Positions 1 through 50,793 of a stretch of DNA of 50,793 bases are shown here, one piece after another. The translations under genes and the position numbers were made by a program. Each line of letters opens with the position of its first letter. The first letter of the stretch is position 1. Source of the stretch: an uncultured Lachnospiraceae bacterium (GTDB lineage: Bacteria; Bacillota; Clostridia; Lachnospirales; Lachnospiraceae); contig ONBW01000018.1 in assembly GCA_900316165.1 (NCBI GenBank), positions 1 to 50,793 on the forward strand, written 5' to 3'. Below the pieces are notes generated by a model, which searched no databases, was not told the DNA's origin, and saw only the letters and a list, made by a program, of their open reading frames with translations.

Positions 1-285
1 GTTCATCTCAGCTCCATCAGCAGGGATGGTAGTACCCATGAGAAAGCTTAATTTTCCGGTGGTGTAGTCTGATTCGTCCGTATTGATATAGATCTTGTAT
101 CCCTTGAGCTGCAGGTCTTTGTTTGATTTGTAAGAAACAGGGATCTTAAAAACGATGCCTCCGATAGTAACGTTCCTTGTCTTCGCTTTCGCCTCCGCGT
201 TCACAGATCCGGCAGGTGTAACAGCCCCCATGAGAAGAATAGCTGCGCACAAAAGTGCTGATACGATCTTTTTTGTTGTTTTCAT
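1..285 (-). CDS. secreted protein of unknown function, N-terminal part
   Basis: The gene runs off the left edge, so only its first 95 codons are seen. It starts with ATG at 285 behind a strong AGGAGG site (293-298). Residues 1-30 form a typical Sec signal peptide: a basic MKTTKK start, a hydrophobic stretch with ALLCAAILLMG, and a likely signal peptidase I site near SVNA-EA. The following mature part (TRNVTIGGIVFKIP, then a Lys- and Asp-rich stretch) looks like a small beta-rich extracellular domain. I do not recognise the family. There is no lipobox Cys near the cleavage point, so a secreted rather than lipid-anchored protein is inferred. Confidence 0.75.
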   Translation of the reverse strand, partial: MKTTKKIVSALLCAAILLMGAVTPAGSVNAEAKAKTRNVTIGGIVFKIPVSYKSNKDLQLKGYKIYINTDESDYTTGKLSFLMGTTIPADGAEMN

Positions 286-311
286 AGTTTGTCCTCCTAG
301 TTTATAAAAAA

Positions 312-365
312 GTTATAAAACAAGTTTACATGATATCCAATAAAAATGCAATAGGGAATGTAAAC
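312..365 (-). promoter_or_regulatory. promoter with overlapping inverted repeat, for the secreted-protein gene
   Basis: On the minus strand TTGGAT (340-335) and TATAAC (317-312) are separated by 17 bases, a plausible sigma-A promoter. A perfect 8-bp inverted repeat, GTTTACAT (324-331) and ATGTAAAC (358-365), brackets the -35 box and could be an operator. The binding protein is unknown. Confidence 0.45.
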
Positions 366-650
366 GATTAGGTCGCCAAAAGTACCTTTTTACAGATACT
401 TCTTGTGACTATAACCGTACCTTACTACAGAGTTCGAATAATACACGAAATGCGCAAGAGCTTTATTTACAAGGCTATGCAGATATTTTTTTGTGAAAAT
501 GACCGTGATTGTTACCAGTATCTGGCACTTAAGCTTCTGGGAATCTCCCAGAGGCTCTTTTGATTATTCCGGGCATATACTTTCCCAGGTCTGTAGAAAA
601 TTTCCTGATAATGGGGAAGCAGATTTATGAATAACAGAAAAATCTGACAT
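366..650. other. intergenic stretch with a weak hairpin
   Basis: No convincing gene is present. A 37-codon open frame at 450-563 on the plus strand (MRKSFIYKAMQIFFC...) lacks a ribosome site and matches nothing I know, so it is not called. A short hairpin, TCTGGGA/TCCCAGA at 536-552, is followed by a weak T run and might be a terminator or the remnant of one. Confidence 0.3.
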
Positions 651-1538
651 TTATTTTACTGTGATGCGGAATCCGCCCTTGAATTTTTCGCCGGGATCAA
701 GGTCCATCTCATATCTGCGGAGAGAGATGTCACCGTTGAAATCCTCGCTGTCGGCGCGGCCATACCAGGGCTCTATGCAGATGAAAGGAGCATCCTTGCC
801 GGCAGGGGACCAGACACCGAAAAGCGGTGTATCAAAATCGACTCTTAGATATTCAAGCCCGACGCTGTCAGTCAGGGAAACCCTGTCAGCCTGCCTGTCC
901 TCGATTATAAGCGCGTCATCATCAAAAAGCGCCTTGGTCGGCGTCACAAAGCCGTTGTAGGTGAAAAGCTTGTAGGTTTTTTTATGAGAGACGAGGCCAT
1001 CTGGGGTCAGAGCTTTTATTTTTAACATATCGACAGGACATCCATTCTTGGAAAAATAAATCCGATAGTCATCCCATGTTCCCTGACCGCCATCTGGTGG
1101 GCAGAGAAAAGCAGGGTGTCCGCCGATAGAGAACCACAGCTTTTTGATATCGGAATTAAGGACTTTCCATTTTAATTTTACAGAGCTGCCAGTGAGCTTA
1201 TACTCGACCTGAAGCATGAAGTGGAATGGATAGACCTCGCGCGTCTTGTCATCATCGATCAGCGTGAACTGCAGCTTGTCAGGCTCCTGCTTGGTCAGCG
1301 TAAATTCCATGTCTCTGGCAAAGCCGTGCTGCCCCATCGGATATTCTTTGCCTTCATAGCGATACTTCTTGTCCTTCGGCTTCCCGACAAATGGGAAAAG
1401 TACCGGCGCGTGCCTGTTCCAGAATTCTGGATTGCCGTTCCAGATATACTCCTTGCCGTCCTTTTTCAAGGAGACAGCCTCAGCCCCGTGAGTATCCACT
1501 GTTAATTCTATTTTCTTATTCCATATAGTGTATTGCAT
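651..1538 (-). CDS. aldose 1-epimerase family protein (LacX/YeaD-like)
   Basis: A 295-residue member of the galactose-mutarotase-like fold. Such enzymes interconvert alpha and beta anomers of sugars in the cytoplasm. Family-typical blocks are seen: an N-terminal NKKIELTVDTHGAE strand, NPEFWNRHAPVLFPFVG, the GGHPAFLCP loop carrying a candidate catalytic His, and CIEPWYGRAD near the C-terminus with the candidate Glu. Length and the absence of a signal peptide fit the LacX subgroup rather than the longer GalM. ATG at 1538 follows a GAGAGG site. It is divergent from the kinase gene at 1686 and has no obvious partners, so the sugar substrate cannot be named. Confidence 0.85.
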   Translation of the reverse strand: MQYTIWNKKIELTVDTHGAEAVSLKKDGKEYIWNGNPEFWNRHAPVLFPFVGKPKDKKYRYEGKEYPMGQHGFARDMEFTLTKQEPDKLQFTLIDDDKTREVYPFHFMLQVEYKLTGSSVKLKWKVLNSDIKKLWFSIGGHPAFLCPPDGGQGTWDDYRIYFSKNGCPVDMLKIKALTPDGLVSHKKTYKLFTYNGFVTPTKALFDDDALIIEDRQADRVSLTDSVGLEYLRVDFDTPLFGVWSPAGKDAPFICIEPWYGRADSEDFNGDISLRRYEMDLDPGEKFKGGFRITVK

Positions 1539-1685
1539 TTTTAGTTTCCTCTCTTATACTGCGTTTTTCTCCATTATAATCTCAAACGCACAGGGCCGCA
1601 AGTATGAGATTGGGGATTTATTTTTTTGTATGAAAGATGTAAAATTTTAGAGTTGCATCGAAAAAAGATTAGACAGGACGTGGAA

Positions 1686-2183
1686 ATGAAGAAAAATATA
1701 GTTCTTATTGGAATGCCGGGGGCTGGGAAAAGTACCGTCGGCGTAGTGCTGGCCAAAAAGCTGGGGTATCACTTTTTGGATTCGGATATTTTGATTCAGG
1801 AGAGCGAGGACAGGACGCTTCCAGAGATCATCGCGGCTGAGGGGACGGACGGATTTTTAGAGATTGAGGACAGGGTAAACAGTCAGATTGACACTGAAAA
1901 AAGTGTCATAGCTACCGGCGGAAGCGCTGTCTATGGTAAAAATGCGATGAAGCATTTGAAATCTATCGGCACCGTGGTCTATCTGGCTGTATCCTACGAA
2001 AGTCTTGAAAAAAGGCTCGGTGACCTGACTGACAGAGGAGTCGCATTAAAAGAGGGACAGACGCTTCTTGACCTCTACAGGGAGCGCTGTCCCCTCTATG
2101 AAAAATATGCTGACGTCACGATAAATGAGGAGCTTTTTGATATTACAAGTACGGTGAAAGCTATTATAAATAAAATTAATTAG
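1686..2183 (+). CDS. aroK: shikimate kinase-like P-loop kinase
   Basis: A 165-residue cytosolic kinase of the AroK fold, expected to phosphorylate shikimate with ATP. The start was moved to ATG 1686 because MKKNIVLIGMPGAGKST puts the Walker A loop at the usual N-terminal place; the 20 codons upstream are not family-like. FLDSDILIQ matches the Asp-containing substrate loop, and VIATGGS is close to the usual ATGGG shikimate-binding block, with Ser replacing the third Gly. The lid and C-terminal part (DLTDRGVALKEGQTLLDLY, RCPLYEKYADV) carry the expected Arg residues. No other aromatic-amino-acid genes are nearby, so the substrate is assigned only by similarity. Confidence 0.8.
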   Translation: MKKNIVLIGMPGAGKSTVGVVLAKKLGYHFLDSDILIQESEDRTLPEIIAAEGTDGFLEIEDRVNSQIDTEKSVIATGGSAVYGKNAMKHLKSIGTVVYLAVSYESLEKRLGDLTDRGVALKEGQTLLDLYRERCPLYEKYADVTINEELFDITSTVKAIINKIN

Positions 2184-2245
2184 TGTTTATCGTCTGCTTG
2201 CTCATCCCGCTGATGGCAATGATGTCACTCTGTGTAATTGTCTTT

Positions 2246-3220
2246 TCACACTATCAGCTGTAATTTTTGGCCCAGAAGTGAGAAGGTCACAGAGTCAGTT
2301 TTTAAAGCGACCTCGCCATCTGTGTGAAGCCAAAGAGGCTGGGAGGTGGTGACAGTCATTTTTTTGAAGTGGAAGTGATGGACGCCAGACTGGCTGTAGT
2401 AGCTCCTGCTTCCGCGACGCGCGCCAGGGAAAAACCTGAGTATATGGGCAGCAGGCATATCGCCGATAGCCACGATAGAAAGCCTGCCATCAGTTCCGGA
2501 CGCGTCCGGCGCAAAGCGGTATCCACCGCCTTCGTATGGCAGATTGAAGGCAGCTGTAAAAAGTATCCGGTCCAGATGAACTGTTCTGCCGTCATCAGTG
2601 ATCCCATCGCAGGCAATCCTTTTTGAATAGACGGAATTCAGGGTGCGGTAGGCAATAGCGCCGTATGAAAGCATCCCCAGATGCAGCTTATTCAGAAAAG
2701 ATTTGGTGTTTGAATTCAGTGCTTCCTCGCAGACACCAGCGTCAAAGCCAATACCGGAGCTTATCACAAATCGCATATCGTCAGGAATAATGGCGGCATG
2801 CTGTCTCGAATAGATTTCAGTGCGGTGGTTCAGATGCACATTTCCTATATCTAAATGACGGCGCACCTGGTTGTCGGTTTTTTTTTCAATGAAGTGATGC
2901 AGCTGCTCGTCGGTCTTTAAAGCAGGAATGCCGAGTCCACGCGCGAAATCATTCCCGGAACCGTTCGGGATGAAGCCGAACTTTATCTGTGAAAAATCCC
3001 TTATTCCGTTGATGACCTCGTTTATCGTACCGTCACCGCCGCAGACGATGATCGTGTCGCTTGAAATTTTACCTGCGATTTCTCGCGCGTGACCAGGTCC
3101 CTTTGTCTCGTAGACGCGGTACGGAATCTGCTTTTTCTGAAGCTCTTCGCAGAGGCAATGCACAGCTCGTTTGTCTCCATCGCCTGAGTGTGATGAAGGA
3201 TTTGTTATTATCGAATACAT
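2246..3220 (-). CDS. diacylglycerol/lipid kinase family protein (DgkB/YegS type)
   Basis: A 324-residue soluble lipid kinase, likely phosphorylating diacylglycerol or a related lipid at the inner face of the membrane in phospholipid turnover. The N-terminal nucleotide-binding domain shows the hallmark IIVCGGDGTINEVING at about residues 57-72 and the FIPNGSGNDFARGLGIP block near residue 90. The C-terminal half is the beta-sandwich lid typical of the family (TAAFNLPYEGGGYRFAP, then DGRLSIVAIGDMPAAHIL). No membrane segment is present, as expected for DgkB rather than DgkA. The gene stands alone, convergent with the aroK-like gene. Confidence 0.88.
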   Translation of the reverse strand: MYSIITNPSSHSGDGDKRAVHCLCEELQKKQIPYRVYETKGPGHAREIAGKISSDTIIVCGGDGTINEVINGIRDFSQIKFGFIPNGSGNDFARGLGIPALKTDEQLHHFIEKKTDNQVRRHLDIGNVHLNHRTEIYSRQHAAIIPDDMRFVISSGIGFDAGVCEEALNSNTKSFLNKLHLGMLSYGAIAYRTLNSVYSKRIACDGITDDGRTVHLDRILFTAAFNLPYEGGGYRFAPDASGTDGRLSIVAIGDMPAAHILRFFPGARRGSRSYYSQSGVHHFHFKKMTVTTSQPLWLHTDGEVALKTDSVTFSLLGQKLQLIV

Positions 3221-3319
3221 GAAAATCTCTTTTCTGTTTGTAAGCTTTTGAATCTTGATAGAATAATTGTAGCAGTTATTTTAAAAAAGTGTAGGGAATT
3301 TGGGGCTTCAAATAAGTGC

Positions 3320-3347
3320 TTGTAATTTTCCCAATTTCGGGTATAAT
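3320..3347 (+). promoter_or_regulatory. sigma-A promoter of the abi-associated ncRNA
   Basis: TTGTAA (3320-3325) and TATAAT (3342-3347) are separated by 16 bases, predicting a start near 3354. It sits just ahead of the structured stretch that leads into the truncated Abi_2 gene. Confidence 0.6.
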
Positions 3348-3353
3348 GTAATT

Positions 3354-3413
3354 GAAAGAGCCCACCACGCATAAGGCGGAAACGTACTGCGGACCACGGT
3401 TGGGACTTTTTTT
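3354..3413 (+). ncRNA. probable abiF-type ncRNA upstream of an Abi_2 gene
   Basis: Between the promoter and the Abi_2-like gene lies a compact, structured sequence: CCCACCACGCATAAGGCGG, then GCGGACCACGG, TTGGGAC and seven T residues ending at the base before ATG 3414. The CCCA/TGGG closing pair and the T run make a short terminator-like RNA. Its position and look recall, from memory, the abiF RNA motif found in front of AbiD/AbiF-family genes. A match to the Rfam model would settle it. The associated protein gene is broken, so this RNA may be an orphan. Confidence 0.6.
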
Positions 3414-3425
3414 ATGGAGAAAATT

Positions 3426-3929
3426 ATGACTGCAAGCATACCACAGCCTTTAAAACCGGCACTTACTTACGAGCAGCAAATAGACCGGCTTAAAACAGTA
3501 CACAAATTAACAATCTCAGATGAAGCTGCTGCTTTACGTATTCTTGAAAAAGTAAATTACTATCGTCTCAGTGCTTATGGCATTGGTTTGAAGAAAGCGT
3601 CAAATTCTGAGGAATATCGTGATGATATAACCTTAGAGCATGTTTTTCGCCTATATTGTTTTGATAGTGAATTCCGTAATGATATTATTCACATTGTCGA
3701 ACAGCTGGAAATACAGCTTAGGACACAAATATCATATTGTCTTGCAATAAAATATGGTCCGGAAGGATATACGGATGTCAGAAATTTTAATGATAAGCAT
3801 AACCATGAGGGTAAATCTATCCATAGTAAAATAATGGAGTCCTTCAAGAGTGAAGTGCTGCACAGCAAATGGGATACACACCTTCGCGGGAGTTCAGCTT
3901 CGTGCCGAGTGCTACCAGAAGATGACTGA
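3426..3929 (+). pseudogene. truncated Abi_2 (AbiD/AbiF-like) abortive-infection gene
   Basis: The first ~145 residues belong to the Abi_2 family (phage abortive infection; HEPN-related RNases in current views): KVNYYRLSAYGIGL and FDSEFRNDIIHIVEQLEIQL are characteristic. Homology stops near MESFKSEV (about 3857). Then the frame runs into DNA of an unrelated macrodomain gene, read in the wrong frame, and ends at 3929. Intact family members are about 300 residues, so the C-terminal half with its second active-site motif is missing. ATG 3426 is preferred over 3414 because GGAG lies seven bases ahead of it. The join between the two genes marks a deletion or recombination event. Confidence 0.8.
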
Positions 3930-4350
3930 GCTCCGTGCTAGATACGGAAGCGATTACGAGCAGCCGACTGCCGTTCCGATGATCACAAAGGCCTATAACC
4001 TTCCGGCAAAGCATGTGATCCATGTCGTCGGCCCGATCGTTTCTCCATATCTGACACAGACACATAAGGACCAGCTGGCGCAGTGCTACCGCGCCTGTCT
4101 TGATCTCGCTGCATCAAATGAGTGTGAAAATATCGCCTTCTGCTGCATCTCCACCGGAGTATTCATGTTCCCACCGCATAAAGCAGCAGAGATCGCAGTC
4201 GCAACTGTAAAGAAGTGGTTTGACGAGCATCCGGACAGCTGCATGAAGAAAGTGATCTTCAATGCCTTTAAGAACAGTGATCTGGCGATTTACCAGAAAC
4301 TGTTGGGAACAGCAGACAGGGATGTAAAGGGATTTAAGAAGATAAGATAA
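3868..4350 (+). pseudogene. macrodomain protein-ADP-ribose hydrolase, N-terminally truncated
   Basis: From about 3868 the frame encodes the last ~160 residues of a macrodomain hydrolase of the type that removes ADP-ribose from proteins: IHTFAGVQLRAECYQKM, TKAYNLPAKHVIHVVGPIV, AFCCISTGVFMFPPHKAAEIA and the C-terminal VIFNAFKNSDLAIYQKLL. The expected ~90 N-terminal residues, including the first ADP-ribose loop with the Asn-Ala-Ala motif, are absent and replaced by Abi_2 gene sequence. The 3' end is intact and followed by a good terminator. An internal start near 3850 is possible but the product would lack key ligand residues. Confidence 0.8.
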
Positions 4351-4374
4351 CGATTAAAAGATCATACGTCTGTA

Positions 4375-4426
4375 AGCAGCTGTAATTCGGCAAAGGGATA
4401 TTTTTGCCGGGTTGCAGCTGCTTTTT
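4375..4426 (+). terminator. rho-independent terminator after the macrodomain remnant
   Basis: A two-part stem, AGCAGCTG/CAGCTGCT outside and CGGCAAA/TTTGCCG inside, ends in TTTTT. It probably belonged to the original macrodomain gene. Confidence 0.75.
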
Positions 4427-4457
4427 CTGTGAATAGTCGGATAAGTTTTGATGATAG

Positions 4458-4775
4458 TTAATTATCAAGTAAATTGTCTAGGTCGCGTTTGGAATACAGG
4501 ACACGCCGTACCTCCATTGTATCATCTATTACAACGTAAAAAACAGAGAAGTTCTTGACATTAATCCTGTAGTAAGGATGTAATCGCTTCTTAGATGACT
4601 GAAATGGAGCAAATGACAGAGGAGCTTCTAACCGCTTATAGATAGCAGCTTCAATATCATCAACAAGTTGTTCTGCTGATTCGGGATTATGAAACTTCAT
4701 TGAGATATAATCGGTAATCTCAAAAAGGTCTTCTTCAAAAAGAGGAAGGAAAGAAAGCTTATATTTTTTGTTCAT
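4458..4775 (-). CDS. type II toxin, RelE/ParE family
   Basis: A 105-residue protein of the RelE/ParE fold: LPLFEEDLFEITDYISMKFHNPESAEQLVDDIEAAI, APLSFAPF, then HPYYRINVKNFSVFYVVIDD and RRVLYSKRDLDNLL. RelE members cleave mRNA on the ribosome while ParE members poison gyrase; the sequence alone does not decide. It overlaps the upstream antitoxin gene by 17 bases, the standard antitoxin-toxin order with translational coupling. Both genes look intact although every neighbour in 3.4-6.0 kb is broken, consistent with selection for keeping the pair together. Confidence 0.87.
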   Translation of the reverse strand: MNKKYKLSFLPLFEEDLFEITDYISMKFHNPESAEQLVDDIEAAIYKRLEAPLSFAPFQSSKKRLHPYYRINVKNFSVFYVVIDDTMEVRRVLYSKRDLDNLLDN

Positions 4776-5028
4776 GAATATGATCCCTTATCCTACCAAA
4801 AACTTCATCTGCAGAGTGACGTTCATTGGATGATGCTGCTACAGCGTCGGCTTCGTCGAGTTTTCTTTCTGTGTCATCAGTTAGTTCAGAGTATTGTTCA
4901 ATGCTTAAAAGAACCATTGTGCCATATCCATTTTTTGTAAGAAATACGGGCTCATTTGAATCTATAACAGTAGCTTCAATCTCAGGAAATTTATTTCTTA
5001 GATCAGATACTGGGCGAATATTAATCAT
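4759..5028 (-). CDS. type II antitoxin, Phd/YefM family
   Basis: An 89-residue antitoxin. The N-terminal DNA-binding part has the family pattern INIRPVSDLRNKFPEIEATV, followed by EPVFLTKNGYGTMVLLSIEQYSEL, nearly diagnostic for Phd/YefM. The acidic C-terminal tail (DEADAVAASSNERHSADEVF) is expected to wrap around the toxin. ATG 5028 follows an AGGAGG site at proper distance. The protein should neutralise the downstream RelE/ParE toxin and, with it, repress the shared promoter. Confidence 0.88.
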   Translation of the reverse strand: MINIRPVSDLRNKFPEIEATVIDSNEPVFLTKNGYGTMVLLSIEQYSELTDDTERKLDEADAVAASSNERHSADEVFGRIRDHIHEQKI

Positions 5029-5054
5029 GATGTCACCTCCTAATTTATCAATAT

Positions 5055-5073
5055 ATTATCATAAAATTATCAT
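5055..5073 (-). promoter_or_regulatory. direct repeat in the toxin-antitoxin promoter region
   Basis: ATTATCAT occurs at 5055-5062 and again at 5066-5073, one helical turn apart (11 bases start to start), just upstream of the antitoxin gene. This is a plausible autoregulatory operator. No confident -35/-10 pair was found. Confidence 0.3.
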
Positions 5074-5136
5074 CAGCACAAGGGGCTGATTGATGCATTT
5101 TGGATTTGATCGTACTTTTTAAATTATGTGCTCTGA

Positions 5137-5349
5137 ATGGGGTATGCCTATGTCTACGTTGATCAGAACAATACTCTGCAGAGGCTTCGCGACTACCGTA
5201 TCAACCATGAAGAAGAATACCAGGCAATGAAAGACAAAAATCAGGACTGGTTCACCGTAAAGTTCGGATACTTTGTTCTTATTTCCAACAGGAAAGAGAC
5301 ACCTGAACAGCTTTTGACAGAATACTTTGAACGTACTGATTTTGAATAA
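5137..5349 (+). pseudogene. internal fragment of an IS4/IS1634-type transposase
   Basis: About 70 residues resemble the central part of DDE transposases: GYAYVYVDQN, a Glu/Arg-rich stretch, DWFTVKFGYFVLISN, then TPEQLLTEYFERTDFE, which fits the usual VLxSNxxxTPxExLxxYxxRxxxE pattern around the last catalytic Glu. Both ends of the element are missing and no terminal repeats are visible. It is a scar of an insertion sequence and may have driven some of the rearrangements nearby. Confidence 0.65.
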
Positions 5350-5589
5350 TATAGCAGTCTTCAAAAATCTTCAGAGCCAGAATGTTCTCAAGTCTCCTTA
5401 GAAACTACTACTCCTGCTAATAATGCTATAAGTGATACATATCTTTTTGCTGATGATTCGAAACTGTACTGGACATATGAAGGAAACGATGGCACTTACT
5501 CAGGCCTTCGATTGGTTCTAGATAAAAATGGCGATATAAACAAATATTCTATTTTTAAATTAGTAAATCATCAAATGAATTATTATTAG
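5350..5589 (+). pseudogene. orphan C-terminal fragment of an unknown, possibly secreted protein
   Basis: Directly after the transposase-fragment stop, the same frame stays open for 79 codons: SSLQKSSEPECSQVSLETTT, then TPANNAISDTYLFADDSKLYWTYEGNDGTYSG and DKNGDINKYSIFKLVNHQMNYY. There is no start codon or ribosome site. A Ser/Thr-rich linker followed by a beta-rich domain is typical of the end of a secreted or lipoprotein gene. The AT-rich base use differs from neighbouring housekeeping genes. Family unknown. Confidence 0.4.
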
Positions 5590-5614
5590 ATGAATCAGGA
5601 ACATTGGACATACG

Positions 5615-5677
5615 TTCGCAGGAATTCGGCTTCGTGCCGAATGTTACCAGAAGATGACTGAGCTTCGGGCCAGATGA
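5615..5677 (+). pseudogene. second, 20-codon remnant of the macrodomain gene
   Basis: TTCGCAGGAATTCGGCTTCG and what follows encode FAGIRLRAECYQKMTELRAR, nearly identical to FAGVQLRAECYQKMTELRAR in the remnant at 3883-3942. About 53 of 62 bases agree and most differences are at third positions, so the copies diverged as coding sequence. It is joined out of frame to the next fragment. Confidence 0.75.
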
Positions 5678-5951
5678 CAGACCGCAGTTTATCACCTATG
5701 CTATCTCAATCTGCATCTGCTGCATCATGTGCCCTGTCATGAGCCTTATAGCAACGATACTGTTTAAGGACACCAAATCATTTGGAATGTGGCTTCAGAC
5801 ATGGGGAATGAATTTCCCGATGGCAATACTTTATCAGATGTTTTATTGCGGACCGCTTGTAAGGTTGATATTCCGTTTAATTTTCCACGAAAAGAAAGAG
5901 GCTGCACAGGAAAAAATATCCACCGAAGCACAGGAATGCCTGGACGATTGA
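5676..5951 (+). pseudogene. N-terminally truncated small membrane protein, DUF2798-like
   Basis: From the junction at 5676 the frame reads DRPQFITYAISICICCIMCPVMSLIATIL, then MWLQTWGMNFPMAILYQMFYCGPLVRLIFRLIF and a charged tail. Two hydrophobic spans with the MSL...FP(M/I)A...PLVR pattern suggest a DUF2798-type two-helix membrane protein. The natural N-terminus is replaced by macrodomain-gene DNA. An internal ATG at 5727 has no ribosome site, so expression is doubtful. Confidence 0.5.
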
Positions 5952-6066
5952 TGTGCTGATTTAGCTGTAGAGTGTATTTCACAGCTAAGGATATTAAGCT
6001 GATTGCCGATATAATGTTGACTAAACTTTGATTTTTAGAAAAATAATAGCAGGTGAGGTAATCAGC

Positions 6067-6600
6067 ATGAATAATAAACTAAATAAGGGTTTTACACTTA
6101 TAGAACTGATTATTGTAATAGCTATCATTGGAATTCTTGTTGCTGTACTCGCTCCGAATTACGTTCGTTATGTGGCAAGGGCTCGTCTTTCAGCCAATAA
6201 GGCGAATGCTGAGACTGCTATATCTATGGCCAAGGTTGAGTTTATCGATGCTCCGGACGACGCTAAAAATCAAACCAGCAAACCGGATATAAGCGGTGGA
6301 GGCTGGCGTTATCACATGTATTTCAGGTACGATTCGGAAACAGGAGATTGCAAATATATCGGGACAGATACTAAAAGTCCGCAGGATATAGATGATTTCC
6401 ACTATAGTGATTTTGCAAATGTTGGCTATAAAAATTTTGGTGGACAGGGAGAGCCATATCCAGGTTCGTGGACGAGGGACACCTTAGGAAAGTTAAAAAG
6501 CGGGAAATCCGAGCCTGTACTCACCAAACGTTCCTACAGATACTGGGATGTAGCGATGCAGGGTGATGATACCGTTCTTGCAGTTGTGTGTCTGTGGTAG
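6067..6600 (+). CDS. type IV pilin-like / pseudopilin prepilin
   Basis: A 177-residue prepilin. The leader MNNKLNKG ends in Gly before FTLIELIIVIAIIGILVAVLAP, the textbook class III signal with Phe+1 and Glu+5 and a ~20-residue helix for filament assembly. The start is ATG 6067, behind GGTGAGG. The soluble domain (to residue 177) is Gly/Tyr/Asp-rich, without an obvious disulfide pair. No prepilin peptidase, assembly ATPase or other pilin is in the window, so it is a lone pilin gene whose machinery must be elsewhere. A terminator follows at once. Confidence 0.85.
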   Translation: MNNKLNKGFTLIELIIVIAIIGILVAVLAPNYVRYVARARLSANKANAETAISMAKVEFIDAPDDAKNQTSKPDISGGGWRYHMYFRYDSETGDCKYIGTDTKSPQDIDDFHYSDFANVGYKNFGGQGEPYPGSWTRDTLGKLKSGKSEPVLTKRSYRYWDVAMQGDDTVLAVVCLW

Positions 6601-6632
6601 TGTGTCAGGGAAAATTCCCTGGCACATTTTTT
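6601..6632 (+). terminator. terminator of the pilin gene
   Basis: TGTGTCAGGGA pairs with TCCCTGGCACA across a short AAAT loop and is followed by TTTTTT. It lies directly after the stop codon. Confidence 0.85.
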
Positions 6633-6824
6633 ATTTCAGGCCGCGGAGAGCTTCTGCTATCTTTTCAACGGGGAATCATCAAAAATCAGATGGACAGACC
6701 TTCGTTCAAATGTTATTATTGATGAAACGGAAAACATTTGATGTGTCGGGAAAAAGCTCTCCGGACACAAAAATATTTAGCGTTAGGAAAAAAGTCTTTT
6801 TGAAAAAGAAACCAGGGAGGCATT

Positions 6825-7319
6825 ATGGCACAGAAACTAGATACTATGGAAGTAGTAAAGAAGAGCAAGGGATTTTTTTCAGAGTTTAAGGAGTTCATTA
6901 CAAAAGGAAATGTAATGGATATGGCAGTCGGTGTCATTATTGGTGCCGCCTTCCAGAACATCATCAATTCACTCGTAAATGATATCATCATGCCGATCAT
7001 CTCGAAGATTACCGGCGGCATCGATTTTACGAACTGGTTCATAAGCCTGGACGGCGGTCATTATAAGACGCTTGCGCAGGCGCAGAAGGCGGGAGCAGCC
7101 ACACTCAACTACGGAACCTTTCTGACCTACGTCATCAATTTCATCCTGATGGCTTTTGTCATTTTCCTGATGGTGAAGTTCATGAATAGAGTCAGAACTA
7201 CCATAGAGAAAGAGAAGGAAGCTCCGGCACCAGATACAAAGGAGTGCCCATACTGCATGAGCAAGATCCCTGTCAAGGCTAAGAGATGTCCATACTGTAC
7301 ATCAGAATTGGAAAAATAA
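6825..7319 (+). CDS. mscL: large-conductance mechanosensitive channel with C-terminal zinc ribbon
   Basis: A 164-residue channel protein that opens under membrane tension to release solutes during osmotic downshock. The MscL core is clear: FKEFITKGNVMDMAVGVIIGAAF (TM1), then INSLVNDIIMPIIS, a periplasmic loop, and TM2 (YVINFILMAFVIFLMVKFMNR). Beyond the usual C-terminal helix it has CPYCMSKIPVKAKRCPYC, two CPYC knuckles forming a zinc ribbon of the rubredoxin-like sort, as in some clostridial homologues. ATG 6825 follows GGGAGG. The small gene at 7335 follows within 15 bases and may be co-transcribed. Confidence 0.93.
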   Translation: MAQKLDTMEVVKKSKGFFSEFKEFITKGNVMDMAVGVIIGAAFQNIINSLVNDIIMPIISKITGGIDFTNWFISLDGGHYKTLAQAQKAGAATLNYGTFLTYVINFILMAFVIFLMVKFMNRVRTTIEKEKEAPAPDTKECPYCMSKIPVKAKRCPYCTSELEK

Positions 7320-7334
7320 AAGCTGGAGACGGAT

Positions 7335-7571
7335 ATGTGGCGAGATGCGTTAATTGAGGAAATAAAAAAGCAGAAAGGTGACGAAGTCGCAGAGCACTTT
7401 GACGCAGTGCTGATGCATTCAATTCTGGCGGACTTTTTGAAAGAAATTATGAAGAAGGGGAATGTACGAGAAGATTATAACATTGACAACGGAATTACAT
7501 TGACTCTCGTAGGTACAAAACCAGCTAGAATAACAGAAATATATTTGAATGGAAAGAGAGTGAATTTTTGA
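7335..7571 (+). CDS. small protein of unknown function
   Basis: A 78-residue reading frame with GGAGA ahead of ATG, 15 bases after mscL. The N-terminal half is predicted helical (DALIEEIKKQKGDEVAEHFD, MHSILADFLKEIMKKG); the C-terminal half alternates hydrophobic residues (GITLTLVGTKPARITEIYLNG) as in a small beta hairpin. Base use matches the neighbours. I do not recognise a family. Its position suggests co-expression with mscL. Confidence 0.6.
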   Translation: MWRDALIEEIKKQKGDEVAEHFDAVLMHSILADFLKEIMKKGNVREDYNIDNGITLTLVGTKPARITEIYLNGKRVNF

Positions 7572-7579
7572 AGGAACTA

Positions 7580-7691
7580 GGCTGCCACAGGCATATGGCG
7601 AACGATTGTTGCGTTTTGTCAGAGGGCCGCAAATAGACGAGCGCGAACAAACAGAAAAACGTGACCTAGTGAGCCGTAGTCTGTGGCAGCC
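7580..7691. ncRNA. candidate structured RNA bounded by an 11-bp perfect inverted repeat
   Basis: GGCTGCCACAG (7580-7590) and CTGTGGCAGCC (7681-7691) are perfect complements that would close a 112-nt domain, filling the gap between the small gene and the convergent licD. The inside is GC-rich compared with other intergenic DNA and contains further short complementary pieces (CTAG pairs, GGCCGC, GCGCG). No promoter or T run is clear, and strand is undecided. It could also be a bidirectional transcription barrier. Confidence 0.4.
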
Positions 7692-7694
7692 AAC

Positions 7695-8540
7695 TTATTT
7701 CTTATAAACTCTCATCCTATGAGTCTGTCTTTTTGACTCTGGTGGAAGTTCCATATAGTTGGTTCCGTATTTCCCACAGAGGTATTCATCGTAGGAGCCG
7801 GGAACGAAGAACTCAGCATCTTCAAAAGGCACTTTCAGTAATTGCCGTGTATTTTTTCCATCGCAGCGCTCACCCATACCACCAGTAACGCAGGTGATAG
7901 AGCCGACGAATTTCGCGGAATCATAATCAGCCACAGAAGCAGCCCATGAACAGAAATCATGGACTATTTTTTTGTTTCCTTTTATTCGCTCGAAGAGAAT
8001 GACCGGGGTCTTTGCTATTTTTCTAAAAAGAGAAGTGCCGTGAAAGCATTTTGCCCTGGAATTCTGGACATCAAACAGGAACTTCTTTCCCTTCTTAACG
8101 ACAGCCTCACACTCGGCGTCAGTTGACGGCCAGCCGTCCTGTGGAAAAATATCGAGAAACAGATGAAGTATCTGGTATTTTTCAGCGATGTAGTCAGAGG
8201 TATCCCTGTCGAGCGAGGTGCTGAGGTCGACCATCTCTGCGAAAGGGATTGAGAGCGTGCCCCTATCGCCTGATAGCACCTGCAGATTATTGCCGATCGG
8301 TTCTTTTTCCACCAGGCTTAAGAACCTCTCATAGTCAGGGCGCGGCATACCGATGTCCACATCGTCATCCCACGGGATAAAACCGTGGTGTCTTATAGCG
8401 CCAAGAAGCGTGCCGCCGACCAGATAGTATCTGAGACCGTGCACGTCACAGTAGGCGGCAAATTTTTTCATCATATCAAGGAGAACCGAGTGAATCTCTT
8501 CGAGAGACAGCGGGGTTCCGTTTATTTTTTCAGTATTCAT
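7695..8540 (-). CDS. LicD family nucleotidyl/phosphocholine transferase
   Basis: About 281 residues. LicD proteins transfer phosphocholine or related groups to cell-surface glycans. The diagnostic nucleotidyltransferase block is clear: GLRYYLVGGTLLGAIRHHGFIPWDDDVDIGMPRPDYERFL, with the G-GS/T motif and the Asp triad in WDDDVDI. C-terminal residues (RVYKK) are basic. ATG 8540 (MNTEKINGTPLSL) is preferred to the ATG four codons upstream, although neither has a good ribosome site. It is solitary and no choline uptake or teichoic-acid genes are nearby, so the acceptor is unknown. Confidence 0.88.
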   Translation of the reverse strand: MNTEKINGTPLSLEEIHSVLLDMMKKFAAYCDVHGLRYYLVGGTLLGAIRHHGFIPWDDDVDIGMPRPDYERFLSLVEKEPIGNNLQVLSGDRGTLSIPFAEMVDLSTSLDRDTSDYIAEKYQILHLFLDIFPQDGWPSTDAECEAVVKKGKKFLFDVQNSRAKCFHGTSLFRKIAKTPVILFERIKGNKKIVHDFCSWAASVADYDSAKFVGSITCVTGGMGERCDGKNTRQLLKVPFEDAEFFVPGSYDEYLCGKYGTNYMELPPESKRQTHRMRVYKK

Positions 8541-8583
8541 GAAAATTATCATAGCATAGCAGCCAAATCATGTAAATAAATAC

Positions 8584-8612
8584 TTGACTAGAACGGGCAA
8601 ATATTATAAAAT
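8584..8612 (+). promoter_or_regulatory. promoter of the tRNA cluster
   Basis: TTGACT (8584-8589) and TAAAAT (8607-8612) with 17 bases between them lie about 27 bases before tRNA-Phe. Confidence 0.6.
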
Positions 8613-8638
8613 ATTTTTTGTTCGCGGCAAGCGGGCAG

Positions 8639-8711
<73 letters not shown>

Positions 8712-8712
8712 C

Positions 8713-8783
8713 GCAGGTGTAGTTCAATGGTAGAACACCAGCCTTCCAAGCTGGATACGTGAGTTCGATTCTCATCACCCGCA
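8713..8783 (+). tRNA. tRNA-Gly (TCC)
   Basis: Cloverleaf with GCAGGTG pairing to CACCCGC (8776-8782), anticodon loop CTTCCAA in a CCAGC/GCTGG stem (anticodon TCC), and a good T-arm GTGAG-TTCGATT-CTCAT. Position 3 is A opposite C at position 70, an unusual mismatch; most bacterial tRNA-Gly have G3-C70. The discriminator appears to be A, although bacterial tRNA-Gly normally has U. Its last three bases are also the first three of the next tRNA. Confidence 0.88.
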
Positions 8784-8852
8784 GGCGTAGTATAGCGGCT
8801 ATTATATCAGCTTCCCAAGCTGAGGATGCGGGTTCGACCCCCGTCGCTTGCT
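8781..8852 (+). tRNA. tRNA-Gly (CCC)
   Basis: GCAGGCG (8781-8787) pairs with CGCTTGC (8845-8851), including one G-T. The anticodon loop TTCCCAA in TCAGC/GCTGA gives CCC. The T-arm GCGGG-TTCGACC-CCCGT is normal and the discriminator T at 8852 fits glycine. The 5' end overlaps the previous tRNA by GCA at 8781-8783. Confidence 0.87.
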
Positions 8853-8867
8853 TTTTATTTTTTCAGT

Positions 8868-8892
8868 ACCGCCATAGGCGGTTATTTTTTTT
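8868..8892 (+). terminator. terminator of the tRNA operon
   Basis: ACCGCC and GGCGGT form a six-pair stem with a three-base loop, followed by TTA and eight T residues. Confidence 0.9.
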
Positions 8893-9109
8893 GCCTTTTT
8901 GAAAAATTAATGCAATTTATCTCACTTTTTTATGGTAGCTGTATTTGATTCGTTTGAAGTAAAAAACAATCCAGAATAAAAACAGGAAGTTCTGCCTGTT
9001 AATAAAAATACCATACTATCCGATACATGTATTGAGAAATATTTTTGCGCCATCAGGGATGCAGCGTATTTTTTACAGATAGTCATAAAAGCACACGGAG
9101 GTACAGATT

Positions 9110-10099
9110 ATGGCAATAGGTTCGGTGGGTTATTCAGGAATTAACCCGTATTCATTCAAGACTCAGACGAAGAAGACCGAAGAGTCAAAGGACACTAAGG
9201 ACACAAAGAAGAGTGAGGAGTCATCGCAGTCAGCCACAGTCACTAACAAGAGCGCATGGGCCACTGAGATGGAAAAGAAGGTGACATCAAAGCAGGATGC
9301 TACTGATAAGACCGACGTTGATCAGAGCGTTTACACGAACGGAAAGACCATCGGAAAGCCGACCCTTTCAAAGAAGGCTGAGGAGTACTACGAGAAGCTG
9401 AAGAAGAAGTTCTCGAATATGGACTTTGTTCTCGTTTCAGAGGATCAGAAGGCGAACGCTCAGGCAAATGCAGCAAGCTATGCTTCTGCAAATAAGAAGA
9501 CCGTCCTTATAAATGAGGATAAGATTGAGCAGATGGCCGCTGATCCTGAATACGCCAGGAAGTACGAGCAGATCATTGAGAATTCAGGAAATCAGCTCGA
9601 CCAGATCAAGAAGGATTTAGAGTCGAAGATGGGCGCCGGAGTTTTAAAAGGCGTTGGAATGCAGGTTCAGGACAATGGAGCCGTAAGTTTCTTTGCCACT
9701 GTAAGAGATCAGAATGCCGCGAGCAACAAGGCATTAGTCAAGAGGCAGGCAGAGAAAAAGGCCGCAAAGAAGGCTGAGGCCAAGAAAGCTGCAAAGAAAG
9801 CCGCGGAGGAGAAGGCAAAGGATAAAGCCACCGAAAAAGCAGCTGAGAAGAAATCCGCGGATAAGACAGATGATACAAGTGATACCGACAGCACGGAAAA
9901 GACCGCCGATGATGACGATTTCGAGTACGTAGAGAAGAATCCGGACAGCTCTGATAAGGGCGAGGTAACGCCTTGGGATATGTATGGCACGAAGACCATC
10001 TATGCCAACTCGGCAGAGGACCTCTATAAAGCTGTTTCTGGTTACTTATCAGGATCTTCGGCTTATGCAACAGGAAATTCAATTAATTACGAGGGCTGA
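9110..10099 (+). CDS. unknown Lys/Ala/Glu-rich protein, translationally coupled to the NifH-like gene
   Basis: A 329-residue protein with GGAGG ahead of ATG. It starts [16 protein letters not shown], then has a Lys/Thr/Ser-rich linker (20-80), a globular core (about 85-205: [26 protein letters not shown], then [25 protein letters not shown]), a long Lys/Ala/Glu helix (205-250), an acidic Asp/Thr tail and a Tyr-rich C-terminus. There is no signal peptide or Cys. I cannot name the function. Its stop overlaps the next ATG by one base (TGATG), so it is in one operon with, and coupled to, the NifH-like reductase. The opening MAIG...SG...Y resembles that of the metalloprotease-like gene at 41464. 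Confidence 0.85.
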
Positions 10100-10848
10100 T
10101 GTATAAATTAGCAGTTTATGGAAAGGGCGGTATCGGCAAGTCGACTATGACGTCGAATCTTGCCGCCGCCTTTTCTTTTTTAGGAAAAAAAGTAATACAG
10201 ATAGGCTGTGATCCGAAGGCAGATTCGACGATGAATCTGCTCGGCGGTGAACAGATAGAACCGGTTATGGATATGCTTCGGGACGAGAGAGATCCTGAGA
10301 GCATTGATGAGATTGCAAAAACGGGCTATGGTGGCGTAGTCTGCATAGAGACAGGCGGACCGACTCCGGGACTCGGGTGTGCTGGAAGAGGCATAATTGC
10401 TACTTTTCAAATATTAAAAGATTTGAAGCTTATTGAGACTGTAAAGCCGGACGTCGTGCTTTTTGATGTTCTTGGTGATGTGGTCTGCGGTGGATTTGCT
10501 GCGCCTATAAGAGAGGGCTATGCTGATGAGGTGATGATCGTCACCTCCGGCGAGAAAATGGCTCTCTACGCCGCAAATAACATCAGCACCGCTGTCAAGA
10601 ATTTCGAGGACAGAAGCTATGCGAAGGTCCGCGGAATCCTTCTCAATAAGCGTAATGTCCCGGATGAGGACGCGAAGGTTAAGGCCTTTGCGGATGAGAG
10701 AGGCATCTCTGTCGTTGGCGTGATCCCGAGGTCGGACGATATTAACCGCGCCGAGGAGCAGGGGATGACTGTCGTGGAGATGAATCCGGAGCTTCCGATA
10801 AGCCAGAAGTTTATTGAACTCGCGAAGATACTCATTGGTGAAGAGTGA
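10099..10848 (+). CDS. NifH/BchL-superfamily ATP-dependent iron protein
   Basis: A 249-residue homologue of nitrogenase iron protein. Such dimers use ATP to pass single electrons from a 4Fe-4S cluster to a NifD/K-type partner. Seen here: the deviant Walker [20 protein letters not shown] (switch region), GLGCAGRGI and [14 protein letters not shown] carrying the two cluster-ligand cysteines, and the MTVVEM C-terminal part. It is shorter than true NifH (~275) and lacks a nif context (no nifDK, nifB, nifEN), so nitrogen fixation is not implied. The start overlaps the stop of the unknown gene upstream; the fused component-1-like gene follows after about 110 bases. It is the only NifH-like gene in the window and may serve all component-1-like proteins here. 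Confidence 0.93.
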
Positions 10849-10957
10849 ATTTCTTTGTATGCTTATTGTGTAATATTTCTGTGTGGATTTTTGAAAAATA
10901 AACGTGGTTTATGATTGGAAAAACCTGTTTAATGAAAAGAATAGGAAAGGCTTTTTT

Positions 10958-12715
10958 GTGACTGACGTAGAGGCAAAATATTATACTGCGGAGCAGCTTG
11001 CTGGGAGAATTGTGGATAATAGCTCTGGCTGGATCCCTGAGGATTTCAGGAGCGGACATTCACTTGTCTACTCTTCTCCAGCTACTCTTGCGTTCAATTC
11101 TCCTGGTGCTGAGGGCTTCGGTGTAAAAAGGGCAGCTCTCTCTGTTCCTGAATCAATAGAGCTTATTGTCTCTCCACGCTGCTGTGGTCATATGAGCACC
11201 GACCTTCCGGGTGGCAGAGATGTAAATGAGCGGTTATTTTTCATGGAGCTGAGTGAGATCGACCTTGTGACAGGCCGGTACCTTAAAAAAATTCCGGGTG
11301 AGGTAGAAAAGGCGATTCAGGCGAGAATTGATGCGGGCTTTACAAAGCCTAAGGCTGTGCTTCTGGTATTTACCTGTGTCGACGCACTATTAGGTACCGA
11401 TATGGACGCAATGGCTTCTGGCTGTGAGAAAAAGACTGGTGTAAGAGTTGTCTCCGCGCCGATGTTCGCGCTCACGAGAGAGGGCATGAATCCACCGATG
11501 GTACAGGTGAGGCGGAGCATTTTTTCACTGCTTGAAAAGAGGAAAAGAAATCCGCACGCTGTAAATGTGCTCGGCTCTTTTGGCGGTTTCGACTCTGAGA
11601 GTATGGCAGAGCTTCACAAAATTCTTGCTACTGCCGGGATTACTACGATCAGAACAGTTGCTGACTGCAGCTCCTACGAGGAGTTCCAGAAAATGGCAGA
11701 GGCGAATTTTAATATCGTAATAGATCAGGAAGCCAGAGCCGCTGCCGATGACATGGAAAAGCGCCTTGGAATCGGATATATAGAGCTGCAGAGATTTTAT
11801 GGGAAGGACAGGATTACTTCACAGTATAAGGCGTTTTTGAAGGCAATTGGAGTGGAGGATGCAGGTGTATTCTCGAATCCATCAAATGATTTTTCTGGGA
11901 AAACCTTCGCAATTGGTGAATGCGCAAATGCGATGCCAGTTGAGCTGGCGCTTGCACTTCTGGAATACGGCGGTAAAGTGAGTGAGGTGTTCTGTACTCT
12001 GTCTCAAAGGGATGCCTGGTACATATTGCAAATCTCTCAGAGAAGTCCAAAGACCAGATTTTATTTCAATCAGCATCCTTCGATGATTGGCTTTAAGCCA
12101 GACTCTGATGTAGACATCTGTATAGGTAGGGATGCCTGCTGGTACTATAAGGATGAGCCTGTAAGAAAAATAACCGCAAACCGCGACAGGCAGCCATTCG
12201 GATTTGCGGCGGTAGGGGAACTTTTTAAAGAAATTTCGGATGGAAATCTTTCTCACTTGGAGACCACACCATGGAGCGAGCACCAGCTGGAAAATATCTC
12301 TGACCAGTCTGGCGCAGTTTCTGTAGTTTTCCCAATGGATTCGCTTACTGTAATAATCGATGCCGGTGGCTGCACCGGAAACATCTGTGGCTTCGATGAA
12401 CCGCGGTGGTTTTCGCAGAAAGCGATGATTTTTTCAGCGGGACTGCGTGACATGGACGCAATCATGGGGCGTGACAAGGAGCTTGTCAGAAAAATCAAGG
12501 AAGCAGCGGAGCTTCTGCATCCGTCGTTTATCACGCTTATCGGGACACCTGTGCCTTCAGTTATCGGAACCGACTATGCCGGACTCAAGCACGAGATTGA
12601 AAAGCAGACAGGAATCCCTGTTGCGGCAGTAAATACAAATGGAATGGATGGCCGAGAGAAGGGAATTGAGAAGGCGAAGAAAGCATTAAAAGGGATATTC
12701 CCGGAAAAGGACTAA
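10958..12715 (+). CDS. nitrogenase component 1-like fusion protein (NifD-like plus partial NifK-like module)
   Basis: About 585 residues. GTG 10958 is chosen because AGGAAAGG lies seven bases ahead; the longer frame from GTG 10904 has no ribosome site. Module 1 (roughly residues 1-440) is NifD/E-like: VSPRCCGH and LLVFTCVDALLGTDMDA supply Cys at about 75, 76 and 140, matching cluster-ligand positions, and VLGSFGGFD starts the second domain. Module 2 (about 450-585) repeats the first domain of a partner subunit: VIIDAGGCTGNICGFDEPRW and TLIGTPVPSVIGTDYAGL. That segment is homologous to the N-terminus of the gene at 33938, including GC...FDE.RW and PVP.IIGTD. Co-transcribed with the NifH-like gene. 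Substrate unknown. Confidence 0.85.
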   Translation: MTDVEAKYYTAEQLAGRIVDNSSGWIPEDFRSGHSLVYSSPATLAFNSPGAEGFGVKRAALSVPESIELIVSPRCCGHMSTDLPGGRDVNERLFFMELSEIDLVTGRYLKKIPGEVEKAIQARIDAGFTKPKAVLLVFTCVDALLGTDMDAMASGCEKKTGVRVVSAPMFALTREGMNPPMVQVRRSIFSLLEKRKRNPHAVNVLGSFGGFDSESMAELHKILATAGITTIRTVADCSSYEEFQKMAEANFNIVIDQEARAAADDMEKRLGIGYIELQRFYGKDRITSQYKAFLKAIGVEDAGVFSNPSNDFSGKTFAIGECANAMPVELALALLEYGGKVSEVFCTLSQRDAWYILQISQRSPKTRFYFNQHPSMIGFKPDSDVDICIGRDACWYYKDEPVRKITANRDRQPFGFAAVGELFKEISDGNLSHLETTPWSEHQLENISDQSGAVSVVFPMDSLTVIIDAGGCTGNICGFDEPRWFSQKAMIFSAGLRDMDAIMGRDKELVRKIKEAAELLHPSFITLIGTPVPSVIGTDYAGLKHEIEKQTGIPVAAVNTNGMDGREKGIEKAKKALKGIFPEKD

Positions 12716-12718
12716 ATA

Positions 12719-12747
12719 AAGCGCTGGATTAGAAACTTCCAGCGCTT
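12719..12747 (+). terminator. hairpin after the nitrogenase-like operon
   Basis: AAGCGCTGGA and TCCAGCGCTT form a perfect 10-bp stem with a 9-base loop four bases past the stop codon. There is no clear T run, so it may protect the 3' end or terminate weakly. Confidence 0.55.
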
Positions 12748-13005
12748 ACTCTACTAAAAAAGCGGTTTTCTGCTGGCTGTCAGCCACAGCATCCTTCCGA
12801 ATGCCTATGCGTCGCCGATATACTTAGATCCCCGACGTGGATCCGCCTTAACCCTGGTGAGGGTGAAACATTCTACTTTTTCCCTGTGTAGAAATCAGTA
12901 CAGCTTTTACGTGCCGCCACACGGAACATCAAAGTTCAATACGATAGTAACATGTGAGACAGAAAAAATCAATCTTTTTTGAAATAAAAATTCTTATTAT
13001 TCAGA
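12748..13005. other. unexplained 258-bp gap
   Basis: Holds a GC-rich stretch with the small hairpin GGCTGTCAGCC and several blocks that do not look like decayed housekeeping DNA (CGTCGCCGATATACTTAGATC, then CCCCGACGTGGATCC). One plus-strand frame stays open for about 65 codons without a start codon (SILPNAYASPIYLDPRRGS, then FYVPPHGTSKF) and might be a gene remnant. An RNA on the minus strand is equally possible. I cannot decide. Confidence 0.25.
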
Positions 13006-13968
13006 TCATATATTTAGGCCGCAATTGTTAAAAATCAGGTTACGCTGCACCCTGTATTCGATCATAGTTTTTGCCTTTAGCAGCTTTTTCATATAGCTGT
13101 CGGCACCCTCAAAATGCCAGGCTAGATAAGTCCAGATCTCTTTTATTTTTACAAGAGCATCATGCTCGGAGCTGAAGTGCTTTAGATACTCAGCCTCGAG
13201 TTCAGTCATGAAGCTTTTTAGCTCATCGACATCCATTGGTTTACCGCCTTTTATCTGGCGGGCTAGTGATGGGTCGGCGATCAGGCCGCGCCCAAGCATT
13301 ACGCCGGCCAGATTTTTTTCGCCGAAACGTCCATTAATCTGGTTAAAATCATTTGAACTAAAAATATTCCCATTATAGATGACTGGTGCAGTTGCTGTGT
13401 CCATGGCCTTTTCAAAGGCATCGAGATTCGGGATTCCGTTGTAGAAATCTTCTCTTACGCGGGGATGGATGATGAGCTGCTTGAATGGGTATTTATTGTA
13501 AATCTCAGAAAGTTTCTCCATCTCACTCGCATCTGAATATCCGATTCTGGTTTTTATAGAAATGAGCTTGGCGTCGTCACCTAAGGCGTCGAAGACCTGG
13601 TCGAAGAAGTCGTTTAATTTTTCAGGGAAAAGTAAGAAGCCGGCGCCACGCCCTTTGGCGGTGACTGTGCCAGATGGGCAGCCGAGGTTCAGGTTTATCT
13701 CCTCATATCCCAGCGTGCGCAGCTTTTTAAAGATCCAGATAAAATTCTCGGCGTGGTTGGTAAGGACCTGCGGCACGAGTTTTATTTCGCTGTTGTTTTC
13801 CGGTGCGACGTCGCGCATGTCCCTTTTCTTCACGTTATTGTCGGAGTAAATCCCGATAAACGGCGAAAAATAACAGTCCACCCCGCCGAAATATCTGTGG
13901 TGGAGATTTCTGTATATGTAGTTTGTAATGCCCTCCATTGGAGCGGCCTCGAGAGTCAGATTCTGCAT
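13006..13968 (-). CDS. tRNA-dihydrouridine synthase family protein
   Basis: A 320-residue flavoenzyme that reduces uridines in the tRNA D-loop using NADPH. MQNLTLEAAPMEGITNYIYRN is the typical opening of the FMN-binding TIM barrel; VPQVLTNHAENF, INLNLGCPSGTVTAKGRGAGF (with the catalytic Cys in GCP), SIKTRIGYSDASE and IIHPRVREDFY are standard Dus blocks, and VMLGRGLIADPSL ends the phosphate-binding site. It is divergent from hypF and interrupts the two plus-strand nitrogenase-like/hyp groups. Subfamily (DusB- versus DusC-like) not assigned. Confidence 0.9.
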   Translation of the reverse strand: MQNLTLEAAPMEGITNYIYRNLHHRYFGGVDCYFSPFIGIYSDNNVKKRDMRDVAPENNSEIKLVPQVLTNHAENFIWIFKKLRTLGYEEINLNLGCPSGTVTAKGRGAGFLLFPEKLNDFFDQVFDALGDDAKLISIKTRIGYSDASEMEKLSEIYNKYPFKQLIIHPRVREDFYNGIPNLDAFEKAMDTATAPVIYNGNIFSSNDFNQINGRFGEKNLAGVMLGRGLIADPSLARQIKGGKPMDVDELKSFMTELEAEYLKHFSSEHDALVKIKEIWTYLAWHFEGADSYMKKLLKAKTMIEYRVQRNLIFNNCGLNI

Positions 13969-14038
13969 TTTTTATTCCTTTAGATGTGAGACATTTTATC
14001 ATAGACTCAATGTTTTTACCATGTCGTTTGTTACGCGA

Positions 14039-14067
14039 TTGCGTTTTTTAGTACCTGACTGTATAAT
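14039..14067 (+). promoter_or_regulatory. hypF promoter, positioned for a leaderless transcript
   Basis: TTGCGT (14039-14044), 17 bases, then a perfect TATAAT (14062-14067). Only six bases separate the -10 box from the hypF ATG at 14074, so the expected transcription start falls on or next to the start codon. Confidence 0.65.
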
Positions 14068-14073
14068 AATTTC

Positions 14074-16671
14074 ATGAATTATTTTCTGATAAAAATATAC
14101 GGTATCGTTCAGGGTGTGGGCTTCCGTCCGTTTATAGCAAGGCTGTTTGCTGGATGCTGCGGTTCTGTAAAAAATTGTGGTTCTTATGTGACTGTGCTTC
14201 TGTGTTATGATGAGAAAACGAATATGCTCAGAAGACGCGACAAGGAATCATGTAAGAATGTTAAAGAAAACCGAAAATGCACAGGAGAATCATGCAACAG
14301 TATAAAAGTATCGACTGACCGCGCCGATGAGTTGAGTGGATGCATCAGAGAGCAGGCGCCGGAGCGGGCTGAGATTGTCGATGTTCAGATAGAGAACATT
14401 TCCGAGTCAGAGTTTGAGAAGCTTCTTAGTCTTGATATTCCTGAAAAGGGAGAGGAAGGCAAAGATTTTTTTATTGCGAGAAGTCCTGAAAAGAAGCCTG
14501 CGAATGAACCGGTTTTTATTCCACCAGATCTTGCCATCTGTGATGACTGCGCAAGGGAACTTTATGATCCTTCAAACCGCAGATATTTACATCCATTCAT
14601 AAATTGCACCCAGTGCGGGCCGAGGCTTACAATTATCGACTCACTGCCTTACGACAGACCACGCACCTCTATGCATAAATTCCCGATGTGCCCTTCATGT
14701 GAGAAGGAATATACGACTCCGTCTGACCGCAGATATGATGCCCAGCCTGTCTGCTGCAATTATTGCGGGCCGAGAGTCAGCTTTTTGTCAAAAACAAAGA
14801 ATCAGGATTTTTGTGATGGCGACGCGATAACCCAGACAAGAGCTGCTCTGATAAATGGGAAAATTATTGCGGTAAAGGGAATAGGTGGTTTTCATCTGTA
14901 CTGCGATGCCACAAATGAAAAGGCTGTCGAAGAATTGCGAAAAAGAAAAGGCCGCCCGGCGAAACCTTTTGCCGTTATGGCACATGATATGGCGACTGTA
15001 GGAGCTGTCTGTGAGATAGAGTATGAGGAGCAGGAAGATCTTTTGACAGGCCACAGGAAGCCTATTGTTCTTTTAAAGAAAAGAACATCAGATGTTTTGA
15101 AGGCAGCTACTGAAAAAGAAGATGATAGCTTTGAGCTTGATGACGAACCAAAGAGTCAGACTTCAAATCAGCCAGGAATTGCTTATTCAGTTGCTCCGGG
15201 AAATCCATCGCTTGGTGTCATGCTTCCATACGCGCCGCTGCAGCTTTTACTTTTTTCATATCCAGATGGGCTTGATGAAAAAATGCCGCAGGTGCTCGTG
15301 GCGACCAGCGCGAACAGGAGCGGCGGCGTTATCTGTCGTACTGAGGAGGAAGTGGAGAAAACCCTCGGAAATGTCTGCGATGGAATTCTCTCGCATGACA
15401 GGGAAATCCTCACGAGAGCAGACGATTCTGTTGTGGATTTCTCCGAGGGAAAGCCGTACATGATAAGGCGCTCGAGAGGATACGCGCCGCTGCCGGTGAC
15501 AGTTGAACAAAGCTTTTTCAAGCAGATAAATTCACCAGATGATTGTGCGGATGTCCTTGCTTTCGGCGGGGAGCTTAAAAATACTTTCTGTATCGGTAAA
15601 GGGAGATTGCTCTATCCGTCTTCATACATAGGTGACCTGAGTGATGTCAACAGTGACAGGGCGCTTGAGGAGACTGTCGACAGGTTCCTTCGGATGCTCG
15701 ATGCTGATCCTTCGGTTGTAGTATGCGACATGCATCCGAGGTACAGGAGCCGTGCCTGTGCCGAGGCCTATGTGAAAAATAACCCGGGAATGAAGCTTAT
15801 CGAGGTTCAGCATCATTATGCCCATGTGCTTTCAGTAATGGCTGAGAATCATTTTTACAAGCAGGTGATTGGAGTCGCCTACGATGGAACAGGTTATGGT
15901 GATGACGGGACTATCTGGGGCGGCGAGATTTTTCTTTGTGATCTGAATGGGTATCAGAGGAAGTGGCATATAAGTCCGTTTATTTTTTCAGGAGGAGACG
16001 TGGCAGCAAGAGAGGGCTTTCGGGTGGCGCTTTCTATGCTCTTTGATAAATACGAAAATACACAGGATATCTGTGATATAATAGATTCCCTGGGACTTTG
16101 CGATGTGAAATATGTCAAGCCCTTGAAGGTGATGCACGATCGGATGATGAATTCTGTGATGTCCACGAGCTGCGGACGGCTGTTCGACGCGGTCAGCGCA
16201 GTGCTTGGAATCTGCCGAAGCCAGAGTTTCGAGGGTGAGGCCTCGATGGGACTGCAGTTCGCGGCGGAGAGATATCTGGAACGGAAGAAAAGTCAGGGAG
16301 AAGATGCATCGCCTGAGATTCACAGCACAGCTGAGCTTTTTTACAGGATTGTAGATGAGAAGCTTGGAGGAAAGGACAGCGAGGAGCTCGCCTATTTTTT
16401 CCATAAAGAGCTTGCAAGGATTACTGTCGATGAGGCTGTGCGGATCAGGGAAGAGTCCGGCTGTGATACTGTCGCTCTGTCGGGAGGCTGCTTTCAGAAT
16501 ACGCTGCTTTTGGCTTTGACTAAAGCCGGTCTTGAGGAAAAAGGATTTACGGTGCTGACGGCTCATGAGGTTCCGCCAAACGATGGAGGAATTTCTCTGG
16601 GACAGTGCCTTAAGGGAATGCATGATTTGAGAAAAGATATATTTGAGCGAAAGGATAAAGTATGTGTGTAG
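14074..16671 (+). CDS. hypF: carbamoyltransferase HypF, [NiFe]-cofactor cyanide synthesis
   Basis: An 865-residue protein that activates carbamoyl phosphate and carbamoylates the C-terminal Cys of HypE, the source of the CN ligands. Domains in order: acylphosphatase-like (KIYGIVQGVGFRPF at 8-21), two zinc fingers (CDDC...CTQC about 156-180; CPSC...CNYC about 206-230), a YrdC-like adenylylating domain (AVKGIGGFHLYCDAT onward), and a Kae1-like transferase domain (FGGELKNTFC, VQHHYAHVLSVMAE, AYDGTGYGDDG, VALSGGCFQN). Cys/Lys-rich residues about 48-85 interrupt the acylphosphatase domain and an acidic insert lies near 345-370; both are unusual. No ribosome site precedes the start. hypC overlaps its end by 10 bases. 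Confidence 0.96.
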   Translation: MNYFLIKIYGIVQGVGFRPFIARLFAGCCGSVKNCGSYVTVLLCYDEKTNMLRRRDKESCKNVKENRKCTGESCNSIKVSTDRADELSGCIREQAPERAEIVDVQIENISESEFEKLLSLDIPEKGEEGKDFFIARSPEKKPANEPVFIPPDLAICDDCARELYDPSNRRYLHPFINCTQCGPRLTIIDSLPYDRPRTSMHKFPMCPSCEKEYTTPSDRRYDAQPVCCNYCGPRVSFLSKTKNQDFCDGDAITQTRAALINGKIIAVKGIGGFHLYCDATNEKAVEELRKRKGRPAKPFAVMAHDMATVGAVCEIEYEEQEDLLTGHRKPIVLLKKRTSDVLKAATEKEDDSFELDDEPKSQTSNQPGIAYSVAPGNPSLGVMLPYAPLQLLLFSYPDGLDEKMPQVLVATSANRSGGVICRTEEEVEKTLGNVCDGILSHDREILTRADDSVVDFSEGKPYMIRRSRGYAPLPVTVEQSFFKQINSPDDCADVLAFGGELKNTFCIGKGRLLYPSSYIGDLSDVNSDRALEETVDRFLRMLDADPSVVVCDMHPRYRSRACAEAYVKNNPGMKLIEVQHHYAHVLSVMAENHFYKQVIGVAYDGTGYGDDGTIWGGEIFLCDLNGYQRKWHISPFIFSGGDVAAREGFRVALSMLFDKYENTQDICDIIDSLGLCDVKYVKPLKVMHDRMMNSVMSTSCGRLFDAVSAVLGICRSQSFEGEASMGLQFAAERYLERKKSQGEDASPEIHSTAELFYRIVDEKLGGKDSEELAYFFHKELARITVDEAVRIREESGCDTVALSGGCFQNTLLLALTKAGLEEKGFTVLTAHEVPPNDGGISLGQCLKGMHDLRKDIFERKDKVCV

Positions 16672-16871
16672 GTTTATCAGCTAAGGTTTTGACTGTTGAC
16701 AAGGATACGATGATTGTCGATGCCGGCGGAGCGAAGAGAAAGGTGTCGGCAGCACTTTTAAATGATCTGCGTCCGGGCGATTTCGTGATGGTTCATGCCG
16801 GTGCGGCCATTTCAAAAATCACCGACGATGACAGCGATGAGAGCGAGAACGTTTGGGAGAGCTTTAAATGA
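16662..16871 (+). CDS. hypC: HypC/HybG-type maturation chaperone
   Basis: A 69-residue chaperone that, with HypD, carries the Fe(CN)2CO unit to its target. It opens MCVGLSAKV, with the essential Cys2, against the usual MCLGIPGKV or MCLAVPGKV; the residues after the Cys are slightly divergent. The barrel part follows (MIVDAGGAKRKVSAALL, RPGDFVMVHAGAAISKI). An acidic tail (DDDSDESENVWESF) extends it. The gene overlaps hypF by 10 bases and hypD by four (ATGA), indicating coupled translation. Confidence 0.94.
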   Translation: MCVGLSAKVLTVDKDTMIVDAGGAKRKVSAALLNDLRPGDFVMVHAGAAISKITDDDSDESENVWESFK

Positions 16872-17917
16872 GCGCAGCAGATGAAGCTAAGGACTTCCTT
16901 AGTAATTACGATGGGAAGAATATACGCATTATGGAAGTCTGTGGTACGCATACGCACGAGATTTTCAAGGACGGAATCAGGCAGATTTTATCGCCGAAGA
17001 TAAATCTGATTTCAGGACCTGGCTGCCCTGTCTGTGTGACGCCAGCGGATTTTATAGATGAGGCAGTTATGCTTGCCTTGGAGAAGCATTGTACTATCAC
17101 GACTTTTGGTGATCTGGTCAGAGTTCCTGGCTCAGAGAAGTCTCTTGCTGACGCGAGGGCAGAGGGCGCGAAGGTCAAGGTTGTTTATGCTCCTTCAGAC
17201 GCGCTCGATTATGCGGCAGCAAATCCTGATGAGGATGTGGTTTTTCTTTCTGTAGGATTTGAGACGACGGTGCCGTCTGAGTGTCTTACTGTGCAGCAGG
17301 CCATTGAAAAGAAAATAACCAATTATTCGCTTCTTACTGCAAATAAGACTATGCCAGGCGCCTATATGGCAATGCGAAATGCTACTGACGCGTTTCTCTA
17401 TCCGGGACATGTGCACGCTATTATTGGCACTTCGATTTGTGAGAAGCTCCGTGACGAATACGGAATCAGTGGTGTATGCGCAGGTTTTACACCTGCAGAG
17501 CTTTTGGTCGCTCTGGCACTTGAGGTCAGGGGCTTAGAGAAGGGTGAGCCATTTTTCTTAAATGCATATCCTAGAGTTGTAAAGGCAGAGGGCTCTACGA
17601 AAGCAGTAGAGCTCACGCAGAAGTACATGGAACAGGTGGATGCTCTTTGGCGTGGTATTGGAGAAATCAAGGATTCTGGGCTTGCGCTGAGAGAAGAGTA
17701 TGCAAGCTTTGATGCCCGTAGGAAATATTCACTGCCGCATATTACCGGCCGTGACAATCCTGCCTGCCGCTGTGGCGAAGTGCTTCAGGGCAAGTGTCTT
17801 TCAAAGGACTGCCCGCTCTTTGGCAAAGCATGTACACCTGAGCACCCGGTCGGCGCCTGCATGGTCTCATCGGAGGGCGCCTGCTCAGCGTACTATCTGT
17901 ACGGAAGAAATTTGTAA
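16868..17917 (+). CDS. hypD: HypD, Fe(CN)2CO scaffold protein
   Basis: A 349-residue iron-sulfur protein on which HypC/HypE assemble Fe(CN)2CO. Conserved blocks: IMEVCGTHTHEIFKDGI near residue 20 with the invariant Cys, ISGPGCPVCVTP near residue 55 (the thiol pair), FETTVPS, CAGFTPAELLVAL, and the C-terminal CRCGEVLQGK...KDCPLFG...C cluster ligands. Length matches the family (~350). In a tight operon with hypF and hypC, and followed 28 bases later by a NifD-like gene instead of hypE, which lies 13 kb away. Confidence 0.96.
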   Translation: MSAADEAKDFLSNYDGKNIRIMEVCGTHTHEIFKDGIRQILSPKINLISGPGCPVCVTPADFIDEAVMLALEKHCTITTFGDLVRVPGSEKSLADARAEGAKVKVVYAPSDALDYAAANPDEDVVFLSVGFETTVPSECLTVQQAIEKKITNYSLLTANKTMPGAYMAMRNATDAFLYPGHVHAIIGTSICEKLRDEYGISGVCAGFTPAELLVALALEVRGLEKGEPFFLNAYPRVVKAEGSTKAVELTQKYMEQVDALWRGIGEIKDSGLALREEYASFDARRKYSLPHITGRDNPACRCGEVLQGKCLSKDCPLFGKACTPEHPVGACMVSSEGACSAYYLYGRNL

Positions 17918-17945
17918 AACAAGACGGCGATAACGAGGATATTAG

Positions 17946-19292
17946 ATGCTTGAATTCAACATGCCGGTCCATGAGGGCTGGAACATAGTTCATATAGCAA
18001 TGCAGGTGCCACAGGCTCACCAGATATATGTGTGCCCGGAGAACTGCCTCAGGGGAGTCGTGATGACGGCATATGAGATGGGAGCCGCAGGAAGATTTTC
18101 CTGTGTCAGTGTCAGCGAAAGAGATTTGATAGTAGATAACCTCGAGACAGTGACGATTGACGGAGCCTCGGACGTAGTCGAGGAGATGCACGCAGGCGGA
18201 GAATTTCCGCCGGTGATTTTTCTATTTACGGTGTGCTCACACAGAATCCTCTCCTGCGATTTCGACTATGTTTTTAAAACACTCCGCGAAAAATATCCTG
18301 ACATTATCTGGGTTCACGCATACATGGACTGCATCGCGCAGAAGGAAGGCCTGTACCCAGACATGAAGCTGCGGAAAGCTATGTATGAATTCATCCCCAA
18401 AACGCACTCTGATGAAAAAATAGTCAATCTTCTCGGCAGTGAAGTGATAGCGACAAAAGAGAATAACGACATCGTGGCATACTATGAGTCACAGGGAATC
18501 AAGGTTCGTCAGCTTTCTGACATCCATACCTTTGATGAATATATGCAGCTGGGCAATGCCTGTATGAATATCTGCATGTACAAGTCGGGAGACTACGGAG
18601 TAGAGGCTTTTTCGGAGCGGCTTGGGATACCATATCATCTGATGCTGCCGTTTTTTGAAGATTTGGACCTTCCAGAAATAGAAAAATCAAAGAACATCAC
18701 AGAAAAAAATAATGGTGGTCTTCCAACTTTCTCTGAAGTGAAAGAAAAGTACAGAGAATTTCAAAAGCAGATAGAAAACACACCTGTTGTTATCGATTCG
18801 ATGGCAATTGTATGCCCATACAGCCTTGCAGAGTTCATGCTTGATCAGGGCTTCAATGTGACATATGTGATCTCAGATGGTGCTCCGGCTTATGAAAAAG
18901 AAATCGCGGAGCGTCTTGATAAAACTCACCCTGAACTTCAGACGATTCTTCCGGCAGATCCGAGGTTGAGGGAAGAGACATACAGACAGGAGCTTCGAAG
19001 TGCTATATCAAAAGACAGCTCAGAAATTCATGAAGAAATTTGCAATGATAATTTTCAAGCTCCAATCACAAAAGATGGTTCAGGAAAAATTCTAGCCATA
19101 GGTCCTATGGCAGCCTGGGTTTTCAAAACGCCGTATTTTGTCAACCAGATAGAAAACGACGGAGCGTACGGTAAGCTGGGAATGCTTTCTCTTCTTGAAA
19201 AAATGAAAGATGCCATAGCTAACCCTAAGCCAATTGAAAAGACAGTTCTCCAAAAGGGAATTGGAAGCTCAAGGTGCTGTTTTACTCTGTAA
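17946..19292 (+). CDS. nitrogenase component 1-like protein, NifD-like module
   Basis: A 448-residue protein with GAGGAT ahead of ATG 17946, last in the hypF-hypC-hypD operon. Its first domain aligns with module 1 of the fusion at 10958: YVCPENCLRGVVM in place of SPRCCGH, FPPVIFLFTVCSHRILSCDFD in place of AVLLVFTCVDALLGTDMDA, and VHAYMDCIAQ. Cysteines at about 30, 34, 97, 104 and 129 are candidate cluster ligands. A second domain begins near residue 285 (NTPVVIDSMAIVCPYSLAEFML). Two charged stretches (about 240-265 and 355-380) look like insertions. The protein ends SSRCCFTL. Its partner subunit may be the gene at 33938. Reaction unknown; the link to Hyp proteins is from gene order only. Confidence 0.8.
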   Translation: MLEFNMPVHEGWNIVHIAMQVPQAHQIYVCPENCLRGVVMTAYEMGAAGRFSCVSVSERDLIVDNLETVTIDGASDVVEEMHAGGEFPPVIFLFTVCSHRILSCDFDYVFKTLREKYPDIIWVHAYMDCIAQKEGLYPDMKLRKAMYEFIPKTHSDEKIVNLLGSEVIATKENNDIVAYYESQGIKVRQLSDIHTFDEYMQLGNACMNICMYKSGDYGVEAFSERLGIPYHLMLPFFEDLDLPEIEKSKNITEKNNGGLPTFSEVKEKYREFQKQIENTPVVIDSMAIVCPYSLAEFMLDQGFNVTYVISDGAPAYEKEIAERLDKTHPELQTILPADPRLREETYRQELRSAISKDSSEIHEEICNDNFQAPITKDGSGKILAIGPMAAWVFKTPYFVNQIENDGAYGKLGMLSLLEKMKDAIANPKPIEKTVLQKGIGSSRCCFTL

Positions 19293-20076
19293 AGTCACCT
19301 TTGATTGCTGCTCCGTGGTCCATCGGGCCGCTGCCTTGTCCTAAGTCGAGACCGGCACTGATGATAGTAGTCACGTATTCCTTGGCGAAGCGGATGGAAT
19401 CAGGCAGATTGTATCCCTTGGCGAGATTTGCAGCAATAGCTGATGATAGCGTACAGCCGGTACCATGAGTATTCGGGTTTTCGATGTGAAGACCCGGATA
19501 TTTTTTTATGGAGCCATTGTAAAATAATAAGTCGTCAGGAGAGGACAGGTGGCCGCCTTTTACGAGAACACTGGTGCCATATTTTTCGCCGATGATACGA
19601 GCAAGCTCAGCAGGATCATCTAAGTCAGAGCCTGATAAGAATTTTGCTTCAGGAAAATTCGGAGTAAGCAGAGATATTCCAGGGATTAATTTTTTAAGCT
19701 CGCTGATTGCGTCTTTTTCGAGCAGAGGAGTGCCGGATGAGGAAATCATAACCGGATCTAAGATCACAGGTGCATCAATTTTAGACAAGCAGCTGTGCAC
19801 AACTTTTATTAAATCAGCATTTCCAATCATGCCTATTTTCAGCGCATTCGGTTTTATGTCCTCGACGGCGGTTATGATTTCATCCTCCAGGACAGCAGGC
19901 TCTACAGGATTTACAGACGAAACCTTTATAGTATTCTGCGCCGTAACACAGGTTACAGCGCCCATACCGTAAATACCGTTTGCCAGAAATGTCTTGATAT
20001 CAGCTATCAGTCCAGCGCCGCCAGACGGATCGAGCCCAGCAATAGACATAGCCACAGGTTTTTTAATAAATTTCAT
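19282..20076 (-). CDS. thiD: hydroxymethylpyrimidine (phosphate) kinase
   Basis: About 264 residues of the ribokinase-like ThiD fold, which phosphorylates HMP and HMP-P for thiamine synthesis. MSIAGLDPSGGAGLIADIKTF opens the substrate site; VILDPVMISSSGTPLL, LTPNFPEAKFLSG, TSVLVKGGHL and NPNTHGTGCTLSSAIAANLAKG (anion hole and catalytic Asp region, here THGTGC) are diagnostic. ATG 20076 is chosen because GAGG stands seven bases ahead; the frame's upstream ATG lacks one. It is convergent with, and overlaps by 11 bases, the NifD-like gene. No TPP riboswitch is seen upstream. A role in pyridoxal salvage (PdxK-like) cannot be excluded. Confidence 0.9.
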   Translation of the reverse strand: MKFIKKPVAMSIAGLDPSGGAGLIADIKTFLANGIYGMGAVTCVTAQNTIKVSSVNPVEPAVLEDEIITAVEDIKPNALKIGMIGNADLIKVVHSCLSKIDAPVILDPVMISSSGTPLLEKDAISELKKLIPGISLLTPNFPEAKFLSGSDLDDPAELARIIGEKYGTSVLVKGGHLSSPDDLLFYNGSIKKYPGLHIENPNTHGTGCTLSSAIAANLAKGYNLPDSIRFAKEYVTTIISAGLDLGQGSGPMDHGAAIKGDFTE

Positions 20077-20122
20077 AAGAGACCTCTGTATCACAGATAG
20101 TTTCTGCTAATGTCGTGCTTGC

Positions 20123-20151
20123 TTGACAAAACCGCAGAAACTGCTTATTAT
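20123..20151 (+). promoter_or_regulatory. strong promoter of a small RNA
   Basis: A perfect TTGACA (20123-20128), a 17-base spacer and TATTAT (20146-20151), one base from consensus. Predicted start near 20158. Confidence 0.8.
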
Positions 20152-20157
20152 ATATTC

Positions 20158-20240
20158 ATAAAAGGTGCTGCCGATAGACGGTTAGCCCCCGGATATTAGT
20201 ATTTAGCCGCTATCCTAGGCTGAGGGGCGGCTATTTTTTA
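20158..20240 (+). ncRNA. small RNA of about 80 nt with its own promoter and terminator
   Basis: The transcript would begin AAAAGGTGCTGCCGATAGAC, carry a GGTTAGCCCCC segment and end in a stem TAGCCGC/GCGGCTA followed by TTTTTTA near 20231-20238. No coding frame is present. The layout, and the tail ending in a GGGGCGGCTA terminator stem, resemble antitoxin RNAs of type I holin-like toxin loci in Firmicutes, as far as I remember. The opposite strand has TATTAT/TATGAT boxes near 20260-20270 and only a ten-codon frame (MIERYFKRKK), so any toxin gene has decayed. It could also act as a leader of the GH31 gene. Confidence 0.6.
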
Positions 20241-20311
20241 CGTTTGAAGTATCGTTCAATCATAATACCAAATTCAATTCAAGAAGCATAGCATATTTGG
20301 GCGAAAAAAGG

Positions 20312-20343
20312 AAGCCGGTTCTTTGTCAAGGAAGGACCGGCTT
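20312..20343. terminator. hairpin in the GH31 5' region
   Basis: AAGCCGGT (20312-20319) pairs with ACCGGCTT (20336-20343). Read on the minus strand it is followed by CCTTTTTT, like a terminator for an antisense transcript; on the plus strand it would fold in the leader of the glucosidase gene, about 27 bases before its start. Confidence 0.5.
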
Positions 20344-20370
20344 TCCTCTTAAAAATAAAAGGAGAAATCA

Positions 20371-22419
20371 ATGATCAGAAAAATCACGATTAACAACCCA
20401 ATCGATACTGGTTCTGTCGTAAAGGAAATCGAGCCAGAGAGACATTTCACAACAGACAAAGAGCTTGATGACGCAACTCTTTTTGAACGTTTTGCGGCGG
20501 ACAGTGCGGCGAAGACGCTGTCACTTGTGCTTAAGGATGATGAGCAGGTCTATGGACTTGGTGAGACAGTCCGAGGCATGAATAAGAGAGGCTGGACATA
20601 TACCGCGAATAATTCGGATGATCCGGACCATACAGAGGGCAAGCATTCACTTTACGCATCGCAGAATTTTTTCATAATCACAGATGGAAAAAAGGCAGCA
20701 GGCTACTATGTCGATTACCCGGGATATCTGACCTTTGATGTGGGCTATACGATTCATGAGGAGCTGCGTATAATTTTTACAGACTTAGATGCTGACATCT
20801 ATGAGATCACTGGTGATGGGGAGAATTCTCCTCGTGCAATAGTCCGCGAATTCAGAGGGCTTACAGGGCAGAGCTATATTCCACCAATCTGGGCCTTTGG
20901 CTTCGGGCAGAGCAGGTGGGGCTACAGGACAGAGGACGATGTGAGAGAGGTGGCCGACAGATATGAGAAGGCCGGCGTTCCGCTCGATTCCATCTACCTC
21001 GATATCGACTACATGGAGAGATACAAGGACTTCACGACAGACGATGAGAAGTTCCCGGGTTTCAGGGACTTTACAGCCGAGATGAAAAAGCGCGGTATCA
21101 GGCTCGTGCCGATAATCGATGCTGGAGTAAAGATTGAGAAAGGCTACGACGTATACGAGGAGGGCGTGAAGAACGGTTATTTTTGCAGGAAAGAAAATGG
21201 CGAAAACTTCACAGCGGCGGTGTGGCCGGGCAGAGTACACTTTCCGGATTTTCTAAACGATGACGCCAGAAGGTGGTTCGGTGACAAGTACAGATTTCTG
21301 TTGGATCAGGGAATCGAGGGCTTCTGGAACGATATGAATGAGCCGGCTATTTTTTACTCAGATGAGCACCTGAAGGAAGTTTTTGAAAAAATAGAAGACT
21401 ACAAGGGCAAAAACCTTGACATTAATACCTTCTTTGAGTTCAAGGACTTAGTTGGCACAATCGATAACAACCCGGTGGATTACAGAAGCTTTTATCATAA
21501 TTTTCATGGTAAAAATATACGCCACGACAAGGTACACAACCTCTTCGGATTCTACATGACGAGAGCTGCCGGTGAGGCGTTCGACAGATACAGGCATGAC
21601 AAGGGCACAGACAAGAGATACCTGATGTTCTCACGTTCCTCGTATATCGGAATGCACAGATATGGCGGCGTCTGGACCGGTGACAACAAGTCATGGTGGA
21701 GCCATATCCTGCTTGCGATGCAGCAGATGCCGGGGCTTAATATGTCGGGATTTTTATATACGGGCTCGGACACAGCAGGCTTCGGAGATGATACGACCGA
21801 GGACCTCGCGATGAGATGGACGGAGTTTTCTATTTTTACACCGCTGTTCAGAAATCATTCGTGCGATGGAACCAGAAAACAGGAATACTACTATTTCGAT
21901 GATGTGCGCGAGGGCAAGGATAACCCTGTAAAGGCTCACACCGATACCCGTCACATCGATGATTTCAGAAAAATTGTAGAGCTTCGTTATGCGCTTCTGC
22001 CATATATCTACTCAGAGTTTATGAAGGCAGCAAAGAACTATGACATGTATTTCAGGCCACTGGCCTTCGAGTACGCAGGCGATACCAGAGCTGCCGAGAC
22101 CGAGGACCAGCTTATGGTCGGAGATTATATGATGATAGCACCGGTCTATAAGCAGAACGCAAACGGCCGCTATGTCTATGTGCCGGAGGATATGCGACTT
22201 CTGAGATTCAGGGCATTTGATGATTATGATGAAGAGGAAGTCGCAAAGGGTGACCACTACGTGAAGGCAGGCATCAACGAGACACTTATATTCCTCAAAA
22301 AAGGTTACAAGCTTCCATTCGCAGCTCCAGGGAAAAATGTGGACAGCATGATAGAAGACGGTGCCACTGAAGATTCACTTTCAGAATTGAAGGGCTGGAA
22401 GAACCTGCAGTATATTTGA
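20371..22419 (+). CDS. glycoside hydrolase family 31, alpha-glucosidase-like
   Basis: A 682-residue cytosolic enzyme hydrolysing alpha-linked glucosides or xylosides from the non-reducing end. AAA-rich leader with AAAGGAG before ATG. The N-terminal beta domain ends at about 165 (FRGLTGQSYIPPIWAFGFGQSRWGY). The catalytic barrel has SIYLDIDYMERYKDFT, WPGRVHFPDFLN, GFWNDMNEPAIF (nucleophile Asp in WNDMNEP), FSRSSYIGMHRYGGVWTGDN, SGFLYTGSDTAGFGDD (acid/base region) and FTPLFRNHSCDG. No signal peptide, so it probably acts on imported oligosaccharides. No transporter or regulator adjoins it. Confidence 0.93.
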   Translation: MIRKITINNPIDTGSVVKEIEPERHFTTDKELDDATLFERFAADSAAKTLSLVLKDDEQVYGLGETVRGMNKRGWTYTANNSDDPDHTEGKHSLYASQNFFIITDGKKAAGYYVDYPGYLTFDVGYTIHEELRIIFTDLDADIYEITGDGENSPRAIVREFRGLTGQSYIPPIWAFGFGQSRWGYRTEDDVREVADRYEKAGVPLDSIYLDIDYMERYKDFTTDDEKFPGFRDFTAEMKKRGIRLVPIIDAGVKIEKGYDVYEEGVKNGYFCRKENGENFTAAVWPGRVHFPDFLNDDARRWFGDKYRFLLDQGIEGFWNDMNEPAIFYSDEHLKEVFEKIEDYKGKNLDINTFFEFKDLVGTIDNNPVDYRSFYHNFHGKNIRHDKVHNLFGFYMTRAAGEAFDRYRHDKGTDKRYLMFSRSSYIGMHRYGGVWTGDNKSWWSHILLAMQQMPGLNMSGFLYTGSDTAGFGDDTTEDLAMRWTEFSIFTPLFRNHSCDGTRKQEYYYFDDVREGKDNPVKAHTDTRHIDDFRKIVELRYALLPYIYSEFMKAAKNYDMYFRPLAFEYAGDTRAAETEDQLMVGDYMMIAPVYKQNANGRYVYVPEDMRLLRFRAFDDYDEEEVAKGDHYVKAGINETLIFLKKGYKLPFAAPGKNVDSMIEDGATEDSLSELKGWKNLQYI

Positions 22420-22429
22420 TAAATAAAGG

Positions 22430-22453
22430 CCCGTTAGTTTGCAAACTAACGGG
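22430..22453. terminator. bidirectional hairpin between GH31 and sbcC
   Basis: A perfect 24-bp palindrome (CCCGTTAGTTT, GC centre, AAACTAACGGG) lies between the convergent genes. T runs are weak on both sides. Confidence 0.65.
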
Positions 22454-22461
22454 TCGCTGTA

Positions 22462-25230
22462 TTATATTATTACTTCCGCCTTGCTTCCACCGGCTCTGTC
22501 CTTGGTTACGCGAATCTGTTTGTCAATCTTGTTCTCGAGTTCTTCGACATGCGAGATGATGCCGACGAGACGGTTGCCTTCGGTCAGGGAAGCAAGCGCC
22601 TCGTATGCGAGCTCCAGGGTGTCAGGGTCGAGAGTACCGAAGCCTTCGTCTACGAAAATCGTATCTACCTGAATACCTCCAGCCGAAGCCTGAATCTCAT
22701 CAGAAAGACCAAGCGCGAGGGAGAGAGAAGCGAGGAACATCTCGCCGCCGGATAGAGTTCTGACATCTCTGGTCGAACCGTTATTGTGGTCGAAGAGATT
22801 GATTTCAAGACCAGTCTTTTTGGCGAGGCTGTCAGCATCCTTTTTGCGCTCGAGCTCATACTGGCTGTCGGACATTTTTAGAAGACGGCGGTTCGCCCTG
22901 ATAAGCACTCGGTCGAAATAGGTCGACTGGATATAGGTCTCGAGGGCAATCTTCTGCTTGCCGGTGACATTACCGGAGGCGGTGTCCGCGAGGGCAGCAA
23001 CCCAGGCATATTTACTCTCTAAATCGGAAAGCTCCTTTGATTTCTGACTGATGCTCTGCTTAACCCTCGAATTAGTATCGAGACGGATATTTACATCGTT
23101 TTGCATGTATTCATTCCTGGTCTGATTTTTCCTGCAGGCCGCGAGCTGCGTGGTCAGCGCAGTCAGGTCGAGATCAGGTGCGCTTTTAAGCTGATCCTCC
23201 AGAGAACTGATTTTTCCTGAGAGGTCAGTCATCTTTTGGTTCAGATCATTGTAAGCCTTGGTTTTATTCTCATAATCTTGCTGGAGCTGTTCTGCATAGT
23301 TTTTGTAGCGGGAAGCCTCAGCTTCAGCTTTTTTACGGCTTTCAAAACTTAAACCACTTTTAAGCTCCTGCGTGTGCTTTTCTTCAGCCTCAAGCTTTGC
23401 CTGAAGCGCAGCAATATCATTCTCAGCCGCTTTGAGCTGGTTCTCTGAACTCTCAAGTGCCGCTTCTTTTTCAGGAATATCCTTATCCAGTTGAGCTTTT
23501 CTCGCACTTTTCTTTTCTTCATCAGCTTTTAAGCTTTGTGCGTCCTGCCTGTTTTTAGCGAGCTCAATGGAATTCTGTCTGATGATAGAATCGGCATTTT
23601 CGATATCATTACTACCGGTCGCAGCCTTAAAAAGAATCCCGAAATCGTCCTTCTTGCTCTGCAGAAGACTCTTTGCAGATTCAAAAGCAGCTCTTGCATC
23701 CGACTCCTGCGTTTCACTCTTATCACGTTTATTCTTGGCTGATTCGAGCTCTGCATCTGAAGGCACATCGTCACGTCTGGTGGCAGGGTGAGTGTGAACA
23801 GTCGAGCCGCAGACAGGACAAGGCTTACCGTCCTCAAGTGATTCCGCCAGAATGCCGGCCTGCCCCTCGATATAAGCCTGATGCAGGGCTGTGTAATTAT
23901 TGTTGGCGTCCTGAGCCTTAGCAGCCGCAGATTTATATTTATCTTCTTTCTTTGAAAAATCAACGCCAAGCCTTTTTATCTCAGCTGATTTTTCTTCGAG
24001 CTTTTCAAGCTCCTGAATCTGGCCAGAGATTTTTTCGAGCTCGGCGTTTATTTTTTCAATGGCTGCATCAGTGCCAGCAAGAGCCTTCTGTTCAGCTTTT
24101 TCGGCTTTCAGCTCATCCTTTAAGGAGCTCACACTTTCACGGTAAGTCGAAATTTTTTTGTTAAGCAGATTCAGCTGCTTTGAATCAGCATTCTTTAAAG
24201 CGACAGCTTTTTCATAGGCATCATACGATTCAAGAGTGCTCTCGATTGCAGCTGCGGCTGTCAGATATTTGTCCTTGTTCGCCTTAAGAACCGAGGCAGC
24301 CTCTTCAGCAGCCTTTTCGGCCTGCTTAGCGAGAGGAGTGCTGCTGTCAAATTCAGCTTTGTATTTTGATCTCTGAGTATTGATAGACTCAGTCTTTTTG
24401 GCTTCTCCGATATCGTTGTTGATTTTATCGATCTGGTCAGAAAGCTTTTTCTTTGTTTGGGCTAAGACTTCTCTTTTTTCGCTGTCAGATGTGATGAGAT
24501 TTTCGAGAAGCTTCAGGACGTCTGCATTTGGAAGCTCATCATTCTTCGCTTTTAAAGTTTCCTCAAAAAGCGGATCACTTTCATCGCACATGATCTCACT
24601 CATGAACTGTGACAGGCTTTTAGCTGCTTCATCCATCGAATGTGAGACGTTGTTTTTTTCAGTGACAAGCTGATCCTGAAGCTTCTGAAAGTTTGCAGTC
24701 TTGAACAGCCTGCTGAAAATCTCCTGCCTTGTCCTGGTATCTGCTAAAAGCACCTTCTGGAAGTCGCCCTGAGCGAGCATCTCAATACCTGAGAACTGGT
24801 CCTTCGTAAGCCCTAGGATTTCAATGATTTTCTTATCCGCATCCTTCCTCGAGGTCAGCATATCTCCGTCAGGGAGCTCGAGCTCGACCTCCTCGGTCTG
24901 CTTCGTGAACCCTTCGCCTCTGGCCTTTGGACGCTGATACTCAGGGTTTCTTCTGATGCGGTATATTTTTCCCTGATGTAAAAATAAAAGCTCGACAAAG
25001 GTTGGTGTTTTCGGGTCGGCATACTGCGAGCGCAGCATTGCAGGCGTTCTGTTGTCGCCGCTTGCTGAGCCGTAGAGCGCAAAGGTGATTGCGTCGAATA
25101 TCGTTGTCTTTCCGGCACCGGTCTTTCCTGTAATCAGGTAAAGACCGCTCCCGCCCAGGGCGTCCATATCGAGCTCCTGCACTCCGGCATAGGAGCCAAA
25201 TGCTGACAAAGTAAGCTTTAATGGTCTCAT
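22462..25230 (-). CDS. sbcC: exonuclease subunit SbcC
   Basis: A 922-residue Rad50-like SMC-type ATPase that works with SbcD to cut hairpins and process protein-blocked DNA ends. N-terminal Walker A YLITGKTGAGKTTIFDAITF; Q-loop region; two long coiled-coil arms (about 170-450 and 490-760, Ala/Glu/Lys-rich) around the zinc hook CPVCGSTVHTHPA near residue 470; C-terminal signature TLSGGEMFLASLSLALGLSD and Walker B TIFVDEGFGTLD. Four bases separate it from the sbcD stop. A hairpin nuclease is relevant in a chromosome carrying dozens of perfect palindromes in tandem. Confidence 0.96.
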   Translation of the reverse strand: MRPLKLTLSAFGSYAGVQELDMDALGGSGLYLITGKTGAGKTTIFDAITFALYGSASGDNRTPAMLRSQYADPKTPTFVELLFLHQGKIYRIRRNPEYQRPKARGEGFTKQTEEVELELPDGDMLTSRKDADKKIIEILGLTKDQFSGIEMLAQGDFQKVLLADTRTRQEIFSRLFKTANFQKLQDQLVTEKNNVSHSMDEAAKSLSQFMSEIMCDESDPLFEETLKAKNDELPNADVLKLLENLITSDSEKREVLAQTKKKLSDQIDKINNDIGEAKKTESINTQRSKYKAEFDSSTPLAKQAEKAAEEAASVLKANKDKYLTAAAAIESTLESYDAYEKAVALKNADSKQLNLLNKKISTYRESVSSLKDELKAEKAEQKALAGTDAAIEKINAELEKISGQIQELEKLEEKSAEIKRLGVDFSKKEDKYKSAAAKAQDANNNYTALHQAYIEGQAGILAESLEDGKPCPVCGSTVHTHPATRRDDVPSDAELESAKNKRDKSETQESDARAAFESAKSLLQSKKDDFGILFKAATGSNDIENADSIIRQNSIELAKNRQDAQSLKADEEKKSARKAQLDKDIPEKEAALESSENQLKAAENDIAALQAKLEAEEKHTQELKSGLSFESRKKAEAEASRYKNYAEQLQQDYENKTKAYNDLNQKMTDLSGKISSLEDQLKSAPDLDLTALTTQLAACRKNQTRNEYMQNDVNIRLDTNSRVKQSISQKSKELSDLESKYAWVAALADTASGNVTGKQKIALETYIQSTYFDRVLIRANRRLLKMSDSQYELERKKDADSLAKKTGLEINLFDHNNGSTRDVRTLSGGEMFLASLSLALGLSDEIQASAGGIQVDTIFVDEGFGTLDPDTLELAYEALASLTEGNRLVGIISHVEELENKIDKQIRVTKDRAGGSKAEVII

Positions 25231-25234
25231 AACT

Positions 25235-26374
25235 TCACCCCCAGATCTTTTCTATCAGTGATGACGCGAGACTCCTCTGGTCCTCGTTCATCGGCTGATT
25301 GTTTATTTTTTGATAGAGCTCTTCAAAAAGCTCAAGAGGAGATTTGCTGTCGACATCTACCTCGTCACTTAGCTCCTGATTGACACGGGTTCTGGTGTTG
25401 TCATATTTGAGATGCATCAGATTCGGGTAGAAGCGGCGGAGCTTCCCTACTGCGTCCGGAACGTCCTCCTCATCTGTAAGAACTGCCTGGATGTAGTCAT
25501 CTGTGGCGGTGCCGTTTATTTTTTCCTTATTGGTCAGATCTTCGTAGGTACCCTTTATAGTACGCAGGTCGTGGAGAGGCTTCAAATCAGCTGTTCTGAT
25601 ACTGATATCGTCCTTGCTTTCTATCTCAACTATCGTGACTGATTTATTCTGATGCTCCTCAGAAAATGAATATTTGAGCGGCGAACCTGAGTATCTTATC
25701 GTATCGCGAGACACTTTCTGTGGGCCGTGCAGATGCCCCAGCGCCACATAGTCAAATGGCGCGAATACGTCAGCGTCGATATTGTCCAGGCCTCCAACAG
25801 AAATCTCTTCGGAGTCAGACCGCACGCCTCCAGTGATAAACTGGTGGGCAATCAGAATGTTGAAATGCGTCGGGTCTGGGGCTGCTTCATCTATAACAGC
25901 CTTCATCATGTCTGTGTAGCTATCAAGCTCTATGCCTTTTTCTGAAAATGCGTTTCTGACATCTGCCGGTTTGATGAATGGAAGCATGTAGATGTCGACA
26001 CTGACACCACCAGTGGAAAGGGTGTACGGTTTCAAAGGCTCTTCGCCGTTGTACGCCCGTGCTATGTAAATGTCGCTTTTTTCGATGAACTTCGATCCGA
26101 ATGAAAGACGCTCAGCTGAGTCGTGATTTCCGCTGATGATGTAGGTTTTGATTTTCCTCTCTGCAATCTGCATCAGAAAATCCTCAAACAGTTTTATCGC
26201 ATCAGTCGAAGCAATTGATTTGTCGTAGACGTCGCCGGCTATCATGATGCCGTCAGGCTTCTCATTGTCAATGATGTGCAGGATTTCTCCTAAGATGTGT
26301 TTCTGGTCTTCAATCATCGGGAATTCGTTTACGCGCTTCCCGAGATGAAGATCAGCCAGGTGGATGAGTTTCAA
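25235..26374 (-). CDS. sbcD: exonuclease subunit SbcD
   Basis: About 379 residues, the Mre11-like Mn-dependent nuclease partner of SbcC. Metallophosphoesterase motifs in order: HLADLHLGK (I), MIAGDVYDKS (II), ISGNHDSAERL (III), LIAHQFITGG (IV) and ALGHLHGPQ (V). The start is a TTG at 26374: GGAGGG lies seven to eight bases before it and LKLIHLADLH is where homologues begin; the 24 extra upstream codons (MRPRKAKNIIM...) are not family-like. The sbcD-sbcC order and tight spacing are standard. Confidence 0.93.
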   Translation of the reverse strand: MKLIHLADLHLGKRVNEFPMIEDQKHILGEILHIIDNEKPDGIMIAGDVYDKSIASTDAIKLFEDFLMQIAERKIKTYIISGNHDSAERLSFGSKFIEKSDIYIARAYNGEEPLKPYTLSTGGVSVDIYMLPFIKPADVRNAFSEKGIELDSYTDMMKAVIDEAAPDPTHFNILIAHQFITGGVRSDSEEISVGGLDNIDADVFAPFDYVALGHLHGPQKVSRDTIRYSGSPLKYSFSEEHQNKSVTIVEIESKDDISIRTADLKPLHDLRTIKGTYEDLTNKEKINGTATDDYIQAVLTDEEDVPDAVGKLRRFYPNLMHLKYDNTRTRVNQELSDEVDVDSKSPLELFEELYQKINNQPMNEDQRSLASSLIEKIWG

Positions 26375-26450
26375 ACTTCTTCCCTCCTTTTTTATAGGCT
26401 GTTGGTTGTGGACCATGATAATGTTTTTGGCCTTTCTGGGCCGCAATCTA

Positions 26451-27350
26451 TCAGATGTTATTTAAAAAATCCTCAACAATTTTCTTGTATTTCTCTGGGG
26501 CAGCCAGAACTGAACCGGCATGCTCTGCCTTCGGTATTATATGCAGTTCCTTATATCCCTTTGTCATCGCGTACATCCTTCGGCTGTGGGCCGGCAGGAT
26601 AAACGAATCCTTTGCGCCATGGATGAAGCAGATCGGGACCTCGTTGTCACCTAGTGAATCGACTGGCCTAGCCTGCTTTAATGAGTAGCCGTAGTGCAGT
26701 CTGTATGCCGCTGCCATCGGAGTGTAGAGGAACTGTGGCAGGTGCATTTCTGTCATTCCTCCCTTGATGACGTTTTCGATATCAGCAAAGCCGCAGTCGG
26801 CTACGACGAACTTTACCCTTGACTTGTATTTTAAAACTGCGACTGAGGTGGCGGCTCCCAAGGATTCGCCGTGCAGTCCCAGATAGATGTCTTTTCCGTA
26901 TCTCTGATAGGTGTCTTCTATCAGACAATTGAGGTCCTTTGACTCACGTATCGAGTAGGTGCAGAAGGTCTTTTTATTCTCACCATGTCCCCTCAGATCG
27001 TAGATGATGCAGTTATAGCCTGCGTCCAGATAAATCTGCATGTATTTCATGCTGCCGTATCTGTTATCGGTGTGGCCATGTGAGATTATCACATATTTGT
27101 CTGATGGATTTTTGGCGTAGCAGCAGATCACATGAAGCTCGTAATTATCGTACGATGCGACTACGTAATCTTCCTTCTTCAGATCATCAAAGAAAGAGAC
27201 ATCGTAGTGCTCCTTCTGCCATTCGTATGCCTCGTCAAGTGTCTGCCGTTTGATCTCGCCGACATATTCTGCGAGCTTTAAGTCGACGACCGATGCCGTA
27301 AGTGCAACAGCTCCAGCTGTCCCGGCAGCGATTATTTTTTTCTTGTTCAT
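26451..27350 (-). CDS. alpha/beta hydrolase with N-terminal membrane anchor
   Basis: A 299-residue serine hydrolase of the esterase/acyl-peptidase kind. An N-terminal segment (KKIIAAGTAGAVALTASVVDL) looks like a signal anchor, so the enzyme is probably extracytoplasmic. HGHTDNRYGSM is the oxyanion region, GLHGESLGAATSVAVL carries the nucleophile Ser (GESLG) near residue 165, FIHGAKDSFILP gives the Asp and KAEHAGSV the His of the triad. Substrate unknown. It lies downstream of the alcohol dehydrogenase on the same strand but a terminator hairpin separates them. Confidence 0.87.
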   Translation of the reverse strand: MNKKKIIAAGTAGAVALTASVVDLKLAEYVGEIKRQTLDEAYEWQKEHYDVSFFDDLKKEDYVVASYDNYELHVICCYAKNPSDKYVIISHGHTDNRYGSMKYMQIYLDAGYNCIIYDLRGHGENKKTFCTYSIRESKDLNCLIEDTYQRYGKDIYLGLHGESLGAATSVAVLKYKSRVKFVVADCGFADIENVIKGGMTEMHLPQFLYTPMAAAYRLHYGYSLKQARPVDSLGDNEVPICFIHGAKDSFILPAHSRRMYAMTKGYKELHIIPKAEHAGSVLAAPEKYKKIVEDFLNNI

Positions 27351-27421
27351 AAAAATCTCCCGAGTATATCCATTGTGCGTTTATTTTTTGAAGCTTAACT
27401 CAAGTCAGTCCCTAGGTCAAA

Positions 27422-27450
27422 ACATCCGGCCTCCATCGGAGCCCGGATGT
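27422..27450 (-). terminator. terminator after the alcohol dehydrogenase gene
   Basis: ACATCCGG and CCGGATGT form the stem; on the minus strand TTTTG follows. It separates the dehydrogenase from the hydrolase gene. Confidence 0.65.
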
Positions 27451-27478
27451 CCTTTACTTCAGTGAAAAATAAACGTTA

Positions 27479-28732
27479 TCAGAAGTCAACCTCTGAGTCG
27501 TAGTAGCATGCCTTGAGGAGCTTCTCCATAAGCTCTATGTCCTCGCTATTGTCAGCGCTCAGTGGACGTGGGTTCGTAAGAGTGCAGGCATCGAGAATAG
27601 CATTCTTTGCGATTTCAGGAAGCCTCTCGAGGAATACCTCCTCAGGAACAAAGCCCTGCTCTGTAGGATAGCTGTCAGCACCATAGTTCTTGATGCAGTG
27701 AGGAATGTTCAGCTTATCATTCATGCCGCGAAGCAGGTCGATGAGCTTTGCAATCTTATCCTGCTCTGAGTTGCCGCCGAGTGCGAGATAGTCAGAAATG
27801 AATGCATATCTCTCTGCAGCTCTTTTATCCTTAGCGTTGAAGGCGATAACCTTTGGCAGGTACATAGCGTTTGCAGCGCCGTGGATGATGTGAGCGCCGT
27901 AGTCTGCAAATGCTGCACCAGTCTTATGAGCCATAGAGTGAACGATTCCAAGTGAGGCGCTTGAGAAAGCAATTCCTGCGAGGCACTGTGCGTTGTGCAT
28001 GATGTCACGGGATGTCATAGCATCTCCTGCTGACTTGTCCTCGTTGTAGGACTGAATCAGGTTATCCTTAATAAGAGTCATGGCACGAAGAGCCGGGGCA
28101 TCTGTGAAATCAGAAGCAGCTGTAGAAACAAAGGCCTCGATAGCATGTGTCATAGCATCCATTCCGGTGTGAGCCACAAGCTTTTTAGGCATTGTCTCAG
28201 CCAGCTCAGGATCTACGATAGCTACATCCGGTGTGATCTGGAAGTCAGCGATAGGATACTTGATTCCCTTCTCATAGTCTGTGATGATGGAGAAGGCTGT
28301 GACCTCTGTAGCTGTACCTGAGGTAGATGATACTGCGCAGAACTTAGCCTTGTGGCGGAGCTCTGGAAGTGCGAAGACCTTACACATGTCCTCGAAGGTG
28401 CACTCCGGATGCTCATACTTGATCCACATAGCCTTAGCTGCATCGATTGGTGAGCCGCCGCCGATAGCGATGATCCAGTCCGGCTGGAACTCCTCCATCT
28501 TCTTGGCGCCGTCCATAACAGTCTTTACTGATGGATCTGACTCGATTCCCTCGATGAGAGCTGTCTCCATACCGGCCTCGTGAAGATACTCCTCAGCTCT
28601 TCCGAGGAAGCCGAATCTCTTCATGGATCCGCCGCCTACGCAGATGATGGCTTTCTTTCCCTTCAAAGTCTTTAAAGCCTCAAGAGCGCCCTTGCCATGG
28701 TACAGGTCACGTGGATTTGTAAATCTCTGCAT
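27479..28732 (-). CDS. iron-containing alcohol dehydrogenase
   Basis: About 417 residues, family III Fe-dependent dehydrogenase interconverting aldehydes/ketones and alcohols with NAD(P)H, the usual way to dispose of fermentation electrons. ATG 28732 follows GGAGG by eight bases. The nucleotide site shows IIAIGGGSPIDAAKAMW; the metal site is built from DPELAETMPKKLVAHTGMDAMTHAIEAFV, LGIVHSMAHKTGA and HIIHGAANA (Asp and three His). It resembles butanol-dehydrogenase-like clostridial enzymes but the substrate is open. An inverted repeat upstream may be an operator. Confidence 0.93.
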   Translation of the reverse strand: MQRFTNPRDLYHGKGALEALKTLKGKKAIICVGGGSMKRFGFLGRAEEYLHEAGMETALIEGIESDPSVKTVMDGAKKMEEFQPDWIIAIGGGSPIDAAKAMWIKYEHPECTFEDMCKVFALPELRHKAKFCAVSSTSGTATEVTAFSIITDYEKGIKYPIADFQITPDVAIVDPELAETMPKKLVAHTGMDAMTHAIEAFVSTAASDFTDAPALRAMTLIKDNLIQSYNEDKSAGDAMTSRDIMHNAQCLAGIAFSSASLGIVHSMAHKTGAAFADYGAHIIHGAANAMYLPKVIAFNAKDKRAAERYAFISDYLALGGNSEQDKIAKLIDLLRGMNDKLNIPHCIKNYGADSYPTEQGFVPEEVFLERLPEIAKNAILDACTLTNPRPLSADNSEDIELMEKLLKACYYDSEVDF

Positions 28733-28772
28733 AATAATTTCCTCCATACATTCTTTAAAATGCCCAAATTTT

Positions 28773-28799
28773 TTGAACAAATCGCACAAATTTGCTCAA
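28773..28799 (-). promoter_or_regulatory. 27-bp inverted repeat upstream of the alcohol dehydrogenase
   Basis: On the minus strand TTGAGCAAAT, seven bases, ATTTGTTCAA: ten-base arms differing at one position. It lies 41 bases before the start codon in AT-rich DNA and could bind a redox or fermentation regulator. It does not match the Rex consensus I know. Confidence 0.45.
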
Positions 28800-28918
28800 C
28801 TAGTTACATCTATTTTGTCATATTTTACTAAATAATTCAATGGAGGAGTGTGAAATGTTTGTGAAGTATGTAAATAAAGACAAGGAAATAACGAGGTCAC
28901 TTTTGAAAAAATAAACGA

Positions 28919-28963
28919 AAAATCCCGCAGCCACTGCTTTCCGTCAGAGGCTGTGGGATTTTT
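28919..28963. terminator. bidirectional terminator between the dehydrogenase upstream region and the MFS gene
   Basis: AATCCCGCAGCC pairs with GGCTGTGGGATT; TTTTT follows on the plus strand and on the minus strand, where it ends the MFS transporter transcript. Confidence 0.8.
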
Positions 28964-28973
28964 AGAAGAGGAT

Positions 28974-30143
28974 TTACTTAGCTGATTCTGTTTTTTTGAT
29001 GACGTTCATATACATCACGATCATCAGCACGAGAATAATGCCGAGGTAGATCGGGTACAGTGCGAATGAGATGTGGTTTGCTAAAAGTCCAAACAGTGGC
29101 GGCATCAGAGTCGTACCCACATAGGCTGCTGCCATCTGAACGCCGATGACTGCCTGTGATTTGTCTGCTCCGAAAAGAGACGGCGTGCTGTGGATTACGC
29201 AAGGGTAGATCGGAGCGCAGCCGAGACCGATAATAATAAGACCGGCGAGCGAGATAACATCTCCAAAAGGCAGGAACAAAAGGATTATACCTAAAGCTAT
29301 TATTCCTTGTCCTATGTGGATCATCTGGGTATCGTTGAATCTAATAGTCAAAAATCCACTGATTGCGCGGCCAACTGTGATGCCGATATAGAAAAGGCTT
29401 GCAAAGCTTGCCGCTGTAGCTGCGGGAACATCCTTAAAAATAGTCAGATAGCTGGCTGCCCACTGCCCTGCTGTCTGCTCGACTGCGCAGTAGCAGAAGA
29501 ACGTGATAAGGATTTCCTTTGCGCCCGGGATGGCAAGAATCTCCTTGATGGAGAGTGCCTTGCGGCTAGAGGCATTTGCACCATCGTCAGTTCCATCCTC
29601 CTCAGAGCGCTTATTCCAAAGTGGCAGGGAGATAATTATTATAAAAGTAAGAACCGACTGGATAATGCCGATTGTCGCATAGCCCATATTCCAGGAATCG
29701 TGTTTTGTGATGCAGTAGCTCATTACGTACGGTCCGAATGAAGCACCGATTCCCCACATGCAGTGGAGCCAGCTCATGTGGCGGCTCTTGAAGTGAAGGG
29801 CGACGAAATTGTTAAGAGCTGCATCGATGCTTCCGGCTCCGAGTCCATAAGGAAGTGCCCAGAGGCAGAGCATCCAGTACTGTGAACTGAACGAAAAACC
29901 GAAAAGTCCAACTGCTGTAAGAGCGGTGCTTAAAGCGGTTACTTTTCCAGTACCGAGCCTTTTAGTGAGTCGGTCACTTAGAAGTGCTGAGATGATCGTG
30001 CAAAACGAAATGATCATCGAGACGAAGCCCATATATGAAACAGGCACGTCGAACTGCTTGTAGATCGTAGGCCAGGCCGAGCCTAAAAGTGAATCCGGGA
30101 GGCCGAGGCTGATAAAAGCCAGATAGATGATAAATAAAAGCAT
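28974..30143 (-). CDS. MFS transporter
   Basis: A 389-residue inner-membrane transporter with about 12 hydrophobic spans. LLSDRLTKRLGTGKVTAL between TM2 and TM3 is the MFS A-motif; MLCLWALPYGLGAGSIDAALNNFVALHF and the following HCMWGIGASFGPYV resemble sugar-permease-like (FucP-type) members. A charged central loop (NKRSEEDGTDDGANASSRK) splits the two halves. AAAAGGAG precedes ATG. Substrate unknown. Confidence 0.88.
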   Translation of the reverse strand: MLLFIIYLAFISLGLPDSLLGSAWPTIYKQFDVPVSYMGFVSMIISFCTIISALLSDRLTKRLGTGKVTALSTALTAVGLFGFSFSSQYWMLCLWALPYGLGAGSIDAALNNFVALHFKSRHMSWLHCMWGIGASFGPYVMSYCITKHDSWNMGYATIGIIQSVLTFIIIISLPLWNKRSEEDGTDDGANASSRKALSIKEILAIPGAKEILITFFCYCAVEQTAGQWAASYLTIFKDVPAATAASFASLFYIGITVGRAISGFLTIRFNDTQMIHIGQGIIALGIILLFLPFGDVISLAGLIIIGLGCAPIYPCVIHSTPSLFGADKSQAVIGVQMAAAYVGTTLMPPLFGLLANHISFALYPIYLGIILVLMIVMYMNVIKKTESAK

Positions 30144-30329
30144 ATTTTTCTCCTTTTATATGGTTTGTGCAGAGCAATTTGCACTTCACATGATATGATT
30201 ATATCGCCTTAGCACTTTTTTGTCTTGTACAAAATACCGAAAATTCTATGACAAAATTTCCCCAATAACAATCTGTTCTGATATAATATCTGGTGAATCT
30301 TTTTTGTTTAAGAAGATACTAGTTGAAAA

Positions 30330-30767
30330 ATGATAAAGATAAGAAATGCAAAAATGGATGAATTCCATGCGCTTGAGGAGATTTCTGTCTCTTCGATGAG
30401 CGAGCCATGGAAGGAAGCCGATTTCATGTCAGCAGAAAAAAATGAATACGCGCTGATACTTGCAGCTGTTGAGGAAGATGAACCGGTCGGTTACGCTGTC
30501 GGTTATTTTGCCGCGGATGAGGCGGAGCTGCCTTCGATTGCGGTGAGCCCGCAGATGAGGCGGCGCGGAATCGGAGATGCTCTTTTGAATGAGCTTTTTA
30601 TTCAGGTAAGACAGCGTGGCGCAGCGAAGCTTTTCCTTGAGGTCAGGGAGTCTAATGAGGCAGCAATTGCGCTCTACGAAAAGAACGGCTTCATTACCGC
30701 TGGAACCAGGCGGCATTTTTACAGTAATCCTGAAGAGGACGCGCTGGTGATGATGAAATTATTGTGA
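30330..30767 (+). CDS. rimI: ribosomal protein S18-alanine N-acetyltransferase-like
   Basis: A 145-residue GNAT acetyltransferase. IRNAKMDEFHALEEISVSSMSEPWKEADF opens the fold, the acetyl-CoA pyrophosphate loop is SPQMRRRGIGDALLNEL, and FLEVRESNEAAIALYEKNGF is the RimI signature. In many Firmicutes rimI sits beside tsaB/tsaD; here it is followed after 15 bases by hypE, an unusual pairing that nevertheless looks like one transcription unit. Confidence 0.88.
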   Translation: MIKIRNAKMDEFHALEEISVSSMSEPWKEADFMSAEKNEYALILAAVEEDEPVGYAVGYFAADEAELPSIAVSPQMRRRGIGDALLNELFIQVRQRGAAKLFLEVRESNEAAIALYEKNGFITAGTRRHFYSNPEEDALVMMKLL

Positions 30768-30782
30768 TAAAGAAGGATAGAA

Positions 30783-31787
30783 ATGACAGATCATGTAACT
30801 CTTGCGATGGGTGCTGGTGGAAAACAGACGGCCGAGCTCATCGATAATGTATTTAAGAACTATTTAACAAATGAATTTTTTACAGCTGACGATGCAGCTG
30901 TTCTGCCACAGCCTAAGGACCAGATAGCTATGTCAACGGACGGATTTATAGTGAGCCCGGCATTTTTCCCGGGAGGAAATGCTGGAGAGCTAAGCGTCTG
31001 TGGAACCGTAAACGACCTGACCTGTATGGGGGCTAAGCCGCTCTATCTGACATGCTCGTTTGTAATTGAGGAGGGCTATCCGATTGAATCCTTGAGACAG
31101 CTTGTTGCTTCAATGGCCGAGACCGCGAAAAAGTGTGGTGTCCGCGTGGTTGCAGGAGATACAAAGGTTGCCGGAAAAGGACAGGTAGACGGCTGCTTTA
31201 TTACGACAGCTGGTGTCGGAGAGATAGTTCCTGGAGTGCATACCTCTGGAGCACTCGCAAAGCCGGGTGATGCTGTTATCGTGACTGGCGATGTAGGAAG
31301 ACATGGCTGCTCGATTCTTTTATCGAGAGATGAATATGGCATCGAGGCTGATGTGACAAGCGACTGTGCGCCGCTTTGGAATCCACTTTCTGCCGTTTTT
31401 GAAAAGGTGCCTGGCGTTCATGTCGTGCGCGATGCTACACGCGGCGGTGTCGGCACTGTGCTCTATGAGATCTGCCATGAAAGTGGTGTCGGCATCAGGC
31501 TTGACAGGGAGAAGGTCCCTGTCCAGTCTGAGGTCAGAGGTGTCTGTGATATGCTTGGCCTCGATCCGCTCTACCTCGCCTGCGAGGGGCGCATGGTAAT
31601 CATGGCTCCTTCAGAAAACGCTGATGAGATCGTTTCAATACTTAAATATTTTGAGGATACAAAAAATGCATGCGTCATTGGCGAGGTGACCTCTGAGCAG
31701 GAGGGGCACGTAATTGTGCGGACCTCAATCGGCACAGAGACCTATCTGCCAGAGCCAGGAAATGAATTACTGCCTAGAATTTGCTGA
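30783..31787 (+). CDS. hypE: HypE, carbamoyl dehydratase making the cyanide ligand
   Basis: A 334-residue PurM-like ATPase that dehydrates the carbamoyl group placed by HypF on its C-terminal Cys. Family signs: TADDAAVLP, AMSTDGFIVSPAFFPGGNAGEL and LSVCGTVNDLTCMGAKPLYL near the N-terminus, VVAGDTKVAGKGQVDGCF, VRDATRGGVGTVL, and the exact C-terminal PRIC tail that carries the acceptor Cys. It is 13 kb from hypFCD and downstream of rimI. A class A hairpin array starts about 145 bases after its stop. Confidence 0.96.
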   Translation: MTDHVTLAMGAGGKQTAELIDNVFKNYLTNEFFTADDAAVLPQPKDQIAMSTDGFIVSPAFFPGGNAGELSVCGTVNDLTCMGAKPLYLTCSFVIEEGYPIESLRQLVASMAETAKKCGVRVVAGDTKVAGKGQVDGCFITTAGVGEIVPGVHTSGALAKPGDAVIVTGDVGRHGCSILLSRDEYGIEADVTSDCAPLWNPLSAVFEKVPGVHVVRDATRGGVGTVLYEICHESGVGIRLDREKVPVQSEVRGVCDMLGLDPLYLACEGRMVIMAPSENADEIVSILKYFEDTKNACVIGEVTSEQEGHVIVRTSIGTETYLPEPGNELLPRIC

Positions 31788-31932
31788 CCGAAAGCACAGA
31801 GACGAGAACTAGTCTAAGACGAAGTTCGAGTCCTGTGCGAGGCCAATCTTCGAGATTAGCGAACGCAAGCCAAAGGCGCTGCGTGAGCTTAACGAGAAGA
31901 ACATCCTTGTCAGGCTGTCTTGAAACGGATTT

Positions 31933-32286
31933 TACGTGTAGAATTGAGATTTTTGAGATTTCACACGTAAAGTTTGGTAAGTTACTACGTGTGGAAATTG
32001 GTTTTTTTGATTTCTACACGTAAATATTTGAGGAGGACTACGTGTGAAAATGGGATTTCTTGATTTCCACACGTAAATATCTGGAGAGGACTACGTGTGA
32101 AAAAACGATTTCTGGGTTTCCACACGTAAAGAATAGGAAGCGGCTACGTGTGAAAAAACGATTTCTGGGTTTCCACACGTAAAGAATAGGAAGCGGCTAC
32201 GTGTGAAAAAACGATTTCTGGGTTTCTACACGTAAACAACGTCTGCAGATTACGTACTGGAATTGATAACAGCTATCCAGTACGTA
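31933..32286. repeat. hairpin array 1: six class A units plus one class C unit, 53-bp period
   Basis: Units begin (TACG) at 31933, 31986, 32039, 32092, 32145, 32198 and 32251, exactly 53 bp apart. The first six are class A: TACGTGTGRAA, a 13-17-base centre, TTYCACACGTA. Units 4-6 are nearly identical (GAAAAAACGATTTCTGGGT centre). The seventh keeps phase but has a different perfect stem, TACGTACTGG/CCAGTACGTA. Linkers are about 14-16 bases. The array fills the gap between hypE and the methyltransferase gene. Confidence 0.95.
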
Positions 32287-32313
32287 GATAGTGCTGGATA
32301 ATGAGGAGAATTG

Positions 32314-33669
32314 ATGTACATAAAGCTGAAAAAAGGCGAGGGTCGTCTGCTGAAGTCTGGCGGTGCCTGGGTTTTTGATAATGAGATACAGGAAGTATCA
32401 GATGATATAGAGGATGGTGAGCTGGTAGAAGTTCACGACTTCGATGATTTTTTCATGGGATGGGGATTCTACAATTCTGCTTCGAAGATACGAGTCAGGA
32501 TGCTCTGCCGGCATAGGAAAGAGAAGCCGGATGAAGCATTTTTCAGGGAAAGAGTCAGAGCGGCAGTAGAATATAGAAAAAATACTGTCGATATGAACGC
32601 CTGCCGTCTTATTTTTTCAGAGGCGGACTTCTTCCCGGGAATGGTAGTCGACAAGTACAATGATCTGCTGGTGGTCGAGTCGTTGGCGCTCGGAATAGAC
32701 AGGCTGAAGCCGATGATACTTCGCTTGCTGCTTGAAGAATTAAATAATATTGATTTTGATGGCGGCTCAGTTGATGAAAAAAAGAATATCCGCGTTAATG
32801 CTGAGAAAAATGCCGAAGACACTGTAAAAAATACCGGCTTTAAGATCCGTGGTATCTACGAGCGAAGCGACGCTCCTGTCAGAAAAAAAGAGGGTATGAA
32901 GCCGTTTAAGGGGTGGCTCTATACGGCAGAAAAAGGCTTTATCGATGAGCCATTTAACGATATGCTGCGCGAGTGGAATCCGGATGAGGATTACCCTGAA
33001 AGGGCGGAATCTCCATTGACCGAAATTGTGGAGAACGGAGTTCACTATACAGTCGATGTGGAGAATGGGCAGAAGACCGGATTTTTCCTGGATCAGAAGT
33101 ACAACAGGCTTGAGATACAAAAGCTTGCAAAGGGTAAGTCTGTGCTTGACTGCTTTACGCATATGGGAACCTTTGCCTTAAATGCTGCAAGAGGCGGCGC
33201 ATCGGATGTGCTGGGGCTTGATATCTCGGAGCTTGCGGTGCAGCAGGCTGCGGCGAATGCAAAGCTCAATGGCCTTGAAAATACAGCGCGCTTCGAGGTC
33301 GCTGATGTGCTTGATGCTCTGCCTCAGATGAGAAAGGAGGGCAGGCTTTTTGACCTTGTAATTCTCGATCCGCCTGCATTTACGAAGTCGAAAAACACCG
33401 TAAAGCAGGCAGAAAAGGGTTACCGTGAAATCAACCGCGAGGGCATGATGCTTGTAAGAGATGGCGGCTATTTGGCGACCTGCTCCTGCTCACACTTTAT
33501 GGATGAGGAGCTCTTCAAAAAGGTTATTAACCAGGCAGCAGTCTCTGCACACAAGAGGCTGCGCCAGGTAGAGTTTAGGACCCAGTCACCGGATCACCCT
33601 ATACTGTGGGGACTTTATTCCAGCTACTATCTGAAGTTTATAATTTTCCAGGTAGTAAACGAGAAATAA
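32314..33669 (+). CDS. class I SAM-dependent methyltransferase, RlmI-like, with PUA domain
   Basis: About 451 residues, resembling RlmI (m5C methylation of 23S rRNA). ATG 32314 is used because GAGGAG stands five bases ahead. N-terminal PUA domain (KKGEGRLLKSGGAWVFDNEI); central EEHR-like region (FFPGMVVDKYNDLLVVES); the catalytic Rossmann domain with GQKTGFFLDQKYNR, VLDCFTHMGTFALNAARGG (SAM loop), VLGLDIS, VILDPPAFTKSK and ATCSCSHFM carrying the catalytic Cys. An inserted hydrophilic stretch near residues 148-170 (DGGSVDEKKNIRVNAEKNAE) is not family-like. The gene lies between a class A and a class B hairpin array. Confidence 0.9.
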   Translation: MYIKLKKGEGRLLKSGGAWVFDNEIQEVSDDIEDGELVEVHDFDDFFMGWGFYNSASKIRVRMLCRHRKEKPDEAFFRERVRAAVEYRKNTVDMNACRLIFSEADFFPGMVVDKYNDLLVVESLALGIDRLKPMILRLLLEELNNIDFDGGSVDEKKNIRVNAEKNAEDTVKNTGFKIRGIYERSDAPVRKKEGMKPFKGWLYTAEKGFIDEPFNDMLREWNPDEDYPERAESPLTEIVENGVHYTVDVENGQKTGFFLDQKYNRLEIQKLAKGKSVLDCFTHMGTFALNAARGGASDVLGLDISELAVQQAAANAKLNGLENTARFEVADVLDALPQMRKEGRLFDLVILDPPAFTKSKNTVKQAEKGYREINREGMMLVRDGGYLATCSCSHFMDEELFKKVINQAAVSAHKRLRQVEFRTQSPDHPILWGLYSSYYLKFIIFQVVNEK

Positions 33670-33680
33670 AGCATTGAAAT

Positions 33681-33925
33681 TACGGATTGGAATGGAAAAA
33701 CCAGTCTGAGTCCGTAAATGAAACCAGGGAATTACGGACTGAGATGAAAAAACTGATTTGAGTCCGTAAAAGGAACCAGGGAATTACGGACTGAGATGAA
33801 AAAACTAATCTGAGTCCGTAAAAGGAACCAGGGAATTACGGACTGGAATGAAAAAACTGATCTGAGTCCGTAAAAGGAGCTCAAAAATTACGGACTGGAG
33901 ATGAAAAGTTCAACCCAGTCCGTAA
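33681..33925. repeat. hairpin array 2: five class B units, 52-bp period
   Basis: TACGG begins at 33681, 33733, 33785, 33837 and 33889, exactly 52 bp apart. The pattern is TTACGGACTG, a GAATGAAAAAACTGA-like centre, then GAGTCCGTAA. Unit 1 has GGATT in the left arm, a G-U-compatible change. The array fills the gap between the convergent methyltransferase and nitrogenase-like genes. Confidence 0.95.
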
Positions 33926-33937
33926 ATGTAGTCCAAA

Positions 33938-35383
33938 TCAAATTAATTTGTCTGCAAACAGCCTTCCAGACATCGCGAGATGCGGTTCTTCTATCCAGGT
34001 CTGGTGAGATGAGTCGAAGCCAGGGGTTCCGTGGGAATATGCATTCCTGAATAGTGGGTCGCCGTGAATTACGGCGGCTTTTTTCAGTTCTTCTGAAATT
34101 TCTGCTTCGCCACGGGGACAGAGGATTAAAGGATCACTTTTCACGGTTGTGCTGGAAGGAGAACTGGTTAGCTCAGTTGTGCTTGCAGGAGAGTTTGTTG
34201 GCTTCGCAGTAGATACAAGAGAGTCAGTAAGCTCTGTTGTGCAAATCAAAGAAACAGAAGTCTCAGGTGAAGAGAGTTTTAACGCGGCAGCTTCAGAGCC
34301 CATGGTTACAGGCTCACCGACAAAAGCTGTGACAGATGATCTGGATGCGGCTGAATTCACAGAGGATGTCACTGAATTGTTAGAGCCTACTGCATCAGCC
34401 TGCGAAGAAATTTCCGAAGAATTACCTAAATAATCCAGGTAAGAATTCTTCACTTCAAGTGCTTTCAAATCCTTAAAGACTATTGAAGCAAATTCATCTG
34501 AGACAAGTGGATTTCCTATCACATATGGGATTCCAAGGTGCTCATAAAGGAACTGCGCAGCCTTGAGTCCGAGAGATGATAGCACGAGAGAGACGTCAGC
34601 AGAAGCTGCGGCTTTTACGTCTGAAAAGTTCACAGGATGTGCGGCTGTGCCCCTGCCCCAGTTGGCAGCAATTGAAAAACCTGCATTTTCGAGGATATCA
34701 TAGAGACTGTCAACCTGCTTATCGCTGGGATATTCGAAAGGAGACAATCCTAGAAGATTTACAGAAAGCCTGGTATCTTCCTGACAAGAATTATCAATAA
34801 TCATTTCATGAGAAATTGCTGCATTGGTCTTCTGGTTTCCGGAATTAGAAGAATTAAGAATTGAACTATAAGAATATTTCTGGATTCCTGGATTTTTCAG
34901 CTCAGTCCCGTCCCCATCCAAAAATTTCTCCGCTATCGCCAGAAACGCGTTTGCTCCGCCAACTGTATAGTCATGCATCGCGTTTGTCTGGATATAGAAA
35001 GCTGGAATTCCGGTTTTTTCTTCAAGAATATGGCAGATAGCTGTGAAATCCGTGCCAATTATATCCGGGACCGGTGAGTTGCAGACTGCAATAAACTTCG
35101 GCTTTTTCGAAAGAGCAGCAACCGCGTCGCAGGTGTCGTCGATAAGCCTCTGATCATTTCCATGGATGGCATCGCTTTCACGTAGTCCAGAAATGTAGAT
35201 CGCGCTCTCGCGCTTAGTCCACCTCAGCTCATCGAAAGTGTTATAGGTCGAGTTGCAGCCACTCGGGTCGTGAATCACTGTGATTCCACCGAATTCATAG
35301 AGAGCTGACGCTGCTCCGGACACGTCTCCGGAATACACCGGAATATGAGTAAATATCTGTTTTTTAATTCGCATTTTATCCAT
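33938..35383 (-). CDS. nitrogenase component 1-like protein, NifK-like module
   Basis: A 481-residue protein. Domain 1: FTHIPVYSGDVSGAASALYEFGG, VIHDPSGCNSTYNTFDELRW, FIAVCNSPVPDIIGTDF and AFYIQTNAMHDYTVGGANAF; Cys near residues 43 and 100 are candidate cluster ligands. It aligns with module 2 of the fusion protein at 10958. Domain 2: SVNLLGLSPFEYP (about 205) and SLVLSSLGLKAAQFLYEHLGIPYVIGNPL. Residues about 325-415 are a Ser/Thr/Val-rich low-complexity insert with repeats such as TTELTDSLVST and TTELTSSPSST. The C-terminal part (GDPLFRNAYSHGTPGFD) resumes ordered sequence. Possibly the partner of the NifD-like protein at 17946 although 14 kb away. No strong ribosome site. Confidence 0.8.
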   Translation of the reverse strand: MDKMRIKKQIFTHIPVYSGDVSGAASALYEFGGITVIHDPSGCNSTYNTFDELRWTKRESAIYISGLRESDAIHGNDQRLIDDTCDAVAALSKKPKFIAVCNSPVPDIIGTDFTAICHILEEKTGIPAFYIQTNAMHDYTVGGANAFLAIAEKFLDGDGTELKNPGIQKYSYSSILNSSNSGNQKTNAAISHEMIIDNSCQEDTRLSVNLLGLSPFEYPSDKQVDSLYDILENAGFSIAANWGRGTAAHPVNFSDVKAAASADVSLVLSSLGLKAAQFLYEHLGIPYVIGNPLVSDEFASIVFKDLKALEVKNSYLDYLGNSSEISSQADAVGSNNSVTSSVNSAASRSSVTAFVGEPVTMGSEAAALKLSSPETSVSLICTTELTDSLVSTAKPTNSPASTTELTSSPSSTTVKSDPLILCPRGEAEISEELKKAAVIHGDPLFRNAYSHGTPGFDSSHQTWIEEPHLAMSGRLFADKLI

Positions 35384-35481
35384 GGAAAAATTCTAACACA
35401 TAGTGTAAAATAGATAAAGTGAAAAATTAGTTAGTGAATAGTAATAAAAATTAATCGTTAATTTTTCCCAGGAGAAAAGAT

Positions 35482-36171
35482 ATGAAAATACTTATAGTTG
35501 AAGACGAATTCGCACTTGCAGATGCTTTAAGGGACAGACTTCTGCAGGAGAAGTACGAGGTCGACATCGCTAATGACGGCACCACAGGCTGTGAGAGGTG
35601 TATGACAGGCGCATATGACATAATAATCATGGATGGAATGCTCCCAGGAAAGGACGGCATAGAGATCATCTATGAGATGAGAAAGGCTGGAGTGACGACT
35701 CCGGTGCTTATGCTTACTGCGAGATCAGACCTTATGGATAAGCTCAAGGGCCTTGACGCCGGAGCAGATGATTACATGACAAAGCCGTTCGAGGTGGAGG
35801 AGCTTCTTGCCAGACTGCGTGTGCTTATCAGACGTAATTACGGCAGAGAGGAAAATGTCCTGACGGTCGGTAATCTCCGTCTTGACAGGAAAAACGCCTC
35901 ACTTGTGAATGTTGATGATAATCAGACTATATCGCTGGCCGGAAAGGAACTGAAGATCCTCGAATATTTTATGGATAATCCGGGGCAGGCGCTTACCAGA
36001 GAGCAGATATCGGAAAGAATATGGGGACACGAGGACAATGTCGAGTATAACAACGTCGAGGTCTATGTGTCGTTTATCAGAAGGAAGCTCAAATTCCTGA
36101 AGGCAAATGTAAAAATTCGTGCAGTCCGCGGCGTAGGCTACAGACTTGATGTGGAAGAGACAGCCTCATGA
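35482..36171 (+). CDS. OmpR-family response regulator
   Basis: A 229-residue regulator: receiver domain (KILIVEDEFALADALRD; phospho-acceptor Asp in IIIMDGMLPGKDG near 51; conserved Lys in MTKPFEVEELLARL near 101) plus winged helix (KELKILEYFMDNPGQALTREQISERIWG, VEVYVSFIRRKLKFL, IRAVRGVGYRLD). AGGAG precedes ATG. It overlaps the kinase gene by four bases, so the pair is one operon. Target genes unknown; the divergent nitrogenase-like gene is a candidate by position only. Confidence 0.95.
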   Translation: MKILIVEDEFALADALRDRLLQEKYEVDIANDGTTGCERCMTGAYDIIIMDGMLPGKDGIEIIYEMRKAGVTTPVLMLTARSDLMDKLKGLDAGADDYMTKPFEVEELLARLRVLIRRNYGREENVLTVGNLRLDRKNASLVNVDDNQTISLAGKELKILEYFMDNPGQALTREQISERIWGHEDNVEYNNVEVYVSFIRRKLKFLKANVKIRAVRGVGYRLDVEETAS

Positions 36172-37481
36172 TTAAGAAATTACAGCACAGAATCGAACTG
36201 ATACTTTCACTTACTATTGTAGGCATAATCATAGTTGTCCTTGTATTTTCGATGCTTGCCCAGTTCAATGAGAACACGTCATCACTTGAAAAGCAGCTTA
36301 GGAGAGCAGAGGATGCTGCTTACGATTCGTACTATGAGAGCATCCTCGATAACAGGATTCAGAAGTCTGGAGATACAGACAACACCACTAAAGCCAAAAC
36401 TGACGCCTGCCCCGATTCACCTTCTTATGCGGTTTTTATTGAAACTGATGGAGAGTCAACTGATGGAGCCATGCTTTCGGATGAAGCGTCAGGAGATGCA
36501 GGGGATGTAACAGTCGAGAACAACGAGGATGGCATCGCCTACGTTCAGAATGGCAATGCCGATAAGGACGACGTAGCAGCATTAGCCAGACAGATGAAGG
36601 AAACCGGGAATGATTCCGGAGAATACTCTATCTATATGTATGATATCCGTGATGTCGAGGATATGAAGCAGATCACATTTATCGATACTACGGAAGAAAG
36701 GCGCAGGCTGATACCTATTTATGTATTGACTGCAATAATTGGTGCAGCAGCAATTGCAGCAGCTGTGATCATCAGTATCCTTTTGTCCAGATATCTGGTT
36801 AAGCCTATCGCTGAGAACATAAAGAAGCAGAAGCAGTTTATAGCGGACGCGTCGCATGAGCTGAAGACTCCTCTCGCTGTAGTCGATGTAAATATCGACA
36901 TGGCACGAAGTACAAAAGACAACGATAAGTACTTAGGCTATATAAAGGGTGAGACGAAAAAAATGAACCGTCTTATCCAGGAACTTCTTACCCTCGAATC
37001 GGTCGAGGATGCTGAGACCACGGAAAAAGGCTGGGAGCATTTTAATCTCTCAGATACCATTGAGGGTGTCATACTTCCGTTTGAGGCAGTTGCATTTGAA
37101 AAAGGAGTCACGATTGACCAGCAGATCGATGAGAACATAAACTTTTATGGAGACCCGGTTGACATCAGCAGGATGGCAGAGACTCTTATCGAGAATGCGA
37201 TAAATCATTCGGATGCAAATGCCAAGGTAGATGTAAGCCTTACACATACGAAGAATCATATCAGATTCAAAGTAGGTAACCATGGAGAGACTATAGATCC
37301 TGAGTCACAGAAGCATCTGTTTGAGAGATTCTACAGAGTCGATAAGGCCCGTAACAGAAAAGAAGGACACTTCGGCCTGGGACTTGCGATAGCCAAGGCT
37401 ACAACTGACAGATATGGCGGCACGATCTCAGTTTCAAGCGAAAACGGATATACAGTTTTTACGGTAAGTTTCAGAGAATAA
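36168..37481 (+). CDS. membrane sensor histidine kinase
   Basis: A 437-residue kinase. TM1 (LILSLTIVGIIIVVLVFSML) and TM2 (YVLTAIIGAAAIAAAVIISILL, about 183-205) enclose a ~150-residue extracellular, very acidic Asp/Glu-rich sensor region with no family I recognise. The cytoplasmic part has the H-box FIADASHELKTPLAV (His near 228), N-box LIENAINHSD, and G-box HFGLGLAIAKATTDRYGG. Coupled to the response regulator by an ATGA overlap. The acidic sensor loop might bind cations or cationic peptides (inference). Confidence 0.94.
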   Translation: MIKKLQHRIELILSLTIVGIIIVVLVFSMLAQFNENTSSLEKQLRRAEDAAYDSYYESILDNRIQKSGDTDNTTKAKTDACPDSPSYAVFIETDGESTDGAMLSDEASGDAGDVTVENNEDGIAYVQNGNADKDDVAALARQMKETGNDSGEYSIYMYDIRDVEDMKQITFIDTTEERRRLIPIYVLTAIIGAAAIAAAVIISILLSRYLVKPIAENIKKQKQFIADASHELKTPLAVVDVNIDMARSTKDNDKYLGYIKGETKKMNRLIQELLTLESVEDAETTEKGWEHFNLSDTIEGVILPFEAVAFEKGVTIDQQIDENINFYGDPVDISRMAETLIENAINHSDANAKVDVSLTHTKNHIRFKVGNHGETIDPESQKHLFERFYRVDKARNRKEGHFGLGLAIAKATTDRYGGTISVSSENGYTVFTVSFRE

Positions 37482-37510
37482 GGCGGTTAGATAAAACTTT
37501 TATTAAACTT

Positions 37511-37539
37511 GTGACAGCAGACTTATTGCGTGTTATAAT
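37511..37539 (+). promoter_or_regulatory. promoter of the EAL-domain gene
   Basis: GTGACA (37511-37516), 17 bases, TATAAT (37534-37539), with a 53-base leader to the ATG containing the short repeat CAGGAGATTTTTCCTG, a possible small hairpin. Confidence 0.7.
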
Positions 37540-37592
37540 TAATCGGACAGGAGATTTTTCCTGCCCGATTTTCAGAGTGAGGAGAAACAGGT

Positions 37593-39473
37593 ATGAATAT
37601 TGCTACTCAGTTATGTGGACTGGCAATATTGATTGTCATTTTGGTTTTCTATTTCAGACAGCAGAAGGTTGATCTGAAGAGCAGTAAAATCTTTAAAGAT
37701 GCGCTTTTGGCTGATTTAGGTTGCCTCACACTCGATATTGCATCTATTTTTGGCATTATTTATTGTGAAAAAGGGGTAAGCCCTGTCATAACAGAGATAC
37801 TGTGTAAGCTTTACCTGATGTCTCTTGTCTTCATGACCTACATCTGTTTCGCCTATGTCGTATCCGAGATGCCGGTTACGGAAAAAGGCGGGCATAAAAT
37901 CGAAAGAGCAGCTCTTATTCTGTACATTATTGCAGACATCATCATTGCTGTTGTTCCAATTTACTATACGACAAACGGCAGGCTGACTTATTCATATGGA
38001 CCATCATGTCAGGCAGCGTATATTTTTGCCCCGTTCTATATCATCGTGACCTTTCTGATGGTGTTATTCTATCGGAAAAAAATATCCTCTACTTTTTTTA
38101 TTACGATTACAGTAGCTATGGCTCTGGAGTGTGGCACGGCGGTCATTCAGTTTTTAGATCCAGAAATTCTTCTCGTAGGATTTGGCGCAGCTTTAGGTCT
38201 GATAGTCATCTATCTCGAAATCGAGAATCCAATGATTCAGACAGACAGGCTGTCTGGACTTTTTAACCTCTCTACTTTCCAGATGTATATCGAGGATTTT
38301 TACAAGAAGGATCTGCCATATTCATATATATTTGTAAGACTTGTGTATGACATTGCTTCACCGGTAGATAAGAGTGACGTTATTATGAGAAAGACAGCTG
38401 ATTATCTGGCATCCTTCAAGCATGCAAAGACCTTTTATATAGGACAGTCGGGATATGTCATGGTATTTCGTGATCCTACCAAGGCGGCAGAGGCTGCCGG
38501 TGAGATAAATCCTGAGCTGATAAAGGCCTGCTATGATAATGGAAATGCTTTTCTTGAGGTTCTTGAAACCCGTGGGCGTAAGGCAGCGAATGTTGGCGAA
38601 ATGCAGGAGATTTTAGGACAAGTCTCAGCTAATGGTGAGTATTCTGATAACAATATAATCATTATGACTGATGATATGTATGAGAGATTCAGACAGGAAA
38701 GACGCATTACTGCAGAAATAGACAAGGCTCTCGATGAGGACAGGGTAGAAGCGTTTTTCCAGCCTATTTATTCGTTTAAAGACAATGCTTTCACAGGTGC
38801 GGAGGCACTCGTCAGGATCAGAAAAGAGGACGGCTCTATTATGCCGCCTGGCATGTTCATTCCGGTGGCTGAAAAGACAGGCCAGGTCAAAACAATCGGT
38901 GACAGAATGTTTGAGAAGACGCTTGACATTATAAAAAATGGCGGCGTCCGTGAACTTGGCGTTCATTTTATCGATATAAATCTTTCGGTGTTGCAGTGCG
39001 AGGATAAGACTCTTTCAGACAGATATCTGTCGCAGATGAAAGAAGCAGGCGTTCCACCTGAGATGTTCTGCTTTGAGATCACTGAGACTGCGATGATCGT
39101 AAACCGTGAGATGCTTCTGAATAATCTCAATGCCTTCAGGGCAGCAGGCTGCAGCTGTTCACTCGATGATTTTGGAAATGGAGAGAGTAACCTTAACTAC
39201 GTCGTCGACATGCCGATTAACTTCATCAAGGCTGACCGTTCTATGGTTACGAAGTATACGATCTCGAGCCGCGTCGGACTTATAATGGATTCGATGATTC
39301 ATATGGCAAAGGGCCTTTCGCTGAAGGTCGTGGCTGAAGGAGTCGAGACGGACAGAGATATGGAAGCCATGAAGAGCCTTGATATCGACTACATCCAGGG
39401 TTACTATTTCAGTAAGCCGCTTCCTAAGAATGAATATATCAAATTCCTGATGAAAAACAGAAAACCAGCATAA
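37593..39473 (+). CDS. membrane-bound EAL-domain cyclic-di-GMP phosphodiesterase
   Basis: A 626-residue protein. The first ~220 residues hold seven or eight hydrophobic spans (a 7TM-type sensor region). Residues about 225-370 are a GGDEF-like domain without the GGDEF motif, so no cyclase activity is expected. The EAL domain (380-620) keeps the catalytic set: FTGAEALVRI near 402, FIDINLSVLQ, CFEITETAMI, SLDDFGNGESNLNYV near 524, NFIKADRSMV and VVAEGVET. Likely hydrolyses c-di-GMP in response to a membrane signal. Own promoter and terminator. Confidence 0.92.
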   Translation: MNIATQLCGLAILIVILVFYFRQQKVDLKSSKIFKDALLADLGCLTLDIASIFGIIYCEKGVSPVITEILCKLYLMSLVFMTYICFAYVVSEMPVTEKGGHKIERAALILYIIADIIIAVVPIYYTTNGRLTYSYGPSCQAAYIFAPFYIIVTFLMVLFYRKKISSTFFITITVAMALECGTAVIQFLDPEILLVGFGAALGLIVIYLEIENPMIQTDRLSGLFNLSTFQMYIEDFYKKDLPYSYIFVRLVYDIASPVDKSDVIMRKTADYLASFKHAKTFYIGQSGYVMVFRDPTKAAEAAGEINPELIKACYDNGNAFLEVLETRGRKAANVGEMQEILGQVSANGEYSDNNIIIMTDDMYERFRQERRITAEIDKALDEDRVEAFFQPIYSFKDNAFTGAEALVRIRKEDGSIMPPGMFIPVAEKTGQVKTIGDRMFEKTLDIIKNGGVRELGVHFIDINLSVLQCEDKTLSDRYLSQMKEAGVPPEMFCFEITETAMIVNREMLLNNLNAFRAAGCSCSLDDFGNGESNLNYVVDMPINFIKADRSMVTKYTISSRVGLIMDSMIHMAKGLSLKVVAEGVETDRDMEAMKSLDIDYIQGYYFSKPLPKNEYIKFLMKNRKPA

Positions 39474-39477
39474 AGAA

Positions 39478-39503
39478 ACCGTCTGCGAAAAGCAGGCGGT
39501 TTT
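39478..39503 (+). terminator. terminator of the EAL-domain gene
   Basis: AACCGTCTGC and GCAGGCGGTT (one G-T pair) form the stem, loop GAAAA, followed by TTTTT. Confidence 0.88.
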
Positions 39504-39530
39504 TAAGTGCGGTGAAAAAAGGCAGATTTT

Positions 39531-41402
39531 TTATCGAATCATCTCTCTTGAAAAAGTAGACGCTGCCTGCTTGAATGTGAAGATGTACAGCCGTTTCTTT
39601 GCCCTGGTCGCACCCACATAAAAAATTCGTCTTTCTTCCTCATACTGCTCCTGTTCTGGCGTCACGTCGTTCGGATCCTTTATGCGCGCCGGCGGATTGG
39701 TGGCTTTTGGGAAAACTCCGTCCATCACATCGATCATGTAGACATTGTCGTACTCTAATCCCTTGCTTGAGTGAATGGTCGAGAGAATCAGAGGCACACG
39801 GGAGTCGTTTTCTTTTTCAGCAATTGTCTTGTTTAAAAAATCAAGCCTCTTCAAAAATCCCTGCAGGTCTGGAGTGTCTTCGGATATTTTTTTCAGGGCA
39901 AAAAGCTTCCGCGTATCCATCTGCGAGCGTTCGAGGTAATCGAGGTACCCCATCGTGTAGAGGATGTAGATGAGTCCGTCTTTGCCGGACATTTTTTTCA
40001 GGAGGCGGAAGTCGGAGTCGAGGTTTTCTATCGTTTCACGCTGTCGCCGTTTAAGAAGTGAGCTGTTCATCGCGGCGTCAAAAACCGAGACTCCGCTGGC
40101 TTCGCTAACACCACAGAAGGCAAGTGCATCCTGTTTTTTGATGTATGTCCTGACCTTGTAGTAGATGTTCATGAAGGCTTTGGTATCGCACAGGTCATAC
40201 GCGAAATGTATGATGTCTGTTAAGTCCTTTACGATTCTGCTCGTGAAAAAATTAAGCTCCGATTTTCTGATGCGATAAGGGATGCTGTGCTTTTCCAAAA
40301 GGTCTATAAACGGGATAATGCTCTCGTTGTCGCGGTATAGGATTGCAGTCTCTTCAGTAACTGAGGAAGCTGCCTTTAATAGATAAGTGAGCTGCGCGCC
40401 GCGGGTATAGACCTCTATCTGCTTTACCGGAACCTTTGCCGGGCGGCTTGGGATGAAGTGCTTTTTGTGGCGGAGGACATTGTGATTTATGACCTTTTCG
40501 CAGGCCTTAACGATGTGCGCGTCGCTGCGGAAATTGGTCTCCATCAGAAGCACCTTCGCGCCGTCGTGTATTTTTTGAAAAGACATAAGTGCCTCAGGGT
40601 ATGCGCCGCGGAAACCGTAGATGCTCTGGTCCTCATCGCCGACCATAAAGAGGTTGTCGGTGGTCTCTGTCTTTGCAATCATCGAGATGATCACGTGCTG
40701 GATTTTCGACGTGTCCTGCGCCTCATCGACAAGGACGTATTTGAATTTTTCCTGCATGTGCTCTAGGACGCGCGGGTCGCTTCGAAGCATTACGAGGGCG
40801 TAGACAAGCTGGTCGTCGTAGTCCATCAGGTGCTGCTGCCGCATAAAGGCCTTGTAACCCCTGTAAATGCCTGCGATATCGTAATCGAAGTCGTCATTGA
40901 GGGCATCGATTTCTTTTTCGGAGAGCATCATATTTTTTATAAAAGTAATCTGCGTGCGGATGTCCTGCAGGTCGGATTCTGTCGCATAGCCGCCTGAGGT
41001 TTTTGTGTAGGCCTGGCTTAAAAAAGCCGCCTGCTTCGGAGAGTAATCCGAGAATTTGAAGACTGTGTTTCCAGTCACTCCTGCATACCAGTGGATTATC
41101 TGGTGGCAGATTGAATTTATCGTGGAAAAATGAACGCGCCCGCCAAGCTCCTCTCCGAATTTCGATGCGAACCGCTTTTCCATGTCGTGGGCGGCTGCTA
41201 CTGTGTAAGTCAGCACAAGGATGCTCTCAGGCTTTATGCCGCAGCCGTGGATCATCCAGCCGATGCGCGTCACGAGTACTGTGGTCTTTCCACTTCCGGG
41301 TACACTAAGAAGCAGTACCGGCCCTTCAACTGCCTGTACTGCTTCTTCCTGCTGCGAGGTGAGATTTATGTGAAACTGTTTCTTGAAATCGTTAAAATTC
41401 AT
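39531..41402 (-). CDS. UvrD/Rep/PcrA-family ATP-dependent DNA helicase
   Basis: A 623-residue SF1A helicase. Motifs in order: LTSQQEEAVQ (Q), LLSVPGSGKTTVLVTRI (Walker A), YVLVDEAQDTSKIQ (Walker B), MVGDEDQSIYGFRGA (III), LMETNFRSD (IV), STIHSSKGLEYDNVYMIDV (V) and FYVGATRAKKRLYIF (VI). About 100 residues shorter than PcrA, lacking the C-terminal extension, so a UvrD-like accessory helicase in repair or replication restart. Downstream of, and co-directional with, the metalloprotease-like gene. Confidence 0.93.
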   Translation of the reverse strand: MNFNDFKKQFHINLTSQQEEAVQAVEGPVLLLSVPGSGKTTVLVTRIGWMIHGCGIKPESILVLTYTVAAAHDMEKRFASKFGEELGGRVHFSTINSICHQIIHWYAGVTGNTVFKFSDYSPKQAAFLSQAYTKTSGGYATESDLQDIRTQITFIKNMMLSEKEIDALNDDFDYDIAGIYRGYKAFMRQQHLMDYDDQLVYALVMLRSDPRVLEHMQEKFKYVLVDEAQDTSKIQHVIISMIAKTETTDNLFMVGDEDQSIYGFRGAYPEALMSFQKIHDGAKVLLMETNFRSDAHIVKACEKVINHNVLRHKKHFIPSRPAKVPVKQIEVYTRGAQLTYLLKAASSVTEETAILYRDNESIIPFIDLLEKHSIPYRIRKSELNFFTSRIVKDLTDIIHFAYDLCDTKAFMNIYYKVRTYIKKQDALAFCGVSEASGVSVFDAAMNSSLLKRRQRETIENLDSDFRLLKKMSGKDGLIYILYTMGYLDYLERSQMDTRKLFALKKISEDTPDLQGFLKRLDFLNKTIAEKENDSRVPLILSTIHSSKGLEYDNVYMIDVMDGVFPKATNPPARIKDPNDVTPEQEQYEEERRIFYVGATRAKKRLYIFTFKQAASTFSREMIR

Positions 41403-41463
41403 GAATTATGCTGGGGCGATATACACGCTTTTCTGCTGCGTGATGTCAGTTGATTGATTAGTG

Positions 41464-42030
41464 TCATGCTGCTGAGTCGAAGTTTCCGCCGATGGCGCCG
41501 TTTGCTGCGTCTGATGATTTCGCATTAGCCTGGTATGGCTGAGCATCATTTGTGTACTTGATCTGGGTGGTTGTAGTTCCGCCGCTGACATAGACTCTGC
41601 CGCACTCAGGGCAGACAGAAGTATGTATCTGGACTGATGCCTGGAGAACCTTACCACCGTTTTCAGCGGCTTTCTTATAGGCATTAGAAACATGCATTCC
41701 CTCGTGCGCTCTGACTGCAGCTCCTGCTGCCTGAGGACTCACATGTGCAGCTGCCTTGAATGAGACGTTCGCCTCGTCTGAGCCGTCCTGATACTTACGG
41801 TTCTTGCAGGTCTCGCACTCTGCGGGAGATGACTTTCTGCCAGGCTTTACCTCTTCGGATTCGCCCGGATTTAATACTGGCTTGGACTGGTCCTTTGAAT
41901 CACCATTTATAGAAGTATTCTGGCCTGCGGCGTTAGAACTGCCGGCGATAGAATTAGAACTGCCTCCTATTGAAAAATTCTGGTAGCCGCCGTAATAGCT
42001 TCCAGCTCCTGAAATACCACCTATAGCCAT
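41464..42030 (-). CDS. putative zinc metalloprotease, SprA-related
   Basis: A 188-residue protein starting at ATG 42030 (AGGAGG eight bases ahead). N-terminal Gly/Ser/Asn-rich region with the opening MAIGGISGAGSYYGGYQ, then CETCKNRKYQDGSDE, and an HEXXH motif in AAVRAHEGMHVSNAYKKA, the mark of a zincin-type protease and of the SprA-related family. A second CPECGRVYVSGG pair follows. The two CxxC pairs may bind zinc or form disulfides. No signal peptide. Substrate unknown. The MAIG...SG...Y start is shared with the unknown gene at 9110, perhaps a common export or localisation signal. Confidence 0.72.
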   Translation of the reverse strand: MAIGGISGAGSYYGGYQNFSIGGSSNSIAGSSNAAGQNTSINGDSKDQSKPVLNPGESEEVKPGRKSSPAECETCKNRKYQDGSDEANVSFKAAAHVSPQAAGAAVRAHEGMHVSNAYKKAAENGGKVLQASVQIHTSVCPECGRVYVSGGTTTTQIKYTNDAQPYQANAKSSDAANGAIGGNFDSAA

Positions 42031-42146
42031 AAAAAACACCTCCTCGCATCAGCAAACAATTGATGCCGCTTATTTCGTTTTTATTTTACCACGAAAACTG
42101 CTATAATGCCATATGCAGGTTGAAATTTTTTGCTCATAGTATTGAT

Positions 42147-42502
42147 TACGTGTGGAATCCGGGTTTTCCTGTTTTCACACGTAAAGATATCGAGGAGACT
42201 ACGTGTGAAATCCGGGTTTTCCTGTTTTCACACGTAAAGATATCGAGGGGACTACGTGTGAAATCCAGTTTTTCTTGTTTTCACACGTAAAGATGTCGAA
42301 TAGATTACGTGTGGAATCCGGGTTTTCTTGTTTTCACACGTAAAGATGTCGAATAGATTACGTGTGGAATCCGGGTTTTCTTGTTTTCACACGTAAAGAT
42401 ATCGAGGGGACTACGTGTGAAATCCGGGTTTTCCTGTTTTCACACGTAAAGATTACGAGGAGACTACGTGTGAAATCTGGGTTTTCTCGTTTTCACACGT
42501 AA
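42147..42502. repeat. hairpin array 3: seven class A units, 53-bp period
   Basis: TACGTGTG begins at 42147, 42200, 42253, 42306, 42359, 42412 and 42465, exactly 53 bp apart. The centre is mostly AATCCGGGTTTTCYTG and the right arm TTTTCACACGTA. The linker AAAGATATCGAGGGGAC varies slightly; two adjacent units share AAAGATGTCGAATAGAT, a sign of recent duplication. It fills the gap between the divergent metalloprotease-like and HAD genes, ending about 30 bases before the HAD start. Confidence 0.96.
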
Positions 42503-42531
42503 GTATCAAGAAGTAAGTGAGGTGCATTTAC

Positions 42532-43140
42532 ATGAAAAAATATAAGAATATAGTTTTTGATGTCGGGGATGTGCTGTTGGTTTACCGCTGGCGGGAGATG
42601 CTTATGGACTACGGCCTGAGTCGTGAAGAGGCCGAGAGGATTGGCCGCGAGATGTTCGACTGTCCTGAAAAAATCTGGTCTAAGTTCGATCTCGGCAATG
42701 AGAGCGATGAGCAGATTATTGAGGATTTTGAAAAAATATACCCTGCTGACAAGAAGGTCATCCACTGGTTCATCGAGCATGGCGAGTACATGGAAGTGCC
42801 ACGGCCGGCGATTTGGGAGAAGGTGCATGCCCTTAAGCAGGCTGGCTATCACCTCTACATTCTGTCGAACTACCCGAAATCTCTTTTCGATAAACACACC
42901 GAGTATGCTGACTTCATGAAGGACATGGATGGAATGATGGTCTCATACATGATTCACAAGGCCAAGCCTGGCCGTGAGATTTATGCTGCCCTCTGTGAAA
43001 AATATACGCTGAGTCCTTCTGAGACGATATTTTTTGATGACAGAGCCGAGAACGTGCAGGGCGCGATCGACTTCGGAATGGACGCCGAGCAGGTGACGGA
43101 TGAAGAGAGCTTTTTAAAGAGGCTTGAAGAATTTCTGTAA
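42532..43140 (+). CDS. HAD-superfamily hydrolase
   Basis: A 202-residue HAD phosphatase of the YihX/subclass IA type. Motif I NIVFDVGDVLLVY has Asp but the second catalytic position is Gly followed by Asp (DVGDVL), as in epoxide-hydrolase-like/YihX members; motif II LSNYPKSL, motif III KAKPGREIY, motif IV IFFDDRAENVQGA. ATG 42532 behind GAGGTG is preferred over the GTG at 42517. It sits directly downstream of a class A array, so transcription from the left would pass through seven hairpins. Confidence 0.9.
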   Translation: MKKYKNIVFDVGDVLLVYRWREMLMDYGLSREEAERIGREMFDCPEKIWSKFDLGNESDEQIIEDFEKIYPADKKVIHWFIEHGEYMEVPRPAIWEKVHALKQAGYHLYILSNYPKSLFDKHTEYADFMKDMDGMMVSYMIHKAKPGREIYAALCEKYTLSPSETIFFDDRAENVQGAIDFGMDAEQVTDEESFLKRLEEFL

Positions 43141-43171
43141 CTAATCAGCTGCCACGGTAATAGGAGTTAGA

Positions 43172-44266
43172 ATGATTACTATAGATTTGGTAACTGGATT
43201 TCTGGGATCTGGGAAAACTACTTTTCTAAGAAAGTATGTGAAATTCCTGATGGCGCAGGGAGAGAATGTCTGCATTTTGGAAAATGATTATGGTGCGGTA
43301 AATGTCGACATGATGCTGCTGTCTGATTTGATTGGTGACAATTGTGATATCGAAATGGTTGCGGGCGGCTGCGACAGCGACTGCCACCGCAGGCGTTTCA
43401 AAAGTAAGCTGATCGAGATGGGCATGATCGGCTATACCCATGTGATAGTCGAGCCGTCTGGGGTTTTCGATGTCGACGAGTTCTATGACAGCCTGCAGGA
43501 GGATCCTCTGAACCGCTGGTATAAGGCAGGGGTGCAGATTACAATTGTGGACGCCGGGCTTCGAATGCCGCTGTCAGAGACGTCTCAATACGTCTTTGCA
43601 TCAGAAGCAGCCAACGCTGGAATCATTCTTTTTTCGAAGACACAGCTAAATCCGCCTGAAGCTCCTTCAAATATCCTTAAGTATTTGAACGCCTCTCTTG
43701 AAAAAATAAACTGCAAACGGAGATTTCCTGAGCAGGATTTATTGACAGATAAGAAATCTTCTTCTCAGGCAGATACGCAAAGGAACAATTCATCAGATTC
43801 TAAATATCAGGAGATTTCAAAGGAGAACAATTCATCAACGGGGGACGCATTCCAAGAGTCATTACATAAAGAGGTTCTGACAAAAAACTGGGATGATTTG
43901 ACAGACGAAGATTTCAAGACCATCGAGAATGCCGGGTATAAGAATTATTCTTTCGAAAAGCAGCAGGTCATGGATGAGCACAAATATGAGTCACTCTATT
44001 TCATGGAGAAGCATTTCTCTGTTGAAGAGATAAAGAGCAAGGCGTCCGAGGCAATCAAGGATCCGGACTGCGGCGGTGTGATAAGAATCAAAGGATTCCT
44101 GAAAGACTCCAAAGATAGCTGGATGGAAATTAATGTTACAAAAGATGACTTCAAAGTCGCGCCGGTCGAAGCTGGCCAGGATATCGTGATAGTAATCGGC
44201 GAGCACCTGGGCAAAGAGCGGCTTTCAGAGTATTTCGGTGAACCGGCTGAGATACATGCAGACTAA
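43172..44266 (+). CDS. G3E-family (CobW/HypB/UreG-like) GTPase
   Basis: A 364-residue P-loop GTPase of the metallochaperone class. Walker A VTGFLGSGKTTFLRK, CILENDYGAVNVDMMLL, AGGCDSDCHRRRF where most COG0523 proteins have a GCxCC metal site, THVIVEPSGVFD (switch II) and a weak base-recognition motif FSKTQL instead of NKTD. Residues about 190-225 are a Ser/Asn/Lys low-complexity insert. The C-terminal half (EEIKSKASEAIKDPDCGGVIRIKGFL) resembles the CobW C-terminal domain. No hypA/hypB is in the window, so it might supply a metal-insertion function for the Hyp or nitrogenase-like proteins (inference). Confidence 0.82.
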   Translation: MITIDLVTGFLGSGKTTFLRKYVKFLMAQGENVCILENDYGAVNVDMMLLSDLIGDNCDIEMVAGGCDSDCHRRRFKSKLIEMGMIGYTHVIVEPSGVFDVDEFYDSLQEDPLNRWYKAGVQITIVDAGLRMPLSETSQYVFASEAANAGIILFSKTQLNPPEAPSNILKYLNASLEKINCKRRFPEQDLLTDKKSSSQADTQRNNSSDSKYQEISKENNSSTGDAFQESLHKEVLTKNWDDLTDEDFKTIENAGYKNYSFEKQQVMDEHKYESLYFMEKHFSVEEIKSKASEAIKDPDCGGVIRIKGFLKDSKDSWMEINVTKDDFKVAPVEAGQDIVIVIGEHLGKERLSEYFGEPAEIHAD

Positions 44267-44278
44267 ATTTTTGTCAAT

Positions 44279-44367
44279 TACGGACTTGAGTGGAAAAATC
44301 CATCTGAGTCCGTAAAAGCAAAGCAACAATTACGGACTGGAACGCGGAAAGTAAACTGAGTCCGTAA
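44279..44367. repeat. hairpin array 4: two class B units, 52-bp spacing
   Basis: TACGGACT begins at 44279 and 44331. Left arm TTACGGACTKG, right arm TGAGTCCGTAA. It fills the 114-base gap between the GTPase and radical SAM genes; the second unit ends about 14 bases before the downstream ATG. Confidence 0.93.
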
Positions 44368-44380
44368 AATGGAGAGAAAG

Positions 44381-45361
44381 ATGCCAGAAATATGTAATTT
44401 GTGCCCAAGGAACTGCGGAGAGGGGCGGTTCTGCGGGAAAGGGGAGAAGCTTAAGGTCGCGAGAGCGGCGCTGCACTTCTGGGAGGAACCGTGCATTTCG
44501 GGGACTGCCGGCTCTGGAGCTGTCTTCTTCTCCGGGTGTAACCTGAAGTGCATTTTTTGTCAGAATGAAAAAATAAGAGACGGCCTTGTCGGCAAGGAAA
44601 TAAGTGTTGAGAGGCTCTCGGATATTTTCCTGGAGCTGCAGGAGAAGGGCGCAAACAATATCAATCTGGTGACTGCCGGTCATTTTTTGCCGAAGGTGAT
44701 AGAGGCGCTTGAGGACGCCAAAAACAGGGGGCTCGAAATCCCGATTGTCTACAACACTTCTTCGTATGAGAAGGTGGAGGCGATACGGGAGCTTGACGGG
44801 CTTGTCGATGTCTACCTGCCGGATCTAAAATATGTGAGCAGCAGGCTGTCGGGTGATTTTTCGAAGGCGGCTGATTATTTCGAGGTGGCGAGCCGGGCGA
44901 TAGAAGAGATGGTCAGGCAGACCGGCGAGCCGGAATTTTATGTAAAGAAGAGCGCCAAGCTTGATAAACAGCTCGGGCTTTGGGAATCTGATGATGTGAT
45001 GGACGCGGCGACCTACAATGAGTGTGCCGATGAATTGATGGATGAGGGCAAAGAGGTCCTTATGAAAAAAGGAACCATCGTGCGGCATCTGCTTCTTCCT
45101 GGCTGCGCGGATGATTCCAAGGCTGTTATCAGATATCTTTATGACACGTACGGCGACGGTATTTTTATCAGTATTATGAACCAGTACACGCCGATGCCTC
45201 AGGTCGCCGGTCACCCTTCTCTTGCAAGAAAAGTAACCGACACTGAGTATAACGAGGTTCTCGACTTTGCTTTGGACCTCGGCGTTGAAAACGCCTTTAT
45301 GCAGGAGGGCGATGTCGCGAAAGAGAGCTTCATACCTGATTTCGACTGCGAGGGCGTTTAA
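44381..45361 (+). CDS. radical SAM protein, PflA-like
   Basis: About 326 residues. The N-terminal CNLCPRNCGEGRFCGKGE stretch is a Cys-rich ferredoxin-like or zinc element; the radical SAM cluster motif is GCNLKCIFCQN near residue 55, followed by INLVTAGHFLP and the TIM-barrel repeats VYNTSSYEKVEAI and VYLPDLKYV. This is the COG1313-type (pyruvate formate-lyase activase-like, PflX) architecture; a true glycyl-radical partner is not present, so the function is open. ATG 44381 (GGAGAG ahead) is preferred to the ATG at 44369, which touches the hairpin repeat. Likely co-transcribed with the GTPase through array 4. Confidence 0.87.
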   Translation: MPEICNLCPRNCGEGRFCGKGEKLKVARAALHFWEEPCISGTAGSGAVFFSGCNLKCIFCQNEKIRDGLVGKEISVERLSDIFLELQEKGANNINLVTAGHFLPKVIEALEDAKNRGLEIPIVYNTSSYEKVEAIRELDGLVDVYLPDLKYVSSRLSGDFSKAADYFEVASRAIEEMVRQTGEPEFYVKKSAKLDKQLGLWESDDVMDAATYNECADELMDEGKEVLMKKGTIVRHLLLPGCADDSKAVIRYLYDTYGDGIFISIMNQYTPMPQVAGHPSLARKVTDTEYNEVLDFALDLGVENAFMQEGDVAKESFIPDFDCEGV

Positions 45362-45365
45362 CGCC

Positions 45366-46916
45366 TCAGTGGTCTGATCGGGCGTAGCTGTTTTTCATGT
45401 CGTTTGATCTGAAGAAAAGAGCCTTGCTTAGAGCTTTGTCGGTCTCTTTTTTGAGCATGTCGGCGATTTCTTCGTTAGCTTCCTCGCAGAGCCCGGAAAC
45501 TTCGGAAGGATCGGCCTTAGAAATCTCTTCGTCCCACTTGTTAAGAAGTGCATGTGACTTGGAAAGGACTGCCTCGGTGTACTGCTCGTTTACGTTCAGG
45601 CACTTGCCGTAGGTAGCGTCGGAAAGGCCGGCGATAAGGCGGGAAGCCCAGTAGAAGTTATCGGTTGAGACGCGGCCGGTCGTATTCGACAGGTACTCAG
45701 GCATAGATGAGACATTCGTATAGAACGGAGCCATTGTGTTGAAGGCGTTGCTTCCGAAAGCAACCCACTCGATCGGCTCAGCGTCAGGCCTGATCTCAGC
45801 AAATCCTAAGAAGTCATTTCGATTTATTCCGATTGAACGGTAAGCGCCGGCACATGATTTGTCGCCGTATGTCAGGTATGGGTCGTACTTTGTGCCCTGA
45901 TAATGTGATGACAGAAGGTATTTGACGTCTTCAGGGGTTATTTTTCGCTCAGAAAAAATCTGCCAGGGAAGGTCATCATCCTCCGGTTTGTAAACTGCGT
46001 CTTCACCGTCGTATTCAGACTTGTCATCGTCTAAGTAGCGCAGCATGAACCAGGCTCTCGGCGTGTTGTACACGTGGTCGGCATCATCATGGCTTCCGAA
46101 AACGAGGCGCGGATTTATCACATAGTGGCCGCCGTCCTCTTCATCATCGTCGTCAAAATGAGAGTCGACGTCAAGATGATTTTTCTCGATAAAATCTCTA
46201 AGATCGGCAGAGCACATATTTGCTTCCTGATCGCCCAGGGCGTCGTCTATATCGAAGCTGTCGATTCCGAGCTGGTTTGGCATCACGACAACACCGTCGT
46301 CGTCTACTTTTCTTGCAATCCAATGATGGCCGCCGACAGATTCGAACCACCAGACCTCATCGCGGTCTGAAAATCCGATGCCGTTCTCCTCGTAGGTGCC
46401 GTATTTCTCATGAAGCATGCCCAGGCGCTTTACACCCTCGCGGGCACTTTTGATGTAAGGAAGCGTGATCACGACAAGGTCTTCCTCGCCGATTCCACCG
46501 GCCTTTTCTTCCTCTGTTCCCTCTTCCTCAATCACAGAATCAGTGCCGAAGAACAGGTTCTTTGACTCCCATGCCTTCTGATACTCGACAAGCGGGTCAG
46601 CGCCAAGGACTCTTGGGTTCGAAGTGATAGTTTCGGTAGCTGTCATAGCAACACCGGCTGCATTGATTCCGCAGGCTGCCCAGATGCCCTCGCCCTTAAG
46701 CGCGTTTGGCATAGCAGTGTAGCGCATAGGATTGTCCGGAAGCTCGATTTTTACATGAGAAAGCTCTGATTCGTAAACCCTCGGCTGGTCCTCAGGCTCG
46801 ACGACAGTGAACTTCTTCGGGGTGAATTTTCCCGAACCCGAGTCGTCATTTCTTGCAATCATCGTGGAACCGTTCCACGACGCGTTTTTTCCTACTAATA
46901 ATGTCGTACAGGACAT
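45366..46916 (-). CDS. pepD: C69-family dipeptidase
   Basis: A 516-residue Ntn-hydrolase. MSCTTLLVGKNASWNGSTMIARNDDSG exposes the nucleophile Cys3 after removal of the first residues; AACGINAAGVAMTATETI, IGFSDRDEVWWFESVGGHHWIARKV and VVMPNQLGID are standard PepD blocks. It hydrolyses a broad range of dipeptides in the cytoplasm. Preceded by AGGAGG. Convergent with the radical SAM gene. Confidence 0.93.
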   Translation of the reverse strand: MSCTTLLVGKNASWNGSTMIARNDDSGSGKFTPKKFTVVEPEDQPRVYESELSHVKIELPDNPMRYTAMPNALKGEGIWAACGINAAGVAMTATETITSNPRVLGADPLVEYQKAWESKNLFFGTDSVIEEEGTEEEKAGGIGEEDLVVITLPYIKSAREGVKRLGMLHEKYGTYEENGIGFSDRDEVWWFESVGGHHWIARKVDDDGVVVMPNQLGIDSFDIDDALGDQEANMCSADLRDFIEKNHLDVDSHFDDDDEEDGGHYVINPRLVFGSHDDADHVYNTPRAWFMLRYLDDDKSEYDGEDAVYKPEDDDLPWQIFSERKITPEDVKYLLSSHYQGTKYDPYLTYGDKSCAGAYRSIGINRNDFLGFAEIRPDAEPIEWVAFGSNAFNTMAPFYTNVSSMPEYLSNTTGRVSTDNFYWASRLIAGLSDATYGKCLNVNEQYTEAVLSKSHALLNKWDEEISKADPSEVSGLCEEANEEIADMLKKETDKALSKALFFRSNDMKNSYARSDH

Positions 46917-47001
46917 ATGTGTACCTCCTAAAAAATTTCTTAGACATTATAACATACTTTGCGTGGGTTGGATATGTGGTGGCTTTTTGAAAAAATAAAA
47001 G

Positions 47002-47032
47002 CTGCCCCGGATTATTCAAAAATCCGGGGCAG
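47002..47032 (-). terminator. terminator of the ECF S-component gene
   Basis: CTGCCCCGGAT and ATCCGGGGCAG form a perfect stem; on the minus strand CTTTTATTTTTTC follows. Confidence 0.88.
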
Positions 47033-47045
47033 ATGAGGTTGGAAA

Positions 47046-47651
47046 TCAATTCTCTTGTTTCTTTACGACATTGCGAAGCAGCGGATAGAGCACTGCGGCA
47101 ATTATGATTCCAAAAACAGCTTGAATCAGGTTTGCCGGGATGCCGGCAGCGGCTGTAGCCATGCCTGAGTTGAGTGAGGCAGCGTCGAAACCACCCTTTG
47201 CTGTGAAGGCAAATTCAAATGTCTCAAAGATGAAATATCCAATCACCATGAATGCTTCGCCAACAACGCCTGCGATAATTACAGGAACAGGACTTTTCTT
47301 CGAAGCGGTTATTTTTTGAAGAAAAGAAGTGAGGCCGGCGGCAATCACGGCGACGAGTGCCTTGATGACAAAAGTGGCCGGCACGTAGACCATGTATCCG
47401 CCGACAAGGTCGGAAAGCATCGAACCAAAGCCGGCTGCGAGCCCGCCCCAGAGCGGCCCAAGAAAAATACCCGAAAGCAGGACGAATCCGTCGCCCGGGT
47501 GGATGTAACCGTTGGTGGCGAATACCGGAACTTTTATGAAAAATGTTCCGACGAAGGTCAGCGCTGCAAAAAGTGCTGAGGTGACGAGAAGTCTGATTTT
47601 GGATGAAGACATCGCCTTATCCTGATTTTCTGTAGAAACGTGTGTAACCAT
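47046..47651 (-). CDS. ECF transporter S component, possibly for pyridoxine
   Basis: A 201-residue membrane protein with about six hydrophobic spans and the S-component opening KIRLLVTSALFAALTFVGTFFIKVP, then GYIHPGDGFVLLSGIFLGPLWGGLAAGFGSMLSDLVGGY. It would bind a vitamin and join the shared EcfA/A'T module encoded elsewhere. The divergent MocR-type regulator next door belongs to a family that often controls vitamin B6 genes, so pyridoxine/pyridoxal is a reasonable guess, but this rests on context. Confidence 0.88.
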   Translation of the reverse strand: MVTHVSTENQDKAMSSSKIRLLVTSALFAALTFVGTFFIKVPVFATNGYIHPGDGFVLLSGIFLGPLWGGLAAGFGSMLSDLVGGYMVYVPATFVIKALVAVIAAGLTSFLQKITASKKSPVPVIIAGVVGEAFMVIGYFIFETFEFAFTAKGGFDAASLNSGMATAAAGIPANLIQAVFGIIIAAVLYPLLRNVVKKQEN

Positions 47652-47753
47652 TTGGGTACCTCCTTGTTATTTTTAGTGGAAATTATAGTGAAAAAATGAT
47701 AATATTGAAATATCCAGTTTGAGATTTTTTGATATGACCAGATGGAGGAATAG
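47652..47753. promoter_or_regulatory. divergent control region of the ECF gene and MocR regulator
   Basis: AT-rich 100 bases with two directly repeated elements, ATATCCAG near 47710 and ATATGACCAG near 47732. Direct repeats are the usual operators of MocR regulators. Ribosome sites AAGGAGG (minus) and GGAGG (plus) flank it. Confidence 0.35.
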
Positions 47754-48980
47754 ATGAAAAAACAGCCGGAATATTTGAATATTTACTACAAGCTCAGGGA
47801 CCAGATTACGAGCGGTGCATACCATTTCGGGCAGCGGCTTCCGTCGAAGCGGCAGCTGGCGGACACTGAGCATCTGTCCGTAATCACGATTGGGCACGCA
47901 TACGACCTGCTCGCGGAGGAGGGCTATGTCGAGGCCCGCGAGCGCAGTGGCTACTATGTGAGCTACAATGACGCGGATCCGTTTCTGGCGAATGCGCCTG
48001 AAAATGCTGCGACTCAGGGAATCCGGAACAATTTACTGGCGGATTTTGATGAGAAAGTGAGGGATAGTAACAATTCTCTGGCTCATTCAGATGAGACAGT
48101 AGGGGGCGGCAGCGACTCACTGGTTCATTCTGGGAGGCGATTGGGCTCTGATTCTCCTGTAAAAATGAATGCTCCATATAGAGAAAAGTTTGTTGTGCCG
48201 CCCGTCGCGAATTTTCCGTTTCTTTCGTATGCAAAGACAGTGCGGAGGGTTCTTTCAGATGAGGGCGAGAAGCTTTTTGTGAAGTCGGAAAATCAGGGGC
48301 GGCTTGACCTTCGCCAGGCGATTGCTGCCTATCTGCTTAGAAACCGTGGAATGAAGGTCAGTCCCGAGCAGATCCTCGTCGGGAGCGGCGCAGAGTACCT
48401 GTACGGAATCATAGTTATGATGCTTGGACGTGACAGGATCTACGGAATTGAAGACCCTTCATATGAGATGATTGAAAAAATATACGCTCAAAACGGTGCC
48501 TCCATCGAGAAGCTTCAAATGGGTCCAGACGGTATCACATCGTCTGCTCTACAGCGGACAAAGTCAGGGGTTCTTCATGTGACGCCTTTTCACAGTTATC
48601 CATCCGGCGCCACTGCGGATGCCTCGAAGCGTGCAGAGTACATAAACTGGGCAAAGCACAGGGACGCTTTTATTGTGGAGGACGACTACGACTCAGAGTT
48701 TACAGTAAAAACCCGCCGTGAGGATACACTCTTTTCCATAGAGCCGAAGCGGCATGTGATTTACATCAATACCTTCAGCAGGACTATTTCGCATGCCACA
48801 AGAGTTGGATATATGGTGCTGCCGTCTGAGCTCAGTGAGGAATTTCTTTCGAAGGTTTCCTTCTTTTCATGCACTGTGCCAGTCCTTGATCAGGTAGTTC
48901 TGCGCGAACTTTTAAATTCCGGAGAGTTTGAAAGACATATCAATCGTGTCCGCAGGAAACTGGGTTCCGCGGGAAACTAG
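47754..48980 (+). CDS. MocR/PdxR-type GntR regulator, C-terminally shortened and lacking the PLP lysine
   Basis: A 408-residue fusion of a GntR winged helix (residues 1-70: YYKLRDQITSGAYHFGQRLPSKRQLAD, then AYDLLAEEGYVEARERSGYYV) and a class I aminotransferase-like domain (LRQAIAAYLLRNRGMKVSPEQILVGSGAEYL, IEDPSYEMIEKIY, VEDDYDSEF). Where the family has the PLP-binding Lys (usually FSKxxxP) this protein has TFSRTISHATRVGYMVLP, so Arg343 replaces Lys. A Ser/Gly-rich insert with repeated SLAHS/SLVHS lies at about 100-137. Homology ends at FERHINRVRRK; the last ~70-90 residues are missing and the frame stops inside a 33-bp tandem repeat. Possibly a decaying or ligand-blind regulator of the divergent ECF gene. 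Confidence 0.83.
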   Translation: MKKQPEYLNIYYKLRDQITSGAYHFGQRLPSKRQLADTEHLSVITIGHAYDLLAEEGYVEARERSGYYVSYNDADPFLANAPENAATQGIRNNLLADFDEKVRDSNNSLAHSDETVGGGSDSLVHSGRRLGSDSPVKMNAPYREKFVVPPVANFPFLSYAKTVRRVLSDEGEKLFVKSENQGRLDLRQAIAAYLLRNRGMKVSPEQILVGSGAEYLYGIIVMMLGRDRIYGIEDPSYEMIEKIYAQNGASIEKLQMGPDGITSSALQRTKSGVLHVTPFHSYPSGATADASKRAEYINWAKHRDAFIVEDDYDSEFTVKTRREDTLFSIEPKRHVIYINTFSRTISHATRVGYMVLPSELSEEFLSKVSFFSCTVPVLDQVVLRELLNSGEFERHINRVRRKLGSAGN

Positions 48981-49041
48981 AACTGGAAGAAACATGGCTC
49001 TGCGGGAAATTAGAACTGGAAGAAACATGGCTCCGCGGGAA
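48966..49041 (+). repeat. 33-bp tandem repeat at the end of the MocR gene
   Basis: TCYGCGGGAAAYTAGAACTG and the following 13 bases begin at 48966 and 48999, with a partial third copy at 49032. The period is exactly 11 codons, and each full copy has a TAG in the MocR frame. This creates the premature end of the regulator and runs into hairpin array 5. Confidence 0.88.
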
Positions 49042-49089
49042 TTTCAGGACAGCGTCAGGAAATTTATTTCCGTCCATCCGGACTGCATT

Positions 49090-49548
49090 TACGGACTGGA
49101 AAGCGGTTTTCAATGCAAGTCCGTAAATTTCTGGAACGGATTACGTACTGGGAAGCGGTTATTAAATCCAGTCCGTAATTCCAAACTATTGTTTACGTGT
49201 GAAAACGAGATTTCCTGCTTTTCACACGTAGAAGTCTTGAAAAAACTACGTGTGAAAACGAAATTTTCTAATTCTCACACGTAGAAGATTATTGATGACT
49301 ACGTGTGAAAACGGGATTTTCTAATTCTCACACGTAAAAGTTTAGCGACTACTACGTGTGAAAACTAGATTTCTTGATAATCACACGTAGAAGTTCAGAA
49401 AAAACTACGTGTGAATTCTAGAAATTCCTGATTTCACACGTAAAAGACCAGTGACTACTACGTGTGAAAACGGAAATCCTTGATAATCACACGTAGAAGT
49501 TTAGAGTCTATTACGTGTGAAAATGGGATTTCTTGATTTTCACACGTA
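49090..49548. repeat. hairpin array 5: one class B, one hybrid and seven class A units in one phase
   Basis: TACG begins at 49090 (class B), 49142 (left arm class C TACGTACTGG, right arm class B-like CCAGTCCGTA, one mismatch), then class A at 49194, 49247, 49300, 49353, 49406, 49459 and 49512. The spacing is 52 for the first two steps and 53 afterwards. The first two units share the centre GAARGCGGTT. It fills the gap between the shortened MocR gene and lactate dehydrogenase. Confidence 0.95.
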
Positions 49549-49607
49549 AAAGGCAAGATATCTTCCGGCGAAAACTTTTATTTTTTCAAGAATGTTGGAA
49601 ATACAAC

Positions 49608-49636
49608 TGTACAAATACCCATTAGGGGTATATAAT
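49608..49636 (+). promoter_or_regulatory. ldh promoter with operator-like inverted repeat in the spacer
   Basis: TGTACA (49608-49613), 17 bases, TATAAT (49631-49636). The spacer contains ATACCC-ATTAG-GGGTAT (49615-49631), a perfect six-base inverted repeat ending on the first base of the -10 box, well placed for a repressor. Further down CCGCGC/GGCGCG near 49681 makes a weak leader hairpin. Confidence 0.6.
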
Positions 49637-49728
49637 CATAGCTGTAACAAGGGAAGAACAATTAATAGAATCAAGAGCCTCCGCGCAAAAGGCGCGATGG
49701 CCGTATTTTTCAAAGGAGGATGACAGTT

Positions 49729-50679
49729 ATGGCAACACCAGATTTCAGGAAAGCGGCAATGATCGGCTGCGGTTTCGTAGGAAGTGCATCGGTTTATTCA
49801 CTGATGCAGGGCTCGGTTTTTTCGGAGATAGTTCTTATCGACGCGAACAAGGATAAGGCAGAGGGAGAAGCGCTTGATATCAGCCACGGCCTTCCTTTCG
49901 CGAAGCCGATGAAGATTTACGCTGGCGATTACCCGGATCTCGCCGATGCTGGACTTATCATCATAAGCGCCGGCGCTGCGCAGAAGCCTGGTGAGACAAG
50001 ACTTGACCTCGTGAAGAAAAATACCGCAATCTTCAAGTCAATCATCCCGGAAATCGTAAAGTACAATAAGGATGCAATTCTGCTTGTTGTGGCAAATCCA
50101 GTCGACATTCTGACACAGGTTGCGCTGAAGCTTTCAGGATACCCGAAGAACCGTGTTTTGGGCAGCGGAACAACACTTGATTCAGCAAGATTTAAGTATC
50201 TTCTTGGCGAGCACTTAGGCGTTGACGCCCGTTCTGTTCACGCATTCATCATCGGTGAGCACGGCGATTCTGAGATCGCAGCCTGGTCTTCAGCAAACGT
50301 ATCAGGTGTGCCAATCCACAAGTTCTGCGAAATGAGAGGCTACACCGACCACGACGCTGAGACCACGCGAATCGCTGAAGAGGTCAAGAATTCCGCTTAC
50401 GAGATCATTAAGAAAAAGGGCGCTACCTACTACGGAATCGGAATGAGCGTCCGTCGTATCTGCGAGGCAATTGTCCGCGATGAGAAGTCGATTCTTCCTG
50501 TTTCTTCATACATCGAAGGAAAATATGGAATCGACGGCGTCTGCCTTTCAATGCCGACAATCGTTGGAGCAGACGGAATCGACGAGCTGATTCCTTACGA
50601 GCTCTCAGATGAGGAACTTGCTGAGCTGCACAAGTCAGCTGATACTCTGAAGGCAGTTCTGAAGGACGCAGGCGTCTGA
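49729..50679 (+). CDS. ldh: L-lactate dehydrogenase
   Basis: About 316 residues. Reduces pyruvate to L-lactate with NADH, a main fermentation outlet. Rossmann loop AAMIGCGFVGSASVYSL, the LDH-type specificity loop GAAQKPGETRLDLV (Gln rather than the Arg of malate dehydrogenase), VVANPVDILTQVALK, GSGTTLDSARFKYLLG with the substrate Arg, and FIIGEHGDSE with the catalytic His. ATG 49729 with GGAGG nine bases ahead is preferred to the ATG at 49720, which overlaps that site. Confidence 0.95.
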   Translation: MATPDFRKAAMIGCGFVGSASVYSLMQGSVFSEIVLIDANKDKAEGEALDISHGLPFAKPMKIYAGDYPDLADAGLIIISAGAAQKPGETRLDLVKKNTAIFKSIIPEIVKYNKDAILLVVANPVDILTQVALKLSGYPKNRVLGSGTTLDSARFKYLLGEHLGVDARSVHAFIIGEHGDSEIAAWSSANVSGVPIHKFCEMRGYTDHDAETTRIAEEVKNSAYEIIKKKGATYYGIGMSVRRICEAIVRDEKSILPVSSYIEGKYGIDGVCLSMPTIVGADGIDELIPYELSDEELAELHKSADTLKAVLKDAGV

Positions 50680-50793
50680 AAAAATAAACGTTTTTGGCTC
50701 TTCATCAGTTTGTGTGGGTAGCTAAAACGCTGTAACCCTTGTAAATATTGAAAAAGCATACATTTTCCTGTACAATTTTTTCGCCAAAAAAAA
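50680..50793. other. right end of the window, no gene seen
   Basis: Begins with the recurrent oligomer TGAAAAAATAAACG overlapping the ldh stop codon. The rest is AT-rich and may contain the promoter of the next gene; nothing further can be supported. Confidence 0.4.

Follow-up and report, generated by a model that had tools for sequence, protein, structure and literature searches.

REP and REPIN sequences are intergenic palindromes dispersed genome-wide, which fall into several sequence classes and form ordered tandem clusters; for three classes in P. fluorescens SBW25, one cluster adjoins its own enzyme gene (PMC3116915, in the sections available). BOX elements of Streptococcus pneumoniae are repeats scattered through the genome, built from tandem stem-loop modules whose number varies and having boxA and boxC ends, and the available part of that report names no partner enzyme (PMC3049150). 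The arrays described here resemble both systems: they are dispersed intergenic palindromes missing from the corresponding sites of relatives, the number of tandem stem-loop modules varies, and an enzyme gene adjoins its own repeat class in 14 of 22 array-bearing genomes. The enzyme is a different one, being PD-(D/E)XK-like, whereas RAYT is a Y1 HUH protein. Unlike in REP/REPIN systems, the GTAG/CGTC tag is not invariant (GTAG occurs in some units only), and long arrays of set period, close to whole helical turns, are common. No shared ends were seen when the flanks were inspected by eye. These nearly fixed-period strings of palindromes in some Lachnospiraceae, often found beside an unnamed nuclease-like family, suggest a new kind of repeat-and-enzyme pair.

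The window, a 50,793-nucleotide stretch of DNA from an uncultured Lachnospiraceae bacterium, holds five intergenic arrays that together comprise 30 palindromic units, as the earlier note had claimed; a script finds all 30 and places them within one base. The class A unit, TACGTGTG...CACACGTA, is a 37-bp palindrome with a 16-bp linker (period 53 bp), while the class B unit, TACGGACT...AGTCCGTA, combines 36 bp with 16 bp (period 52 bp); two window units have TACGTACT arms. The palindrome ends TACG...CGTA are present in 36 of 36 aligned units, followed by A or G in the window, and the class A palindrome with perfect arms has 48 copies in the genome, with none for the backwards control. Array 1 (31933–32286) consists of six class A palindromes and one TACGTACT-type unit, and a domain scan places it between an AIR-synthase-like gene and an RlmI-like methyltransferase gene, the latter label being our assumption from its PUA and methyltransferase domains. 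The two flanking genes overlap in one relative (G002) and almost touch in another (G010). Array 2 (33681–33924), with five class B palindromes, occupies the gap of the convergent pair formed by the RlmI-like gene and a nitrogenase-component-1-like gene. Array 3 (42147–42501), with seven class A palindromes, lies in a divergent gap upstream of a HAD-hydrolase gene, after its TATAAT box and before its ribosome-binding site; this putative box (42102–42107, plus strand) is kept in four of four same-genus species (G012, G009, G002, G010), judged by eye. Array 4 (44279–44366) has two class B palindromes with CobW-like and radical-SAM genes on either side, and array 5 (49090–49548), downstream of a GntR/aminotransferase gene, has two class B-type units, after which seven class A units continue in the same register. 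A leader stretch of about 20 bp seems, by eye, to be repeated on either side of array 3 only. Apart from this possible duplication, of the kind that a MITE would show along with terminal inverted repeats, neither a clean insertion boundary nor a target duplication was found. An Rfam scan of the window gave only two tRNAs above the gathering threshold and left the arrays unmatched, and the T run of a Rho-independent terminator is absent after the hairpin in all 30 window units.

Arrays of this type were absent from 1.63 Mb of mononucleotide-shuffled sequence and from 245 kb of DNA from ten same-genus species, so a chance origin is excluded. A looser detector returned five two-unit chains from the same 245 kb, one of which (G004, spacing 84) represents another class of the same kind. 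The arrays are present here and absent from the corresponding gaps compared in the same-genus species, which shows them to be dispersed. Arrays of the same design with other stems were detected in 21 of 397 sampled genomes of the family, covering 18 genera. The survey pattern fixed 52–54 bp, and therefore the periods in the genomes it found cannot count as independent evidence; a single-hairpin model also detected G000 and G012, and a pattern with 12–20-bp linkers G061. Counted over every fetched locus, the 69 arrays include 4 that overlap an ORF of at least 150 aa, some of the 69 being fragments of one array broken by a decayed unit (e.g., L090 and L234). The claim that units never lie inside a gene thus holds for the window, where only short ORFs are overlapped, and not always elsewhere. 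The earlier note had made function doubtful should related genomes lack such arrays or should the period vary freely between loci; same-family relatives do carry them, and the period, while differing from class to class, is constant inside each.

Analysis of the spacings revealed a nearly fixed period. In the fetched G000 stretches the spacing is 53 bp in 49 cases and 52 bp in 7, with no other value from a detector that permitted 48–58 bp. Across 22 genomes, 278 spacings comprise 177 of 53, 90 of 52, 7 of 51 and 4 of 54 bp, and the 278 neighbour pairs show 37 length changes, each of 1–2 bp; the unit is 36–37 bp and the linker 15–17 bp. Comparison of neighbouring units in three genomes showed a divergence of 2% in the arms and 25–29% in the loops and linkers, with three length changes, and unit lengths stay nearly constant despite sequence change in G000, G012, and G061. 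In G000 the palindrome is common to different loci, and the linker is local to each, yet 16 bp long; linker similarity is 0.63 within arrays, 0.37 between arrays, and 0.32 at random, while loop similarity is 0.57 between arrays vs 0.36 at random. A local linker of fixed length is clear in G000, G012, G424, and G035 and not in G348, G394, G244, and G107. CRISPR loci also have palindromic repeats in regular arrays, whereas the short linkers here are related within an array rather than being unique spacers. Among 43 array clusters whose units were chosen by a pattern without any pairing demand there, the counts with pairing at stem positions 5, 6, and 7 are 34, 34, and 30, against 0–27 for slid partners; a unit detector demanding 6 of 8 arm pairs gives inflated counts (55, 58, and 59 of 69). 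Other palindrome classes end in TACA, TGCG, or TTCC, and the classes found later include periods of 63 (6.0 turns of 10.5 bp), 64 (6.1), and 84 bp (8.0). The class periods of 52/53, 63, 64, 84, and 84 bp each fall within 1 bp of a multiple of 10.5, for which the chance is about 2.5e-4 for five uniform values if the classes are taken as independent. The period of 52/53 bp claimed from the window is therefore correct there and in G000 and is not universal, given the 51 and 54 bp among the 22 genomes and the 63, 64, and 84 bp of other classes; the proposed closeness to whole helical turns agrees with these later classes. Half-sites had been described as evenly spaced at about 26 bp, but the centers of the outer arms alternate by 29/24 bp in class A and 28/24 bp in class B.

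When the 256 ORFs that lie no more than 5 kb from arrays were clustered, one family emerged at 43–276 bp from an array in seven genomes. A second recurrent cluster (9 ORFs, 7 genomes, 135–4,981 bp) was set aside as ABC-transporter ATPases, a large common family. RAYT/IS200 was likewise rejected as the partner, PF01797 having four matches in G000 and none in G012 (listed as 100% complete, with at least five arrays). An HMM of the seven founders, applied out of sample to 11 later genomes that had been fetched for their arrays, found the gene adjoining an array in seven (G334, G110, G386, G348, G035, G345, and G424). The gene of this protein of about 265 aa thus adjoins an array in 14 of 22 array-bearing genomes, from each of which only part of the arrays was fetched, and was not seen among the arrays fetched in the other 8. 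For the window, the partner gene lies outside, elsewhere in the genome. In the reverse test, genes were picked without regard to arrays: the 14 protein matches in the genus, minus the query, the known G000 C107, and G005 C31 (a 1,225-aa ORF), left 11, of which 5 have an array within 700 bp, vs 1 of 168 control genes (Fisher p = 2e-6), the single control array being itself a TCCCCCG/84-bp array of G004. Each of the five relatives has its own palindrome class, with periods of 53, 63, 64, and 84 bp. Within G000, C107 adjoins TACGTGTG arrays (53 bp), C64 (68% identical to C107) adjoins TAC[AG]TACAG (53 bp), and C48 (60% identical) adjoins TTCCGTACC (63 bp); a G012 protein 71% identical to G000 C107 adjoins class B, and no partner gene was found for the class B arrays of G000. 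With the strict detector, 8 of 26 nuclease ORFs (25 genes, as G386 is split in two frames) have no array. Three of these belong to a distant subgroup (119–145 bits), those of G003 and G004 C72 run into the contig edge, the one in G005 is accompanied by a single hairpin close to where the contig begins, and G035 and G345 show TACG arrays with the looser detector. Of the other genes in the nuclease loci, 6 of 74 lie within 700 bp of an array. The array–nuclease partnership is well supported, and searches of the open-access PMC literature showed no comparable repeat–enzyme association among the articles listed.

The partner has a C-terminal PD-(D/E)XK-like domain and an N-terminal half of unknown fold. 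Pfam and NCBIfam gave nothing above cut-off (one sub-threshold DUF6561), the best E-value in a PDB sequence search was 0.16, and PHROGs returned weak matches only, none better than 0.0059 for the four proteins scanned. The C-terminus of PADLOC PDC-S68 is matched by seven of seven partner proteins (1e-23 to 1.5e-29), and HEAT_CxxC_PDDEXK by five of seven. PDC-S68 thus shares a homologous C-terminal nuclease domain; its models span 1,202–1,273 positions, whereas the partner, far shorter, matches the C-terminal part alone. RSK.E, PDF, EH.G, and a later K are invariant in 24 family sequences, the motif being EHxG, not ExK. Structural modeling and fold search were performed on a homologous viral domain (hhalign 99.9%) rather than on the partner itself; this model (pLDDT 78.6) matches Bax1, R2 endonuclease, and restriction-like folds, with modest TM values of 0.34–0.44 to solved structures over the first nine matches listed. 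Taken with the conserved E, PD, and E and the PADLOC matches, the viral-domain model indicates that the partner is a putative nuclease with the predicted PD-(D/E)XK core fold and acidic motif. The C-terminal domain is also found in large proteins on viral contigs and in plasmid AAA ATPases. A phage or plasmid origin was rejected: no viral contig matched the class A and B array patterns, plasmids gave five partial matches to the nuclease domain, and the 4.2-kb scaffold MT839528, which comes from human faeces and is labelled as phage, has a gene for a homologue of 267 aa (184 bits), beside which no hairpin array was found.

As the best reading, we consider the chances about even that the arrays and the PD-(D/E)XK-like enzyme gene form a two-part element, with the arrays as its dispersed non-coding half, that works in a REPIN/RAYT-like manner with an unrelated enzyme. 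This reading builds on the association itself, the different paralogues beside different classes, the dispersal, the conserved palindromic arms, and the nearly fixed lengths; recognition of the palindrome by the enzyme, and its dispersal and ruler-guided amplification through that enzyme, are what we infer from them. The enzyme gene would sit next to one array of its own class, the remaining arrays of the class lying elsewhere in the genome. The nuclease would bind the palindrome as an oligomer and cut at a set distance from it, or alternatively act jointly with the neighbouring palindrome that looks to the same side of the DNA 5, 6, or 8 turns off. Repair of the cut could then disperse single palindromes and multiply the palindrome, along with local DNA of set length, to give tandem arrays. 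A fuller version, to which we give slightly less than even chances, is an undescribed intragenomic mobile-repeat class, in which a small candidate PD-(D/E)XK nuclease reads the palindrome, measures about 5, 6, or 8 turns depending on the paralogue, copies single palindromes to further intergenic positions, and extends them into phased arrays whose linkers are captured from local DNA, so that each paralogue has its own repeat population within a genome. Of the ideas in the earlier list, the nuclease association fits best with recombination sites and a binding protein.

An unlikely competitor is a regulatory or defensive role. The protein would then regulate by binding DNA or act as a guarded nuclease in defence, and the arrays, having spread through ordinary recombination, would serve it as operator, sink, or self-mark. 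An array lies on the 5′ side of the nuclease-like gene in 13 of 14 genomes (p = 0.002), the leader of the HAD gene contains array 3, and the C-terminal domain is common to PDC-S68 candidate defence proteins, the viral-contig proteins, and the plasmid AAA ATPases. Upstream arrays would, under this explanation, control the protein's own gene and captured neighbours; however, the ten scanned window genes are functionally mixed, 14 of the 53 arrays flanked by ORFs on both sides lie in convergent gaps (27 being co-directional and 12 divergent), and genes adjoining other classes have the array on the 3′ flank or on both flanks (C64, C48, G001 C42, and G004 C119). That the arrays are architectural DNA, offering phased sites to an unknown bending or bridging nucleoid protein with the nuclease as a hitch-hiker, appears improbable. 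The near-helical class periods and the near-constant lengths in G000, G012, and G061 would fit it, but a cutting ruler predicts equal fixed lengths as well, the spacings in G244 are 51, 52, and 53, and this explanation accounts neither for the nuclease adjacency nor for the absence from relatives' gaps.

RNA hairpin chains that steady the mRNA or block its decay or translation seem very unlikely. Covariation of the stems speaks for them, as does the expected transcription of array 3, judged from its position relative to the TATAAT box, and 10 of 10 folds (four units on both strands, two units on one) gave z-scores of −1.9 to −6.6, though any palindrome would do so. A set linker length has no reason here, however, and arm mismatches are kept uncompensated in several arrays (13 in L076 and 6 in L084; in a G012 array, 13 of 16 units start TACGTACT opposite ...AGTCCGTA). 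Unit orientation relative to the genes is mixed by eye. G-U mismatches barely exceed A-C ones (37 vs 28) in arrays with a defined sense strand; selection on sense-strand RNA was rejected, the excess not being clear. The RNA role proposed in the earlier note is accordingly poorly supported, given these mismatches and the presence of arrays in co-directional, convergent, and divergent gaps. Least credible is a neutral origin of the tandem repeats by replication slippage from one palindrome, which we rate as extremely improbable: units are alike within an array and the linker is local in G000, but linkers have equal length at different loci, the arms are conserved while the loops have diverged, the stems covary, and the nuclease is associated.

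The arrays alter operons, splitting a gene pair that overlaps in a relative and lengthening a leader in the stretch from promoter box to ribosome-binding site. One genome with three paralogues beside three repeat classes offers a natural specificity code, and the periods of 53, 63, and 84 bp a DNA ruler that is testable with one protein and short synthetic duplexes. To our knowledge, REP-like palindromes have been tied to one enzyme family, RAYT. If the two-part element is real, this independent pairing of an enzyme with its own palindromes would mean that repeat–enzyme partnerships arose more than once, and would offer another system in which to test how populations of short repeats are maintained in bacterial genomes.

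A script for TACG...CGTA inverted repeats recovered 30 units from the window, at positions agreeing within one base with those an earlier note had read by inspection. They form five arrays: array 1 (31933..32286), array 2 (33681..33924), array 3 (42147..42501), array 4 (44279..44366) and array 5 (49090..49548). The units are 37 bp (class A) or 36 bp (class B) long and the linker is 16 bp throughout all five arrays, hence the period of 53 or 52 bp. Array 5 consists of two B-type units followed by seven A units in the same register, and the last unit of array 1 is B-like. An Rfam scan of the window returned two tRNAs and nothing else. Near the arrays, the non-array DNA at 31788-31932, between the AIR-synthase-like gene and array 1, contains by eye a further inverted repeat (GCACAG...CTGTGC), for which the same-genus genomes G002 and G010 have no room. 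Where the GntR/aminotransferase gene ends, just ahead of array 5, lies a 33-bp direct repeat (2.3 copies, 48966-49041), and the gene at 33938-35383 is nitrogenase-component-1-like.

Under strict filters, R2, a covariance model of the single hairpin, matched 3 of 61 genomes: the window's own assembly G000 (2.59 Mb, 117 contigs, the window being contig C54), the congeneric G012, and G021, which belongs to a different genus. G012 carries class B, and all 52 spacings in its five sampled arrays (9 to 16 units each) are exactly 52 bp. A pattern scan of GTDB contigs located class A arrays in RUG12922 (G061), from another genus of the family, in which a 36-bp hairpin and a 17-bp linker again give 53 bp. 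The earlier note had proposed a pattern search across this genome and the Lachnospiraceae; a family survey with TACG-N28..29-CGTA-N16..17-TACG and at least 12 matches, both strands summed, found arrays in 21 of 397 family genomes from 18 genera, compared with 1 of 397 for the pattern written backwards. The backwards pattern matched 24 times in G147, where another regular repeat may exist. The stems vary among the survey genomes (GGTT, GACT, GTGT, AATG, GGCT, GTAT and others). The survey pattern fixes stem positions 1-4 and leaves positions 5, 6 and 7 free, and these were paired in 34, 34 and 30 of the 43 array clusters; sliding the partner by 1 or 2 lowered the count to 0-27. The stem is therefore a covarying palindrome of about 7 bp, with position 8 paired in 18 of the 43 clusters.

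When neighbouring units of G000, G012 and G061 (23 arrays, 151 units) were compared, 2.3% of arm positions (46/2016), 25% of loop positions (633/2568) and 29% of linker positions (485/1662) differed. Length changed three times, once in the sequence stretch L081 and twice where classes A and B meet. Across 69 arrays from 22 genomes, the corresponding differences were 167/4048, 1283/5214 and 735/2927, and 37 of 278 neighbouring pairs changed in length (26 by 1 bp, 11 by 2 bp). Constraint acts on arms and lengths and is much weaker on loops and linkers; on length it is tighter in the first three genomes than across the 22. In G000, linkers of the same array have a likeness of 0.63 and those of different arrays 0.37 (random, 0.32), and loop likeness between arrays is 0.57 against 0.36 at random; G012, G424 and G035 follow the same pattern. 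Therefore, where this can best be judged, the palindrome is shared among loci and the linker is DNA of the individual locus. Different arrays of G348 have linkers in common (0.87 and 0.78), and G394, G244, G127 and G107 exhibit little difference between the within-array and between-array values. The TACG-type linker measures 16 bp in 241 of 278 cases and otherwise 15 or 17 bp, a near-constancy that would be explained by cutting or crossing over a defined distance away from the palindrome, and also by selection for phasing. The class periods (52/53, 63, 64, 84 and 84 bp) all fall within 1 bp of a multiple of 10.5, for which the probability is about 2.5e-4 if they are uniform and, as assumed here, independent; several spacings of 51 bp in G244 depart from the 52/53 pattern.

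All ORFs of at least 80 aa within 5 kb of an array (n=256) were compared all against all, and one family recurred in seven genomes at 43-276 bp from an array. The sole larger cluster, of ABC ATPases lying 135-4981 bp from arrays, was rejected. The partner proteins, of about 265 aa, had no match above cut-off in Pfam or NCBIfam. With PADLOC models, the PDC-S68 C-terminal domain was detected in all seven sequences (1e-23 to 1.5e-29) and HEAT_CxxC_PDDEXK matched five of them; across 24 sequences, RSK.E, PDF and EH.G do not vary, nor do Y and K residues further along. Nine viral contigs supplied a homologous domain (hhalign 99.9%), whose model has a pLDDT of 78.6 and the order helix-strands-helix-strand. 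Bax1 nucleases accounted for all three of the model's matches to solved structures below 0.001; next came a restriction-endonuclease-like protein and R2 retrotransposon endonucleases. The TM-scores of these matches are modest (0.34-0.44). From these profile and model matches, the partner C-terminus, behind an N-terminal part of ~135 residues, is taken as a predicted PD-(D/E)XK nuclease domain. In the viral contigs (L308, L314-L321), the domain forms the C-terminus of 747-1353-aa proteins, some clipped by contig ends, and plasmid matches H1-H5 place it in Rhizobium, Paracoccus, Hymenobacter and Bartonella genes, four of the five annotated as AAA ATPases. A 267-aa homologue of the partner protein is encoded on a 4.2-kb human faecal scaffold labelled as phage (L322, MT839528.1), on which no hairpin array was found.

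An HMM of the first seven partner sequences was run over all sampled loci. The partner gene stood beside an array in 7 of 11 genomes sampled later for their arrays and in 14 of all 22 array-bearing genomes, the other eight being only part-sampled for arrays. An array lies 5' of the gene in 13 of the 14 (in G012 on both sides); at contig C107 of G000 it lies on the 3' side only. In the reverse direction, 11 previously unknown partner genes from a protein search of the genus were examined, and 5 had a hairpin array within 700 bp, against 1 of 168 control genes (Fisher p = 2e-6), the single positive control lying near an 84-bp TCCCCCG array of G004. Six of 74 other genes in the nuclease loci were also within 700 bp of an array. 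The six array-less partner genes comprise three of a distant subgroup, two at a contig edge and one with a single hairpin near a contig start. Around the distant subgroup (L298, L299, L306; 119-145 bits), tandem repeats of about 50, 51, 71 and 72 bp occur without clear hairpins, possibly a related repeat-enzyme pair of another geometry; in G348 (L281), the nuclease gene has 5.7 copies of a 61-bp tandem repeat downstream. Very probably, the nuclease family and the arrays belong together.

G000 encodes three close partner paralogues. The gene on C107 adjoins class A (53 bp), and that on C64 adjoins eight consecutive TAC[AG]TACAG units (53 bp). The gene on C48 is flanked by two TTCCGTACC...GGTACGGAA arrays (39 + 24 = 63 bp), one of six units and one of three, in which every spacing is 63. 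Dispersed copies include two TTCCGTACC-type units, spaced by 63, on C51 and ACATACAG-type arrays on C15. G001 contains two classes, of 64 bp (4 units) and 84 bp (3 units), and G004 has 84-bp classes of 4 and 2 units. For class B, no partner gene was found in G000; in G012 this class adjoins one.

Within a genus sample of 13 genomes including G000, no TACG-type array was found in 245 kb from 10 species around orthologues of two window genes, a sample in which gene order differs in G001, G004 and G005 and G003 matched little. In partial comparisons of the corresponding gaps, covering 2 to 4 species each, no relative had an array: array 1 in G012, G002 and G010 (G009 being rearranged), array 2 in G009, G007 and G011, array 3 in G012, G009, G002 and G010, array 4 in G012, G009, G007 and G011, and array 5 in G007 and G011. 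The AIR-synthase-like and RlmI-like genes flanking array 1 overlap in G002, almost touch in G010 and are separated by about 525 bp in the window. Upstream of the HAD-hydrolase gene, four relatives have a TATAAT box with the ribosome-binding site no more than about 10 bases behind it; array 3 separates these two elements in the window, and some 20 bases of leader seem, weakly and by eye, to be repeated on either side of the array.

In SBW25, each of three classes has one ordered REPIN cluster adjoining a RAYT gene (PMC3116915). The layout of a repeat cluster beside an enzyme gene is the same, here reached via another enzyme. Membership of the REPIN/RAYT family is ruled out, because the partner enzyme is unrelated to RAYT, a search of G012 gave no match to a Y1 protein, and the palindrome tag is not invariant. 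The chances are about even that the nuclease spreads and grows the arrays in the manner of RAYT and REPINs, in which case it would both disperse and amplify its own repeats.
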